Assembly (NCBI GenBank): GCA_031763025.1
Contig: JASSKH010000005.1
Location: forward strand, 14,784,128 to 14,848,127
Length of the DNA stretch: 64,000 nucleotides
Direction: 5' to 3'
Origin: Macrocystis pyrifera
Taxonomy: Eukaryota; Sar; Phaeophyceae; Laminariales; Laminariaceae
Part shown: in pieces, positions 1 to 64,000 of the stretch
Numbering within the stretch: the first letter of the stretch is position 1
Layout: each line of letters starts with the position of its first letter
Notes under the pieces: model-generated
The model's database searches: none
Told to the model about the DNA's origin: nothing
Seen by the model: the letters and a program-made list of their open reading frames with translations, nothing else
Made by a program: the position numbers and the translations under genes

Positions 1-332
<332 letters not shown>

Positions 333-432
333 ACACTACAATGCCACGATGCCACGATACTTTAAACAGAAAAAAAAATTGAGAATTTTTTTTTTGAAGA
401 TCGAGGACGAAAAAGTGGACGAAAGGCTTCTA

Positions 433-535
433 TTACGGGGGACCATAGTAAATAGGACCCAAAATTGTTTGTGAAAATAGATAAATATATAGGTTTTTGT
501 TTGTACCATAGGTCCTATTTACTAGTCCCCCGCAA
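433..535. mobile_element. TA-flanked palindromic MITE, copy 1
   Basis: The two ends are inverted repeats starting TTACGGGGGACCATAGTAAA, and the whole unit folds into a hairpin around an AT-rich centre. TA precedes the left end; the right-hand TA has been lost here (CGCAAcag). Four more copies lie at 14,403, 29,649, 30,823 and 47,918. The TA duplication and lack of coding capacity suggest a Stowaway/Tc1-mariner-type MITE. That assignment is an inference, because no transposase is present. Confidence 0.8.
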
Positions 536-1020
536 CAGAATATTTATTGCAATATACAGGCACACTATATAAAAAATAGGGTCGCAGTAGTTAAACGGAA
601 AGCAGCGGTTAACGAATAAAGTTCATAGTTTCGTACGTACGTATATACATGAATCACACCTTGGATTCAAAGGAATTGTCCAGACGGTAGATTTCTGCGA
701 TTGTCTATAGATTGAAAATTGTACAGATAATCGATTTAGGCTATTTATTGTCCACTAACAAGAATTGTCCAGACAATTCGGAGACCATGCATTAGTTGGA
801 ATTGTGTGAAACAATAGACTTCGAGCGTTGTTTATGAATCGGAGTTGTCGGGACTATAGGGTTAGGAGACGGTCTATTAATTAAGAATAGCCGGACAAAT
901 TATTTTCGACTGCTATTTGTTACCACCGGCGTGTAACAGAAACCTAGCCGTATACCTTTGCCTCTAGTTCCATGCGTTTTGCTCCCACAACGGAGGATGC
1001 AGTCCTAACTGAGTTGAATA
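536..1020. other. AT-rich non-coding stretch with diverged tandem units
   Basis: No gene is visible. Between about 660 and 900 a motif of the form GAATTGTCCAGAC recurs four or five times at irregular spacing with substitutions, as in an old decayed tandem repeat. Nothing else stands out. Confidence 0.35.
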
Positions 1021-2710
1021 CAACGCCCCATTTTTTTTTTCTGCCGGACGGAAAAATTTACATCGTTCATCATGCGTGACCCCGAGCATGCAATAATAAA
1101 TAGCTTTGCTCAGCAATTAAATGTGGATGCTGGGTTAGAGTGCGCCGAACCAAACGTACGTATAATATGTCCGCCAAACAGTCGTATAAAAACTGCTGAT
1201 GATAATTATACAGAAAATAATTCGTCTACAAATAGCGATGTTTTGCAGTGCGTGAAAGAGCTAGGAGGAGTAGATTGTATTTTGCTTATTATTATTATGA
1301 TTTCAATGTTCGAAACGCGCCAAGCTATGCCCCTACCACGCCTCCGGAATTCGTTACGACCGTGAACATTGGCACTAGGGTATTTCCTGGACTACCCTCT
1401 GCAGGGAGGCATCCTGCTCACCCGTCAGCCCCCTAGAAGGCGGGCAAGGACATGTGACCGTTATATCGTGATGAGCTGTATGTACGCGAAACATGTTCTG
1501 TACACGGAGCTGCCTGTTATAATAGTCGAAAGCCTCTCATAATGCTCGGTGTAGTCGCCCGTCAAGTTTGTAGTCTTGACGATGGACACCGGCACTTGGT
1601 ACACGCTACGAGGGCTCGCGTTTTTCGTTGCGCACGGGCAGACGATATACTGCGTGTTTTTTAATCGTGCTGGAAGATTGGTAGATGTCAGGGAGGTTCG
1701 AAGCACGTTCTAGGCCCGAACAAATCCACGGAAGATGGTGGATTTAAAACTATTCTTCTCGTTTTGTGGACTTTGCGCCCTGCTGGTGTGTCTCGACGTT
1801 TCTTAGAAAGTCTGTAGTTAGGTCGTTCTACCTTCAGTCGACCGTTCGGAACAATTGACGTTCTAAAAGGTGCCTACCACGGCCGCCATTTGACCATAAT
1901 GAAATATTATGGAGGAGATGGCCGTAGTGAGGGTCGGTCTTGACGAATGGCCTTTTTTTCAGGTGTTTGCTTATATTGCGATTTTTCCCGAAAAACGTAG
2001 AGGAGGGTTTCTTAACGATTAAAGACACTTTTCCCGTTCAAATTTCTGGAAAGGAGCAATTTCAGGCCGCCATCTTCGTCCAAAGGACGCACATCACCCC
2101 ACACGCACGCCCATGCTACTACCCGACACCCGAAACAGCAGTACTACCTTCGCCAGTGGTGAGAGCACCCAAATATCTCCGAATTCCAGACCTACAGCTC
2201 GATCTCAGCGATCGGACGACGAATCCGAAACGAAAGATGGGCATAGTGCTCGTTCCATCAGAGAAGGGGACGAGGAAGCTCAAGTAGTTCGTCTAAAGAG
2301 CTCTCCTCCATCCGATAGAACTGTCTAAATATTTCGCGATGAAGAAGGTCGTACAGGCACTTGTCCCAGCTGACGCGCGGGGGGTCGCGGCGTACTCGTA
2401 TGTTCGGGGCGCCCTGGTGAGCAACGCCTGAAGCGATGACACCCATCGCTACGAGTAATGGCGGTGATTGTTGTCATCAGGTAGTCTCGGTGGTCTACAT
2501 CGGTGTACCTCTGTTGACGCGCAGAAGAGACCCGCAGAGATGAATTGCGCTTTCTGTGGTTGGCCATGGCTTGTGAAGGACCTTAGGGAAAACCCTGGCC
2601 AGCCTTGTCTGCTCGTAGGGGGAAGCACGGCGATCAATAGCACGATGGAACTGCCCGCGATCCTCGTCACCGTCGTGCAAAAAAAAAAAAAAATAGAGAA
2701 AAACTAAAAA
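1021..2710. other. unassigned stretch with small ORFs
   Basis: Several short ORFs lie here on both strands. One at 1,072-1,365 (+) is 97 codons. A 23-codon hydrophobic ORF lies at about 1,734-1,805 (+), starting MVDLKLFFSFCG. A Ser- and acid-rich ORF at 2,113-2,328 (+) includes RSDDESETKDG. A 30-codon ORF starts near 2,339 (+). None matches a family I recognise, and none has a clear splice partner. The stretch ends in an A-run at 2,680-2,693. It may be decayed coding DNA, a small-ORF cluster, or chance. Confidence 0.25.
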
Positions 2711-2924
2711 CTATTAATACAAGGCAAACGTTTTCGTGGTTGGGGATATACAGCTTTTCCCGAAAACATCTCTGGAAGAAACCGAAATTTCTTGACAATA
2801 CTGAACAAAGCCTAAAACTTACTCCTTGTCGAGGCCGACCCTAACAAGGTACTAAGCAGAGTGAAAATCGTGATCTTTGGTTTCCATTGTCGATCATCTT
2901 ACTCTGTCCCCCCCCTCCCCTATA

Positions 2925-3450
2925 TATGGGTTGGGTTGGCGTCGGTTGGCAACGACACTGTAAAACATGCCGCTTACTACGTGAGCTAGACATCCAGGGT
3001 ACCGTTTTTTTTTTTTTTTTGGCGGTCGCCCACAGCTGGTCGTCCAGTTAGATCATTTGTGCGAAGTAAATAACCATTACTATTCACAAGGGAATTGATC
3101 GTATCACGTAGTGTTCAAGGTAAGGCACCCAAGAGGCAGTTACATAGTACTCCCATTGCTGTCTCTGGAAGTGGCCACACCGGAAATTAAACTAACTCAT
3201 TGAAGCTGTCATCCATATGCAAGAAAGTCCGCCTCACAAGCGGTTATTAGTAGGATGCAGCTCACCCTTCATGCGACTGGCCGAACACCTCACGGCGCTT
3301 CGCGCTTGGTGCAAGCAATGCCTACCTGGTCGGTGAAAACCCGACATGCTCCGTCCCGGCATTGTAGGGATGCGAGGGTCTATGGTCATACGACTACGGC
3401 AATGCATGAGATCGAGTACATCTCTCTTATCGAGTACACCCCCCCCCCTC
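2925..3450 (+). repeat. dispersed ~0.53-kb repeat, copy A
   Basis: This stretch aligns by eye, in reverse complement, with 38,455-39,000. Shared landmarks in the same order are GGCAACGACACTG, a T-rich run (from 3,006 here), GATCATTTGTG, AAGAGGCAGT, a CTGTCTCTGGAA-type box, ACTCATTGA, GTCCGCCTCACAAGCG and ATCGAGTACACCCCC. Similarity stops at the C-run near 3,440. It has no ORF of note and no clear terminal inverted repeats. It is probably a non-autonomous transposable element of unknown class. Confidence 0.7.
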
Positions 3451-3744
3451 CCCCGTGTTAGGACTACGAATGCGGGAATGAAGAAGGGGGGGAAGGAGGT
3501 GGCGTCCGCCCGTGATACACACATTTGAACCTTGAAACACGTCCTATCGTGGCGCAAGGCCTTCAGGGCCTCCCGGCAAATGTTGCGCACTTTGCGTGCC
3601 ATGCTATCGAGTTCAGCTGAAGTCAAAAAGTTATTGGATTAGATTGAGGCTCCTCGTAAATGTTGGAAATGCTATTGGTAGGAAGGGTCGATTCTCCCCC
3701 TTTGTTATCAGTACTGCTTTTGCGCACTGGTTGGTATTTGTGTG
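3451..3744. other. no gene recognised
   Basis: Unassigned. A minus-strand ORF (3,234-3,626) starts here with MTSAELDSMARKVRN, but it then runs through the dispersed repeat, so I do not call it a gene. Confidence 0.3.
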
Positions 3745-3850
3745 TGTGCGTTTTTTTTTTTTTTTTTAATCCTCCGGCAGATTGGTAAAAATAAAACTTA
3801 AGCTCACCTAACTTCCACGTTCCAATTTCGTGTCGTGGAAGGTGTGTACT
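3745..3850 (-). repeat. short dispersed repeat next to a T-run, copy 1
   Basis: After a T-run (3,751-3,767) this stretch closely matches 45,553-45,640 over about 85 bp. Shared blocks include GATTGGTAAAAATAAA, CTTAAGCTCACC and CTTCCACGTTCCAATTTCGTG. Read on the minus strand it would end in a poly(A)-like tail, as a LINE or SINE 3' end does. Class unknown. Confidence 0.55.
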
Positions 3851-6540
3851 GAGCTCGTGGCCCATGCTCTGCTGCTATAAATGCTCGTATTCTTCCGTGA
3901 AACGTAGCGATACCCGTACAACCAGGCACGTCCCATCTATTAACAGTAACTTTCCGATTACTCATGGGGTGAGGATACTCTGTGGTGAATGGTCGTCTTC
4001 GTTCTGTTGTTGGTAGCACCCCAGGGGGTATCAACCATTCAGTGGCGATCGGTGTTAATTATGTCAGCATAGCGACTTCTCGCGAATGATCCGCTTTTTG
4101 ATGTCGAACACTACATTCGGGCTCCTGTACGCCGTCAAGACGTTTTCAAGCCTGGGATCAGCCCCCCCGAATTCAGGCGAGTGGCGGGAGCGCATTCCAC
4201 ATTACAGGGTGCCTCAAGGTGACCCCCACCTCATCATCCTGTCAAAAAGCAGCGCTACAGTCCACGTACGTGAGAGAATCTACTCTGCGGGGACGTCTGG
4301 TGTATGTTTGCTGGTGCGAAGGTGGAATTGCGGCGTAGCTTGAACGCGACCAATTGCGCGAATACTGTAGTACCATTGCATCCCGGCAAAGAGTGGCCCG
4401 CATTTGCTCGTGGGGTCCGTCCTTACCTTATCGATTTGATAAGTCATTGAAACCCGTCAGGTATGGCTTAGGCACATCGGAGGCGTCAAAAATATAAACA
4501 GAGCCCATCGAGATGGTCTACAGCGGCACAATGGGGTTGCACATGCCAAGATTTCCAATGCGTCGGCTCGATACAATCGAGCGCTCCGTATAGGTGAGGA
4601 CCTGGAGCTATGACAGCCACTTGTACAAAGACAAACCACCAGGAGCGCCACTGCCGAGGGATATTTAATCAACAACAAAGAAAACATACCAGGTCAGATC
4701 CATGCTTTAGTGCAGCGAGGCAGACGGCGAATCGCTTTGTTTGGGAATGACGCGTTTTACGCTAATTTTAGTTCCTGGATGATGGGGCTCCTTAGCCCAA
4801 AATCGACGGAATGTCAACCTTGTTTTGGAAAATGACGTAACTGTATACTTGGGCCATGGGATTATTCATCAGGATGCAATCTGATTTTTGCTGGAGTCAG
4901 TTTTCGGGTGAGGTGTGGAGCTCCTCAAGTGAGGATCCTCAGAAAAAATAGAGTGAACCTGTATCGTAGAACGCCACGAGTGATTCTAGCGGCGTCTCCC
5001 CTTCCTCAACAGCGCGTGCTTGATGGTCCTGTTTGCAAACACCCACTACTCCACGGCTCCGCCCACGATGATTCCCCCCACTAACGATCGGACGCACAAA
5101 CCAAACACCAAGTACAAGATCTCGCGGTGATGCCGAGGCATTTTCTACCGGACGTGCAACGTATTCCCTCGGATTCCGACATCACCATAAGAACGCTTGC
5201 ATCTGATGACGTTGGGCGGTCCTTAGACGCCCGCCATTCCCGCTTCTCTCTCAGCCTTAACGATTTCACCACTAGAAAAACAAATCTGCAGCATTCATTT
5301 CCATTCGATCAACAACAAAAGAAAACAGGTGCCAGAGTCCTACGGAAATTGAGCGGCTCTTCCTCCGCCGCGGTCTGAGGCGTCGGACAGGACTTACATG
5401 TCAACTCGACGACTGCGAAACCCCCGTATGAAACTCAACCACGACGACGACGGTAAACCTATCGACTAACGAGTACGGACTCCTCATAGCTACAACCCTA
5501 CGACGAAATGTGTCCTGGATGGACGCTGTCCTCTGGGGTATGATGTGCTGTTATTTATATGTTGTCACCGCAAATCGTCGTCCAATTCGAGTACGTCGGC
5601 ACAGGACAGCCTCCAATATCTTTGGTAAGAATACCTCCCTAGGCAAGAAAAAAAACGTATGTGGAACTACTTCGTATACAATACTGATATACCAGAACCA
5701 TATAGCACACCCAAGACCAAAACCAAAATGAGATCAGCGCACATGCGTAGGCAATGCACCTGATATGTGTTGCGACTCGCAATAGAAACAGGTAGGGCAC
5801 CGCACAGTACTCACAAGAAAAAGACGGGATGACCAAAACTCAACAATCAAAATCGAAAGGAGAAAACACAGACAAAAAAGCAGGAAAGCAAGAAAAGACA
5901 GCACGCCAAGAGAAAAAGAAACCCAGGCTTGCAAGCCCGCGGGCAGCGCGTGGGGGGTGAAAAGCCGGAATTACGTCATCCGCCAACAAGGAGATAGAAT
6001 ACATGAAAAACCAAGAAACATCAATAGAGGGCCAGCCGAAAACGAAAACGAACAGAAAAAAGGAGAAGAGAAGAAGGACAAGGAAAACGCATATCGAAGA
6101 CCAGCCGTCGCACTGGCAGCTCTAATTTAGTGCATTCTAGATATCGATTACCAGCCGCACTTAAGCGAAACTATACCGGAAAACTCCAATGTGGTCTATC
6201 GCCGATTTTATCGGCACTGAGACTTACGGCCATGAACGTTCGATCGTCTGCGCCAATGTGCAACTTCCCCTCGTCCGCACGACTCGCTCGTCCAAAAACA
6301 ACGGCGTTCACTGCACAAAGGTGTGTGGAAGGGTGTATACAATGCGACAAATAAGTAGATTCGGATATAGTATGAAATTCTCGATGCATCAAACAATCAA
6401 AGTTTCGATGTATCGTGTCGAACGTCTTTTACCTTCCAGCCCCCGGCGTTCCCCGTTAGGTCTTATGCAGGCATCGAACAAAAGCTTGAAAGTTTCGATG
6501 TAGCATACGTGAAAATCGCATCGACTATAATATTCTGGTT
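3851..6540. other. no gene recognised
   Basis: Only chance-length ORFs on both strands. A hairpin of the GCTCCTC family lies at about 4,917-4,942. A purine-rich stretch lies at 5,820-6,080. I see no splice-ready exon or RNA gene. Confidence 0.4.
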
Positions 6541-6690
6541 ATCGGTGTCTTATAGAATTCCATCGGGATTATCGGTGCCTTATCAAATTTGATTAAGATT
6601 ATCGGTATCGTATCGATTGCTATTCGGATTTTCGGTATCTTATCGATTGCCTTTCCGATTATAGGTATCGTACTGAAGTCGAATATCGCT
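6541..6690. repeat. 30-bp minisatellite, about 4.7 units
   Basis: Units begin ATCGGTGTCTTAT, ATCGGTGCCTTAT, ATCGGTATCGTAT, TTCGGTATCTTAT and ATAGGTATCGTAC at exact 30-bp steps from 6,541. The plus-strand ORF through it, which repeats Ile/Gly/Ile/Val, is a by-product of the repeat. Confidence 0.85.
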
Positions 6691-8346
6691 GGATATCTAA
6701 CACTACAATTAACGCGACAAATGAATGCTCCGACAAAGTTTCCGCCTTGGCGAAGCTCCGGGCCCGTGACCCGAAAGAAGTGTTACTTGACCATGAATTG
6801 CACCTGGACAAAGGGGGGTAAAAGCATCGGGCAAAAAATGAGGAGTCGTGGGATCCATGAATCAACCAGTGCCCGACGTTCATGGCGCGGATACATGGAA
6901 CATACCAGGTGATTGGTAGTATATTTCGTGAAATGGTGAGATTCACACCCTCGGTATGTACACAACAATTGCTGCTGGAAAACGTGGTTTTGCAGGCTAA
7001 TTTCTGAGTAAAACTGGTCGGCACTCGTAAGATTGAATCCTCGATCTCACAGGTGTCGTGCTGGTGAACAAACAAAGCTAAATATAGCTTGAAAAGTAAC
7101 TACCAGTGATCAATTACACCATAGAGTGGTTTGTTTTCAGCCGCTCAAAGCCATTCCGCCGAGTCACCACCTTTGCTTTGTGCAGTCTTATGTACGCCTT
7201 TATGCTGTTCGGTTTCACGGTATGAATACACCGCCATGACATCGTTGGTTTTGCCACGCCAATATTGTTTGCTAGTCTGCTTTCGAGCGTGCTACGAAGA
7301 GCCACTCGCCCGAGTTGTCACAGGCTGGGGGGAAATAAATTTCAGCAAACTCCCCTTCCATAAGATAAGTCGGATGGTACAACTCGACATGGTGACCGCC
7401 ATGGCAAGATCAAGGTTGACAAATCGTTGACTGTCACGTTTCAACACCGTGGAAGGTGGAAAACAAAGCAAAAGGCAGACATTGCGAATTTCGTGCTGGA
7501 TTGTTTATATCTATTGGTTTAAGTACATCCTTCGAGAGGTGAAACACATCTCCTTAAACTGACCTACGGCACGCATCTTCAACCCTACAGCACACGTTTT
7601 CGGCGCTCTAATAAAATAACTTGTACGCTCAATCGACAGGTCAGTTACGTAATAGATTCTAGAAAGCGACCTGTTTTGTCTTCGCGGCCAAAACGGTATG
7701 TGTGGGCGTATGCGTTCGCTATCCACGGCATATGCTCTGAGCCCAGAGGGGGCACCTTCAACCATGACAGCTAGCCAATACGTGCGTTTTAGTACGCTGC
7801 CGCGAGGGTCGGTTGTGTTGTGATCATTGTAGCGGCGAGAAGCGTCCACTATCTAATCTATGTTTTGAAGCAAAACGAACAACGCATAAGGTGATCAGGG
7901 GCCGGCCTAGTGCGGGGTTTTGATGCGAGATGGTTGGCATGGTAAGCGTCTCGGCGAACGGCACCCATGATGCATGCTACGGAACTAGTGCACGGAGATT
8001 TTGCTGAGGTTCCTCACCGCAGGGCCTAGCCACTCCATTCGAACCTAACATTAAGACAACATTGTAGGGTCAACCCGACGAACCATGTGACCATATACAT
8101 GCACCAGGAAAATTATGCAAAAAAATAATAAGTTTGGCCAAAAAGCACTACCTCTATCATAGCGCACGTTCTGTTCTATAACAATGATCGTGCGTCCGAG
8201 TTAAGTTGAGGAAGAGGCAGCAACGCACGAGTCTGCGCTAGTCCTGTTATAGACAAATTTTTCAACCACGGCTGTAGAGCGTCGTTCAATGGAATCGTCT
8301 ATACGTGGTAATATAGCGACATTAATATTGCTCACGCTTTGACAGT
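6691..8346. other. region downstream of the large minus-strand gene
   Basis: No gene recognised. It would hold the 3' flank of the LRR gene, but I see no convincing polyadenylation signal close to the proposed stop. At about 7,297-7,326 lies a short hairpin (GAGCCACTCG…CGAGTTGTCACAGGCTGG) that recurs at about 25,088-25,118. No kinase-like or membrane segment was found that could continue the gene. Confidence 0.35.
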
Positions 8347-8367
8347 TCAATTGCTGTGAGCGTCAAC
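8347..8367 (-). CDS. probable last exon
   Basis: Acceptor TATTTCACAG is followed by six codons (VDAHSN) and TGA, read in phase 0 as the preceding exon requires. The intron would be only 77 bp, unlike all others. If it is not spliced, the discoidin frame simply reads on for about 40 more codons to a stop near 8,322. Both ends keep the domain intact. Confidence 0.45.
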   Translation of the reverse strand, partial: VDAHSN

Positions 8368-11300
8368 CTGTGAAATAGTGTGTCTGGAATTATACGCACG
8401 CAAACATGTATGTTAACGAGTTGTTTTCTGCTCCCAGCACCCACCTCGGTGATGCTCAGCCAATCCGAGTCAGACATGGAGTCGTCGAGGCAAAGCGAGA
8501 GTTCAGCCGTTTCGTCCGAGTTGAGGGCAAACTCCTCGTAGCCGTTCGTCGAGCCGCTGGACTCAATCTGGCTGAAGAATTCACCGTTATTGTACACGTT
8601 CAGAGTGCGGGTTCTCTCCGCTCCCTTGTGGAAAGCGATGTTCAAGTCGACGATGTCCTGAGGCTCGTCGAAGAAGTATTCAATGCAGCACCCCCCGTCC
8701 CCTTTGACGAGGTCACCTTTGCACGACCAGCGCGAGTTCGCGTCGAGGCTGTCGTCTCGAGTGTTTTCGGGTGTGCAGCCGTCCGGACTGCAGCCAGAAC
8801 CGGCCGTCCTCTCATCGAAGGCAACGGCCTCAACTGTTACGGTTGTCCGCTCGGAGGCATCGACGAGGGCTAGGGTGGAGTAGGCCGGCGAGGTTGTATG
8901 CGACGGGCAACAAGCATGCACGATGGGATAATCGAAACCCACATGTTAGTGTTTGGGTTTGTTGGTATAGGCGTCATACGTACAGTGTCAGCTCTTGAGT
9001 AGTTGAGGCTTTGGTGATGCTCTCGAACTGTACTGGAAAGGTATTGCGTGCACACAACACACCCGCTCGGTGATCGAACATAATCGGGCAATACACTCAA
9101 TCGTCGACCTCCTGTCCACCCCATCAATTCCAAGCAACAATTACGCTATACAAATAGGGAGGTGCCTTCAACCACTAAAGAATGCTAGAGGACTTGCAAC
9201 GCTACTGCAGTCGACGCTTCGTATATATTTTCACTTTGTCTCCCGAAATCCTCTCGGTGACACGACACCAACACAGCGGTCGTACCAATGATAAAAGTAG
9301 TCCCACATTTTCGTTTTTTCTTTTGTGGTGTTCTGGAACAGCCCCGACAAATGCTGGGGAACCTCGGAAGCTAACTTGATACCAAGGTCGCACGATAGAA
9401 AAACATCGGTGCAACTATAATGTATGGTGTCCTTCCTCAAAAAAAAAATTATAAATTAATTTGCTCACACTGTATCGCTCAAGTGATCAATAAATTATTC
9501 CGCACCACTAGCCCTTGTTACCACGTCAACCATTCAAGTAGTGCTTTTGGGGTTTCTTGTATATCTCTGTCGAGATCGAGCCGGAGCCATAAAAACAAAA
9601 GGTTTGCACCTGCTGCATTTATGCACTATTCGGCCAGGGTCAGTCCGTCCAGCGAATATTGCGTCTATCGCTCACCTGAGGACGCGCACTCGAACGCCCT
9701 GATCACCTCGGAGGAAGACCCGACTGCGAAGGTAAATAAAAGCGCACAGGAAGATTATGGTTATTATAGCGATCGCAAGGTTCGGCCGAAACGTTTTTAA
9801 GACTGACCGGAGCTCCTCAGCTGAACAGCTAACCTTGTCCCTCCCGGTTACATCGTACGGTAATTTTCATTAGCACCTACGATACGTGTGCCGTGTGGGG
9901 TTGTTCAGTTAAGCCGACGTATTTTTTCAATCTTACTTTTTGGTTAAAAGCTATGTTGGAGCTCTTCAAGCGAGGAGCCCCACAAAAAGTACGTGCTACT
10001 ATTTCAGGACTGCAGTCCCGTTGCGGGGACAGACCAATATTTCACGTCTCGACGTGTCACAGCGGACATACTCACAGAGAAGATCGGCATATTTTAATGG
10101 CTCGAACAAGTGTGTGTTTGTAGCAGCACCGTTGTCTCTCCTCCCCATGACAGTCAATCTTCGGAAGGGAAGGTACTACTACACTAACCTCCGGTCATCT
10201 GATGACGCTTTGCGGTGGTGAGATCATATCGACTATGTTCGACAGCGCTCCAAACGCATTCCCCGTGCGTCTCCCCGTACGGTTCGATACGCATCCGCTT
10301 CGTTGCTCTCTGCCTGAGGAATGTTTTTGCACCCTCGCTTGGTGACGGTTTCGGATACCGGTCACACCACTACTTGGTTTTTGGGCAAATGCGGCACCAG
10401 GCACAAACAAACAAACGTCGACGACGTTTGTCGACAACATTCATTGCCGTATTGCGGCGCGTGCCCGCATTGATTCTCGGACTACTGCATGTCTCTTGCC
10501 GTATTTATCGTGCATCCCATCCTAGGCTAGCCTACAGCAGTAGTGTGCATATACTGGAGTGCGAAGTATGTTATGAAGTATGATGCGAAAAGCGCGGTCG
10601 ATCCTGCCACCCGCGGGAAAGAGGACAAACATGACACATGTACCACTGCTGTTAGGACACAGGTGGGGATGCCTTTTTGGCGAAGAATTCGGTAGGAAAC
10701 ACATCTGGCCCTTCGGTGAAAACATTCACATGTTGACATTTTGTGACGCACCGCAGCTGTAGCCGTCGGTGCCAGGCTGGCATTCGCAAGCATTGCCGTC
10801 CTCGTCGCATGTGGAGAACGCCGGGCACTCTGCGCAGTATTGGCAACAACACAACAACGAGGCGGGCGATAAAGGCAAACAATAGACTCGCCGAATATAC
10901 GGGTGGGGGCTGTTAACGTCGAGTTCTACATGTTCGTGCATCGGGACGATTGTTGTGCGCTTTACCCGCTCTGCGAAGCATGGCCCATGTCCCAGTCCGA
11001 CATTCATCGAGTGGCCTTTGATCTACTGGCACTGAGTCTTAAACCGAGGATGGCGGTGGTTCTGAAGCAAACCGAGCTGAGGCTCTAGAGGCCGAGTCGA
11101 AAATCGCGTGCGGTGTTCCTCCGAGCATGAATCGACGCGCGAAAGAATTTTCTACATGGCATGGCGTCCGGTCCACGTCGGCACAAACCCGTTCGTGCTG
11201 GAGTTTTGATCCCTGCCTTGTGCCGAGCTGATAGAGGTGTCTAGTTTCAAACCTTGGTACCGTAACGGGATGGATTTTTAGTCTAAAAACAAAATAAAGT

Positions 11301-14300
11301 AGGCCACAAGGCCTTCGTCGAAATTCGCGCGTACAAGCTACATCTAACAAAAAAACAATCTCGTTTGCTACGGGTTGAATGTACATACAGATGAAACCGT
11401 GAATGTGACATGCATCGGGGGCTCCCGCGGGGTGATAGCACCAGCTGTTAACCGGACGATTCTCTTCATACGGATGGCCATCAATCGTTCTGTGCGCGAA
11501 GCGTTGAGCTCTCGGTGATTGGGACAAACAAATCAGACGGCAGTAGGGGCTCATTTGGGGCTGTTGTACCAACACACAGGGTGTTCTTCATGGCTTACCG
11601 CATGTTGCATCCGCGTCCAACAGCGGACCCACGTTTACGTTGTCAGATCTGCAGTTTTCCCCGGAAGGGATGATGCCAAAACACAGGGTGTGGGTCGGCG
11701 TTTAGTTCAGCGCGTCATCAACAGTTGTTCCTTAAGCAAGGTTGACAGGCCCGGAATTCAAGCCGAGGAGAATCCAACGAACATAGGAGTTTTGATCAGG
11801 TTGGAGAGTGCTATTTACCTGGTGGTAGGAGACCAAACCCCGACGTCGTATTTTGCAGTTCATATGCGAACGTTAACCTACGCACGCGTCGGCAGGGACA
11901 ACACCTATTTTGCATGAGGTTCCTCGCAAGACAAAAAAGTACAATCCCACGAGTATAGCTAATCTTTAGACACAGGAGTGGTGCTCCTTATAGTGCCGGT
12001 ATGATGTGCGCCCACCAACAACACCAGAACTATAGCGGGCGATCGGCACTATCCCTCGCAGTGCCGTACGGTTTAATTCCCTCTGTGCCAAGCGATTTCA
12101 ACGGGGCTACAGCGGGCAGCCGGCACTACTCAATCGACACTACAGAGGGATTTCTACTACTGTATCGAACCTACTCTTGCGTAGAACGTACACCCCGACC
12201 AAAGAGTAGTGGACACGCCTGAGGTGAGGAGCTCCTGCTGCTAGAGACGTTTCGGCTGAAAGGTGCGACGACCCCTAACGTAGCTCGGCTGAACGGACAA
12301 ACGCTGCTAACGCCGTGGACGAAAACACGCTGGCTTGAGGTGCGGCAAGGTGTGGTGCAGCCCTGACGCATTCATAACAGCCACTTTAAACAAGTCATAC
12401 CTAGTATACATAACGAATCCGATGGACCACTACACCCCCAGAGTGCGTACGAAGTGAGCCACGGGCGGCTCAGAAAGGCTTCTACACATCGAACACGCTA
12501 TTGGCTAGGTCATCTACAATAGATCCCAACCTGCCGTTGAGGGATGTTGTATCAGGCAGAGCATACATGGCACCGATCGGGTACTGCAGTATGTGCTAGA
12601 CCACGCAGATTTTACGACTCAATACAGGCGACATGACCTACTCTACGCTATAAAGGATCAGGTAATGTTCTTCCCTGAATGATCTTGATAACAAAGTGGG
12701 GCCCAGTGATCTGTGCGGGACGTAAAAGGTTCCAAAGCCCCCAGACATCGCCAGGCACCATCTTACCGTTGTTAGGTGTTACGGCCGCAGTCGAATAACA
12801 TTATTCACGAGTGTCCAAACCACAGGCGACTCACTCTCCACGACATTTTCTCTTACATGGCAGGTATGCATTGTAGACCTTCGTTCTCGCTCAGCGACCT
12901 GGAGAAGGCGGTAGAAACCGACCATCGCACGTCGGATACGTGAGTGATTACAAGCATGTGATATCAGACACACAATACCACATTATATTTACATAGCATG
13001 ACATCTACACAGTGTGGAAGAAAAAACAGATAGATAGCGTATGCGCACCCCGTCTTGTCAATCTTCGGAATGTCCCTAGCGTAAGCGTCGGGAGGGCTTG
13101 TTCGGATCTACCGCTGTAAACCTCAATCCGGACATGGACTGCTGTACAATACACATTTTCAGCGTCTATATTCAAATTGTTGTGAGGCGGACTCAGTCGA
13201 CGGCACTCTTTCTGAAGACCTCTACTTCGTCATAATTAACGCGTTCGCGCAAACCTGTCTACGGCGAATTGACCAGAGCAAACATCCGAGCACTCCTACG
13301 GTTGAGTGTAGCATTACTGTCCATACGTAGTGGACCACTACTGCCCACTGGTGCTAGGGTATGATGGCGTAAGTTCCACCACCGCGTTAACGCCACTTGG
13401 GCGAGTTTTACGCCACTCGAGCAAGTGACTCTGCACCTCACTCAACCTGGTAGCGGGAGGTTTTCGGTTGAGAAACTGGCTGTTTCCCGTACAAACAAGT
13501 GTCATATCAAACTTCTTCCCTGTCGTGTCCGAAGAAAAGCACGGAAGAGGCCCAGCTACATTACCCCCCGAAACATTGCGGCTCTTGAGCGCACGTTCTT
13601 TATTGCCTCGTTTGGAGACCCGTATCCGCGCCAGCAGTAGCTGATAGAGGGCCCTAGCGGTATGGCCGCAGCTGCTTCTGACGCGTGTGGTGCGATGGAG
13701 GTTGCAACTAAGAGTAACACCTGGTTTTTCTGAGGCCTCCTCGCTTTGGAACCCCCTATTCCTTGACCAAAACAGACCCCGAGAAAAAAGTGTAGGCCTG
13801 CCCCGATGGACAACCCCATGGCCTATGATATGAGTCTATCTACTACAATTCTGCAAACACAAATGGCATACGATATTATACGATATACCTCGTATCATGC
13901 TTGATGACATAATAGGATAGGATATGATATGATACGATAATAGATGCCGTGATACGGTATGATATGGTATGGTATGACATGATATTACACCTAATGAACA
14001 TGATACGATATCAGGTAGTTACTCCGTTGAGGAGGGTCCGCCGCCCAGAAACGTGTTAGCCACAAATTGCTATGTATTTACCCCTGGCATGGCAGGCACG
14101 CATGGCACATCCGCATTGTGCGCCAAAACTGAGGGGTGCCACGTAACGACACAGCAGTGGGCTTGGTCGTACCACTCTACGTATCGAATCAAATAAAAAT
14201 CAACACAACATCGATGAGGTTTCATGCACTCGCGGTGCTCACGGGTGGGTGCCACCGCAACAATGCACTCACAGTGTCTCCAGAGATTGAAGTCCATCGA

Positions 14301-17300
14301 ACAACCCCGCCGGCAGGATGGTGAGTTTGTTTCTGAAAATGTGCCTGGTTGTGTAAAGAGGACAAGCAAACGATACATCACGGCTTCAGTCGTTACCTCC
14401 TATTACGAGGGCCCATAGTAAATAGGACCTACGGTACACACAAAAAATCTCTGTATTTTACTATTGATATGTCTTCTAACAATATTTGGTCCTATTTACT
14501 ATGGTCCCCCGTAATATCGGATAGTCAGGGTTAAAATTTTAGGATGTGATGCGGATTTGGTAGAATGATTGCCACGATATAAAAGAAATGGAGATATTCC
14601 ACTGTATTTACTACGAGTGTTTGGTCCTGGTTAGTATGCCTCCCGGTAATATGGGTAGTTCCTACATTTTCTGACCGCTTATCGTGTGAGGCTTTACCTC
14701 ACCAAAGACTGACCATTGAGTAAATTGAGCAATATAGCGCCCCATGTTTGAAGCGGGCAGCACAATAAAAAAAAGGCATTTCAAGGATGAGCCGCCCGCG
14801 AGCGAGAAATACTGGGACCAAGCAGACAATGCTACCCCATCGTACACTATATGGGATGCTACAGTGTTCAAGTTGCTCGCGTCGACGAGAAGGCCATCGT
14901 CGGGAGTCGAGTACCGTTGTGGGAGCTTTGGCGCAATGGTTTTGGGAGCCTCGCGTGCAGGTGAAGGAAGTCTTCCATATCTATAGGAGCTTACGCTGGG
15001 TGTTTGGGCGGCCCACTTTACGGACAGACGGTCTTCGAGATGGTAAAAAATGTGTTGGAGTGTGAGTTTAGTCGCAGTGCACTGGTGGTTTTACACGCGT
15101 GTCACCTACAGCACTCACAGGAACCTCAAGGAAGACATGTCGTCGAAGATGTCCGTTGGGAGGGTGGCGATGTCGTTGTCCAAAATTGTCCTGAATTGCG
15201 TATTGGGTTCGCCGTGAAGGCACGTACGCGTAGACGCACCAGAAAGCAGGATGCAGGAATTGTTTGTACAGTGCAACACCCTCGATAAAAATGACGACTA
15301 TCAAGTACGTAAATCATTTCGTAACGGCAATTGCAAGATCAGGGACTCTGTCTAACCTCACCTTTGCAAACCGAGTGGGACACGTCGATCGCGCGTGCTG
15401 CAGGTTTTATATGATCTCATGAAGGATGCTTAGTGGTTATTGAGGGGGGGAAACTTGACAACTGAACGACTCACGGAGTGTATACATATCATACGTAGGT
15501 AGCGTTACCATTCAGGGGTGTAAGTACATACTCGAGAAAGAACAGAAGGTTCAACGAAAAACAGGCATAATATATATACTGAGATCTGCGTATCTGGGTG
15601 CAAAAAACATTTACACTGCCGTAATTTGGTGGGAGTCGTTAGGATGAATATGATAAATACGAAGTTCTAGCTGAATAAAACGCTATGGTGTGGGAACCTC
15701 GAACTGTTTCAACGTGTGACGAGAGAAGGAGGTTAGTTTGAACATTTGGATTCCGCCTGTCTTCCTACAAGCAGACGCCACCACAGCAGTCCACACATCG
15801 CCCGTCAATCGTGCTCGACACTGCACCTCAATAATGCGTAGGAGAACAGTTAGTAAGTGCCTGCTGTCTTGGCGGAAAAATGTTGATTAAGCTATCATAC
15901 GACAATCAATGGCAGCGTTGCGTTTCAAGTGATGTGGTATGGCCATTGATGGGCCCATCGTTTACAACAGCATTAAAACAGCAAATGTATCTCCACGTTA
16001 GCTATTTCTGCGTTGTAGAGTTGGAGCTACCGGTCCTTCGAGGTGAATGTGCCAATGTTGCTTGAAGTACGGCACTCACACAATGTTCATAAGCGTCAGA
16101 CCCCTGAACAGCTCAGCAGGTAGGGCCGTGAGGTGGTTGTCCGTAAGCTCCCTGCGCGGTCAACGTAGTAAGGTAACATGCATTGACACTCTGTCCTGGC
16201 GTTGGTATCCCCGGTGTGGGATCGCAATAAGAGAGGAGAGAGGACATTGTAATGTTTTATTATTCGCAGATCGTACCAATACCATCGCGGGCAGTTATCT
16301 TCCAACCATCAGCTACCACTGGCTCGCGTGCGTACGTACTCAATCGTGTGCAGTCAGATCATAGACGACACCAGCAAATTCGTCGCCTCACAAAGAATCT
16401 CGCGGCACAAATACCTGTCGAAAGGACTCCCGTTGGCTGGTTGGGAAGGCAATGTCCGAGGCGATGGACTTGGCAGGCTAGGGCTAGGTGAATCTCGAGC
16501 TGTGCTGCGACAAGGCTATCACCTCTTTTTCGAGGCACTTCATTCAAGGAGCACGGAAACAGCTAAACGCTGTCCAGGATACACGAAAATGTAAAGATTC
16601 CGAGGACGCTCTATTGTCTGCTCAGCGAGCGAGTCTTTTCAAGTATTACTAATAGTTCGGTCCACTTCCCCAAATTTATCACCATTATTTCATGCGCGTT
16701 ATCTCACAGCTCTCTCAGGACCGGCGTGTTTTCGAAGAGGCTGCCCGGCAGAGAGGTGATCGCATTGTCGGCCAGTTCCCTGATCCACACGCAATATTCG
16801 CGACCAAGGCGTTGGAGAGGATGCACGCTAGTTAATATATATACTACTACATCGGTGCGGGGATTGACTCAACACCTATCGGTTTCAGAGAAGGTACCGG
16901 TTTGACAAAGGTACAATAGCTTGGGAAAGTCATACTAAATATATATTTTATCGCGTTCCGGTTTCAGATAGGTTCGGTTTCAACCGTTATAGTACCGCAG
17001 TCCCGTTTTGTTGGGACAAACCACTCCAAATACATGTAGCTCATCCCCAGAATGGGACTGCAGTCTAAAAAGGGTTAAGAGAGGTCATACAAAAACAGAT
17101 CTGGCACACACGCCCATGTCTCAAACCCGGACCCCCACTACTGTAGCTAGCCGTTTGTACGATTGGCGATGAGACAGTGAAAACAGTATACGATGCTGGG
17201 CCACCAGTGTACGCTCTGCTTGAATGCACCCCGTTATTTGGAAAAACAGCGGACAACGACGACCAATCGGATATGCCCGCTTGTGATCTGCCAAGCAAGG

Positions 17301-20300
17301 CGCACGACACAACTCACTCATCAAACCAATGGAGGAACTTGCACCTTGCATATTCTGGGAGTGCTAAACATCTCGGTGAAGCATTTTCCTCAGAGAACCC
17401 TGTTCCGAGCAGCCCCCAAAATACTGAATGGTACGTTTGAAACTGTCGTCATTTCACTAAGGTCACCAAGAGCGGGATACCACCCCCTTGGCACTACCGA
17501 GTTTGGGCGCCTGGAGCGAGCTGCTGCGCACAACGCAATGGAATTTGGGCTTGAGAGTATTTTTAGGGAGTTCTACTGCAGCAGTCACGTTAGTATTGAC
17601 AGAATCTGTAACCGTCACGTGGTCAACGGTCCATTCAAACGTATTACACCACAGCACTCATCTGAATACCTACTGCGTATGAGAGAATGGAAGTATAAAA
17701 CGTCTGCTCTCAGATCGAGCATTTTCGCCGAATTTTATCTTTGCGAAACGACATATACTATTGTACATATATGTGTATCGCTGAGTCGCTTGCGGTCGTC
17801 GTGAATCGTCTTCGCAAAGTCCTACACACATGGCAATCCGTGAAGGGTTGATTGACATCAGAGGCTAACGCACCTTGTGGTCAAACTGGGTGCGCGCGTC
17901 CCTTTGGTCATCCAAGCTCGGCGCTACAATATCGACTCCGTACGACATATAACCAGATCAGAGCCTATAGAGATAAGTGACTCCTTCCGTCCTTGCGCCA
18001 ACATGTACGTCCACACACAAACGGTCCGTGTTTACTCACAAGGTTTCTAGAACAGGTGTCGCCTGGAAAATAATTGGCCGGCAGGGTGGTTAGCGCGTTT
18101 CCGTTGAGAAACCTGTTTTCAAGCGGAAGGTTGAACGTACAAAGCTGAAATTCTGGGTCGTGTGGAGCGGTTTGAATCGTGACATGTGTGGAAAGCCTGT
18201 TGGAGTAGGGGATACTTGGGATTAAAAGGGAGAGCGTGTCGAGCCCACATTCGATTCAGGAGTAAGTACGTGAAAACGGATGTGTAGTAAATGCGGAACT
18301 AGGACGCTTAACCAACGCACAAGCAAGTATACCCGAACGACATAGACACTTTAGAGCGTTTTATCTCGTACCGTCCCCAACCCATTGCCGTCCTTTACAT
18401 AAGGCAGCCGTCTTGGTACAAGTACAACAATGAAAGCATGGAACTCCCCTTTCATAAGGGGTAATTTAGGAACTGGATACATCCGCCCTTGACAATATTG
18501 ACTAGGGTTGGCTTCGTCTGACGCTTCGCATTGTTTGGTCAAGGGTTGGAGATGCACAGATAGACTCAACTACTGGAAACACAGGGGTTATACCTAAACG
18601 TGCAGTACTGTTGACTTGGCCCAAGTAATAAATAAATGAATTCGATCTACCCCTATCCCTGCTACCAGGAACAAGATCTTTACTTGCAATTGGACCACGC
18701 CGTGTCAGTTACGCTACTCGACCCGTGCACTTGAGACACAAACCTCAATTTTGTATTGGATAAGGCCAACGCGAGAGATATGACATACATGAACGAGATG
18801 CTGCTGTCGACGTACCTGCCGTATACAATAGTAGATATCCAATATTCAACGACTACTGCTGCTGTAGGGCCTACTGTGATGCCGTTAACAAAATCCACTC
18901 ACACCAAGTGAATTTCCGGTGTCCCGTTGAAAAGATCTTCCGGAAGATAGGTGAGCTCGTTGTTCTCAACGGTCCTGGCAAGCCACCAAGGACAATAGAA
19001 GACAACAATAGCGTGGCGTGAACATAGACGGGCAAAACAATCCCGGTCGAGAGCAGAGTAGGTCAATAAGCTTGCGTTCCATATATCACTTTTCCAACTG
19101 TGTTACGGCACTTGCAGCAATCGGGTGTTCTGAAGCTCCTCACTATTAGAACATCTCTATACCGTATCTGACTAGGCAACCAAGCTTGTCGAAAAAGTCA
19201 AGCTATGTACGCTCGACACACAATACAATGGGCTAGATATCTGACGATTTCTACTTTCCGAAAACTGAATACAGTATCACATCGGATTCAAAAATATTCC
19301 TGCTGTTGGGTAGTTTGAGATTTATACAGACCGGACAGATCATGTATGCATTATCTCGCTTCACGATGCATATATCTCGTCATCTGTCCGGTCTAGCTGA
19401 TGCTGCCTCGTAGGGGCTGTGAATTCGGATTGTGGTAGGACAGGTTTCTTGATTCAGACATGCATCATGTATAGATCAAGCATAGCATCTCACAACGGCG
19501 CGCAAAACCTGCCTGGATGATCTGTCGATCGTAATCTGTGCAACCTGAAAAATGTTTGCGCTCAGAAAGTGCAAACCCGATACCGCCGAGCGGCTCCCAT
19601 ACACGTAACAACCACCCACGTGCACCTAGGCCCATGGACACCCTGGATGATGTCACAACCGGTGCCGACTCAACCGACGGTATGGTTGAACGTTTGGTTC
19701 TCCTGAAGGGAGTGTCTACCGGTCAGATCGACAGTTCTACCCGCACGTAAGCTCTAGGACTACGTACTGTAGGGCATACACATGTTGTAGCCACCACTCA
19801 CAGCACATCCAGAACATCGAGTCCGTCCAAGAAGCCGGACGGCAGAGTGGTGAGCTTGTTGTCGTCAAGGATCCTGCGGTAGTCCACAACAACGTCGGTA
19901 ACGTAGGATAGGGGGAGGAAGAAGACATCTTCACTGTGCAACGAGCTTAATCTTTTCTCGATGTCTAGACAGACTCCAAGGCCGTGATCCCACTGGTGTG
20001 TTGTGCGTTGGTTTGCCCGAGCACTTGGGCTCCCATTACTCCGATGCAACAGCACGCATCATATATAGTGTACGTTCGGAGCCCACACGTCTATCGCCCC
20101 TGAAAACATGCAAAACTACACGAGTCGGAGAACATACTGTAATACAGGGACCAAATATATTGGGTAAACGCAGCTGGTCGGAAATATGTGGAAACGCACC
20201 GCCGCCTGAAGTGTAGCGCCGTGTTGTAAACCTGGGCCTGGCCGCAACGACATGAGCATCAACACTTCAACAACGACCATATGTAGTGCTGGTGTCACGT

Positions 20301-23300
20301 TAGGGGGTGCTTCCCCCATTTGAACCGTCGTGTTTCGGTCACTCGGGCTAGTGGCTCAGAGCCAAACTCAAATATTGCTTATATCGTATTTGTTTCGGCG
20401 CACCCAAACACTACAATCTCATGGCGGTGCAAGTTGCCAAGCGACAAAAACTAAAAGGCCCGACACTCCGAGTTTAACTAGGGTAGTTGTCCGGCCGACT
20501 GGCTCTGAGGGGCTGAATCAATAGGGACCTCGCATCTTCCCCTCCCTATCGTATCTTGAGCAGACTACAGACCGTCTCTATGGTATATCAACATGTATCG
20601 TCTTCGTGGATTATTTTGGGTGCGGGTCTGATGAGCTCCCTGTCGCATACTATCCTAGATTAGCGCACAAGCATACAGGTGAAGTCACGAGACTTACACT
20701 TCTGACATCAACGGGTTCCTCTTGAGTAATCCCGCCGGGAGGGACACGAGCTCGTTGCGGTCTAGCCACCTGCATGAGTGCAAACCAGTGATCGCCGCCA
20801 CAACGACAAATGAGTGTTGTCGAACCATCCGGGATGAGAGGCCTTTTGAGTTTCTTCGAGCAAACGTACATAGCACCTGTGCAAAACTGGCATAGTGACT
20901 CTCGTCTGCGCCTCATCCTGCACTACTTACAAGCATGTCTTCATATCGCACGACACACAATTTATCGGTCCCAGTTAAACTACCGTCGACCGTCAACGTA
21001 ACCCACGAAGCCACTGGGACAAGCAAGACATCCTGAAAATCGTTGCTGTTGTGTTCTCTACAAGGTTCAAGTGTGTTCGTTACGCCAAGCATTGGAGCGA
21101 AGACTATGGGTCGCCCTTGGCAAAGGCGTGTCTCAGACCCGTGGCCTATGGATAAGCATAGCGGCGTGTCAGTACATATGCGTCTACCGTAGTTGTACTT
21201 CACATTCCCTGGTGCGCCTTTGTGCCTCTGCTCAATAGCGACTGCTGCAGGTGTAAATATCAACGCGCGGTAGCCGTTCAGCCGTGCCCAAACAACGTGG
21301 ACCCAAACAAGCTCGGCCTATGCGCTATGCCTCTGAAGGATATCCGTTGAGACAAATTCGACTAAATACTCAAAACGATTCGCCCTCAACTCAACCAGGG
21401 TGAAAGACTAAAACCATCGAACGTGGTCATTGAACCCTGTATCCCTCGAGCATTCTGCACAGCTGTTTTCATAAGATCGACCCACAAGTTTGTCAGGTTG
21501 ACCAAATCATCGAAGGTGTCCTCCGGAAGAGTGACGAACTTGTTCGCCGAAAGAAACCTGGTTTCGTGGCCGTCATCAAGGAGGCGAAGGGTAGGTCTTT
21601 CTTAAGCACGGGGGCGTGGGGGTTGGGGGGGGGGGGCGTACTCATTTTTTGTTTGTCTTAGCCGTTTGGACTATTGACCACGCATCCCTCTCGACGCGGA
21701 ATCCCCTTCCTACTCCTAATAAAGACACCTGCAACGATTGGACGGTCTTTGTAGAAACGTTCTGATCATATCACCCCCTTACTGTCTCGGCCCCAGTGGC
21801 CACCGTCTATCTCCTAGAACAGCGATCGTTCTCTCGCTACGGGGGGTAACTGTGGACGAGATGGAGGAGACGCGCGCTGCGCTAAGCATATACTAATTCC
21901 TGTATCTCACTCAAAAACCGAAGACGGTAGGCAAAATGATGACCAAACCCCTGGCCTGGGCTAAAACCGAAAACGTCATTCAAAAGAAAAGGTGGGATTC
22001 TGACGATACCGTACATCTTACCACTCTGCGCGTATATATAACGAGCGATTGGTCTTCACACTAATGCCTAAACATTCCTTTTTTTTAACCCAGGGCGATA
22101 TCATAGTGGGCAGCTTGAGAGTAGAAGAACCCCGTCAGTCATAAATGGGTTTGGACGTAAAACGTGCTATACTACAGAATACCTGGTCTAGGTACTAAAC
22201 AGTACTACAGTAGAATGCCACGCTTAGGGGTCGAGGTGACCAGGGGCATTATTGTGGTCGCCGCTCATCTTCTCGGGAAAAAAGATCGGGGATTGGGGAT
22301 GTCCCTCTCGATCGATTATCGAGGCCGGAATTTCACGTTTCAAAGCCGAGATTTTCCCAGCTTTTCGTTATCCATAACATTCAGTGCGCAAGGAACCCAT
22401 TCGTTCTAGCGTGCAAGGCTAACAAAACACTGGAGAGAGACGCTACGGACTTTGTTACAAGTTCATGCACAGCACACATGAGAAACGAAGAATACCACAA
22501 GCAACAACCCGTGCTACCAAAGGGCAGAGGTTGCGGTTGTAGGTCCAGAAACGTCTCAACGCCGGAGCTCTGCAACCATGGCATTTCCCAAACTACCAAA
22601 TACCGTTGGATCCGATGAGGACCTTTTCAGCCTAATCGTTAGGGATCTTACCCAGGGGATCGAGCTTAGCTGATGAGTTTGCTCAAAATAGCTTGTTGCA
22701 GCTCCTCCGGTGCTGAAACTCGACGACTGTGGGTGCTATCTCGATACCTCTACCTATCGTACGACGGGTCCAAGGACGAGTGGACACTGATAGATTCGAT
22801 ATAAGGAAGTCGTACCCGTTACATGATTCGATTAGCTAGCGGCTAGACCGGCCAACCGACACATATCCAACTCGTCTAATATTCGTGACTGCGGCGCCAC
22901 CAGTCTCGCCAGACAAAGCAAAGTTTCGTTTTCTCTAAATCCATGGTGAAACTACTGCCGCCTGCTTTGATCGTGCGTCGAACCCGGGCGTTCATGGAAG
23001 CGCATCGTTTCTCTTTATGACAAAATTGTTTTTAATGACGAACCCGCCGGGACAATAACGCGTTGCATTGATGAAAAGGGTTGCCACAACCTACGTGGCT
23101 CGCCCTTCGACGACCACGTGAAATTTCGCGTGCTAATAAGAAAGAGAAGTAAGTCCCCAATCCGGCCATCTTCCGGCAACAGCATTTTTTACACTTTGTG
23201 CAGACACAGCTGGAAGTCCAACCCAGGCTCTCCCCTGCGTGCGGCCTTCTTTCCCCAACAACCACACCACATGGGCAACGGGATCATATGGGACATCATG

Positions 23301-26300
23301 TATGCCGCACAAAGACGCTATAGCTTTACTATCCTGTATTGTGGTGACCGAGGCCGGTCAAACGCGCGTTGACCCACATAGGGGAGCAAAAGTTCTTGGT
23401 GCCAACCAAGCCTAGCTATCGCTAAAAAAGTGTATTTATACCAATGGTCAAGCCCTTGGTGCCAACCAAGCCTTGCTATCGCTAAAAATATGTATTTGAA
23501 CCAATGTTCGCAACACAGAGGATCTGCTGCACCACACCGCGTTGTATTTCGGCGCGTGACGCTTTATACCTACTGCCATGGGGTGAAGCACTCACAGTTC
23601 GTCGATCATCGTTGGTCCCTTAAATATCCCGTCTGGCAGGGTAGTCAGACAGTTCTCTTCAAGCTCCCTGCGTCGGGTTCGTAAAACAAAGCGAAATGTC
23701 AGAATTGATTGCGACATCAAGTGCGTGCTTGCTACAGTAGGAACTTATATGCAACGCAGTTTGAGGCGGTCGTGAAGGGACAGTTGGAGCAGTGTAGAAA
23801 CAATTCAAAGTAGAACTAGCCTGTAAAAGCGTGCTTGCTGGGAATTACGAAGAACCGAAATGTTGGTTGTGGTTGAGGTGAGTTGTTTGGTCGCTTCTTT
23901 GGGTAGGCATAGCAACAGCTTCATGCGGGGCCGTACATCAAAACCGATAGACACCAAAAATGACATAGAGGATACGTGCGGAAGTGTCCAAATAGATCGA
24001 TGCAAAATATTCGACCAAAGACGGCGCCTGCTTCGTAAACTTCGTCGGATCTTGTAGAGAGTGTATTTCGCACGTCTCGTGCATTCTCGGGCTCTGGCAG
24101 TTCGTTCCTATACGTGTAGATATTATACCGGTGTGGACAAAGCTGACGTTATAATCGGTCCCCAACGGATACTTTGGTCGCCGTTCGGGGCGCATCTGTC
24201 GACTCCTACTCCTATGACAAGCATCTTACCTCGACTCGAGCTTGCCTTCTAGGGGCGGCACCTAAATAAGGCTTCTGTAAGTCGTAACTTGAGGAGATCC
24301 GTACCCCACTGACGCACTGCACTATAATAAAAAATATGCACCACTATTAATAGTCTCGGTTCGATGAAGGGAAACATGACCTAGGAACTAGGAGTATACA
24401 CAAAAAAAAATGTATAAGCGTAAATGGGACACGGGTTGTTCTTCGGGGAGCAGCAACCTCCATCGTGGGACGGAGAAGCATCCGTCGTACGTGCGTAGCC
24501 TCGGGCTCGAGTGATTACAACGGAGAAGGCGAGCTGACGGGTAAACCCAGGACCCAAGACCAACATTCAGGTGCCGAGTATTTGGTTACCAATCTCTACG
24601 CACAAACAACAACGGCGGTTTGAACGCACCAAGCCCACGGCGCTATGCACGGTCGGGAGCGTTAATCGTTTCGCGCCTCTATTGTCAGCGGCTCTGAGCC
24701 ACTCGCTCGAGCGAGCGCCTACCCTATTCCTACTAATTTTTCGCCCGTTCGTTGTGCTTTTTCGGGTCTCGTGACATGCGCCGCCCATCGATCTGTTCAT
24801 GACAACCTTTGGGACGCCGAGATCGAGCGACCAACCAATCAGAATGTGTAAAATACCAACCACCTACTGACTGTAAACCAGAAATACTCCCCGGCAGTAG
24901 GGACAGGGTCATGCTTCTTGCGCCTGCGCTGTATGTACCACTCGGCTCGCCTTGCAAGTCGGTCACCAATCTCGTATCACCCCCCAACCACGCGTCGACC
25001 CTCGCTGTAGCCGTCATCTTTCTGAAGTCTCAAGGGGTTTAAGCTACGCCGACAGGATATTTGTAAGTCCGTCTTCGAAGCAGGCCACAGAGCCACTCGT
25101 GCGAGTGTCTCAGGCTTGGCAGTGAACACGGGAGTATCTCCCGTACCGTAGCCTTACAGCAGCAAGTACCTCAACGATCTAACCCCCGATCGTGTACGGT
25201 TCCCCGGGATCACAACAACCGTTTGACTCACAGCGTTCGAAGTGACGTCAACCCGTCGAAGATGTTAGCGGGGAGCACTTCAAGCTGGTTGGAATCGAGA
25301 TCCCTGCGTGACCGTGGGAGAAACGATTTGCGAAGAGGATGGTGTAAGGAGGTGTACGACAGAATATTTACAGCAAGCGTAGATTCTGGATATGCGTACA
25401 CGGCATACAAGCCGTTTGCTATAAGCATCACCGCCGTGTACCAGGAGTGTACGCCCTCAAATTACACGACCGTCTATTGGGCCTACAGGCACGTTCTATA
25501 CCATTAATAGGGCATTTGCGAAATTTTTTGTTAGGAACCGATTTGCGTGGGTTTCGTGTGGTGTGTATACTATATAAAAGAACCCCAACCCAGGGAACCT
25601 CCCTAAGAGTTGACCCAACCGATAAATAAATAATAGTTAGAAGTGGATAAAAGTTTGGTTAGAAGTGGCAATTCGGCCACATGTTGCTATTTGTGCTTGG
25701 GTGGTTTAAACGTTTAGGAGAGCGTTCCATGGATTGGGATCCTATATATACAGGAAACAGAAGGCAACTAACCCCCAAAACAATTGGTTCCAACTCCAAT
25801 TTGTTCGCAAACGCCTTACGACTACTGCACCCAATTTGTAGCCTACGTATTTGCTACTAACCGAGTTCCACAACTGAGGGACTATCCCATATATGTTGCA
25901 GAATATTTAATCATTGTACACAAAGCCATGGGATTATCGATCGGTGTTAATGTTTCCTCGGAGCCGGTTTTGGTTGAGGCGTACAAATAGTATGGATCCC
26001 CGCAAGTGAGCCGGCTCATAATCTCTTTCATACCACGCGTCCGTTTCGTTGGGAGACTACGGCAGGTACAGTTTCGCTCGAATACTGCCTTTGCCTGGAT
26101 TTATGATATATATACCACTATGATAATTATTTGCCTCTAAGGCTTCCCTCGATCATGGCCTATACACACGAAAACGCTTCCTCCTTGAGCGCACGATTAG
26201 TAGCACAATATATGGCGGACCAAGGCCAACACCTATAGAAACAACACTTGCTCGAGTCTTATTCGTTGGCAGTACGTTACGTGCGGGTTTTTTCTCGGTT

Positions 26301-29300
26301 CGTCGAACAGTGCTGTTCGTCGGTTTCGTCAAAACGACGGGGAAAACAGCGTGAGTTGGCCATGGGGAACGCTCGTCGTGCCAGTATTGCCAGCACACGG
26401 GCATACCACGCACTACGCTCGTATTGGTGGTGATCGTGTAGAATCTTTAGCGTTTCGTAGTGCAACACCCTCTTGCCTTCAACACCGGTCGCCTTTTGGT
26501 TCGCATGGCGTATAGCGTAGCCTACTACCATTGTAACGTGCATGTATACAGTTGTACATACCGCGCGGGAGGGTTAACTCTAACCCAAGGCGTCCCCACA
26601 AAATCTGCGAGGAGTGACAGTGATCTGGAGTCGTGCAGATAATACAACGTCCAACAAAACCTTCGCACCTGGCGTGCCCACTAACGAAGGTAGATTGTCG
26701 CGAAATTCATATGTCATACATCGTACAAATCTATTGTAGCGGGGATGTTGACCAAAAACACAATAGTGTTATCCCACGCTTTAGTGTGAAAGGGCATACC
26801 TCCTGTGCGGGATAGATGTAAAGCAGCGCAAGCCACAAGTGATCACTACAAGTCATGTCCTTAACTGTGTCGCCGCCGTCGACTATCGCTGCGCTTGTTA
26901 GGACGAATGGCAGTGCGTGTCCACCTCGGCCGCCCAATAACTTTCCGAGGCTTCTCTGTGTGGTCTACATATTTGCATGCCACACGAACATTGCTGTTCA
27001 GTTCGACTCACAGTAGATTCAAAGCGTCCATGCCCTGGAAGAGATCAGCTGGAAGGGTGACGAAATTGTTCGATGCAAGGCGCCTGTTCCAACGTCGACG
27101 TTGCAGCCGGTACAGGGTGGGGCGAATGAGAAGGTGAGCGCTCGGTACCCGGTTAAGGGAGTCGGCCCCCAACACAAGCTTGCGCTAGCTAGGGGGGCCT
27201 TGCGCGTACAAGCCCTTCAAATCGGCATTTGGGGGCCTTTCCCGAGGCGCGACTGCACGTTTTTCTCCCATGGAGCATTTGAACGAGCCCCAAGGATTTC
27301 CCACCAGGATAATAAATCCTGTATTCCAAACCACCAACATATAGGGACACTGCGCGCACCAAAAGAATTCCTTTCTCTCCTACGAATATCGACATGGTAT
27401 ACGCGAAGCGCAACGCAGCGCGCAGCGGGATCCAATAAAAGTAACTCCCTACAAAACGATGGGGAGGAGTAGACTCCGTGTGCATGGTATGCAGCAGGAG
27501 CAAACCTATCAGCTGTCTGACGAGGCGAAGTCGCCCAACACCTGCAATCGTCAGGATAAAGAAACACCGGCGCTAAACATTTAGTCTGACTTCGGGTAAT
27601 AATGCCTTGAATTCCGACCAAACGGCCTGAGATATTGAAACACTGATTGCTTGTGATAGTTGAATATGAAGCATTCGGAGCCCGAAAACGTGATTCGATT
27701 TCGCTGGGTAAAAGCCTCCACATATGGGTTACTTGCCAGGTTTGTTATTACTCTTGCTTCGATAAAGAATTCTCAATTTCCAAAATAGACTAGACCGCAC
27801 CTTGCAAATCTTGGGTCACGTCAAACCCGGAACGCTACCTTCGGCGACACGCATCTCCCAATCTCCAACATAAACGACACTGCACCGTGGAAATGCTGGG
27901 CTCACGTCAAACTCGGAACGTTACCTTCCGCGACACGCATCTTCGTCGCTTCAGCAACACGAGGTTTTCCAGTATCACAGCACCACACAGCACACAGGCC
28001 AGGGAGTAACGACTACCTGCGTCTACTAATTCCGCAGATCCCACAGCCTTGTCTAGTCGACGGCACGCCAACTGCACCGTCTGTATGCGTCTCGGAGACC
28101 AACCGGTACAGGCAATCGTCCTCTTGTGGACCATGCCCAATCCTGGAAAGCCTGCCAAGCTGGCTCGGTCTGTCTACAGACCATGAATCGCGATAATATC
28201 GTGACATGATCTACTGTACGAGTGCCTAAACACCCGACGTTTCTGAGACCGGTCATTTTTTAGGCCGCTCACCGAACAGACTATTGGGAGAAACGCCGTA
28301 TTCTAATCCCGATACACGAACAGACCCGATGGGCTGCGCATCTAATAACAGCGAACATACATGGTGTTTAAAGAATAAACATTGGACCCACACCTAGTCG
28401 ATGGTTTTCCAGAGCAGGAGATCCGTCGGCGAAGACGCTTGTGCCCGAAACCGCTACCCCAACCTTAGCACCTATCTTGTCCCAAAATGTGTCGCTATTC
28501 TAAGGTGGTAACTGGCTGGTGGTCGGACGAAAACAGCAGATTATCAGATGTACCGGGTACTAAGCATCACCACGTGTAACCATGATACAGATTAGATGGC
28601 GTCGACATTCACTCACAATCTCGACAGAGATCCACCCACGCCGTCAAACGCATCTGCAGTGAGAGTGGTGAACTCGTTGGAGTCTAAGTGCCTGCATCCT
28701 CATCGACCACCGTAGGGCAGGGCAAACGGCAGACAGGAGTTTGATTGAGTCCGTGCAGGCAATGTATTCGCGCCCGCAAGAATACGATTGGGGTGGAAAA
28801 CACCCAGTGCGTATCCCCGCCAGGTCTAGGCAAAAGCTGGAAAGAGGATGCACACCACACACATATCATTCGCTTGCCGGCGATAAGACAAAAAGAAACG
28901 TTCACACTTTCAAACTGAAAACCAGTGCCCTATCAGGGCGGTGGGCAAAGCAGCACGTACAGCCTACCTCCAGCAGTATGACGAGACCCGTGAAAAACGA
29001 AGGGCGGCACTGTGATAGGATAAAGATATCGACTGCGGGCCACCGAGAGCGGGTCAGTGTCAGAGACGTTCGTCGACCAACATCATCTAACATTTTGTTG
29101 TTTATATTGCCCTGTTTCTCCAGTTCCCTCCTCGTCGCCACTCCGATCCGGTATGGCATAGCGGGTGCTCCTCCCCCACCCGTCCCTCCCCACGGTCGCG
29201 ATGCCGCCATACAATCGCCTTACTATGTGCGCTACAACACCAAGCCACTCACAACAATTCCAGAGCCGGTAGGCCCGCAAAGGTCCTTGGCTCCAGCGTG

Positions 29301-32300
29301 GTCATGACATTGTCTCCGAGGTCCCTGGTGCACAAAGGTTGGACGGTTCGGGAACGAAGTCAAGGACAAATTCTCGTAGATGCGCCTTAAACAGAAACAC
29401 CCCCATTTCGGACTTCAACCGCGTTTTTGAGGACAAACTACCTGGATGATCGGAAAGGCTAAAGCGGAACTTGTGCCAAGGTTAAGTGGAATCACTGCAA
29501 CGTTTATATATGTAACGAGCGAGCGGTTCGAGTGGAATTTCTCAAAGGCTCACTCTAGAGGGAATGCCTGACAATAGTTGTTTTTCTAGAGGCGAATGTT
29601 GTCAACCGCGTGACACGGCAAAGAAGGTGTAGACAACACACGCCACTATTACGGGGGACCATATTAAATAGGACCAAAAGGTGTTGGTAAAAATAGGGAA
29701 ATATATAGGTTTTAAGTTTACCATAGGTCCTATTTACTATGGCTCCCCGTAATATCTCGTGCCACGATACAACGAGCCATTTCTGGCAAAATAAACGGCA
29801 GGACGGAACAAATACGCCCCGTCGCCATGCCCTATAGATAGCTGTTTCGTTTTGCCGCCATCGTTAAAAGTATCAATTTAGGCTGTTACCTATGTGGATC
29901 AGATTTTGAGCTTCAGATATCCGCTGAGAATATTTTCAACTGTGAAGTTTGCAAACTCGAAACAGTCTTCCTGTGAGGTGCAATCAGATTTATTGTGCTC
30001 ACAGAGATTAGAGCAAACGCCGAAACAACTTCCGTTGCTGTGGTCTGGTGCCGAGAAGAGACGCGCCGAGTGCGCTGCACTGGACGTCCGACTCACACGC
30101 CCCATCCCACGCCGACTGCCTCTGCTCCGGCGGCGAAAAGATGCGCCGAGCGTGCTCGAGCGAACTCGCCTTGATATTTTGAATATCTTGGACATACTGA
30201 AGCATACGAGCCTAGCACGCTGACTGATTGCTGCTGCTGCTGCTGCTAGTGCTGTTGTAGTCTATGAGTACTTATCCACGAAGAGGTGCGTGCCGAGTGC
30301 GCTTTTCTTGGTATCTAGGCCCGAGTCCGCGAGAGTCTACTGTATGTAGTCTGGCCGCGGAAACACGAGGCGATCGCCGATTGAGCGTCGGGCGCGACGT
30401 AGGTACACAGCAGTGTCGAAATACAACTCATCGATCGTTCTGCTGCTGCTTGATTGCGTGGAAAACATTTTGAAAATAGAAAACATTCCGTTCGACTCGA
30501 AAAATCAAATGGCCCAAGTCGTCGGATTTTGCGCCAAAACTATGTGCCAAAACCTGACGTCTTGGGTCATCGGGTCCACATATCGAGATATTTCCCGTCC
30601 AAATTTGCAAATACATTCGGACTGCATAGGCAGAAGCTTCCATTTCTGGGATCGAAAAATACAAATCTAAAACTCGGAATCGAAGCGCATAGGAAGCAGC
30701 CTTACAGCGGTGAGACGTTTTGTTTTTCCAGATCGTGATGTGAATAAATACCAAGGAGTTGGGAGTTGACTGGAAGTAGCTCAAGAGTTGACTGGCGAAG
30801 AAAAACGCTCTGACTTACACTATTGCGGGGGTCCATAGTTAACGGGACCAAATTTGTTAGTAAAAATATATAAATATATAGGTTTCTATGTATACCATAG
30901 GTCCTGTTAACCATGTACCCCCGTAATAGTTGCCTTTATCAGCATAGTAAGCATACAGTTGCCCAGCCACGTCAGAGGCAAAAACACAGATTTCCGCAAG
31001 TTGCAGCGAAACTACCAGGCACATCATCTCCGAATAGTGATGCACAACCGAGATTCAAATCTGAAAATAAAAAATAAAAAAACTAACTTCCAGCACGGCG
31101 TGTGTTTCTCGGTCCAGTTACAACCCTAGCGCATCAACTGAAAATGGTTTGGTTTCAGTGGCCTTCACAGCTCAGCCGGAGATGGAAGACCGTCGAAGCC
31201 GTGCATTCAGCTAACGTGTTGATTCAAATATAGAAATCTCAGTTGCTTCCAATATGCTTCCAAATAACCTACTCAAGGTATGCAGCGATACGTATCTATC
31301 CTTATGATATCTAAACTCCAGCTGCAGCGGGTTGGTTTAGGGGCACTCACAGCTCTGTAAGAGATGGCAGCCCTTCCAAGCTCTCGGCAGACATGGTAGT
31401 AAAAGCATTGAAGGTAAGATCCCTGAATGTAGTAACGATGAACAGACGGGGCGGGCACGGGCCAACAGATGGTAGGGTTTGAGGAGCGGCATTGTCTCGA
31501 AACCACGAGTAGCTCAACTTGACAGGTAGGTGACGCCACTACAGCGTTTGCGGGATGATGTTGCTGAGAATCGCGGGCACTGTGCCCGCTCGCCCCCTCT
31601 TGGCGAGTTCAGTATATCAATATGGACCACAAAATGTTGTGTGTCCGACGACTTCCGTCAGATAAACTAACGCATGACGCGCAAACATATTATTCTATTG
31701 AGTTAATGCCGAAGAAAAACCTGCGTGACGAGTAAATCGAAGTATGATTGATCACCTGTCGACATGCGAAAGCCATATACATCGCGTGAGTTCCCTCTGG
31801 ATACAAGCTGCTTTGCTTTCCAACGCGGAACATACCCCTCTCCCCCACAGTAGTAGGCCATCAAGCAGCGGGGAAACAATATGCCGGTGACGTGAAGGAA
31901 GTAGGGCGGAATGTTCAGCCTGGCATATCTCTACAGGTGCCATCTCAGCGTCCACTTACAGTTCGAGTAGGGATGTTAGGCCTTCGAAGACACCAGCCGA
32001 TAGGACCTCCATACCGTTCCCTTGCAAGTTCCTATAGAAGCATCACGGAAGCGAGGGAGTTCGTATAGAGAGGGAGGGCGTGGTTGGGACATGGTGCGAT
32101 AGGCATGCATCCATGGTAGACCTAATGCCAGGCGAAATTACATACACCTTGGGACGAATTTGGAAGGCGTGTTTCTCCAGAACGAGTGAGGCACACAAAC
32201 CGAAGATGGGGGGGGGCTTGGAACGATCAACTAGTCCGAAATAATCGAGATATTTCCATAGATGAAGCGCTCGGTAAATGCACTCTTCCGTCCAGCTGTC

Positions 32301-35300
32301 CAGAGATCTGTCTCGAAAATCATCCCTGGGGGGTGTTTTCGCTTGCGTGATATACGGGTACCTGGTGTACGTGTCAAGCCTGAGAGGGTGTGTTATATCG
32401 AGTGAGGTACGGTGCCCGACTTATCACACGGTAGGGGTTGCACTCTGTTTGCCTTCTGGGACAGTGTTTCATGACTGGTTGAGCCCCCTAAGTGAGCATC
32501 TATAAGCACACTGGTCACCATGACTCTGTACCAAAAGCAATTCTTCTATAACTGGATGGAGTATAAAAGTTTTGGTCGGGGTTGCTCAAAAAGCACACGT
32601 TCGTCGAAGTCAGGATTCGGGATGAATTATTTTGAGCTCCTCGTGCGGGGAGTATGAGCTCATAGAATAATAAGCCACCACCCCCACCGTGGCATTGCTC
32701 ACCAGGTACATTATGAGCCCAAGGGGGTGTCTCAGCTTGCGTGCTATACGTGTACCTGGTACTACGCTGGGCGTTAATGGAAGTAACGTTGGGTCTTCAT
32801 ATTACTGTGTGAACGATCCTTATAATTCCGACCAGAGTGGTGCGGTCTAAAACTCCCCGCTTGAGGACCTCAGTATTTCCCACCCAAGAAACCCATTTTT
32901 TTTTCGAAAAAGTTGTATTGCACGCTGATCCCGGAGAACTACCGCTGGCCTAGATATGTACCGAGAGTATGAAAGAAACCACGAATGGGCGTGCGCGGGT
33001 GAACAGACCCGTCAGCTAGAAAAACATATTGGTGAGCGACATGTGACAGCAATGAGTATGGCATGCCGTCCCAGCCATTATGTACAAAACTATTTTTTAG
33101 GGCTCGTGGCCCAGTCGGTGTTTCTCAGATAACCGGATATTCTTACGACGGGAAAAAACGTTTTATGCCGTGGTTTCTCGGACAAAACAAGAAATGAAAT
33201 ACAACGACATCGGAAACCACTGTGAATCGTGCAAGTATGTACAATTGCCCGGGATTTTAGTAACATCGTCTACTGCTGCAAGTTGCTGTTCTACGCGATG
33301 GTTGTTTCCAGGGACGAAAACACATGGCCAGAAACAAAGTGCTGCAACTATGTTGTGCGCCTTCAAGGAGGGAATTAACTAGTATCCTGGAGTTTTTTTC
33401 GAAACGTACAATCCTACGGGAAACAATCCACTGAACGCTTCGCTCACAGCATTTCCACGGATGTAGCACCCTCGAAGTTACCGGGCTCGAGTGTAAGGGC
33501 GTTGCCTGAGAGAACCCTGCGGTACAGTGGCAGAGGCGGACATGTGTGAGACAACGTCGAACATAATTTCGTCGCACGGAGGCCAATTCATAAGCACATC
33601 CCAATACATACCATGAAGCGTCCGGACAGCAGAACATGAAAAACAGACATCTGGACGAGCGTGTATCGTGGTGCCAAACCCAACCTCCGACGTGTGTAAT
33701 ATGCTGGAGCAAGGAACCTGCTACGTTTGTGATACTGCGAGATGGTCGATAAGGGTCTACGGTGATGTGAGGTTTTATATTGTGAGACGAGGGGTTATTT
33801 TCCTGGGATGTTCCCGAACACGTCTTTACGTACAGCGGCTGGCCTACCCACCGTGGGTAGTCTACGATTGTAGGGATGAGAGAAATGTATGCCAGCGGTC
33901 GATAGTGATATTGAGAAGACAAGGAGCTTTCATGACCAGGATACGGTTTCGTGCATGAGCCCATGCATGTGTGCATGGATTGCGAGTGGTTGTCTGGAAG
34001 TTCGTGATATAAGACCCCTGCTCTAACCTCTCTGGTCATCTTGACAAGAAGGTGCTAAGCGACGTACAGTGACACGTTACACTGCATCTACATGGTACAA
34101 ACACGCTCAAACCGTCGAGCAGCGTCGGGGGACTTTCCGGCACTGCACGTACCTCATACTCACTCACAATATTCATATCCTCATACTTCGCAAAAACATC
34201 GCAGTATCTTCAAGTCTACCACGAGGGACATAGTCACAACGTTTGGCTGGTAGCGTCCCGCTGACAGAAAACCAAACACACAACACGATGCGTATCGTAG
34301 TAGGTAAAGAAACGTTGCACAACGAGCCGTGGGATACCATTCCGACCACCTTGCAAAGAACCAAATACCAGAATCAACACCCGTGACACGTCACGCGCCA
34401 ACAAAAAAAAAGGAGTAGTACGACGGAACATTCGGTCCTCCCTCACGCGTACAGCTAATAGCGCCAAACCCATACAACCAGCATGGACAATGCCGGTCAA
34501 TATGTCGAGCCGTGTGTACTCTGACAGATTCGAGCGTCGTCCCAGCCGTATCGGCAACGTTTAAACTGATGGGTCAAAGCCGTAATGAAGGCGCTTGAAA
34601 GGCGAAGTCATGTGTTGAGTACATCAACCTGAAAACCGGTCGCCATTGAGAAGACTCTAGATCTCGCGTACCCGCCAAGCGGGCGTTTGCCTCGCTGTGC
34701 TGCACGACGCAGGGTACCCATTGAACCACGGCCACCCACGCTCGCGCGGGTCAAACATATACAGCGGTCACATTTAGGTAAGGAGAAACATCGCTGGGGT
34801 GAAGGTCGAACGCTGTCGTGTTTCTACTGGCGCCATCTGAGGGTTCACTCACAGGTTCTGAAGAGACGTCAGACCTTCGAAGGCAGCAGTTGGCAGGGAC
34901 TCCAAGTTGTTGTCGTCCAATTCTCTGAAACAAATGTATCGCCACCCCAGTCAAGGAACATCAGAAATGAAGTCGTGGAGAGGGGGAGGGGGGGGGGGTG
35001 GTAAAAAGAGGAGACTTGTATTCCGCCACAGTCATACGTACAAGACGATTGATATAGCTTGGTTGAGACTGATTCTTAGAGGACCACTCAATGACGAATA
35101 ATAACTGGCTCGTTTTCCGGATTTATATGCTGAAGCTATGTCGAAAAGGAACCACCCAAAACTAATCGTGCACGCACAATCGCCTGGCCTCCTATTTATA
35201 AAATATCAGGTCGCCGTAAACAATTCTGCAAGAAGATAACCACTCGGCTGGCTGGACCCCCGGGTAGGGCGTAGGGCACAAACGACCCTCTGGGCCGTTT

Positions 35301-38300
35301 TCCGTATTGTTCGTAGGAGCCCTGATGATAGAATCCTGAATTATTTTTCATGGAGCGGTAGTTGAGGAATTAGTAGTCGAGTGTTGCGCTCATCTACTCA
35401 ATGAGTGATGGGCAGAATGCACTGCTCGTTCCGCCGTAGCACCGCATGTTGCTAGAGCCTATGCTATCATACCCCCTCAGCGACTTGGTACACGGTACTG
35501 GCCATCGCTGGCTACCTACTACTGTAACGCGCAACACGAGTCGGATAACATGCTTGCACCATTAACACCTCTTGGCACTTAAGAGGGGAAAGTTGACGAT
35601 TGCGGCTACGGCCATTGTGCGCTTGGGGGTTGAGACAAATCGGCGTACGAGCTACAGTCTGTGAAAGGGACCGTGCGGTATGAGAGGCAACAAGATCCTA
35701 CCTGTCCGTCGTGTTGGGCGATCACGCTACTCGCAGGCGGTTGTCCACCATAGTTTCGGTCGCTATGTCGGTATCCCAAAGGGGTTAAACAGGCCAAAAA
35801 CACTCCACACTGCGTCCTGTGAAAAGCTTACGGCTTGTGTCGCTGCTTCGCTTACAGTCTTTCCACAGCTGTACCACCCTTGAAGTTTCCAGACTGCAGG
35901 ACAAGGTTGTTTTGACGGACGTCCCTGTGGCGCCGCGCGAGAAGAAGACATTTGTGAGACAATCGCGTGGCTTTTCAAACGGAAGGTACAGTACTGTGGT
36001 TCAGATGTGCACGAGATGGCATCAAAATATTCTTGCAGAATAGGACGCAACAGGGACCAGACGACCAGACAGGCATAATGTTGCAGTCTGGCACAAGGAA
36101 TCCGCTGAAAACGTCGAACTACCCCGGAACGTACTTCGTTTCTGCAAGAACCTCGAAATTCGAAGCAGCCCCGGAATGGTTGTGTAAGCGTACTTCGAAG
36201 CAGCAACACAATTTCTTCGGAGCTAGGACGTGGTCACGAAACCTGCGTAGCATCTTGGTAAAGACAACCAAACACAACACATTACATACCGCAGTAGATA
36301 CAACACATACAGCGTGGAGTATGCCACTGTCCTACAGGCCGCGGCAGACCATCCCCGCACCACTCGCAACGAATGCCCATTTCACAGACGAAACACGTTA
36401 CACCCCAAACGCAGATATGAGTGCGAGGTCACACAGAGAATTTCATCAACGGATGCCGAGACTCTCGGGCACGAGGTTACTGTTTACGGGTTCTCCTATC
36501 CCCAGCAGGTGGACACACGACACTACGGCAAAGCAAAAAAAACTAATCAGGGGCCGAAACAAAGTGAAAATCAAACGCTAAGGAGAACTAATTAGAGTAG
36601 GTGACGCAGCACTCGTAAACGCACGAGCTAAACGATAAACACGTATAGGTTTGGTTCCACTCACAAGATCAGGAGTGTATCAAACCCATCCAAGAAATCG
36701 AGCGGTAGGGTCGTGATCTCGTTGTTGAACAAAGTGCTGGAGCAGCGCAATGGCCGTTGTAAAGACGCGAGTTGACAGCAAACGGCACGATACTTAGCGG
36801 AATGTTCACAGTGAATGCTTCTCGAACGTACAGGGCAGTGGGTTGGATCTGGTCGCATCGCATGGCGAACACACCTCTGGTCGAGCTCATCGTCCTAACG
36901 AAAGCATGCCTCGAGCCCAGTATCGTCTATAGACTCGCCGCCTCGTGCATCCATGGGTATGACACCAGGTATAGCATTGCACCTCCTTTTCCTAACCAGA
37001 TACACATTGTACACCATTCAGCCCTCCTTTTTTCAAGGCCGAACTCGATGTCAGATTGCTACGCGTATTGTGACACGATCGAATCCATGTAGTAGGCGCG
37101 TGCTACGGTAGGGGTGGGCGGCAATGTGAGTTATGTTGGGTAATATTTTTAATGAAGAAACGGTCCTTATATTCCCGACTAGAGTGGTATTCTAAAGCTC
37201 CTCAATTCAGGAGCTCCGTGTATATCATTCAACCATCTAGCCATCTTCGAGATAATTATAAGACAAGCTCGATACACAACTTACAAGTGGGTGAGGTATC
37301 TACAGCAACGACTACTACTATTAATAGCATGGGTGAAATACGCGCAACATCCAAAATATCGGGTAACACACGCAAAATCCCAAACATTGGTAGCTCCTTG
37401 CATTCAACAGCTCCGTCCGTGATCTAGCTATTTATGGCTAAACGGTGGCATCCTTCTAGTAGCACGAGGGAGCGATATTTATCACGGAGAAAGAAACGCG
37501 GTGTCTTCCTCCGTTTCGCGCCTTTGCTGAAAAGTTGCTTGGAAGCAGTGTGTGAAAGGAATTATTTTGGATGGAATTTTTGCTATCGGACAGTGTGCAG
37601 CAGCGTGGGCTTCAACGCTGTGATCACTCATACAAACGACGAGAAAATAACAAAAGGGTTACAAGGGAAACCACAGCAGTAGAAGTGGAAACGAACGTGG
37701 AGTAAGTCTACAATTTGTGCTGTAGTTGCTCTTGGGATGTATGGCACTCCCACGGGGTACGTAGCGATACTCACATCTGTTGGATGCTGCTTCGACCGAT
37801 ATTATCGAAGCATGCAATGAGATCGGGCATGTCTGCGTCAGTGATCCCACAGCTGGGAGTGGACCTGCAACGTAAGCATGTCGAGAGCGTACAATACCCA
37901 TCATTGGCTCGCATCATTACCAGGAAACACACATCATTGGATAGCATCATACTGGACGTACTGTAGTCATGCCTACTGCAGTTGGACAAGTGAATCAACA
38001 CACACGATTGGACGACACCGTTCGATCGATAGAACGCGTAACACCTAGTTAAACGCATGCACAACATACAGGGTTGTATGATATCGGTGACGGGTGCCAT
38101 GCCAAGACAGGTGGAGAAACAAAGGCGACGAGGGATGGAAAGCTGCTCGTTCAAACTGCAGTATTCCGCTCTTAAATCAAAGTTCGCCAAACGAACAGGT
38201 TGACATTTGTTTTTTTCTTCGCAATCGGAAACCACGTGCGATTAGTCGAAATAGGCGGGCGGCAACAGCGCGAGGATGCTCTCTGGTCCTCCGCCAAAGC

Positions 38301-40513
38301 GTACCATGACCCAGCATTCACACGTCTACACTACTGTTCAACTAGATCAGCAAAGGTCGATGGCTAGGTTTGTATGTACAACCGAAAATCGGATTTCCAT
38401 TGTATTTAGTTCGTCCAGGCTATGCTTGGCGTTAGAGCAGTGGGGCTTCTGGATGGGGGGTGTACTCGATACTCGATATCATGCATGGCTGTAGTCGTAT
38501 GACCATAGACCCTTGCATCCCGTCAATGGCGGAACGGAGCACGTCGAATTTTCACCGACCGCAGTCATTACTTGCGGCAAGCGCGAAGAGCTGCAAGGTG
38601 TTCGGCGAGTCGCATGAAGGGCGAGCTGTACCCTACTAATAAACGCTTGTGAGGCGGACTTGCGTATGGAGGACAGCGTCAATGAGTTTTTTTTTAATTC
38701 CCGGTGCGGCAAGTTCCACAGACAGCAGCGGGAGTACTACGTCGGCAAGTTCCAGAGACAACAGCGGGAGTACTATGTGACTGCCTCTTGACTGCCTCGC
38801 CGCAAACGTTAAGATATACAATAATTCACCTTGAGCGGAGCAAAGGTTCTCCACCAGACACAAATGATCCAACTCGATCGCCAGTTGTGACCGACCAAAA
38901 AAGAAAAAAGAAAACGGTCCCCTGATTGTCCAGCTCAAGTAGTGAGCGCCATGTTACTCAGTGTCGTTGCCAACCGTCGCCAACCCAAACAACACATAGT
39001 ACACAGGGCGGGGTGGGGTTTTTTAAGCAACCGAGCTCGTGATCGGGAACTGCGCATGTCGAAGCGGACAGAGGGAACACCTGTTCCACGACCTCGTCAA
39101 ATCCACGAGTTAGGTCGCCCCGAGATCAACAAGTGCTTCAGACACCACCCGTAGCGCTGGCATCAAGCTTTGTAGGAACGCAACAGACGCAGATAACCCA
39201 GTCTATTCGGTGTCGCCGATATGAAAGCAGGAGAAGCAGGCGAATCATGCCATACAGCGGCAACAGATACTCGACATTTTCGACCGCTGCAGTCAATCAA
39301 CCGTCCAAGTAGTAGACCCGCGCAACCTCGCTCTTGCGCATTAGCCTGCCCTCTTCTCTTGAGTCAGTCCGAAAAACCTTCCCCAACCAATGCAACATTT
39401 TATGGCCGTGTAGGAAACACTCTCTTGGTCTATTCCTCATGCATGGCATGTATACTTGCGTTCTTCGTGACGAATGCGCTAGTGGCTTCAGATCCAAGCG
39501 CAGACCCACCACGCGGTACTTGAGCTACTTCGGCTATAGTCTTGAAGGCCGCGTCAGATACCCACTACGTAGGGGTGGCCCAGTGTCTATGTTTTTGGTA
39601 TACATACCTGAGTCTCCAGACTTACGAGAACCAGATGATTTGCGTACGAAATTATATTCAAGTGCGAATATCATCGATCGCCTCGTCTGGGACAAGGTTT
39701 AAGCGTTTAAAACCGGGCTAGTACCGTAATGACGAGCGCTCGTCACGTAACTGCCCGCCTGCGACACGTCGAACATACCTCACTGTTTCATGTCGGCGGT
39801 GCTGTATTTGATGGCGTTGAAACAATAATACGCATATTCAACCGCGTACGTGCCGTCAACCCTAAGACTTGCTGTACAGGGCTGTTGCACCACCTCCGCC
39901 TGCCATCCAACTCGTACTCAGCTACACCCAACACGAAGTGCATACAAAGTTTTCATTAGACTCTATAGCTATCACTTACAGGGCGTTAGCTCCAGGGGTG
40001 CACGCGTTGCCTGACAGGCATGAGTTGAGACCTGTGCCGACGATAGGCGAGGAAGAGGTGGCCACGTGCAAATAAAATTCCATGAAGACAATGGCGTCTA
40101 AACAAGGTGTGTAATACTCTGTACCAGTTCAAAATCCAACGGACATATTTAATCTAGCGGAAGTGTTCGTTGCACGTGCATGGCTTCAGGGGTTTGGCAA
40201 CCTAAGGCCTCTTCACGGCTTCCTCTCACGTACGGTACTGACTGTCTGTGTTCACGGGAACTACACTGCTCTTCGCAGCAATCTCACGTCGAGATGACTT
40301 ATCTCTGAGCTAGCACGAGGAGAATAGCACGCCAACAGAACACATCAAAATACGCGTGGCGAATCGCTTTCCCCGTCCTTGATGCTCGAAGTCGCACACA
40401 AACACATGAACGTGGGGTATTGTATAGCCAGTTTATACTATACCAGAATGGTACTCACCATCAGCAGTGGCCACGACCAAAAGTAGTGGTCCTAGTAGCC
40501 TGGTGAGCCACAT
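8347..40513 (-). CDS. secreted LRR-EGF-discoidin-like protein, ~28 exons (whole gene)
   Basis: This is a hand-built split gene in which each exon is listed separately. Twenty-six introns run from 427 to 2,115 bp and the last is 77 bp. Donors are mostly GTGAGT, with some GTAAGT, GTGGGT or close variants. Phases chain correctly throughout: signal exon exit 1, linker 1 to 2, N-cap and all LRR cassettes 2 to 2, C-cap 2 to 2 then 2 to 1, EGF 1 to 1, discoidin 1 to 0, last exon 0. Leaving out frameshifted LRR16, the exons add up to 2,178 nt, or 725 residues. Signal peptide is residues 1-18, LRR solenoid about 66-521, Cys-rich cap and EGF about 535-577, discoidin-like domain about 578-719. No membrane anchor or kinase follows, so secretion is inferred. 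The likely role is extracellular protein or glycan recognition. That is inferred from the domains; ligand and partners are unknown. Published work on Ectocarpus describes one-exon-per-LRR organisation in LRR-ROCO and NB-ARC-TPR genes; this gene has the same exon logic with a different frame of domains. Confidence 0.8.
8445..8869 (-). CDS. discoidin / F5-8-type-C-like domain exon
   Basis: A 425-bp exon (acceptor CCCTAG, donor GTGGGT, phase 1 in and 0 out) encoding about 142 residues. The sequence has the galactose-binding-like hallmarks: NTRDDSLDANSRWSC near the start, then CCIEYFFDEPQDIVDLNIAF, a KGAERTRTLNVYNNG strand pair, and a LSLCLDD…DWLSITE end. Paired Cys residues suit an extracellular domain. 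F5/8-type-C domains usually bind glycans, lipids or proteins; here that is an inference. It is the longest exon and the C-terminal module of the protein. An antisense 155-codon ORF over it (8,406-8,873, +) is a shadow. Confidence 0.85.
10752..10829 (-). CDS. EGF-like exon
   Basis: A 78-bp exon, phase 1 to 1, acceptor CTGCGCAG, donor GTGCGT. It encodes ECPAFSTC followed by CDEDGNACECQPGTDGYSC, with the C-x-C and G-x-x-G-x-x-C spacing of the second half of an EGF module. The first Cys of the module (DATC) is supplied by the exon upstream. Its symmetric phase makes it a movable module. It links the LRR solenoid to the discoidin-like domain. Confidence 0.8.
11599..11648 (-). CDS. LRR C-cap exon, second part
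   Basis: A 50-bp exon with acceptor AAACTGCAG and donor GTAAGC. It is the only exon that turns phase 2 into phase 1, just what is needed between the LRR block and the EGF exon. It encodes SDNVNVGPLLDADATC and completes the Ile codon begun by the previous exon. Support is splice signals, phase and smooth joining rather than family similarity. Confidence 0.65.
12857..12898 (-). CDS. LRR C-cap exon, first part
   Basis: A 42-bp exon, phase 2 to 2, acceptor TTCTCCAG, donor GTAAGA. It encodes SLSENEGLQCIPA, i.e. the L-x-x-N-x-x-L-x-C-I-P form of a final half repeat with its capping Cys. The reading frame meets a stop straight after the donor, so the intron is needed. Confidence 0.7.
13860..14010. 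repeat. degenerate GATAT/GATAC repeat
   Basis: An irregular run of ATGATATGATACGATA-like pentamer and decamer units inside the intron between LRR20 and the C-cap. Simple-sequence DNA. Confidence 0.75.
14273..14344 (-). CDS. LRR cassette 20 (last full repeat)
   Basis: A 72-bp exon, phase 2 to 2, acceptor AACCAG, donor GTGAGT. Core HIFRNKLTILPAGLFDGL. A second possible acceptor (TTTTCAG) lies 12 nt further in and would give a shorter in-frame exon of 60 bp. Confidence 0.85.
14403..14514. mobile_element. TA-flanked palindromic MITE, copy 2
   Basis: Left end TTACGAGGGCCCATAGTAAA, right end the near-complement TTTACTATGGTCCCCCGTAA. TA lies on both sides (14,401-14,402 and 14,515-14,516). It sits in the intron between LRR19 and LRR20. 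A worn right-end-like piece follows at about 14,606-14,650. Confidence 0.88.
15119..15190 (-). CDS. LRR cassette 19
   Basis: A 72-bp exon, phase 2 to 2, acceptor AATTCAG, donor GTGAGT. Core ILDNDIATLPTDIFDDMSSL. All scaffold Leu, Asn and Phe positions are kept. Confidence 0.9.
16080..16151 (-). CDS. LRR cassette 18
   Basis: A 72-bp exon, phase 2 to 2, acceptor CGCGCAG, donor GTGAGT. Core ELTDNHLTALPAELFRGL. Confidence 0.9.
16708..16779 (-). CDS. LRR cassette 17
   Basis: A 72-bp exon, phase 2 to 2, acceptor GATCAG, donor GTGAGA (weaker than its neighbours). Core ELADNAITSLPGSLFENTP. The TPVL ending resembles that of cassette 16. Confidence 0.88.
16994..17064. repeat. 71-bp fold-back element
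   Basis: Ends ACCGCAGTCCC and GGGACTGCAGT are inverted repeats. A related left half (ACTGCAGTCCCGTTGCGGGGA) lies at about 10,009-10,029 in another intron. Probably a small MITE. Confidence 0.55.
18040..18112 (-). pseudogene. LRR cassette 16, frameshifted
   Basis: A cassette with intact acceptor (AAAACAG) and donor (GTGAGT), but 73 bp long instead of 72. The first part reads FLNGNALTTLPANY. A run of four T then shifts the frame, and in the next frame the usual tail FQATPVLET is visible. Included, it would throw the whole downstream protein out of frame; skipped, the frame is kept because neighbours are phase 2 to 2. It is either a sequencing or assembly slip in the T-run or a freshly dead cassette that must be spliced out. 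Confidence 0.8.
18903..18974 (-). CDS. LRR cassette 15
   Basis: A 72-bp exon, phase 2 to 2, acceptor TTGCCAG, donor GTGAGT. Core VENNELTYLPEDLFNGTP. Confidence 0.9.
19328..19394. repeat. 67-bp fold-back element
   Basis: AGACCGGACAGAT at the left and ATCTGTCCGGTCT at the right are perfect 13-bp inverted repeats around an AT-rich centre that is itself partly palindromic. Intronic; single copy seen. Confidence 0.7.
19802..19873 (-). CDS. LRR cassette 14
   Basis: A 72-bp exon, phase 2 to 2, acceptor TACCGCAG, donor GTGAGT. Core ILDDNKLTTLPSGFLDGL. A Leu takes the place of the usual Phe, as in cassette 1. Confidence 0.9.
20698..20769 (-). CDS. LRR cassette 13
   Basis: A 72-bp exon, phase 2 to 2, acceptor CATGCAG, donor GTAAGT. 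Core WLDRNELVSLPAGLLKRNP. Confidence 0.88.
21486..21557 (-). CDS. LRR cassette 12
   Basis: A 72-bp exon, phase 2 to 2, acceptor AAACCAG, donor GTGGGT. Core FLSANKFVTLPEDTFDDL. Confidence 0.88.
23395..23506. repeat. 60-bp tandem duplication
   Basis: The block CTTGGTGCCAACCAAGCC…GCTATCGCTAAAAA…GTATTT…ACCAATG occurs twice at an exact 60-bp step, with about five differences. Each copy holds the small palindrome CTTGGTGCCAACCAAG. Intronic. Confidence 0.88.
23596..23667 (-). CDS. LRR cassette 11
   Basis: A 72-bp exon, phase 2 to 2, acceptor CGACGCAG, donor GTGAGT. Core ELEENCLTTLPDGIFKGP. It carries an unpaired Cys next to the conserved Asn. Confidence 0.9.
25232..25303 (-). CDS. LRR cassette 10
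   Basis: A 72-bp exon, phase 2 to 2, acceptor CACGCAG, donor GTGAGT. Core DLDSNQLEVLPANIFDGL. It is the closest to the general repeat consensus and served as the template for finding the others. Confidence 0.93.
27012..27083 (-). CDS. LRR cassette 9
   Basis: A 72-bp exon, phase 2 to 2, acceptor GGAACAG, donor GTGAGT. Core RLASNNFVTLPADLFQGM. Confidence 0.9.
27795..27945. repeat. ~86-bp tandem duplication
   Basis: Two diverged copies of a block with GGTCACGTCAAACCCGGAACG and GGCGACACGCATCT, offset by about 86 bp. Intronic, between LRR8 and LRR9. Confidence 0.75.
28617..28691 (-). CDS. LRR cassette 8 (75 bp)
   Basis: A 75-bp exon, phase 2 to 2, acceptor GATGCAG, donor GTGAGT. Core HLDSNEFTTLTADAFDGV followed by an extra Gly near the end. 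It is one residue longer than the usual unit, and its Pro is replaced by Thr. The frame is kept. Confidence 0.88.
29253..29324 (-). CDS. LRR cassette 7
   Basis: A 72-bp exon, phase 2 to 2, acceptor GCACCAG, donor GTGAGT. Core DLGDNVMTTLEPRTFAGLP. Confidence 0.9.
29649..29752. mobile_element. TA-flanked palindromic MITE, copy 3
   Basis: Left end TTACGGGGGACCATATTAAA, right end TTTACTATGGCTCCCCGTAA. TA on both sides (29,647-29,648 and 29,753-29,754). In the intron between LRR6 and LRR7. Confidence 0.9.
30823..30926. mobile_element. TA-flanked palindromic MITE, copy 4
   Basis: Left end TTGCGGGGGTCCATAGTTAA, right end with TACCCCCGTAA. TA on both sides. In the same intron as copy 3, in the same orientation. 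The paired change TTAACGGGACC/GGTCCTGTTAA in both arms shows a compensated variant of the family. Confidence 0.88.
31169..31237 (-). pseudogene. relic LRR cassette between LRR6 and LRR7
   Basis: A 69-bp stretch with LRR features on the same strand. It starts FLYLNQHVS, has a TGA, then MHGFDGLPSPAEL, close to the GLPSLTEL end of LRR6. Its donor-like site is weak (GTGAAG) and its acceptor poor (CTGAG). I read it as a decayed duplicate now part of the intron. Confidence 0.6.
31351..31422 (-). CDS. LRR cassette 6
   Basis: A 72-bp exon, phase 2 to 2, acceptor CATTCAG, donor GTGAGT. Core DLTFNAFTTMSAESLEGLP. Its sequence is nearest to the relic cassette just downstream. Confidence 0.88.
31960..32031 (-). 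CDS. LRR cassette 5
   Basis: A 72-bp exon, phase 2 to 2, acceptor TTCTATAG, donor GTAAGT. Core NLQGNGMEVLSAGVFEGL. Confidence 0.88.
33448..33516 (-). CDS. LRR cassette 4 (69-bp subtype)
   Basis: A 69-bp exon, phase 2 to 2, acceptor ACCGCAG, donor GTGAGC. Core VLSGNALTLEPGNFEGA. It shares the short form and the GNFxG motif with cassette 2. A 260-codon minus-strand ORF across it is in another frame and is spurious. Confidence 0.85.
34853..34924 (-). CDS. LRR cassette 3
   Basis: A 72-bp exon, phase 2 to 2, acceptor TTTCAG, donor GTGAGT. Core ELDDNNLESLPTAAFEGL. Confidence 0.9.
35856..35924 (-). CDS. LRR cassette 2 (69-bp subtype)
   Basis: A 69-bp exon, phase 2 to 2, acceptor GCCACAG, donor GTAAGC. 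Core DVRQNNLVLQSGNFKGG. It is the sister of cassette 4, from which it is separated by one ordinary cassette. Confidence 0.85.
36665..36736 (-). CDS. LRR cassette 1
   Basis: A 72-bp exon, phase 2 to 2, acceptor GCTCCAG, donor GTGAGT. Core TLFNNEITTLPLDFLDGF. It joins the N-cap through an Ile codon split by the intron. Confidence 0.9.
37775..37864 (-). CDS. LRR N-terminal cap exon
   Basis: A 90-bp exon, phase 2 to 2, acceptor CGTTGCAG, donor GTGAGT. It encodes STPSCGITDADMPDLIACFD and a short tail, with two Cys and an amphipathic helix, as expected of the cap before the first LRR. Confidence 0.8.
38455..39000 (-). repeat. dispersed ~0.53-kb repeat, copy B
   Basis: The reverse complement of this stretch matches 2,925-3,450 along its length. 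It differs in carrying an internal ~46-bp box twice (38,703-38,780, CGGCAAGTTCCACAGACAGC-type units) where copy A has it once. It lies in the intron between the linker and N-cap exons. Confidence 0.7.
39980..40031 (-). CDS. linker exon after the signal peptide
   Basis: A 52-bp exon, acceptor GGCACAG, donor GTAAGT, phase 1 in and 2 out, the only phase change that can link the signal exon to the N-cap. It encodes LNSCLSGNACTPGANA. Support is phase and splice sites; the sequence itself is short. Confidence 0.65.
40459..40513 (-). CDS. signal-peptide exon (start codon)
   Basis: ATG opens MWLTRLLGPLLLVVATADG: a charged N end, a Leu/Val core and a small-residue cleavage region (ATA). A GTGAGT donor follows in phase 1. 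It is the first exon of the gene and sends the product into the secretory pathway. An overlapping 73-codon ORF (40,492-40,713, -) is in another frame and has no partner. No clear promoter element was recognised upstream. Confidence 0.75.
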
Positions 40514-41460
40514 GCTGTGGGGTGTTTTGTAGCCTTTTCCTCAGCTACCTGGATACATTGCGAGGACGGAGCGGCAGAGTGCAGCGAACAGCTGATCACG
40601 CGGCTATTTGAGGTAGCCTGCTGCTCAACCTGATTTTCATGCCCCTGTGACAAGGAGCGTGTTTGGTTGAATAGTGTGTACTTGCACAGCACTACAGAAC
40701 ACAAGTAATACATAAAACCCCCACGATTGTCAGCGAGTTCAGTGACTTACCACTTCACTTCATAAGGATCTGTTACTATCAACAAAGGCATTTTAGATTC
40801 AACTCGGATCGATTGTAGACTTCAGTACAACTCGAGTGCGAAATCCAGTTCGACAATAATAAGAGTCGGTGCAACTTGGTTCTCGAAGCCGAAAAATATA
40901 GCCACCGCGCAACGGAGCAACATACGTATTCAGTGTCTACCGTATCAAATTAACCTGTTAATAGAGTAATTTGGATTCAACTTGCATCAGCATTTAGTAC
41001 CAAACAAGAGCAAGATCCAGTTCGCTAATAATAGACGACACAATTCGACTTGGTTTCCGAAGCAGCAGAACAAACCCACCGTACAACTGCATCATAGCAG
41101 CATGCAGCACTCAGCAGCAAGGAGCAAGGAATTAACATACAACACCACACCAATCACGCCAACCCAGCGTCCGCTTTCAATAGATAGACCGGCAAACGAA
41201 CACAACACAAAAAAAGGTTCAATAAGCTCATAAACCAAAATCTAACAAGAGTTGCCTAAATAGGACCACAATAATCAACAGCATCAGCAGTGTTTCATGT
41301 TTCAAAACACGCATGACCACCGACAGCCATCGCTTGGCCCATCCCAGAAAATAAGTAGCGCGACAATCGCCGATTGAGGACTACTCATGTTGTGTCCGGC
41401 GGGATCTTTCAGGGTTCGCGCAGTTTTTTCATTGTTTGCGGGGGTAAGAATTTCTTATTG
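40514..41460. other. upstream flank of the LRR gene
   Basis: No other gene recognised. Promoter and 5' UTR of the LRR gene should lie here. I see AT-rich DNA but no TATA box or initiator that I can defend. Confidence 0.35.
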
Positions 41461-41461
41461 G

Positions 41462-41600
41462 TGCAATCAAGGTACGGGCGGGCGTAGACCCAACCCAACC
41501 CAGCCCCTATAACCCGAACCCTAACTCCCACCCAAACGCGGGCACAAAACACCCTCAAAAACGGGCTAAAAGTGCGGCTGCGCCTTTTTTTTTTCGCGAT
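41462..41600. repeat. dispersed repeat with telomere-like segment, copy 1
   Basis: AATCAAGGTACGGGCGGGCG starts a block that continues with CCCAACCC and CCCGAACCCTAAC units. The same start recurs at 43,264, on the other side of the large TAG tract. Confidence 0.6.
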
Positions 41601-41796
41601 TTGTGAATATTCAGAACCCGCGGGCTACAATGAGTATTATTAATAATACATTTTATGATACATTACTACTACAGCAGAATTTTTGACGTTGACTGTAAAG
41701 TTCCTGAAAAAAATCCAGAAGCTCCCCTTCGAGGGCGGACAGACCTTGATGATAGTAGATCTTTATGGGGGTTTTGTGTTGGACGCTCCCTCCGAC

Positions 41797-41825
41797 CCGA
41801 ACCCTAACCCTAACCCTAACCCGGC
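41797..41825. repeat. interstitial telomere-like CCCTAA repeat
   Basis: CCCGAACCCTAACCCTAACC, about four units of CCCTAA with one variant. A TTAGGG-oriented tract lies at 56,376-56,432. Confidence 0.8.
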
Positions 41826-42548
41826 CCTATGCCTGTGGTCAGTGCTGGGATGCTGTGCTTGTTAAGACTCTAGGTTGGCTCGGCCGGCGTGGATGCTGAG
41901 CTTGGGAAGACTCTAGCTTGACTCGGCATGACTGGGGATGCTGTGGCTGGGAAATACTCGAAAGTTGATTGAGCCGCGTAAAACATACCCCTAGCCAATC
42001 AGAGTGCCTCATTAGCTACCCCAGGAAGATCTACTATCAAGGTTTGTCCACTACTGAAGTGAAAACTACTGCGCCGAGTTTTGCTAATACCTGGTAGGTG
42101 TGTACATCTTACTTATTAAAGAGTAATGCGAGGATACAGGAATCCGGGTTCAGACCAGTTGCTCTTTTCTTTCCCGCTGATGAACCACATTATTCCTGTA
42201 AAAAGCTTATTCTTACTTCTACACCGTCCATAAAAGCACGCCAGGTAAATCTGCTATTATAGATGCTGCTATCAATACTAATATATAGATGAGACGATCA
42301 GGGGCAAGCACCAGGACGATTCGACCGTCGCTCCAGAGAGTGCTAAATTATGTACTACATAATGTACAGCAAGAGGCTCAACTGCTGTAGTTGTACAACA
42401 CGTACGTGCGCGGACCTCAATTTATATTATTGTCTGAGGTGTAGGTGTGCTTGCATTCATGTTCTTTGCATATTTTTTTCCGAACGGAAAGAAAACGATT
42501 TCGTACGACGTACGAGGTACGCGTATTAAATAGTCCAAACCACAGGAA
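41826..42548. other. no gene recognised
   Basis: A diverged duplication of about 50 bp (GGATGCTG-type units, 41,850-41,950) is visible. Nothing else. Confidence 0.4.
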
Positions 42549-42983
<435 letters not shown>

Positions 42984-43263
42984 GTAGGTACGGGTAGGTA
43001 GGTATCAGTGTTGACGAAAAGGCGTCCGGCCCTGCCTACGCACGTAAGTAAGTATTTATTCCTACACGATATATTCGCAGGTTTGTTCATGGTCCAAAGA
43101 ATGCCAGAACAATGCATATATTTCCACGCCCCCAGACCGTGTAAACCAGCTCCTACTTCGATTTTAATATTAACAGTACAATCTGCTCCTTAGGAGTGAT
43201 CTATGCGCAAGAAGAGTATTCACGCATTGCATTGCTTTGCTGGCTAGGAAGCACTTCCTCGTG

Positions 43264-43410
43264 GAATCAAGGTACGGGCGGGCGTAAACAAAACCCAACT
43301 AAATCCAACCCCTGGCCGACCCACTACTACTACTACTGCTTGCTGTACCCTACAGCCTAGCCAAAACGAGCCTAAAGACGGCTGACTCTAAAAACAAAGC
43401 TGCGCCACTT
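43264..43410. repeat. dispersed repeat, copy 2
   Basis: Starts AATCAAGGTACGGGCGGGCG as at 41,466, then AC-rich units and a stretch with CTGCGCC as in copy 1. The two copies bracket the TAG tract in direct orientation. Confidence 0.6.
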
Positions 43411-43903
43411 TATTTAGGATCGAGCGAGAAAATGTTGTACTGCGGGTCACGATTCCGATGTTCAGACCACGCCCAGACAATGAATTGAGGCAGGAAATGC
43501 GGCAATGCCTACAAAGTGATCATTGATATTATACTCGTACTCGATCGTGAAAAAACTGGCTTGGTACGTACGTGGTGCGACTGTTCAGTTTTTTTATCGC
43601 CTGATGAGGTATAGACATGCTTCAGGTTTCAAGTGTAATATTCTCTGCTTCTTTTTGTTGTTACCGAGGGAAAAAAAAAAAAAAAAAAAACAAGCCAAGA
43701 ATAGTACGCATGGTGTTAATAGCTGAAGCACGCGTCTACAACTCCGACAAAAATAATTAAAGCTGTACGTACACAGCTGAAATAGGTACGAAATAACAGC
43801 TCAAGCTACCATGCCCTGGTCAAAAACTCAACTTGCAAGGTGGGAGGAAATCTGGGGTTTGTGGATAGGTGGGGTATTGGATCGTTATTGGCGTAAGTGA
43901 TTG
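43411..43903. other. no gene recognised
   Basis: Contains an A-run at 43,671-43,690. No exon-like or RNA-like structure. Confidence 0.4.
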
Positions 43904-43908
43904 AGAGG

Positions 43909-45087
43909 TATGGCCTCTGCCAGATGATATCAGCAAGAGGGCTTCCAGCGAGGGACTCCACCAGTCTCGCTGGCCTCGCACTCAGTAAGTCTTGTTCTTA
44001 GAGCTTGTATTATCACGGAGTGATCCTCATCGGACCACGAGCCAGGTGGCTAGGGGACATCACACAGGATCCCCGGCCACTGCTCCACTCACACATGCGA
44101 TTACACTGAAACCTCCACGGCTTGGTATCTTTTGGCTACAGCACCCCCAAAGCGAGTTCACTCGACACGAACGGTCCTGCGCGCGGTACATGGCATGCAC
44201 CGCGTGATTCTCCGCAAAATACTTTTCCATAGCGGAGTTTACCATCATCGCGCGGTCTTTGACGGATGTTTCACCGCCCTGCTTTTCATCGCGCCTCATT
44301 GAGAGAACGCGACGCAAGTCCGCTGCCGCCCGCGAGGTGTCAAATCTGTTGCTGGTGGTTGTGTAACCAGCGTGCTGCCTAACAGCGTCCAACAACTCCG
44401 AGGCGGTCATCGTAGTCTGATGCTTGTAAAATCCCTCAAAACACCGATGAATGTAATTGGGGATAAGCTGGCCCATGCTCACTTTGGAGTGCTGAACCCC
44501 CCCTGAGCGTTGGCGAGCTGCAGCCGTTCCTCATAATCGAGGTACGCTGCGTAAAAAACACGAGAGGCCTGCTCGGTCCACACCTCTCCGTATTTCGGTG
44601 GAGTCAGAGACTCCCCTACCACCAGCGGTGTGCTTGCCGTGTGCGCCATAATCCACAGCAGTCCACCTGGACTCTACTGTAATAACGGAGAAACTGCCGC
44701 CTGACCTGTGCGTCCTCCAGCTCCCGGAGCGTCCTCCCCTGCTGTGCGCTTCAAGCCGTTTCGATCCGTCCAACGGGCCAACTGCCTTCCCAGCTGTGAC
44801 CCAATACTCCGCAGCCGAAAACTCCTCCAACAGAAGTTCCGCGAATATCTAGATATTATGGCCTCTGCCAGATGATATCAGCAAGAGGGCTTCCAGCGAG
44901 GGACTCCACCAGTCTCGCTGGCCTCGCACTCAGTAAGTCTTGTTCTTAGAGCTTGTATTATCACGGAGTGATCCTCATCGGACCACGAGCCAGGTGGCTA
45001 GGGGACATCACACAGGATCCCCGGCCACTGCTCCACTCACACATGCGATTACACTGAAACCTCCACGGCTTGGTATCTTTTGGCTAC
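43909..45087 (-). mobile_element. small LTR retroelement (TRIM-like), whole
   Basis: Direct terminal repeats of 231 bp (43,909-44,139 and 44,857-45,087) look identical base for base. The element is flanked by a 5-bp target duplication AGAGG (43,904-43,908 and 45,088-45,092). The internal part is about 717 bp. Its larger ORFs lie on the minus strand (44,060-44,482 and 44,531-44,830), so that is the probable sense strand. No reverse transcriptase, protease or integrase is present, so it must have moved with enzymes of another element. Identical terminal repeats point to a very recent insertion. Family beyond LTR type is not clear. Confidence 0.85.
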
Positions 45088-45091
45088 AGAG

Positions 45092-45220
45092 GACACGGGA
45101 TGGGGGAGAGAGGGTCAGCATCAACTTGGTAAGGTCGCGGAGAGTATTGTATAGTTGGCGTGATTGATATGACGGGATGGGGGAGAGAGTCAGCATCAAT
45201 TTGGCAAGGAGCAAACCAGA
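45092..45220. repeat. ~78-bp tandem duplication
   Basis: GGGATGGGGGAGAGAG and GTCAGCATCAA…TTGG…AAGG occur twice at about 78 bp spacing, directly next to the LTR element. Confidence 0.75.
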
Positions 45221-45552
45221 TCATCAGGAAAGACAAAAGCTGGGAAGGGTCAATATAGAGAATGCTATATATAGAGAGAGTACCGGCCTCTACTCGTGGG
45301 TGTAGGCCATCGCTGGAGCCTGGCAGTGGGCGGGAGGTCGCCGAGTTGAAAGAAGATGACAATGAACTCAACGCTAGGCAGAGTCGATGTGATTCTGATA
45401 TATGAAGAAGCATCACACAAAAAAATAATTATTTAAAATATATATAAAAATATCAGACGAGACGAGACGAGTGCTACGGACTCGCGCTGTGTGGACGGGC
45501 CCGCACGAAACTTTGCTAGGTTGCCGGTCGTATTGTTGTTTTGTTGTTGTTA

Positions 45553-45640
45553 TTTTCTTATCCTTCGGCGGATTGGTAAAAATAAAGCTTAAGCTCACCA
45601 CACTTCCACGTTCCAATTTCGTGCCGTGTGTCAATTTAGC
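45553..45640 (-). repeat. short dispersed repeat, copy 2
   Basis: Matches 3,768-3,850 over about 85 bp, again next to a T-rich run on the plus strand. Confidence 0.55.
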
Positions 45641-46159
45641 CCGTAGCTCCCGTTGCAACATCACAAACAGGCTGCTGTTACCCCTGGAGTTTGGGCACGT
45701 TGACCCGACCTGACCCCCGAGAGGAGCAGGTGCGCTGGAGATAGTGTGGTCAAGGCTAACATTTTGGTTGCCAGGATTCTGTTTTTGGAAGAACGTCACA
45801 AAAACAGGTGGCGGAGCCACGTAACTGCCTCTAGAGTCTGCCGATCTTGAGTCCCCCAGAAGGATTGGGTTGGAGTTCGGGTTCGGGTTATAGCCTTAGT
45901 TAGGGTAATTGCCTGGGCCCAATTGCCCGGGATCGGGATAGTCTGGGCCAACGGCAAGGTTGGAATTGACGACGCATGCCTTGAACAAGGTTTTTTGCCG
46001 ACCAGCCATGCACGTAGCGGAAAATATTGTCAGTGCTGCGGTAGGAGTATAACGCTCAAAGCTACTAAGGGTCCTCCCGCCCTGACGCGCGGAGCTCTCT
46101 TCCTCACCCAAGGACCCACTCGTATACACTTTGAAAAACGGTCAACCTTGTTCTTCCCC
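45641..46159. other. no gene recognised
   Basis: Contains GGGTT/TTAGGG-like words at about 45,870-45,905 and a palindrome around CCCAATTGCCCGGG (45,917-45,932). ORFs are chance-length. Confidence 0.35.
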
Positions 46160-46840
46160 CACACCTTTTTTTTCCAGTTCGTTCTTTTCAAGTGTCTGCC
46201 AGATCCCCTGCGGGGGGGGCACGATGGGTTGTTTCTTATATACATATATATACCTGGTATACTTTTTTGTCTTCTTTGTTTTTGTTTTTGTTTTTTTTCT
46301 TTTAGTTTCGCATCGTCATGGAATGTGTATGTCATGCCTGTGTGTAGCAGTATGATGGCATGGCATTGCATTGCATTTTTTTTTTTTTTTTTTTTTCCAT
46401 CACTTTTACTTTCCAGGCCACTCCTAGGAGGCTTTACCCTCTCGACGATCTTCTGGACAAGCCGTGGTCACAGGTGTCGTCCCTTCTCCCCCCCGGTACG
46501 TGCCTTTATTTTTTGTCGCGCATAGGGTTCAGCATTCCCACTGCTCGTCGATTTTCATCGAATGTAGCCAACTCACGCTCTCGCGCTTTCCGCATATATA
46601 TCAATTTTTTTATGCAAGACAAAGTCCCCACGAGCATGCACTCGGTGAGATTTGAACCCACGAAATTGATCTTGATAGGCACGCGGACCACCCGGGACGC
46701 CATTGCATACGTGGCAACGTACTATCTCTGTGGCGTAGCTTTGTGACCACAGAACTTGCATCTCTCTAGGATTGAAGAATCGGCACGGACACTGCAATGG
46801 TTGTGCTGGATGTGGACGCGTAGAAAGAACGGTTTAATGT
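46160..46840 (+). repeat. dispersed repeat split by a SINE
   Basis: The left arm (46,160-46,368) matches 55,640-55,885, with TTCAAGTGTCTGC, a G-run and GGCACGA in common. The right arm (46,708-46,840) matches 55,913-56,045, with GGCAACGTA, TATCTCTGTGGCGTAGC and GAATCGGCACGGACACTG. The SINE at 46,376-46,700 lies between the arms. Part of the right arm recurs inverted at 48,065-48,160. Class unknown. Confidence 0.65.
46376..46700 (-). mobile_element. tRNA-derived SINE, copy 1
   Basis: Read on the minus strand it begins GCGTCCCGGGTGGTCCGCGT and has a B-box-like GGGTTCAAATCTCACC about 45 bp in, as in a tRNA-derived head. A body and a poly(A) tail follow (T-run 46,376-46,397 on the plus strand). 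It is flanked by a 7-bp target duplication CATTGCA (46,369-46,375 and 46,701-46,707). Copies 2 and 3 are at 47,191 and 56,537. Confidence 0.8.
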
Positions 46841-47190
46841 GAAGAAAACAACAACAAGAACAACAATAATAACACAAACGTAATGGGTTATTCTCCGTGA
46901 CAAACGACAAATATCGGTAAGACACAAACCATATTGCCGAATGTTGTATGTAACATATACACCGGCCTCAAATATACCAGTATCGGGAGTGTCAGAGGTT
47001 TCATTCATTCGTATCTATTAATAATAGCTCGCAGCATCATCAGTAGTAGTGCACGCCAAAAAGGACACAAAGAAGACAACAAGGTCATAATGAGAGCAAA
47101 CTATTCTTACAACACAAGCAGTAGAGCAGGAGTGAGTGGGATTGTTGCACTAATAAGGGCTATTTAAACTTCCGTTAAACTTAGCCACCG
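46841..47190. other. spacer between inverted SINEs
   Basis: No gene recognised. Contains CAACAACAAG-type short runs. It would form the loop if the inverted SINEs paired. Confidence 0.4.
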
Positions 47191-47524
47191 GCGTCCCCGG
47201 TGGCTTCGTAGGTGGTCCGCGTGCCTGTCAAGATCAATTTTGCGGGATAAAATCCCACCGAGTGCATGCTCATAGGGACTTTTTCTTGCATAAAAAAATT
47301 GATAAGCGGAAAGCGCGAAAGCGTGAGTTGGCTACATTCGATGAAAATCGACGAGCAGGGAGAATGCTGAACCCTATGCGCGACAAAAAATAATGGCACG
47401 TACCGGGGGGGAGACGGGACGACACCTGTGACCACGGCTTGTCCAGAAGATCGTCGAGGGTAAAAACCTCCTACGAGTGGGCTGGGAAGTAAAAGTGATG
47501 GATAAAAAAAAAAAAAAAAAAAAA
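47191..47524 (+). mobile_element. tRNA-derived SINE, copy 2
   Basis: Starts GCGTCCCCGGTGGCTTCGTA, a head slightly longer than copy 1, then shares the body and ends in an A-run at 47,504-47,524. The B-box region is changed (GCGGGATAAAATCCCACC). No clean target duplication found. Opposite in orientation to copy 1. Confidence 0.8.
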
Positions 47525-47910
47525 GTGTCTGGTATAGGTTTTTGTACGACTAACGATAAAAAAATATACCCCCCTCTCTGTGGGTCTCGTAAAACGTGAT
47601 ACGACGATACGACATGGCGCGTCGGAATTGTTTTTTTCGTGCGCCCACCATCATCAGTGAAAAAGCTGACAACTTTGAGCTCCTACGTATGTATCCTGCG
47701 TACGCAACTCATTGGTGGTGCGTACCCCAGGTGCATCCTATTACATAATATTGTTCACAGTTCACAATTCGTATTGTGATGCTGCGGCCCAAGCGTGCCC
47801 TCAGGGGTACCAGGTACAGGTTACAGGTATATATACAACAAGTACGGCAGTACTACTGCTGTACCAGAGCAGGCGTCCCCGACGTGGCACACTACTACTA
47901 CTACTACGAC
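47525..47910. other. no gene recognised
   Basis: Unique-looking DNA with a short ACTACT run at 47,891-47,907. Confidence 0.35.
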
Positions 47911-47917
47911 TCTACTA

Positions 47918-48026
47918 TCACGGGGGATCATAGTAAATAGTACCAAATATTGTGAGTAAAAATAGATAAATATATAGGTTTTTGTGTTCACAGTAGGTTC
48001 TATTTACTACGTGTGGTCCTCCGTGA
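47918..48026. mobile_element. TA-flanked palindromic MITE, copy 5
   Basis: Left end TCACGGGGGATCATAGTAAA, right end GTCCTCCGTGA with matching base changes in both arms. TA on both sides. It is the only copy in the right half of the window. Confidence 0.88.
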
Positions 48027-48064
48027 TATCTACATACAGCAGCAGTATGTTGCTGTTGTTGTTG

Positions 48065-48160
48065 ATGTTGTTGTTTTCTTCACATCAAAGCGTTCTTTCT
48101 ACCCGTCGACATCCAGCACAACCAGTGTTCGTGCCGATTCTTCAATCGTGCCTAGCGGTG
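48065..48160 (-). repeat. inverted fragment of the 46.7-kb repeat arm
   Basis: Reverse complement of 46,770-46,860: CACATCAAAGCGTTCTTTCT, CATCCAGCACAACCA and CGTGCCGATTCTTCAATC are shared. Confidence 0.65.
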
Positions 48161-48337
48161 TACCTCGCACCCAAACTACTTGCGAGGTAAAAAGAACACT
48201 GCAGCACAGGCTGTGAGATTGAGAGTCTCTTCAATCAAGCTGCGTGCGAGGATGCTTCCTTCGATCGCGCGTTCTGCGGGATGCACTGCATCTTCATAAT
48301 CGTACCACCTCGTACCTAGCTATACTACTCGTACCGA

Positions 48338-48500
48338 TGACTAAAACCAAGTGCCTACATAGTTGACCCGGCATTGTTGTTGTTGTTGTTGTTGCTGTTG
48401 TTGTTCTCGCATTGACTCATCCCACCCGTGACTAAAACCAAGTGCCCTACTTAGTTGACCCGACATCGTTGTTGTTATTCTCACATTAACTCATCGCCAC
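48338..48500. repeat. ~91-bp tandem duplication with GTT run
   Basis: GACTAAAACCAAGTGCC followed by TAGTTGACCCG and a (GTT)n run occurs twice, offset by 91 bp. The GTT run is longer in the first copy. Confidence 0.8.
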
Positions 48501-49500
48501 AATACAATGCACTCTGTGGCCGCAGGACCGGCATTAAATCTATGTCTAGCTACAACAGCAGCAGTAGATTTGTTTCGTGCATACCTGGCTGGTACTCGTA
48601 CCAGCAAGTACAATATATAATATATTACAGGCTAGGACAAGTTTGCGAGTTGGAGCCCCAACGAAAAGTTTCTACAGGCCCTATAAGTAAGTAGAGCTTT
48701 GTTTGTTGCGGCGAAGTCGACGCGAATCGGCTAGGATGCAAAGAGCGGAATTCATCTCGCGACACCAAGGAAGCCGCTCACCGTTCGCAGTATTTGCTTG
48801 TTAGCGGAGAGGAGAGGGAGGTGGGTGCTTTGGGCTGTGAGATGTGGCCAATCCGGGATGTGGGAAGGGAGGGAACTCGTATACAGAAAGTGGCTCGAAA
48901 AACGAGAGAGGACTTGACATGAAAAAAAAAAAAAAATGTATACGTAGGAAGATTGAGATAGTTACCCCGTCGCAGATTATCAGGTGTGATCTTTCCATGC
49001 ATGTCGGAATGTCTCGTGATAAATATGTTCTTCCAATAAAATTCTTCATGAAGAAATACGTACCGCCACGAGGACATACACAAACTACAGCAGCAGCAGT
49101 AGTACGTACCGAGGCTGCAGACAAGCTATACGTCATAGGGTTCGAGCTGGGCCAGCCGAGATGCTGATTGTCATGCTTTTTTGTGGTTGATCGGCGATGC
49201 CCAGCTCAATATTACATATTGGAATGTGATTTTTTTACACCGTGTTGATCATGCACCAACCAACAAACCGAAGACTCTCGCCGTGTTTGTTTTTTCATTT
49301 GTTCGAGGGATATGACCGATACAACGATCCGAAAAATTACAAAACGGCCATAACTTGTCTGGAAAAAACAATAACAAAAAAGGCGAGTTCTCCGTTAAAG
49401 TTCTTGTTTGTGCACAACATGCAGTTCAAATATATAAATACAACTATAAATACAACTATAATTACGATTTTTGAGGTCGTTGTCACTTGCTAGCTCTTGG
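48501..49500. other. no gene recognised
   Basis: Contains an A-run at 48,923-48,936. ORFs are low-complexity or short. Confidence 0.35.
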
Positions 49501-49660
49501 CAGACAGACCGACTGATAGACAGCTCTTCGCAAACAGCCCTTCTTCTTAAAAACAGCCGAACAGCCAAACAACCTTTCTTCTTGCTTCTTCGCCAAACAG
49601 CCAAACAACCTCTTCTTCTTTCTTCCTCCGCAAACTGCCAACCAATAGCTCTTCGCACGG
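49500..49660. repeat. CTTCTT / AACAGCC short tandem repeats
   Basis: Imperfect units of CTTCTTCTT with CCAAACAGCC between 49,500 and 49,660. Purine/pyrimidine biased simple-sequence DNA. Confidence 0.6.
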
Positions 49661-49706
49661 CGCCTAAAAAAAGAGGCGTCTCGCCTTCGACGAACGGCAT
49701 AGATAG

Positions 49707-50070
49707 GTGCAGCTGTCGGCGGCCAAGCTGCTGCTGTCGGTGGCGAACCTGCTGGTGCTGCAACCCCCGCCTCTCCCTTCTCCACGCCCCCTAAGCTCAC
49801 CTCCCCCTCGTCGAGAGGCGCGTGGTCCTCGCCCTCTGGCAAGAGAGCGGCAACGACAAAGACCGACCTGGTGCCGGCTGTTGTTTGCGACCAGTGCACG
49901 GACCAGCACTTACTTGGTCAAGAGCTCCGCGCCTGGTGGCAAAAACGTGGCCTTCGCCACCAGCAAGGATCTCATGTGCGTGGTGGCGGGATCATCCTGA
50001 CAGGGCATCCGACTGCGACTTCTGTGCTCGCCCGATCAAGGAAGGGACTGTCTCGTACTCCCTCGAGACT
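49707..50070 (+). CDS. possible exon with CxxC motif, uncertain
   Basis: All three plus frames are open for long stretches here. One carries ASDCDFCARPIKEGTVSYS, ending LETADSG at a good donor (GTGAGT near 50,081). Another carries KNVAFATSKDLMCVVAGSS. The C-x2-C followed by charged residues resembles the later CYNC…HFAC stretch at 52,353-52,450, so both may be zinc-binding pieces of one gene with the CTG-rich DNA as an intron. I could not find a phase-consistent join, so the model is weak. Confidence 0.3.
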
Positions 50071-50414
50071 GCTGACAGTGGTGAGTGTCTTACGTCTATT
50101 GTGCATGCTGTATGTTGCCAGTACGTTTTTTGGGGGTTTTCAATTGCCTTTTTGCATACAATCCTACGTCAAAGTGTTTATTTATTTCGTCGGCTCCTCT
50201 TACACACAGTGCACGCGAACGCGCACATGCACAACTGTTTGCGGGACGTGAACGAAGGAACGGAGGATTCAGCTGTCGCCGTCACCGCTGCACCGAACGA
50301 CGTGAGTGCTGCTGCTACTGTGGTGCATTTTCGGTGCATGCACACGATTTCTGTGTGTACATGTTTTTTTGGTGACCCCACGTACTCATTTTTTGCTCGT
50401 TTTCGGCTGCCGCT

Positions 50415-51750
50415 GATGCTGCTGCTGCTGTCAGCGCCACGCCGTGAGTGCTGCTGCTGCTGTGCACCTGCTTCTCCTGTGCACTCGCTGCTGCTGTAGT
50501 GCTGATGCGTTGTTGCCGTGCTGTGCACTTGCTGCTCCTGTGCAATTGCTGCTGCTGTATGTAGTGCTGCTGCGTTGTTCCGCGTGCATCATGCTGGAAG
50601 CGTACATATTTTCGGATCGTCAATTCCGTAGGTTTTGCGATGGCGGCATACCAGGGTACATGCTTTTTTCCTTCCTTACTTTCATATCGTTGCTATGCTG
50701 CTGCCAACGCTGCTGCTGCCAACGCTGCTGCTGCTGCTGCCAACGCTGCTGCTGCTGCTGCCAACGCTGTGGCGATTCGTTGCAGCTTCTGCTGCTGCTG
50801 CTGCTAATGCTGCCGCAATATCCACTGAATGTTCGTACGTATGTACTCGGATTACTGTCTTTCTTGGTCGTTTTTGTACTCAAATGGTTCCTTTTGGTAC
50901 GTGATTTTTTTTTTTGTCGTTGTGCTCCTGCATTTTGCGTACGTACTGCAATTTCTCGTTTTTGGCTTGGTTATTTTCATATATATCGTTGCTATGCTGC
51001 TGCTGTGGTGCTGCTGCGTTGTTGCCGTACATCATGCTGCACTTGTGTGTGTACATATTTCGGTATTGTCAATGAAATTCCGTAGGTTTTGCGATTGCGG
51101 CATATGCTAGATGGGTGTATCTCAGGTTCGACCTGGGTCTGCAGCAAGCGTCTCTTTCGGTAAGGTGTAGCGTGGAGGACACGCCAGGTATAGGTGAGGC
51201 TCGGCACTGTCAGCCGAGCAGAAGTGGTCATGAAGCATGACGCAAGTCATCTCACATGACAGTCATCAGCAATTTACTTGGTGATGGATCTTGGTAATTC
51301 CCCGCCTCAACTATCATCAGATCTACGGAGATCTGCGGCCACTTTTAGTACAAGAGTCAATATCCACGATAACGGATGAACCACTGACTGTAGAGTAACG
51401 ACCTGAGCAGGTACATACTTTTTTTCTTCCTTATTTTCATATCCTTGCTATGCTGCTGCTGCCAACGCGGATTATTGTTTATTGGCCATTTTTCTACCCA
51501 AATGGTTTTTTTTTTGATACAAAAAAAAAATATTTGGGTCGTTTTGCTCCTGCATTTTGCGTACATCCTACTTTTTCTCGTATTTCGTATTGTTGCTATG
51601 CTGCTGCTGCGTTGTTGCTGTACAGCATGCGGAGGTGGGTCTATAGTGAGGTACCAAAAATACTTTTCGGACGGCCTCGGGGTACATACTTTTTTTCTCC
51701 CTTCTTTTCATATCGTTGCTATGCTGCTGCTGCCAACGCTGTGGCGATCC

Positions 51751-51794
<44 letters not shown>

Positions 51795-52135
51795 GCTTTT
51801 AGTGCTGCCGCAATATTCATTGAGTGTTTGTATGTACTCGGATAATTGTGTTTCCTGGTCGTTTTTTTGTGGCGCTGCTGCGTTGTTGCCGTACATCATG
51901 CTGGACATGATTTGTGTGTCTATTACACTTAAACTTGTGCGTGTGTACATATTTCTGTGTCGTCAATGATTTTTTTTTGTGGTGCTGCTGCGTTGTTGCC
52001 GTACATCATGCTGGACGTGATTTGTGTGTGTACTACTGTACTACACTTGTGTGTCTACATATTTCTGTATCGTCAATGAAATTACGTACTTGCTGCTTTG
52101 CTGCTGCTGCTGCTGCCGTCGTATAGCAAGCGATT
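50415..52135. repeat. CTG-rich tandem repeat block
   Basis: Runs of CTG (best at 51,752-51,791) lie within longer diverged units of a few hundred bases. Recurring landmarks are TTCATATCGTTGCTATGCTG, CTCCTGCATTTTGCGTAC, GCGTTGTTGCCGTACATCAT and TCCGTAGGTTTTGCGAT, seen around 50,630, 50,900-51,100, 51,430-51,620, 51,690-51,900 and 51,980-52,100. The many ORFs, rich in Ala, Leu or Cys, come from the repeat. Confidence 0.8.
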
Positions 52136-52178
52136 ACGTACTGCTGTTGTGCCGCTGTAGAGTAGTACAAATAATGAA

Positions 52179-52183
<5 letters not shown>

Positions 52184-52276
<93 letters not shown>
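52184..52276. repeat. 93-nt poly-C tract
   Basis: An unbroken C run except for one G at 52,240. Poly-Pro and poly-Gly ORFs over it are artefacts. Such a tract can form i-motif/G-quadruplex structures and is prone to assembly error. Confidence 0.97.
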
Positions 52277-52352
52277 TTGCCCCCCATTCCCCCCGCCATT
52301 CCCTGCCCGCCACTCCCGCCCCGCGCACCCTATATGTTTACTTCGACCAGGT

Positions 52353-52470
52353 CCGTGGCAAGTGCTACAACTGCCGCCTGACGGACTCCACCATCAAAGA
52401 CGGAGACATCATCATCAAGCGCAAAAAGACTCCCTTCCATTTCGCCTGCTCCAGGGCTTCGTGGAATTCC
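52353..52470 (+). CDS. possible exon with CxxC…HxxC zinc-binding-like stretch
   Basis: After an acceptor-like CTTCGACCAG the frame reads VRGKCYNCRLTDSTIKDGD and ends TPFHFACSRASW. Spacing C-x2-C-x22-H-x2-C could bind one zinc ion, much as PARP-type fingers do, but I cannot name a family. It is followed by the OTU-like piece in a different frame. Confidence 0.35.
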
Positions 52471-52529
52471 GAAGCAGTACACCAAGCAGATTGTCGCCAT
52501 CTAGGACGAACGAAAGGAAACAAATTGTT

Positions 52530-52853
52530 TCCCACATTTCCCAAAATCACGATTATTTCTTGCTACACATATCCAACGGGTTCAACAGTGAACAGATCCA
52601 CATTCTGGGCCTCCCGCCTCGTTACTACAGCATCCTGGAAGACTATTTACATGTATATATCATGTCTCATCCAAACTCCTATGCTGGCTACATCGAAATC
52701 GCGGCCGCCCAGCAACTATACAACATTTCCATAACCATTGTCGTTGCCGGCACTGCTGCTTTCTCTCCTGTCCCAAACCTTCTTTTAAACAACAGCCTGT
52801 ATGTTGTATATCATCCACATGCCAAGCACTGCTCCACTCTCTCCCCACACTGA
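52530..52853 (+). CDS. OTU-like cysteine protease, C-terminal part
   Basis: The frame ending at TGA 52,853 reads QIVSHISQNHDYFLLHI, then YYSILEDYLHVYIMSHPNSY, AGYIEIAAAQQLYNISITIV, and after a variable loop LYVVYHPHAKHCSTL. This matches the order of the OTU fold: the R-x-x-I-x-x-N-x-D-x-F helix, E-x-Y-L-x-x-M, G-x-I-E-x-x-A strand-helix, and a final H where OTU enzymes have their catalytic His (usually HYD, here HCS). The N-terminal DGNC box with the catalytic Cys was not found in the same frame upstream. OTU domains occur in host deubiquitinases and in several transposon families, so origin is open. Confidence 0.5.
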   Translation, partial: SHISQNHDYFLLHISNGFNSEQIHILGLPPRYYSILEDYLHVYIMSHPNSYAGYIEIAAAQQLYNISITIVVAGTAAFSPVPNLLLNNSLYVVYHPHAKHCSTLSPH

Positions 52854-55600
52854 TGAAATATGTTATTCTTATTATTATTAGACGAATGTCATTTTTACTC
52901 TTGCGTCACCCGATCTTACGTTTCACATTACATTCATAAATAAACGCTATCATTACATCCTTCACCGTTTTTTACACAAATACATTTAGTTTGGTTGGCT
53001 TTGGGCTATGTCGCCAATTAATTGCAGTTATATGTACACGAAACGACGGAATACCCACTCCGAAGGAAAGCCTTGTATATATATATATATATGAGGTTTA
53101 ATTTTCGGATCGAAACTCGCAAAATTGAGCTGGGCATCGCAGAAAAACCCACATTCTCGTAATTACATGTTTTATGTATGAAAATCGTGTTTTGGTAATA
53201 TCTCTTGATGGGTGTGGCGAATTTTGGGCAATGAAGAAAATATCGATCTTCTCTTAGGGTCTTCAGCTACGCCTCCACCAATTTTCGCCTTGATCGGGAA
53301 CGAACGATGATTTTGTGGCGAATTTTGTGTTGAAAAAATTGCGTTTTCGAGTTTCCGCCGATAACTCGTCGAGATCGAGTCATAATAAAAAAAATAATCT
53401 TAATATACTTCTTTTTTCTGCGCGTGCAGTGTATAGTGTCAGGGTCAGTGCCTCCAAATCTCAAGTCCAAACTCATTCGCAGTGGTTCATGAGAGACGAC
53501 GGTAGGATAGTTTATCCATTTTTCGGCTGGCCCAGCTCGTATGCTACGAACCTGACTATGCTATTATACTCGTACCACTGTGATATGAGTAGAGCACTCA
53601 ACCGCCACCGGTATCGCTTGACCGACCCCGTGTTGGCTACCGATCCGAGGCCGTGTATGTTTCTTTTTTTTGGGTGTGTTTGGGAGTATCATCGTCCCCC
53701 CCCACCCCCCCGTTTGTTTCTCTTCTTATCGACTACGGCTCCGTGTAACCTCCTTACGTTCAGGCCACTGACTCGTAGCGATACCTTCATTTGCATTTGT
53801 GTTTGTACTCCACTAGCCTACAGCCAATTATCGGCGATATCACGCCGAGGTAAAATCGTGTTGTAGCCTGAGCTGTGCTCTGACCTTAGTCGACTTCCGC
53901 CGACCCGTGTTTCAGACGATCCTCGAGCTAAGACTATATCGAGCTTCCAGCTCACCCGTGTTTCTTCCATGTTTGACAAGTAGGGTCCCGATAGCATTGC
54001 CGCCCCGGAAGGCCGCTGAGTTATCGGCCATACATAAGCGGTTCGGACATGATCGATTTCTCCTGACCTGTGTCCAGCTTTTTGTCTGTTTTCTGGTCCC
54101 GATGGTAGTTCGTTTTATCTTTCCCTTTTCTTCCTCTTTTCTTCCTGGTCGGTATTCCGCACACCCCTCTGTCCTCTGGCAAACGAAACCAAGTTTGCTG
54201 TCGCCCGGTTGACCGAGTTGCACACGCTAGTGTTTGGGCCCCGCGCTATCTACTACTTCGAACTGCACGCATTCGGTCGATTCTCTTGCGGATTTTCTTG
54301 CCGCCACCATCTTTGAGATTGTTTTCGTTGAGTTGCCTACCTTGCTACGTTTGCTGGTATTGTTCACACCACGAACAGGTCTCCGAGACGCCGCGATGTT
54401 CGTTCTGTCTCTCGGTTTTAGTAGTCCCTAGTACACGCAGCCCTCATAGCACTCTTGCTGTGTCCCTTCTGTCTCGCGTGATGTCTACCATGTTAGGACC
54501 TTCGCCACAAGACAAGGCATGGGGCCTAGCGGATATATATTTATGTTTTTGAATTGTGATCGCTGTCTCTTTTTTAGAGTTTCTTTGTTTGCCAACCCGG
54601 TTCAGCAAACAACCCTTTCGTACCTCCTTGGGCCCCAGACAATGGCTCCAGTAATACGCTTGTACATCCTTCTTTTGCTTTCACTTCGGTCTTCGTTTTC
54701 TTCTTCAGCCTTCGCTTCGGTTTCTGTCTCCTTTTGCGTTCGTCTTTCTTTGTTTTCATTTTGGGTGATTTCTCCTTTCGCCTCTGCTTTGAGTTATGTC
54801 TCTCTCTCTACTTTAGTCTCCCTTTCAGTGGTTGTTCTCAGCGAACACCCCCTCGTCGTAGTGTTTGGGTCTTATTACGAGGTGTGGGGGGATCTATAGC
54901 CTCATTTCTTTTGTTTCGAATAGCCGCATCTTCGACCACCTTTTCCTGGCCGTTCGGGATGAACTTTGTCATCACCCTCCGACCATCTTGTGGCCTGCAT
55001 ATACGACTATTCAGGGTGGGCTAATGTGATATGAGTAGATCACTCATGGGCTATAGATATAGATAATACGTTGCAGTCTTGTAGTCTCACGAGTACGAGA
55101 ATAATCTGAAGAATGAATTAACCCGGCGGATATTCCGTTAGTTGAGAGTAACGTTCTCTTAGGAATTTTCCTAGGGCAGAAAACCCCTTAAACGAGAGTA
55201 ATGTTCCTTAGCGCAGATAGGACCACGAAGTGAGATATTCTTATATTAGCAGAAGAACGATCGGTAGCCACAGGAAAGTTCTGTAGGCGTACATCAGATA
55301 AGAGGAATTTAGGAGAGCTTGTGGCGTGGGGTGGGACGAGTATATCTGGGCGTCGAGTCCCGCCCCCCTACCTCTCACTTCTCTACCAGAGCACCTCCTC
55401 AGCTCTCGCCATCAATAAGAAGATCTAAATCAGAAGAAGCGAAGCACTGCTTTCCAGCTGCCAGAACAACCTGCGTCCCTTACCACTACCCTTACCACTA
55501 CCCTAGAGCGGTCACCGCATCACACCAAGCTGCTGCCGCTACCTGGAGGATGCTTTGTGCTTTGGTTTTTTACCTGTTATTTTCCCTTGGTTCTGAGTCT
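52854..55600. other. no gene recognised; pyrimidine-rich on plus strand
   Basis: From about 53,640 to 54,850 the plus strand is strongly T/C-rich, with TTCTTTTC-like runs. Open frames (for example 53,315-53,866 +) have no family signature. A TA run lies at 53,076-53,091. An 18-bp step of GAGAGTAA(T/C)GTTC appears at about 55,145-55,205. Confidence 0.35.
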
Positions 55601-55639
55601 TACTCTGTTTAGAACGAGTAGTAGTGGTGTTTTTCTTCT

Positions 55640-56045
55640 TTTTTTTCTTTTTTTTTCCAACTCGTTCTTTTTTCAAGTGTCTGCGAATTCCCTGCGGGGG
55701 GGGGGGCACGACAGTTTGTTTCTTATACGTATATTATTTTTTAATTTTTGTTTCTTTTTCTCTTTCAAATTGTCTTGTACGTTTTTTTTTTTTTTTTCTT
55801 TGTTTCGTTTCGTTTCTCTATTTCATGGAATGTTTATGTCGTGCCTGTCGTATCCAGTATGTATGTGATGAGATGGCATTACATTGCCCACACTGCTGTG
55901 CTTACTGTATAGTGGCAACGTAGTATCTCTGTGGCGTAGCTTTGTGACCACCGAACTTGTATCTCGTCTATTATTAAATAGGATTGAAGAATCGGCACGG
56001 ACACTGGTTGTTGTGCTGGATGTTGACGGGTAGAAAGAGCGGTTT
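55640..56045 (+). repeat. dispersed repeat without SINE (empty counterpart)
   Basis: It matches the two arms at 46,160-46,368 and 46,708-46,840 with only a short spacer between them (about 55,886-55,912: CACACTGCTGTGC…). It thus represents the repeat in a state without the SINE found at 46,376. Confidence 0.65.
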
Positions 56046-56375
56046 ATTTAATGAACACACACCACACGAGCTGGTTCAAGTTGAACGATCCAATTTTGTC
56101 AGACACGAATGAATGAACGTGCCGGTTGCAATCTACTACTACTCGAATGTGAAAACACATTTGGTAAAATAGTGACGGCGATGAACAGCACAGCAGTACG
56201 AGTAGTGATGGACGAGCGTCTTAGAATAACTACAGCAGTAGTTTTTAGGAATGTTTTGGACTTGAAAACTGCTTAGCGTGGTCTGCACTTCAGAATCGAT
56301 GTCCGCAATTAACTGAGAACTATTTGGTTCGATACAAACAAACGCGCAGCCGCGTTTATGGCCAGTTTTGGCTGC

Positions 56376-56432
56376 GGTTAGGGTTAGGGATAGGGGCAGG
56401 GTTTGGGTTAGGGTTAGGGTTAGAATCAGGGG
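56376..56432. repeat. interstitial telomere-like TTAGGG repeat
   Basis: GGTTAGGGTTAGGGATAGGG and further units, about eight in all with variants. Opposite orientation to 41,797. Confidence 0.8.
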
Positions 56433-56536
56433 TTGGGTTGGATCTTCGCCCTTACCTTGATCCCAATAGGAACCCAAATACCTACACAGCCTACCAACCT
56501 GAAGATCCTACCTCCCAGATTGTAACGGGACCTCCT

Positions 56537-56763
56537 TTTGTTTTGTTTTTTTTTTTCCTTTTTTTTAAATCGTCACTTTTACTTTCCAGCCAAATTCGTA
56601 GGAGGATTTACCCTCAGCGATCTTCTGGACAAGCCGTGGTCACAGGTGTCGTCCCTTCTTCCCCCCGGTACGTGCCTTTAGTTTTTATCGCGCATAGGGT
56701 TCAGCATTCCCACTGCTCGTCGATTTTCATCGAATGTACAGCTAACTCACGCTATCGCGCTTT
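56537..56763 (-). mobile_element. tRNA-derived SINE, copy 3, 5'-truncated
   Basis: Minus-strand copy with a worn A-tail (T-rich 56,537-56,566) and the same body as copies 1 and 2, up to the GCGCTTTA point. The tRNA-like head is missing. Confidence 0.75.
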
Positions 56764-58405
56764 AATGGCCAGCTAGCGGCGAAACAAATGTGTCCCGACG
56801 TCCAAACCGGCCACGCCAGAAACAGTCAGGCGTTTCCGTAGGGAGTAACACCTTTTTTTTCACTTTTTTCTGAACGAGCCGGTTCCAGGTACTTCACAGC
56901 TTCATTCAAGGCATACCAGGTATATATATATTACAGCTAGTTGGCGAAAATACTCGAATATCTGACTGCGTGGGACCAACATCAAGTCAATTTGAACTCA
57001 AAATGTTGACCATACCATAAGTCATTGCCTGGGAGCTGGGCAAAAAACACTCACTCCTGAACCCCAATTTTCGACGTTTTTTATCATGCTTCGAACATCA
57101 AATAACTCTTATTTGAACAAACAAGTACTACTATCATGTGAGCCCCTGTCGACGCCATGACGAAAGGCGTTTTATAGTTTTTGGGTTCGCTTCTTCGTCA
57201 AAAATTTGGGTTTTCTTAATAGGGCCCAAAAAAATCTGAAAACAAACCCCACAAAAAAAACATAATCTGACGCAAAAACACCAACACACACCGTCGGTTC
57301 GATGGGTCGACAGGAACTCATATAAAACACGTGACATTGTGAAGGATTTCAGGACCTATCTCCCCTAAACGGCGTGAATTTTCCAACTCTTACGTATCTA
57401 TTTTTTTTGTTTTGAATTCAGCTCGACCCCGAATGTATCGTGTACTATTAACAGGCGCGACAAGCACCACTCACAATATATTCAGAACCCATACAGCAAC
57501 CGAAATACATTGAACGACCGAAAAAAAAAAAAAAAAAAACAAAAACTCATTCAATGAAGAAAAATGCTGATGCCTATTATTATGTCTGTCTGTCTATACG
57601 GTTGCTGCGCGATCCAGGGCGCTCCAGTCCCGCCTTGTCCCGTAGACATAAAGCCTTGGTTACACAAACAATAGAGCTCCGGGTATCATGTTGTGCCGAA
57701 CCGTGGCCGTGGCACAATCTCGAGGCAGCTCTGTGACAACCACCACAATTCAGAATGCAGACTATATAACAGCAGCTGCTGACGTCCAATTTTGAATGTT
57801 ACAATTCTGGCAGCGGGTACGTTGGTCAATCCACATGCCGCTGGTCACTGGCTCTTTCCACGTAGAAGATTGATGCTGAAATGCCCAAAAGAGCCATCAA
57901 GATAGCCCTTAGCATTTTAGACATGCCCTCACAGGTGCTCTCAGGCATGTTGCATGTGGCTTATTCGGGCACGCCCCAGCCGAAACAATTATAGATTCAC
58001 GCAAATTCAGGCCGATGTTAAGATATGGTCTTGTGTGAGATTGAAAGCCCGGTAATTACCTGGGTTCGGTCACTGGGATCGTATTTGTAGTACTTGGAAG
58101 GCGTATCTTAGATGGAAGGAAAACCAGGGGTTTTCCAGAGGAGCACGAGCTTGGTCTCAGTCTCCGCGTGCACGAAAGGAATAAAACTGCTCTTCTTCTA
58201 TAGCTAAGCAAACAACACATGTGAGTGCAATGTTTACCGACTTAAAAGGCAGACCTGTCCAGGGATTCAAAGTGTCCCGCAACCCTTGATCTTAGTGCGT
58301 CTTCGGCTTAGGACTTTCCGCTTTTTTGTCGGTTTGCGTTGTTTGTCACTGTTTCTATTTGTTTGCTTTCCTATTGTTGTTGAGTAAGTTTGTTCCGGCC
58401 ACTGC
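56764..58405. other. left flank of the Gag-bearing element
   Basis: No gene recognised. An A-run lies at 57,522-57,539. The element's leader and possible left terminal repeat should lie toward the right end, but its partner would be outside the window, so no boundary can be given. Confidence 0.35.
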
Positions 58406-58502
58406 ATGATGGAGACTCAAGAGGAGGAAGGGTCTGCTTCCCCTCACGGTGGCCGAGCCGCTGAGGCTCAGAGCCCCTCAGTGCCCCACCGCCCAAGGCC
58501 CG

Positions 58503-58610
58503 TCGATGTGGATCGAGCGCCTTGTACAACAGACCAACAAGTGGAGCACAAATCTAGGCAGGATCCCCATCAGAACGACGTGGATCGAGCGCCTTGTACA
58601 ACAAACCATG
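58503..58610 (+). repeat. short tandem duplication in the leader region
   Basis: GTGGATCGAGCGCCTTGTAC and the bases after it occur twice, about 72 bp apart (58,508 and 58,580). Confidence 0.75.
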
Positions 58611-59101
58611 ACGAGAAAGAGCTTCGGCCAAAGCCCCCTGACGGGGCCCGAGAAGCCTCCGCTAGACGGACCTCATCCAAGACCCCTTCTGTGCCTCGCT
58701 CGGCTGAGCGAGCTCTGCCGCCCAAGACAACTGGACGCCCCGCTCCTTCGAGAGCGCGACGCGCGCCACCAGCCAGGCCTTGGGTCTTGCAGCATTGTCT
58801 CCCCACTCGTGCCCTCTGCTGTCCAAGCCACCTGGAAGCTCCGCTCCGCTGAGCGCGTACCCAGCCAGCCCGTGGAGCCAGCTGCGTCTGCTCCGGGACG
58901 GAGAAAGTCGGACAAACCTGGACGCAGCGACCTGGAGGCATCCCAGTTGCGCTCTGCGCCGCTGGATCTACCTGCTTCTGGGCCAGATGAGAGAGTATTT
59001 GAGACTGTTTTTCCGCCTCGCATTCCACTGTTGTTCGACTCTGCTCGTACTCGTAGGATGACCACGCGTAATGTTGCCACTCCTGAAAAAAAAACAATTC
59101 C

Positions 59102-60478
59102 ATGCCGCGGCCACACGATGGCACCCTGGATTTCGTTGTTAAGCCTGCTTCCCGTGCTGCTTTATTAGGAGCTACAAACAGAGATCCTGGAAATTACAGT
59201 TCTAGTTCGAGCTTTCATGCTGCTGATAGCGAGAGCACCACGGCCGCTCGCAAACTTTTTCCCGCTCCTCGCCCACAAGATGGCACACTGGATTTCAGTA
59301 TTGCGTCCTTTTCGCCCGCTGCTGTAACCACCCACGCCGATTCCACCGGAAATTCCACTACTGATGCGAGTTTTAATACTGCTGTTAGTGAGAACGATGC
59401 TTTTTATAGGCCCCTCAGTACCGGAGTGCCCGCTACTGTGGCTACCCGCGACGTTTCTGCTGAGAATTCTCGCCCTGATGCGAGTTTTAATACTGCTGTT
59501 AGTGAGGACGATGCTCTTGATAGGCCCCCCAGTACCGGAGTGCCCGCTACTGTGGCTACCCGCGACGTTTCTGCTAAGAATTCTCGTCCTGATGCGAGTT
59601 TTAATACTGCTGCTCGAGTGGACGATGCTTTTGATAGGCCCTCCAGTACTGACGCGCCCACTGCTGTAGCTACCCGCGACGATCCGGTCGAGCATTCTCG
59701 TTCCGATGCGAGTTTTAATACTGCTGCTCGAGTGGATGGTGTTTTTGATAGGCCATCCAGTACCGACGTGCCCACTGTTGTAGCTACTCGCGGCGATACG
59801 GTTGAGCATTCTCGTTCCGATGCGAGTTCTAATCCTGCTGCTAGAGGGGACGAGGCTTTTGATAGGCCCTCCAGTATCGGGGACGCGCCAACACCAACTA
59901 CTCTTGCTGTTAGTACGCATATAAACCGCGACAGCCGCCACCCTATCACGACACCACCTAGGGTCGAAGCTCGCTCCCCAAGTGCTCGTAGTGCCCACCG
60001 ACTGGCGCGCCAGGCCTTGATCACAGATATACAAGTTGCTGAAGCACAAGCTGCAGCTCCTGCCGCCGCTGTTCCTACCCACCACGACCCTGAGAACCGC
60101 CATTTTCCGTCCTACCCCGCCTCGGTGTTCCCCCTGCCCCGGCGTCGCCCTTTGCCCTGGTGTTTTCCGCCCGCCCCGCCTCAGCATGTCACGGACAACG
60201 AAAGCATGGGAGGGATCAACCAGCCCCGCCAGGTCTTCCAGAGGCCTGAGGACTTACGGCTCCTCCCCCTCTTCGGGAGCGAGGACACCCGAGCCCGCGG
60301 GCCCCACGTCTCTGGACGACGTTGTGGACTTCGAGCCCCCGGACTCAGAGGACGAGCGAGCGGCTGGCTACCGGGAAGGCCGCAGCACCGGCGGCCGAGG
60401 ACCCGGGCAGTGCCCAGGCGCCCCCCCAACTACCTGGGGCGTGGACCTCCCTCTCGCCACAGGAGCAGGTGGCGGTGA
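59102..60478 (+). CDS. retroelement ORF with 38-residue tandem repeats
   Basis: A 458-codon ORF. Residues about 88-275 consist of five 38-residue units, each with DASFNTA near its start, a DRPxST box and VATRD. Sequence outside the repeats is Ser/Pro/Thr-rich and likely disordered. It precedes the Gag-like ORF. No enzyme motif was seen and the function is not recognised. Confidence 0.5.
   Translation: MPRPHDGTLDFVVKPASRAALLGATNRDPGNYSSSSSFHAADSESTTAARKLFPAPRPQDGTLDFSIASFSPAAVTTHADSTGNSTTDASFNTAVSENDAFYRPLSTGVPATVATRDVSAENSRPDASFNTAVSEDDALDRPPSTGVPATVATRDVSAKNSRPDASFNTAARVDDAFDRPSSTDAPTAVATRDDPVEHSRSDASFNTAARVDGVFDRPSSTDVPTVVATRGDTVEHSRSDASSNPAARGDEAFDRPSSIGDAPTPTTLAVSTHINRDSRHPITTPPRVEARSPSARSAHRLARQALITDIQVAEAQAAAPAAAVPTHHDPENRHFPSYPASVFPLPRRRPLPWCFPPAPPQHVTDNESMGGINQPRQVFQRPEDLRLLPLFGSEDTRARGPHVSGRRCGLRAPGLRGRASGWLPGRPQHRRPRTRAVPRRPPNYLGRGPPSRHRSRWR
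59366..59935 (+). repeat. 114-bp coding minisatellite, five units
   Basis: GCGAGTTTTAATACTGCTG-like starts fall at 59,366, 59,480, 59,594, 59,708 and 59,822, exactly 114 bp (38 codons) apart. Divergence grows toward the last unit. Confidence 0.92.
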
Positions 60479-61980
60479 TCCAGCGTTGGGCCAACCAGTC
60501 GAGCCTCGAAGCGGGGACAACCGCTGATCGCCCCGCGCCCGGCCAGGCCGACACTGTCACGGCCGCGCGGGCTCCTGATGCCACGGACACCCACCCCGAC
60601 GTCCTCGCGGCCGAGCAGGCTTTGGCCTCCGCCGAGGCCCTTGGGGCTGCCTCGGCGACAACGGCTAGTCGTCGAGGGCTGACGCGTGTGTCGGCCGAGC
60701 TCGAGGCTGCAGCTGCCGCCCGCGCTTCCACGGTCGCTGCCGCCATCGCCACGGCTGCCGTCACAGCTTCCGAGGAAGCCACTTGCTCCGCCTCTTTTGC
60801 GCGAGACTCCATATCTCGGGCCAGTGAGGCGCTTCGGGCTGCCCGGGTGGCTGCTTCCTCCGCGACCAGCCGGGCCGGCGAGACGAGGGCCTCAGCGGAG
60901 AACCCTCCATTTGCCTCCTCCACCGCGAAGGCCGCTCCAGCCCCCGGCCTTGGCCCCACGGATCCGTGTTCCCCCGCTGTGCTCGCGATCGACGCCCGGA
61001 CCAAGCGCCCCGGGGATCTGGATTTTTTGCAGGGGAGTGTCGCCTGCATGGCGGCCGAGCCCAACCCGTGCTTCCCCCCCGAGGAGGCGGCTCTGGTGGT
61101 CTCTGCAGCTCGCCGCCTCCGACGCGTGCTGCCGGCCGAAGGCCTCTCGGTCCACGACGCTTGGCTGGGAATGTCAGACGTCTCCTGGTCGGACCAACAG
61201 CTCCAGACCTACACAATGGCTCTGGTGGTGAGCCTTCGGAGGGCCCATGAAGCGTCCTCCACCATGGTTCAATGGCCGAGACCGGCCGCGTACCAGCTTC
61301 ATTGCAGGCGGCGGTCGCGCGCTGCCCCCAGGACCCCCCCCCTCTCGTACTCGATCCCGGAAGCTGGACACCACCCCACCTCCTCCAGCGGTCACCGGGG
61401 AACTGGCGACAGCTCTGTGGCCGGAGACCGCGCTCGCAGCCGCGCCGGCGACCAGGCCCGCCAACGCACGAGGGCTGGAGGGGATCCGGCCGGTCCGGGC
61501 GGCAGGCTCCGCCGGGGCTCGGGCGGGGAAACGGGTGGCAGTTCGTTTCGGCGCATCGGGACTGGACGGAGAAAAAACTGGTGGAAGGGGAAGGAGCGAT
61601 CGGGTGACGGTCGGTACGGCCCGCGGGACAACTCTGGTCGAGCTACTTCTCCCAGCTCTTCCTCGGACGGCGACACCAGAGCCCCCGTTCCAGCGAAGCA
61701 CGCAATCAGCAAGAGGCAAGTGATCCCCTCGCTGACTGAGGTTGCTTCTTCCGCCGCGCGTCTTGGTCGTTTGACCCTGCCGGATGACCGCGCCTTGCCT
61801 GTGTCATCTAACCTTGCTCACGGCCGAACTTCGGCGATCGACTCCGCCGCCGCGGCCGCCGCGAAGCAGCACGCTGCCGACGTACAACGGGCGTACAAAC
61901 GCCTGGGACTGAAGGATAATTCGCGCATTTCTGTCTTGCCTTTCCCCTCCTCGATCGACCCTTGCGAGGCCGCACAGTGA
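60322..61980 (+). CDS. Ala-rich retroelement ORF
   Basis: A 552-codon ORF, very Ala-rich at about residues 90-200 (for example AELEAAAAARASTVAAAIA), likely helical. A better-ordered segment follows (GDLDFLQGSVACMAAEPNPC; VSAARRLRRVLPAEGLSVHD), then an Arg/Gly/Ser-rich stretch. It ends just before the Gag-like ORF. Probably part of the same Gag region; no named domain recognised. Confidence 0.45.
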   Translation: MWTSSPRTQRTSERLATGKAAAPAAEDPGSAQAPPQLPGAWTSLSPQEQVAVIQRWANQSSLEAGTTADRPAPGQADTVTAARAPDATDTHPDVLAAEQALASAEALGAASATTASRRGLTRVSAELEAAAAARASTVAAAIATAAVTASEEATCSASFARDSISRASEALRAARVAASSATSRAGETRASAENPPFASSTAKAAPAPGLGPTDPCSPAVLAIDARTKRPGDLDFLQGSVACMAAEPNPCFPPEEAALVVSAARRLRRVLPAEGLSVHDAWLGMSDVSWSDQQLQTYTMALVVSLRRAHEASSTMVQWPRPAAYQLHCRRRSRAAPRTPPLSYSIPEAGHHPTSSSGHRGTGDSSVAGDRARSRAGDQARQRTRAGGDPAGPGGRLRRGSGGETGGSSFRRIGTGRRKNWWKGKERSGDGRYGPRDNSGRATSPSSSSDGDTRAPVPAKHAISKRQVIPSLTEVASSAARLGRLTLPDDRALPVSSNLAHGRTSAIDSAAAAAAKQHAADVQRAYKRLGLKDNSRISVLPFPSSIDPCEAAQ

Positions 61981-61983
61981 CTC

Positions 61984-63357
61984 ATGCGTTCGGTAAAGGT
62001 CTCCGCCTCTGATATTCTCATGATGTTCAACGATGGCAGCCATGAAGGCCTTAGTTCTACTAACTGGATCCCCGTTTGGGAGTACCCTCTCAAGAAATCC
62101 TTCGCGCGCGCCATCACGCCTGACAAGCCTACGACCGCCCCTCTCACTACCTTGATGGATGATTTTTTTGGACAGGTGCCGCGCGCCCTCGCAGCAGGAT
62201 CGTTGGGACCGGAGGCGTTCACGCTCCTCCTGAGGTTGCTGAGCAACCACTTTGACCGCACCAACACGGGGGCCAGCTACACCAAGTTGCATAATTTTGG
62301 CGTGGCTAACGGGACCCCTTTTCGCGATTTTAGTCGTGGATTGCGAGGGGTGGTGTCCGCAGCGACGGGGACTGAGCGTGTTTCGGCACCGGGGGTGGAG
62401 GTCGTTTTGGAAGTAGTTCGGATGGCAGTGAACGAGCAGTACCCTAGCTTGATGCCGACGCTGTACCCGGGAGTTTTGGCTACGGTATCGAGGCCGTTCG
62501 GCACTTTGGACGCCATGTGGTTAGCTTTCGAGACTCTTGCGAATAATGAGACACCTGCCGTCAACGGCGAAAAATATTTTTCTTTGCCTGCTTCTTCGAC
62601 GGGTGCGCGGTCATCCGCACCGTCGGGGCCCCGGCCCGCCAATATTGGTCGCGGCCAGGGCCGGACGCTTCCCCAGTCGCCTTCTTGGCAGACGGGATCG
62701 CGCAATAATCCGCTTGTGATGAATGTCCACAAATCCATCCCTGACTGCCTCGACCCGTGGCTTGACACCTCTTCCAACTGCTGGCCCCTTGAAGAACACC
62801 ACTATGCCGAAGTTCACGCCGTTTGCATGTCCATCCAGACCGAGGACCCTCCCCTCTGGAGCGGCCTACTTTCATCGTCCGCTCGCGCAGCCGCCCTCAG
62901 CGAAAACCGAGGACGCTGTTTAAACTGTCACGAAGACACACACTCTTTTCGACAGTGTAGGCACCCCTTTTTAAACCTTAGTGGTATCTTGAACCCCGAC
63001 CTCGGAACGCTCGGCGACGACGGCGAGGCGTTCCGTCGTTGGCAAGAACGCATGATCAGACACCGCCGCGAGAACAATTCACAAACGAACAAATACAACC
63101 AGAACAACCACAGGCGTTGCCCCGGCCCCTCGCGTGGGCAACATCACGGCCAGGGTCAGCAACACAGACAAGGTGATGGCTACAACACACACGCGGCACG
63201 AGGACACCAGCAGTCTCACCCCGGCCATCATGGTGGTTCGACCGCCCCTGCCTCTTCCGCCCCGGCTCCCGTCTCGGGGGTTCGCTACGGCGCCTCGCAT
63301 ACCTCGGGCGGGAACCCGAATGGCCGCCAGCCAGGCACCTTCCGCGCCGGTAACTGA
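61984..63357 (+). CDS. Gag-like protein with CCHC zinc knuckle (fossil element)
   Basis: A 457-codon ORF. Residues about 20-200 are helical with Gag/capsid-like texture (FTLLLRLLSNHFDRTN, GTPFRDFSRGLRGVV, LDAMWLAFETLANNE). A CLNCHEDTHSFRQC knuckle (C-x2-C-x4-H-x4-C) lies at about 311-324. The tail from about 355 is Gln/His/Gly/Arg-rich and basic, fitting nucleic-acid binding. Role by family knowledge: packaging of element RNA. High GC and codon bias differ from the neighbouring host DNA. Confidence 0.65.
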   Translation: MRSVKVSASDILMMFNDGSHEGLSSTNWIPVWEYPLKKSFARAITPDKPTTAPLTTLMDDFFGQVPRALAAGSLGPEAFTLLLRLLSNHFDRTNTGASYTKLHNFGVANGTPFRDFSRGLRGVVSAATGTERVSAPGVEVVLEVVRMAVNEQYPSLMPTLYPGVLATVSRPFGTLDAMWLAFETLANNETPAVNGEKYFSLPASSTGARSSAPSGPRPANIGRGQGRTLPQSPSWQTGSRNNPLVMNVHKSIPDCLDPWLDTSSNCWPLEEHHYAEVHAVCMSIQTEDPPLWSGLLSSSARAAALSENRGRCLNCHEDTHSFRQCRHPFLNLSGILNPDLGTLGDDGEAFRRWQERMIRHRRENNSQTNKYNQNNHRRCPGPSRGQHHGQGQQHRQGDGYNTHAARGHQQSHPGHHGGSTAPASSAPAPVSGVRYGASHTSGGNPNGRQPGTFRAGN

Positions 63358-64000
63358 CAGGTCGACGGCGGTTCGGCTTCTCCTGACCGCCCGCCGCCAG
63401 CATTGTCAGGAGAAAAAACCTTGATTTCACAAGATGCTCGCGTCCCAGGCTCGCTCAGTACTTCGCTCCCGCCCCGCGCGTTACTCCGTACTTCGGACCG
63501 ACGCAGCGACTCAGCTCCACAGCTTTTTCCGGGGAGCCCTCGGGCGCCTTCCCCGACGTCGGGGGCCCGCGCCTCAAACGCCGCTCCCCTCAACCTGGGC
63601 ACGAGAGCAGGCGCGATTAAAGCCTCTCTCCCAAACCACGCACCGCGCAACACGACGGGTGTCGCGCCGTCGCGTCGTTTTTTTCAGCGAGGGTGTCCCC
63701 CTCCTACACCTCCCGACCATGCGGTGGCGGTCGGTTTGAGGTGCGGGAAGGCAAACACCGAAACCCCGAGATCTCGGTTAAAGCTCGACTCGGCGTTTCC
63801 TCGCAATAGCGGTGGCCGCTCCACCCTTTTTCCTATTAAGGAGGAGTCGACAAGATTAGCTACCTCGTCCCCCTTCCCCACCAGGTCTACAGGACGGAAG
63901 CCCTCTCCGGTGGACCATTTGTTGCCCCCCACCCGAGCACCGTTCTTGAAGACGTCTATAGGGTCTGCAGGCCCTCTTTCGTCTTCACGCACGCCATTCC
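63358..64000 (+). other. continuation of the retroelement, cut by the window edge
   Basis: GC-rich with open frames on the plus strand (for example 63,434-63,739), but no protease or polymerase motif that I can recognise before the sequence ends. Confidence 0.4.

Follow-up and report, generated by a model that had tools for sequence, protein, structure and literature searches.

What kind of protein is encoded by a gene that distributes some twenty LRR over as many exons, how did such an array of exons evolve, and what might its product recognize? We address these questions at a locus of Macrocystis pyrifera, within a window of 64,000 nt (the whole stretch of DNA that was analysed) located on contig C219 of a genome of 537,376,219 bases distributed over 223 contigs. 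On the minus strand there, a gene of 27 exons can be drawn, running over about 34 kb from position 40513 down to about 6783, with the following parts.

Exon 1, 40459..40513, minus strand: ATG and signal peptide MWLTRLLGPLLLVVATAD, phase 0 to 1
Exon 2, Cys exon, 39980..40031, minus strand: GLNSCLSGNACTPGANA, phase 1 to 2, aligned to GLNSC of the homologue P0001
Exon 3, LRR N-cap, 37775..37864, minus strand: 90 bp, CGITDADMPDLIACFDNIGR, phase 2 to 2
LRR1, 36665..36736, minus strand: 72 bp, phase 2-2
LRR2, 34853..34924, minus strand: 72 bp
LRR3, 33448..33516, minus strand: 69 bp
LRR4, 31960..32031, minus strand: 72 bp
LRR5, 31351..31422, minus strand: 72 bp, without counterpart in the L005 and L008 genes
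LRR6, 29253..29324, minus strand: 72 bp
LRR7, 28617..28691, minus strand: 75 bp, counterparts in par2, par3, L005 and L008 also 75 bp
LRR8, 27012..27083, minus strand: 72 bp
LRR9, 25232..25303, minus strand: 72 bp
LRR10, 23596..23667, minus strand: 72 bp
LRR11, 21486..21557, minus strand: 72 bp, donor GTGGGT
LRR12, 20698..20769, minus strand: 72 bp
LRR13, 19802..19873, minus strand: 72 bp
LRR14, 18903..18974, minus strand: 72 bp, counterpart in the L006 gene, none in L005 and L008
LRR15, 18040..18112, minus strand: 73 bp, splice signals kept, counterparts 72 bp in L005, L008 and L006
LRR16, 16708..16779, minus strand: 72 bp
LRR17, 16080..16151, minus strand: 72 bp
LRR18, 15119..15190, minus strand: 72 bp, same peptide as one L006-gene cassette
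LRR19, 14273..14344, minus strand: 72 bp
C-cap exon 1, 12857..12898, minus strand: 42-bp half-repeat, SLSENEGLQCIPA, phase 2-2, coding motif matched in par2, L005, L008 and L006
C-cap exon 2, 11599..11648, minus strand: 50 bp, SDNVNVGPLLDADATC, phase 2 to 1
EGF-like exon, 10752..10829, minus strand: 78 bp, phase 1-1, six Cys with the last cap Cys included
CBM32-like (discoidin-fold) exon, 8445..8869, minus strand: phase 1 to 0
Terminal exon, 6783..6803, minus strand: VQFMVK and stop, coding 6803-6786

A preliminary description of the locus had given its span as 8347..40513. The start is retained, and the end has moved to about 6783, where the VQFMVK exon corresponds to the VQFMVE end of P0001. 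This homologue of 393 aa, carried by a 1610-bp Logan contig, is 69% identical over 97% of the C-terminal query part and comprises an N-cap, five LRR, a C-cap, an EGF-like part and a CBM32-like part. It is evidently a spliced sequence, its contig being too short for introns of 427-2,115 bp, which is the range found in the window gene; it probably comes from another species, since none of the 30 loci compared exceeds 81.7% identity to its tail. The comparison exposed the N-cap (37864-37775), the C-caps (12898-12857 and 11648-11599) and the terminal exon at 6803, so that the exon outline first proposed had to be completed with the N-cap and cap exons to match P0001, a former intron of 2,624 bp being now divided by a C-cap exon. 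Twenty LRR exons had been announced: full ones number 19, and the 42-bp half-repeat cap (12898-12857) may be the twentieth. Some candidate solutions were discarded along the way: a terminal exon EVDAHSN (8367-8347), because P0001 ends in EVQFMVE, matching the VQFMVK exon at 6803; a long EGF exon (10909-10752), in view of the match between P0001 and the cap exon at 11648; and a gene model without cap exons (641 aa), superseded by the present one with caps (702 aa). P0001 has about 16 residues between its EGF-like and CBM32 parts that are absent from the window gene model.

The organization of the array is as had been described, each LRR occupying an exon of about 72 bp that begins and ends in phase 2, and the borders are GT-AG: 16 of the 19 exons have exactly 72 bp (LRR3, LRR7 and LRR15 have 69, 75 and 73), all 19 start in phase 2 and 18 end in it, and every one of them lies between an acceptor AG and a donor GT, the latter reading GTGAGT in 14. 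The L, N, P and F positions are indeed fixed and the residues between them variable. As for the phases, said to chain from signal peptide to discoidin domain, they do so when the 73-bp LRR15 is skipped, which leaves a coding sequence in frame with 2106 nt before the stop (702 codons), but the reading frame shifts when this exon is included. Since the counterparts of LRR15 have 72 bp in three paralogues, the window copy would be either an assembly error or a true frameshift, bypassed if the exon is skipped.

The reality of these exons, hereafter cassettes, can be judged from their distribution on the two strands. A six-frame scan with an LRR profile seeded from 14 obvious window cassettes gave 19 stretches with E <= 1.1, all on the minus strand, the best plus-strand stretch having an E of 2.6. 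When candidates were taken as AG..GT segments 63-84 bases long that have a fair donor and are open in phase 2, at least 8 bits were reached by 19 of 851 minus-strand segments of the window versus none of 810 plus-strand ones; as 14 of these 19 cassettes were profile seeds, independent support comes from the other five and, more strongly, from the paralogues. With the same profile, at least 4 bits were reached in the paralogue par2 by 11 of 396 segments (opposite strand 0/346) and in the paralogue par3 by 8 of 221 (opposite strand 0/209). A six-frame regex for LRR motifs in the window gave nothing useful, because the repeats are cut at exon borders, and neither Rfam, at gathering thresholds, nor a tRNA scan had matches within the window.

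Elsewhere in the window, the GC content is 60-68% from 60 kb on. Long open frames are found on the plus strand at 59087-60472, 60250-61974 and 61981-63351, with no Pfam match, together with a 114-bp tandem repeat at 59361-59880, and the stretch 59000-64000 is possibly a retroelement. Possible spots of assembly error, in the form of a poly-C run and long arrays of trinucleotides, occupy 1-332, 42550-42987 and 52184-52276.

The protein is probably secreted, as had been proposed: a signal-peptide-like start, judged by eye, is opened by the ATG at 40513, and no hydrophobic stretch of transmembrane strength was found, the top 19-residue mean hydropathy after residue 25 being 1.35, within the LRR region. 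Scanned against Pfam, the 641-aa spliced model, which lacks the cap exons, matched neither ROC or COR nor a kinase. Both of the ends first described are present as EGF-like and discoidin-like parts, the latter turning out to be CBM32-like. The EGF-like module has six Cys, two C-x-C pairs and a G-Y-S-C end, with a first spacing that is short for the EGF pattern; it is present in nine of nine paralogues, called as 78 bp in each, with a border out of register in L007. EGF_laminin matches P0001 with an E of 0.49, and the EGF-like and CBM32 pieces of the window had no Pfam match.

The assignment of the tail comes from a profile match and from a discoidin fold. Its profile has as best match the CBM32 of the alginate lyase AlyQ (E 8e-10, positions 27-144), and the fold comparison was made with the model of the CBM32-like domain alone, because the whole-length P0001 model, confident in the LRR, is poor on its C-terminal side (pLDDT < 50 in 128 of 393 residues, mostly C-terminal). 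Like the AlyQ domain (7d29, 7d2a, 5xnr), the algal one has the Ca-site Asp, and the window copy keeps the R and W found at AlyQ Arg248 and Trp303, residues implicated in uronic-acid binding. It differs in being borne by an LRR protein and not by a lyase, in having extra Cys, and in that the Arg/Trp pair is not in all copies: across 32 tail rows, R is found in 19 and the other site holds W in 26 and F in six, and both Arg and Trp are kept in only two of the ten LRR-type genes. The tail, read in this way, resembles bacterial modules for alginate, a wall sugar of the seaweed itself, and points to the polysaccharide of the alga's own wall. The domain also has other settings, as it occurs in three tandem copies in Undaria P0123 and behind a subtilase-like stretch in Ascophyllum P0002 (Peptidase_S8 20.6 bits, just below the cut-off); in P0127 it follows an N-terminus rich in Cys. 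The idea that the CBM32 domain is of bacterial origin found no support, none of 31 pattern stretches being confirmed, a weak result given that two patterns were used.

In the genome the tail domain gave 150 scored matches among 194 candidates. Upstream of each of the ten closest full-length copies (69-100% identical) there are LRR cassettes, and at least ten LRR-CBM32 genes are present. Two of the paralogues lie on the same contig as the window gene: par2, 36 kb away on the same strand, has 11 cassettes, and par3, on the opposite strand, has eight. Scanned with a cassette profile widened by par2 and par3, the L005 gene has 16 cassettes among 212 segments and the L008 gene 15 among 219 (opposite strands 0/239 and 0/223, 8 bits). 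At 10 bits, L004 (4/130), L006 (6/89), L007 (4/130), L009 (5/119) and L010 (5/104), with 0 on the opposite strands, have counts that are lower bounds, about 10 kb being covered for each; one of the four L007 cassettes, of 71 bp, is doubtful. The N-cap exon, for which the genome has 76 matches (E up to 10) when that of the window gene itself is counted, is found 18-38 kb upstream and in the right orientation at nine of the ten LRR-CBM32 loci, par3 being without.

We may add some observations on the surroundings of this family. The N-cap matches far outnumber the LRR-CBM32 genes and form runs on C194, C198, C207 and C216, and other genes with an LRR ectodomain may be many. A possible eleventh gene is marked by a tail copy in two overlapping pieces (80% and 75% identical, C218:8297820-8298637); 32 kb upstream of it, its strand has an N-cap match. 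On contig C189, 100 of the 150 scored CBM32-like copies lie between 11.08 and 13.43 Mb; in a 10-kb stretch upstream of one of them (L040) there was no LRR cassette among 95 and 108 candidates on the two strands, and this cluster, of which one stretch was sampled, may encode proteins without LRR.

How old, then, is the array? The 16 window cassettes of 72 bp have a mean nucleotide identity of 48.6%, the best pair reaching 64%, and neighbours are no closer to each other (48.0%) than non-neighbours (48.7%), which rules out recent tandem duplication; the window cassettes are, by this measure, old. Their introns have in common only a repeat element, of about 110 bp, located at 14400-14516, 29645-29754 and 30820-30930, which looks like a miniature transposon and is also found in the par2, L004, L005, L006, L008 and L009 stretches. 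Between genes, the order of best matches to the window is strictly rising for L005 (16 of 16 cassettes), L008 (15/15), par3 (8/8) and L006 (6/6), while nine of the 11 par2 cassettes fit an order-preserving map and two do not map; for each of these five genes, the order score was reached by none of 500 shuffles. L004, L007, L009 and L010, with four or five cassettes each, carry little information (12-25 of 500 shuffles reach the score), and in L009 and L010 the best matches do not follow the order of the window. L005 and L008 have nothing that corresponds to LRR5 and LRR14, and par2 and par3 nothing that corresponds to LRR10, LRR11 and LRR13-19. The long array is therefore common to the paralogues, which differ by missing or extra cassettes and by one large block. 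The idea of interchangeable cassettes, added, deleted, shuffled or skipped, is only partly supported: phase allows it and cassettes or blocks are missing or extra among paralogues, but their order is conserved and the cassettes within the gene are old, and recent shuffling is not supported. LRR18 (15119-15190) has a peptide identical to that of an L006-gene cassette (L042, C213:1751672), with 93% nucleotide identity, the tails of the two genes being 74% identical, which could come from conversion or from strong constraint.

A role in recognition, suggested at the outset, can be looked for in the way the LRR face changes. Concave positions (cassette positions 1, 3, 4, 6, 22 and 23) were set before pairs were counted, from general LRR knowledge and an entropy table, not from a structure of this protein. 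Between par2 and par3, a recent pair of neighbours (seven cassettes, 161 codons), dN is 0.30 at concave positions (24.5 changes for 99 sites) versus 0.027 at the other LRR positions (7 changes for 261 sites), with an LRR dS of 0.055, so that concave replacement exceeds change at all synonymous sites (p 3e-6) and at the other LRR positions (p 2e-9). The CBM32 of the same pair (dN 0.022, dS 0.065) is under purifying selection. Between L005 and L008 (15 cassettes, 344 codons), concave dN is 0.126 versus 0.036 elsewhere, a 3.5-fold excess (p 8e-5) that is not above the synonymous level (p 0.81, LRR dS 0.176), the CBM32 having a dN of 0.028 and a dS of 0.089. Random sets of six positions match the concave share at 5e-5 for par2/par3 and 0.006 for L005/L008. 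For window/par2 the LRR dN/dS is 0.43 (concave 0.68, rest 0.34) and that of the CBM32 0.20, over six cassettes paired by eye, five of which agree with the order map while the pair of LRR4 with par2 cassette 3 does not. The counts are simple and pairwise; changes that fall in one codon are not independent of each other, and par3 is possibly truncated. One unequal cassette pair (75 versus 69) was omitted, as was the first L005 cassette, whose counterpart lay beyond the sequence retrieved. Positive selection on the concave face rests on one pair of three: the recognition role gains indirect support from par2/par3, where concave replacement exceeds synonymous change and the CBM32 is conserved, but not from L005/L008 or window/par2, where there is no such excess.

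It is worth placing the gene among known systems. In brown-algal LRR-ROCO genes, each LRR is likewise held by one 72-bp phase-2 exon (PMC11378527, Teng et al., 2024), as the preliminary description had noted; the same article reports positive selection at four sites of the concave side and, in Ectocarpus, alternative LRR splicing, as well as 15 non-ROCO sequences of S. japonica with such exons, LRR being alone in most. The window gene departs from these in that no ROC-COR was found in it and in its signal peptide, caps, EGF-like module, CBM32-like tail and an order conserved between paralogues. Vertebrate gonadotrophin-type receptors are membrane receptors and are not known to carry a CBM32. 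They too have LRR exons of similar size with phase-2 introns (PMC11378527). Closer to our gene is the LRR receptor kinase P0037 of Ectocarpus fasciculatus (PMC3268121), with which it has in common, on comparison of motifs by eye, a signal peptide, an N-cap with the C-G-I-T-D motif, typical LRR, a CLP cap and a Cys-rich module with a G-Y-x-C end; P0079 and P0121 also have this ectodomain, by eye. Where P0037 has its kinase, the window gene has the CBM32-like domain, and no transmembrane stretch was found. What was already known in brown algae is one LRR per exon and the ectodomain; of the CBM32 fusion, and of the present family, we found no report, the titles and abstract starts of the open-licence literature yielding no LRR-CBM32 protein of brown algae.

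We think it rather probable that the gene, a member of a family of at least ten, encodes a recognition protein that is secreted and tethered to the wall and that perhaps binds alginate ends. Secreted to the wall, it would be tethered by its CBM32-like tail to a uronic-acid polysaccharide of the alga's own wall, alginate being the likeliest and its cut ends a possibility, and this would put the LRR horseshoe, binding variable and probably non-self partners, where attackers open the wall; its symmetric phase-2 cassettes would allow loss or skipping without breaking the frame. Plants have secreted wall LRR proteins, the polygalacturonase inhibitors, with a variable concave face directed against wall-degrading enzymes. 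To see in the algal protein their counterpart, with the tail, of the type carried by microbial alginate lyases, sitting on fresh-cut alginate ends and the concave face binding or inhibiting a lyase or another attacker protein, hence a sensor or inhibitor of wall breach with an array that can be edited by blocks, is an analogy that we consider unlikely to hold. The plant proteins belong to an unrelated lineage and are not known to carry a CBM, and inhibition by the algal protein is hypothetical.

A matrix or adhesion protein, acting in wall building or cell contact, might have the same secreted multi-domain architecture, its LRR binding the alga's own wall or surface proteins, its CBM32-like domain binding wall sugar, and its fast LRR reflecting relaxed constraint or self-recognition (in mating, for example) instead of pathogens. 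The presence of the domain in tandem, behind a subtilase-like stretch or behind a Cys-rich N-terminus would suit such a function, and so would the fact that the synonymous rate is exceeded in only one pair; yet in that pair, par2/par3, it is exceeded by the concave positions and not by the other LRR positions, and we retain this account as possible, while less than probable. The likeness to P0037, where a kinase follows this succession of N-cap, LRR, C-cap and Cys-rich module, and the 76 N-cap matches (E up to 10) facing ten LRR-CBM32 loci, raise the thought that the protein is a soluble decoy or co-receptor which arose from LRR receptor kinases of brown algae, in which the CBM32-like tail replaced the kinase and which would act with membrane LRR kinases. 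E. fasciculatus is another species; this derivation, like the adhesion role, is possible, while less than probable.

The exons themselves suggest other readings. If transcripts picked subsets of cassettes, many receptors would come from one gene: 18 of the 19 LRR exons are symmetric, omission of LRR15 restores the frame, P0001 has five repeats, and alternative LRR splicing is on record for Ectocarpus ROCO genes (PMC11378527). P0001, however, probably belongs to a different species, and a short gene could be its source, since par2 has only 11 cassettes; combinatorial splicing seems improbable to us. Even less credit can be given to a gene in decay, with the 73-bp LRR15 as a true frameshift and no full protein made: the 72 bp of its counterparts in L005, L008 and L006 would agree with it, but the 26 other exons have open frames and splice sites, the CBM32 of window/par2 has a dN/dS of 0.20, a single-base assembly error is possible and the frame is kept when LRR15 is left out.

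For the wall-tethered recognition protein that we favour, the biological context is that of Laminaria digitata, which recognizes fragments of its own alginate and responds by an oxidative burst (PMC3123347), in an article whose main text has no occurrence of the word 'receptor'; according to a review of 2021, it had yet to be established whether the LRR receptor kinases of brown algae interact with components of the wall (PMC8307928). The LRR-CBM32 family brings together, in one protein, a fast-changing LRR face and a domain of the alginate-end-binding type, and makes the question of wall components directly testable with a recombinant CBM32-like domain of 147 residues. It also offers, within one genome, a view of how one-repeat exons evolve, with order kept, cassettes or blocks lost or gained, and replacement focused on the concave face.
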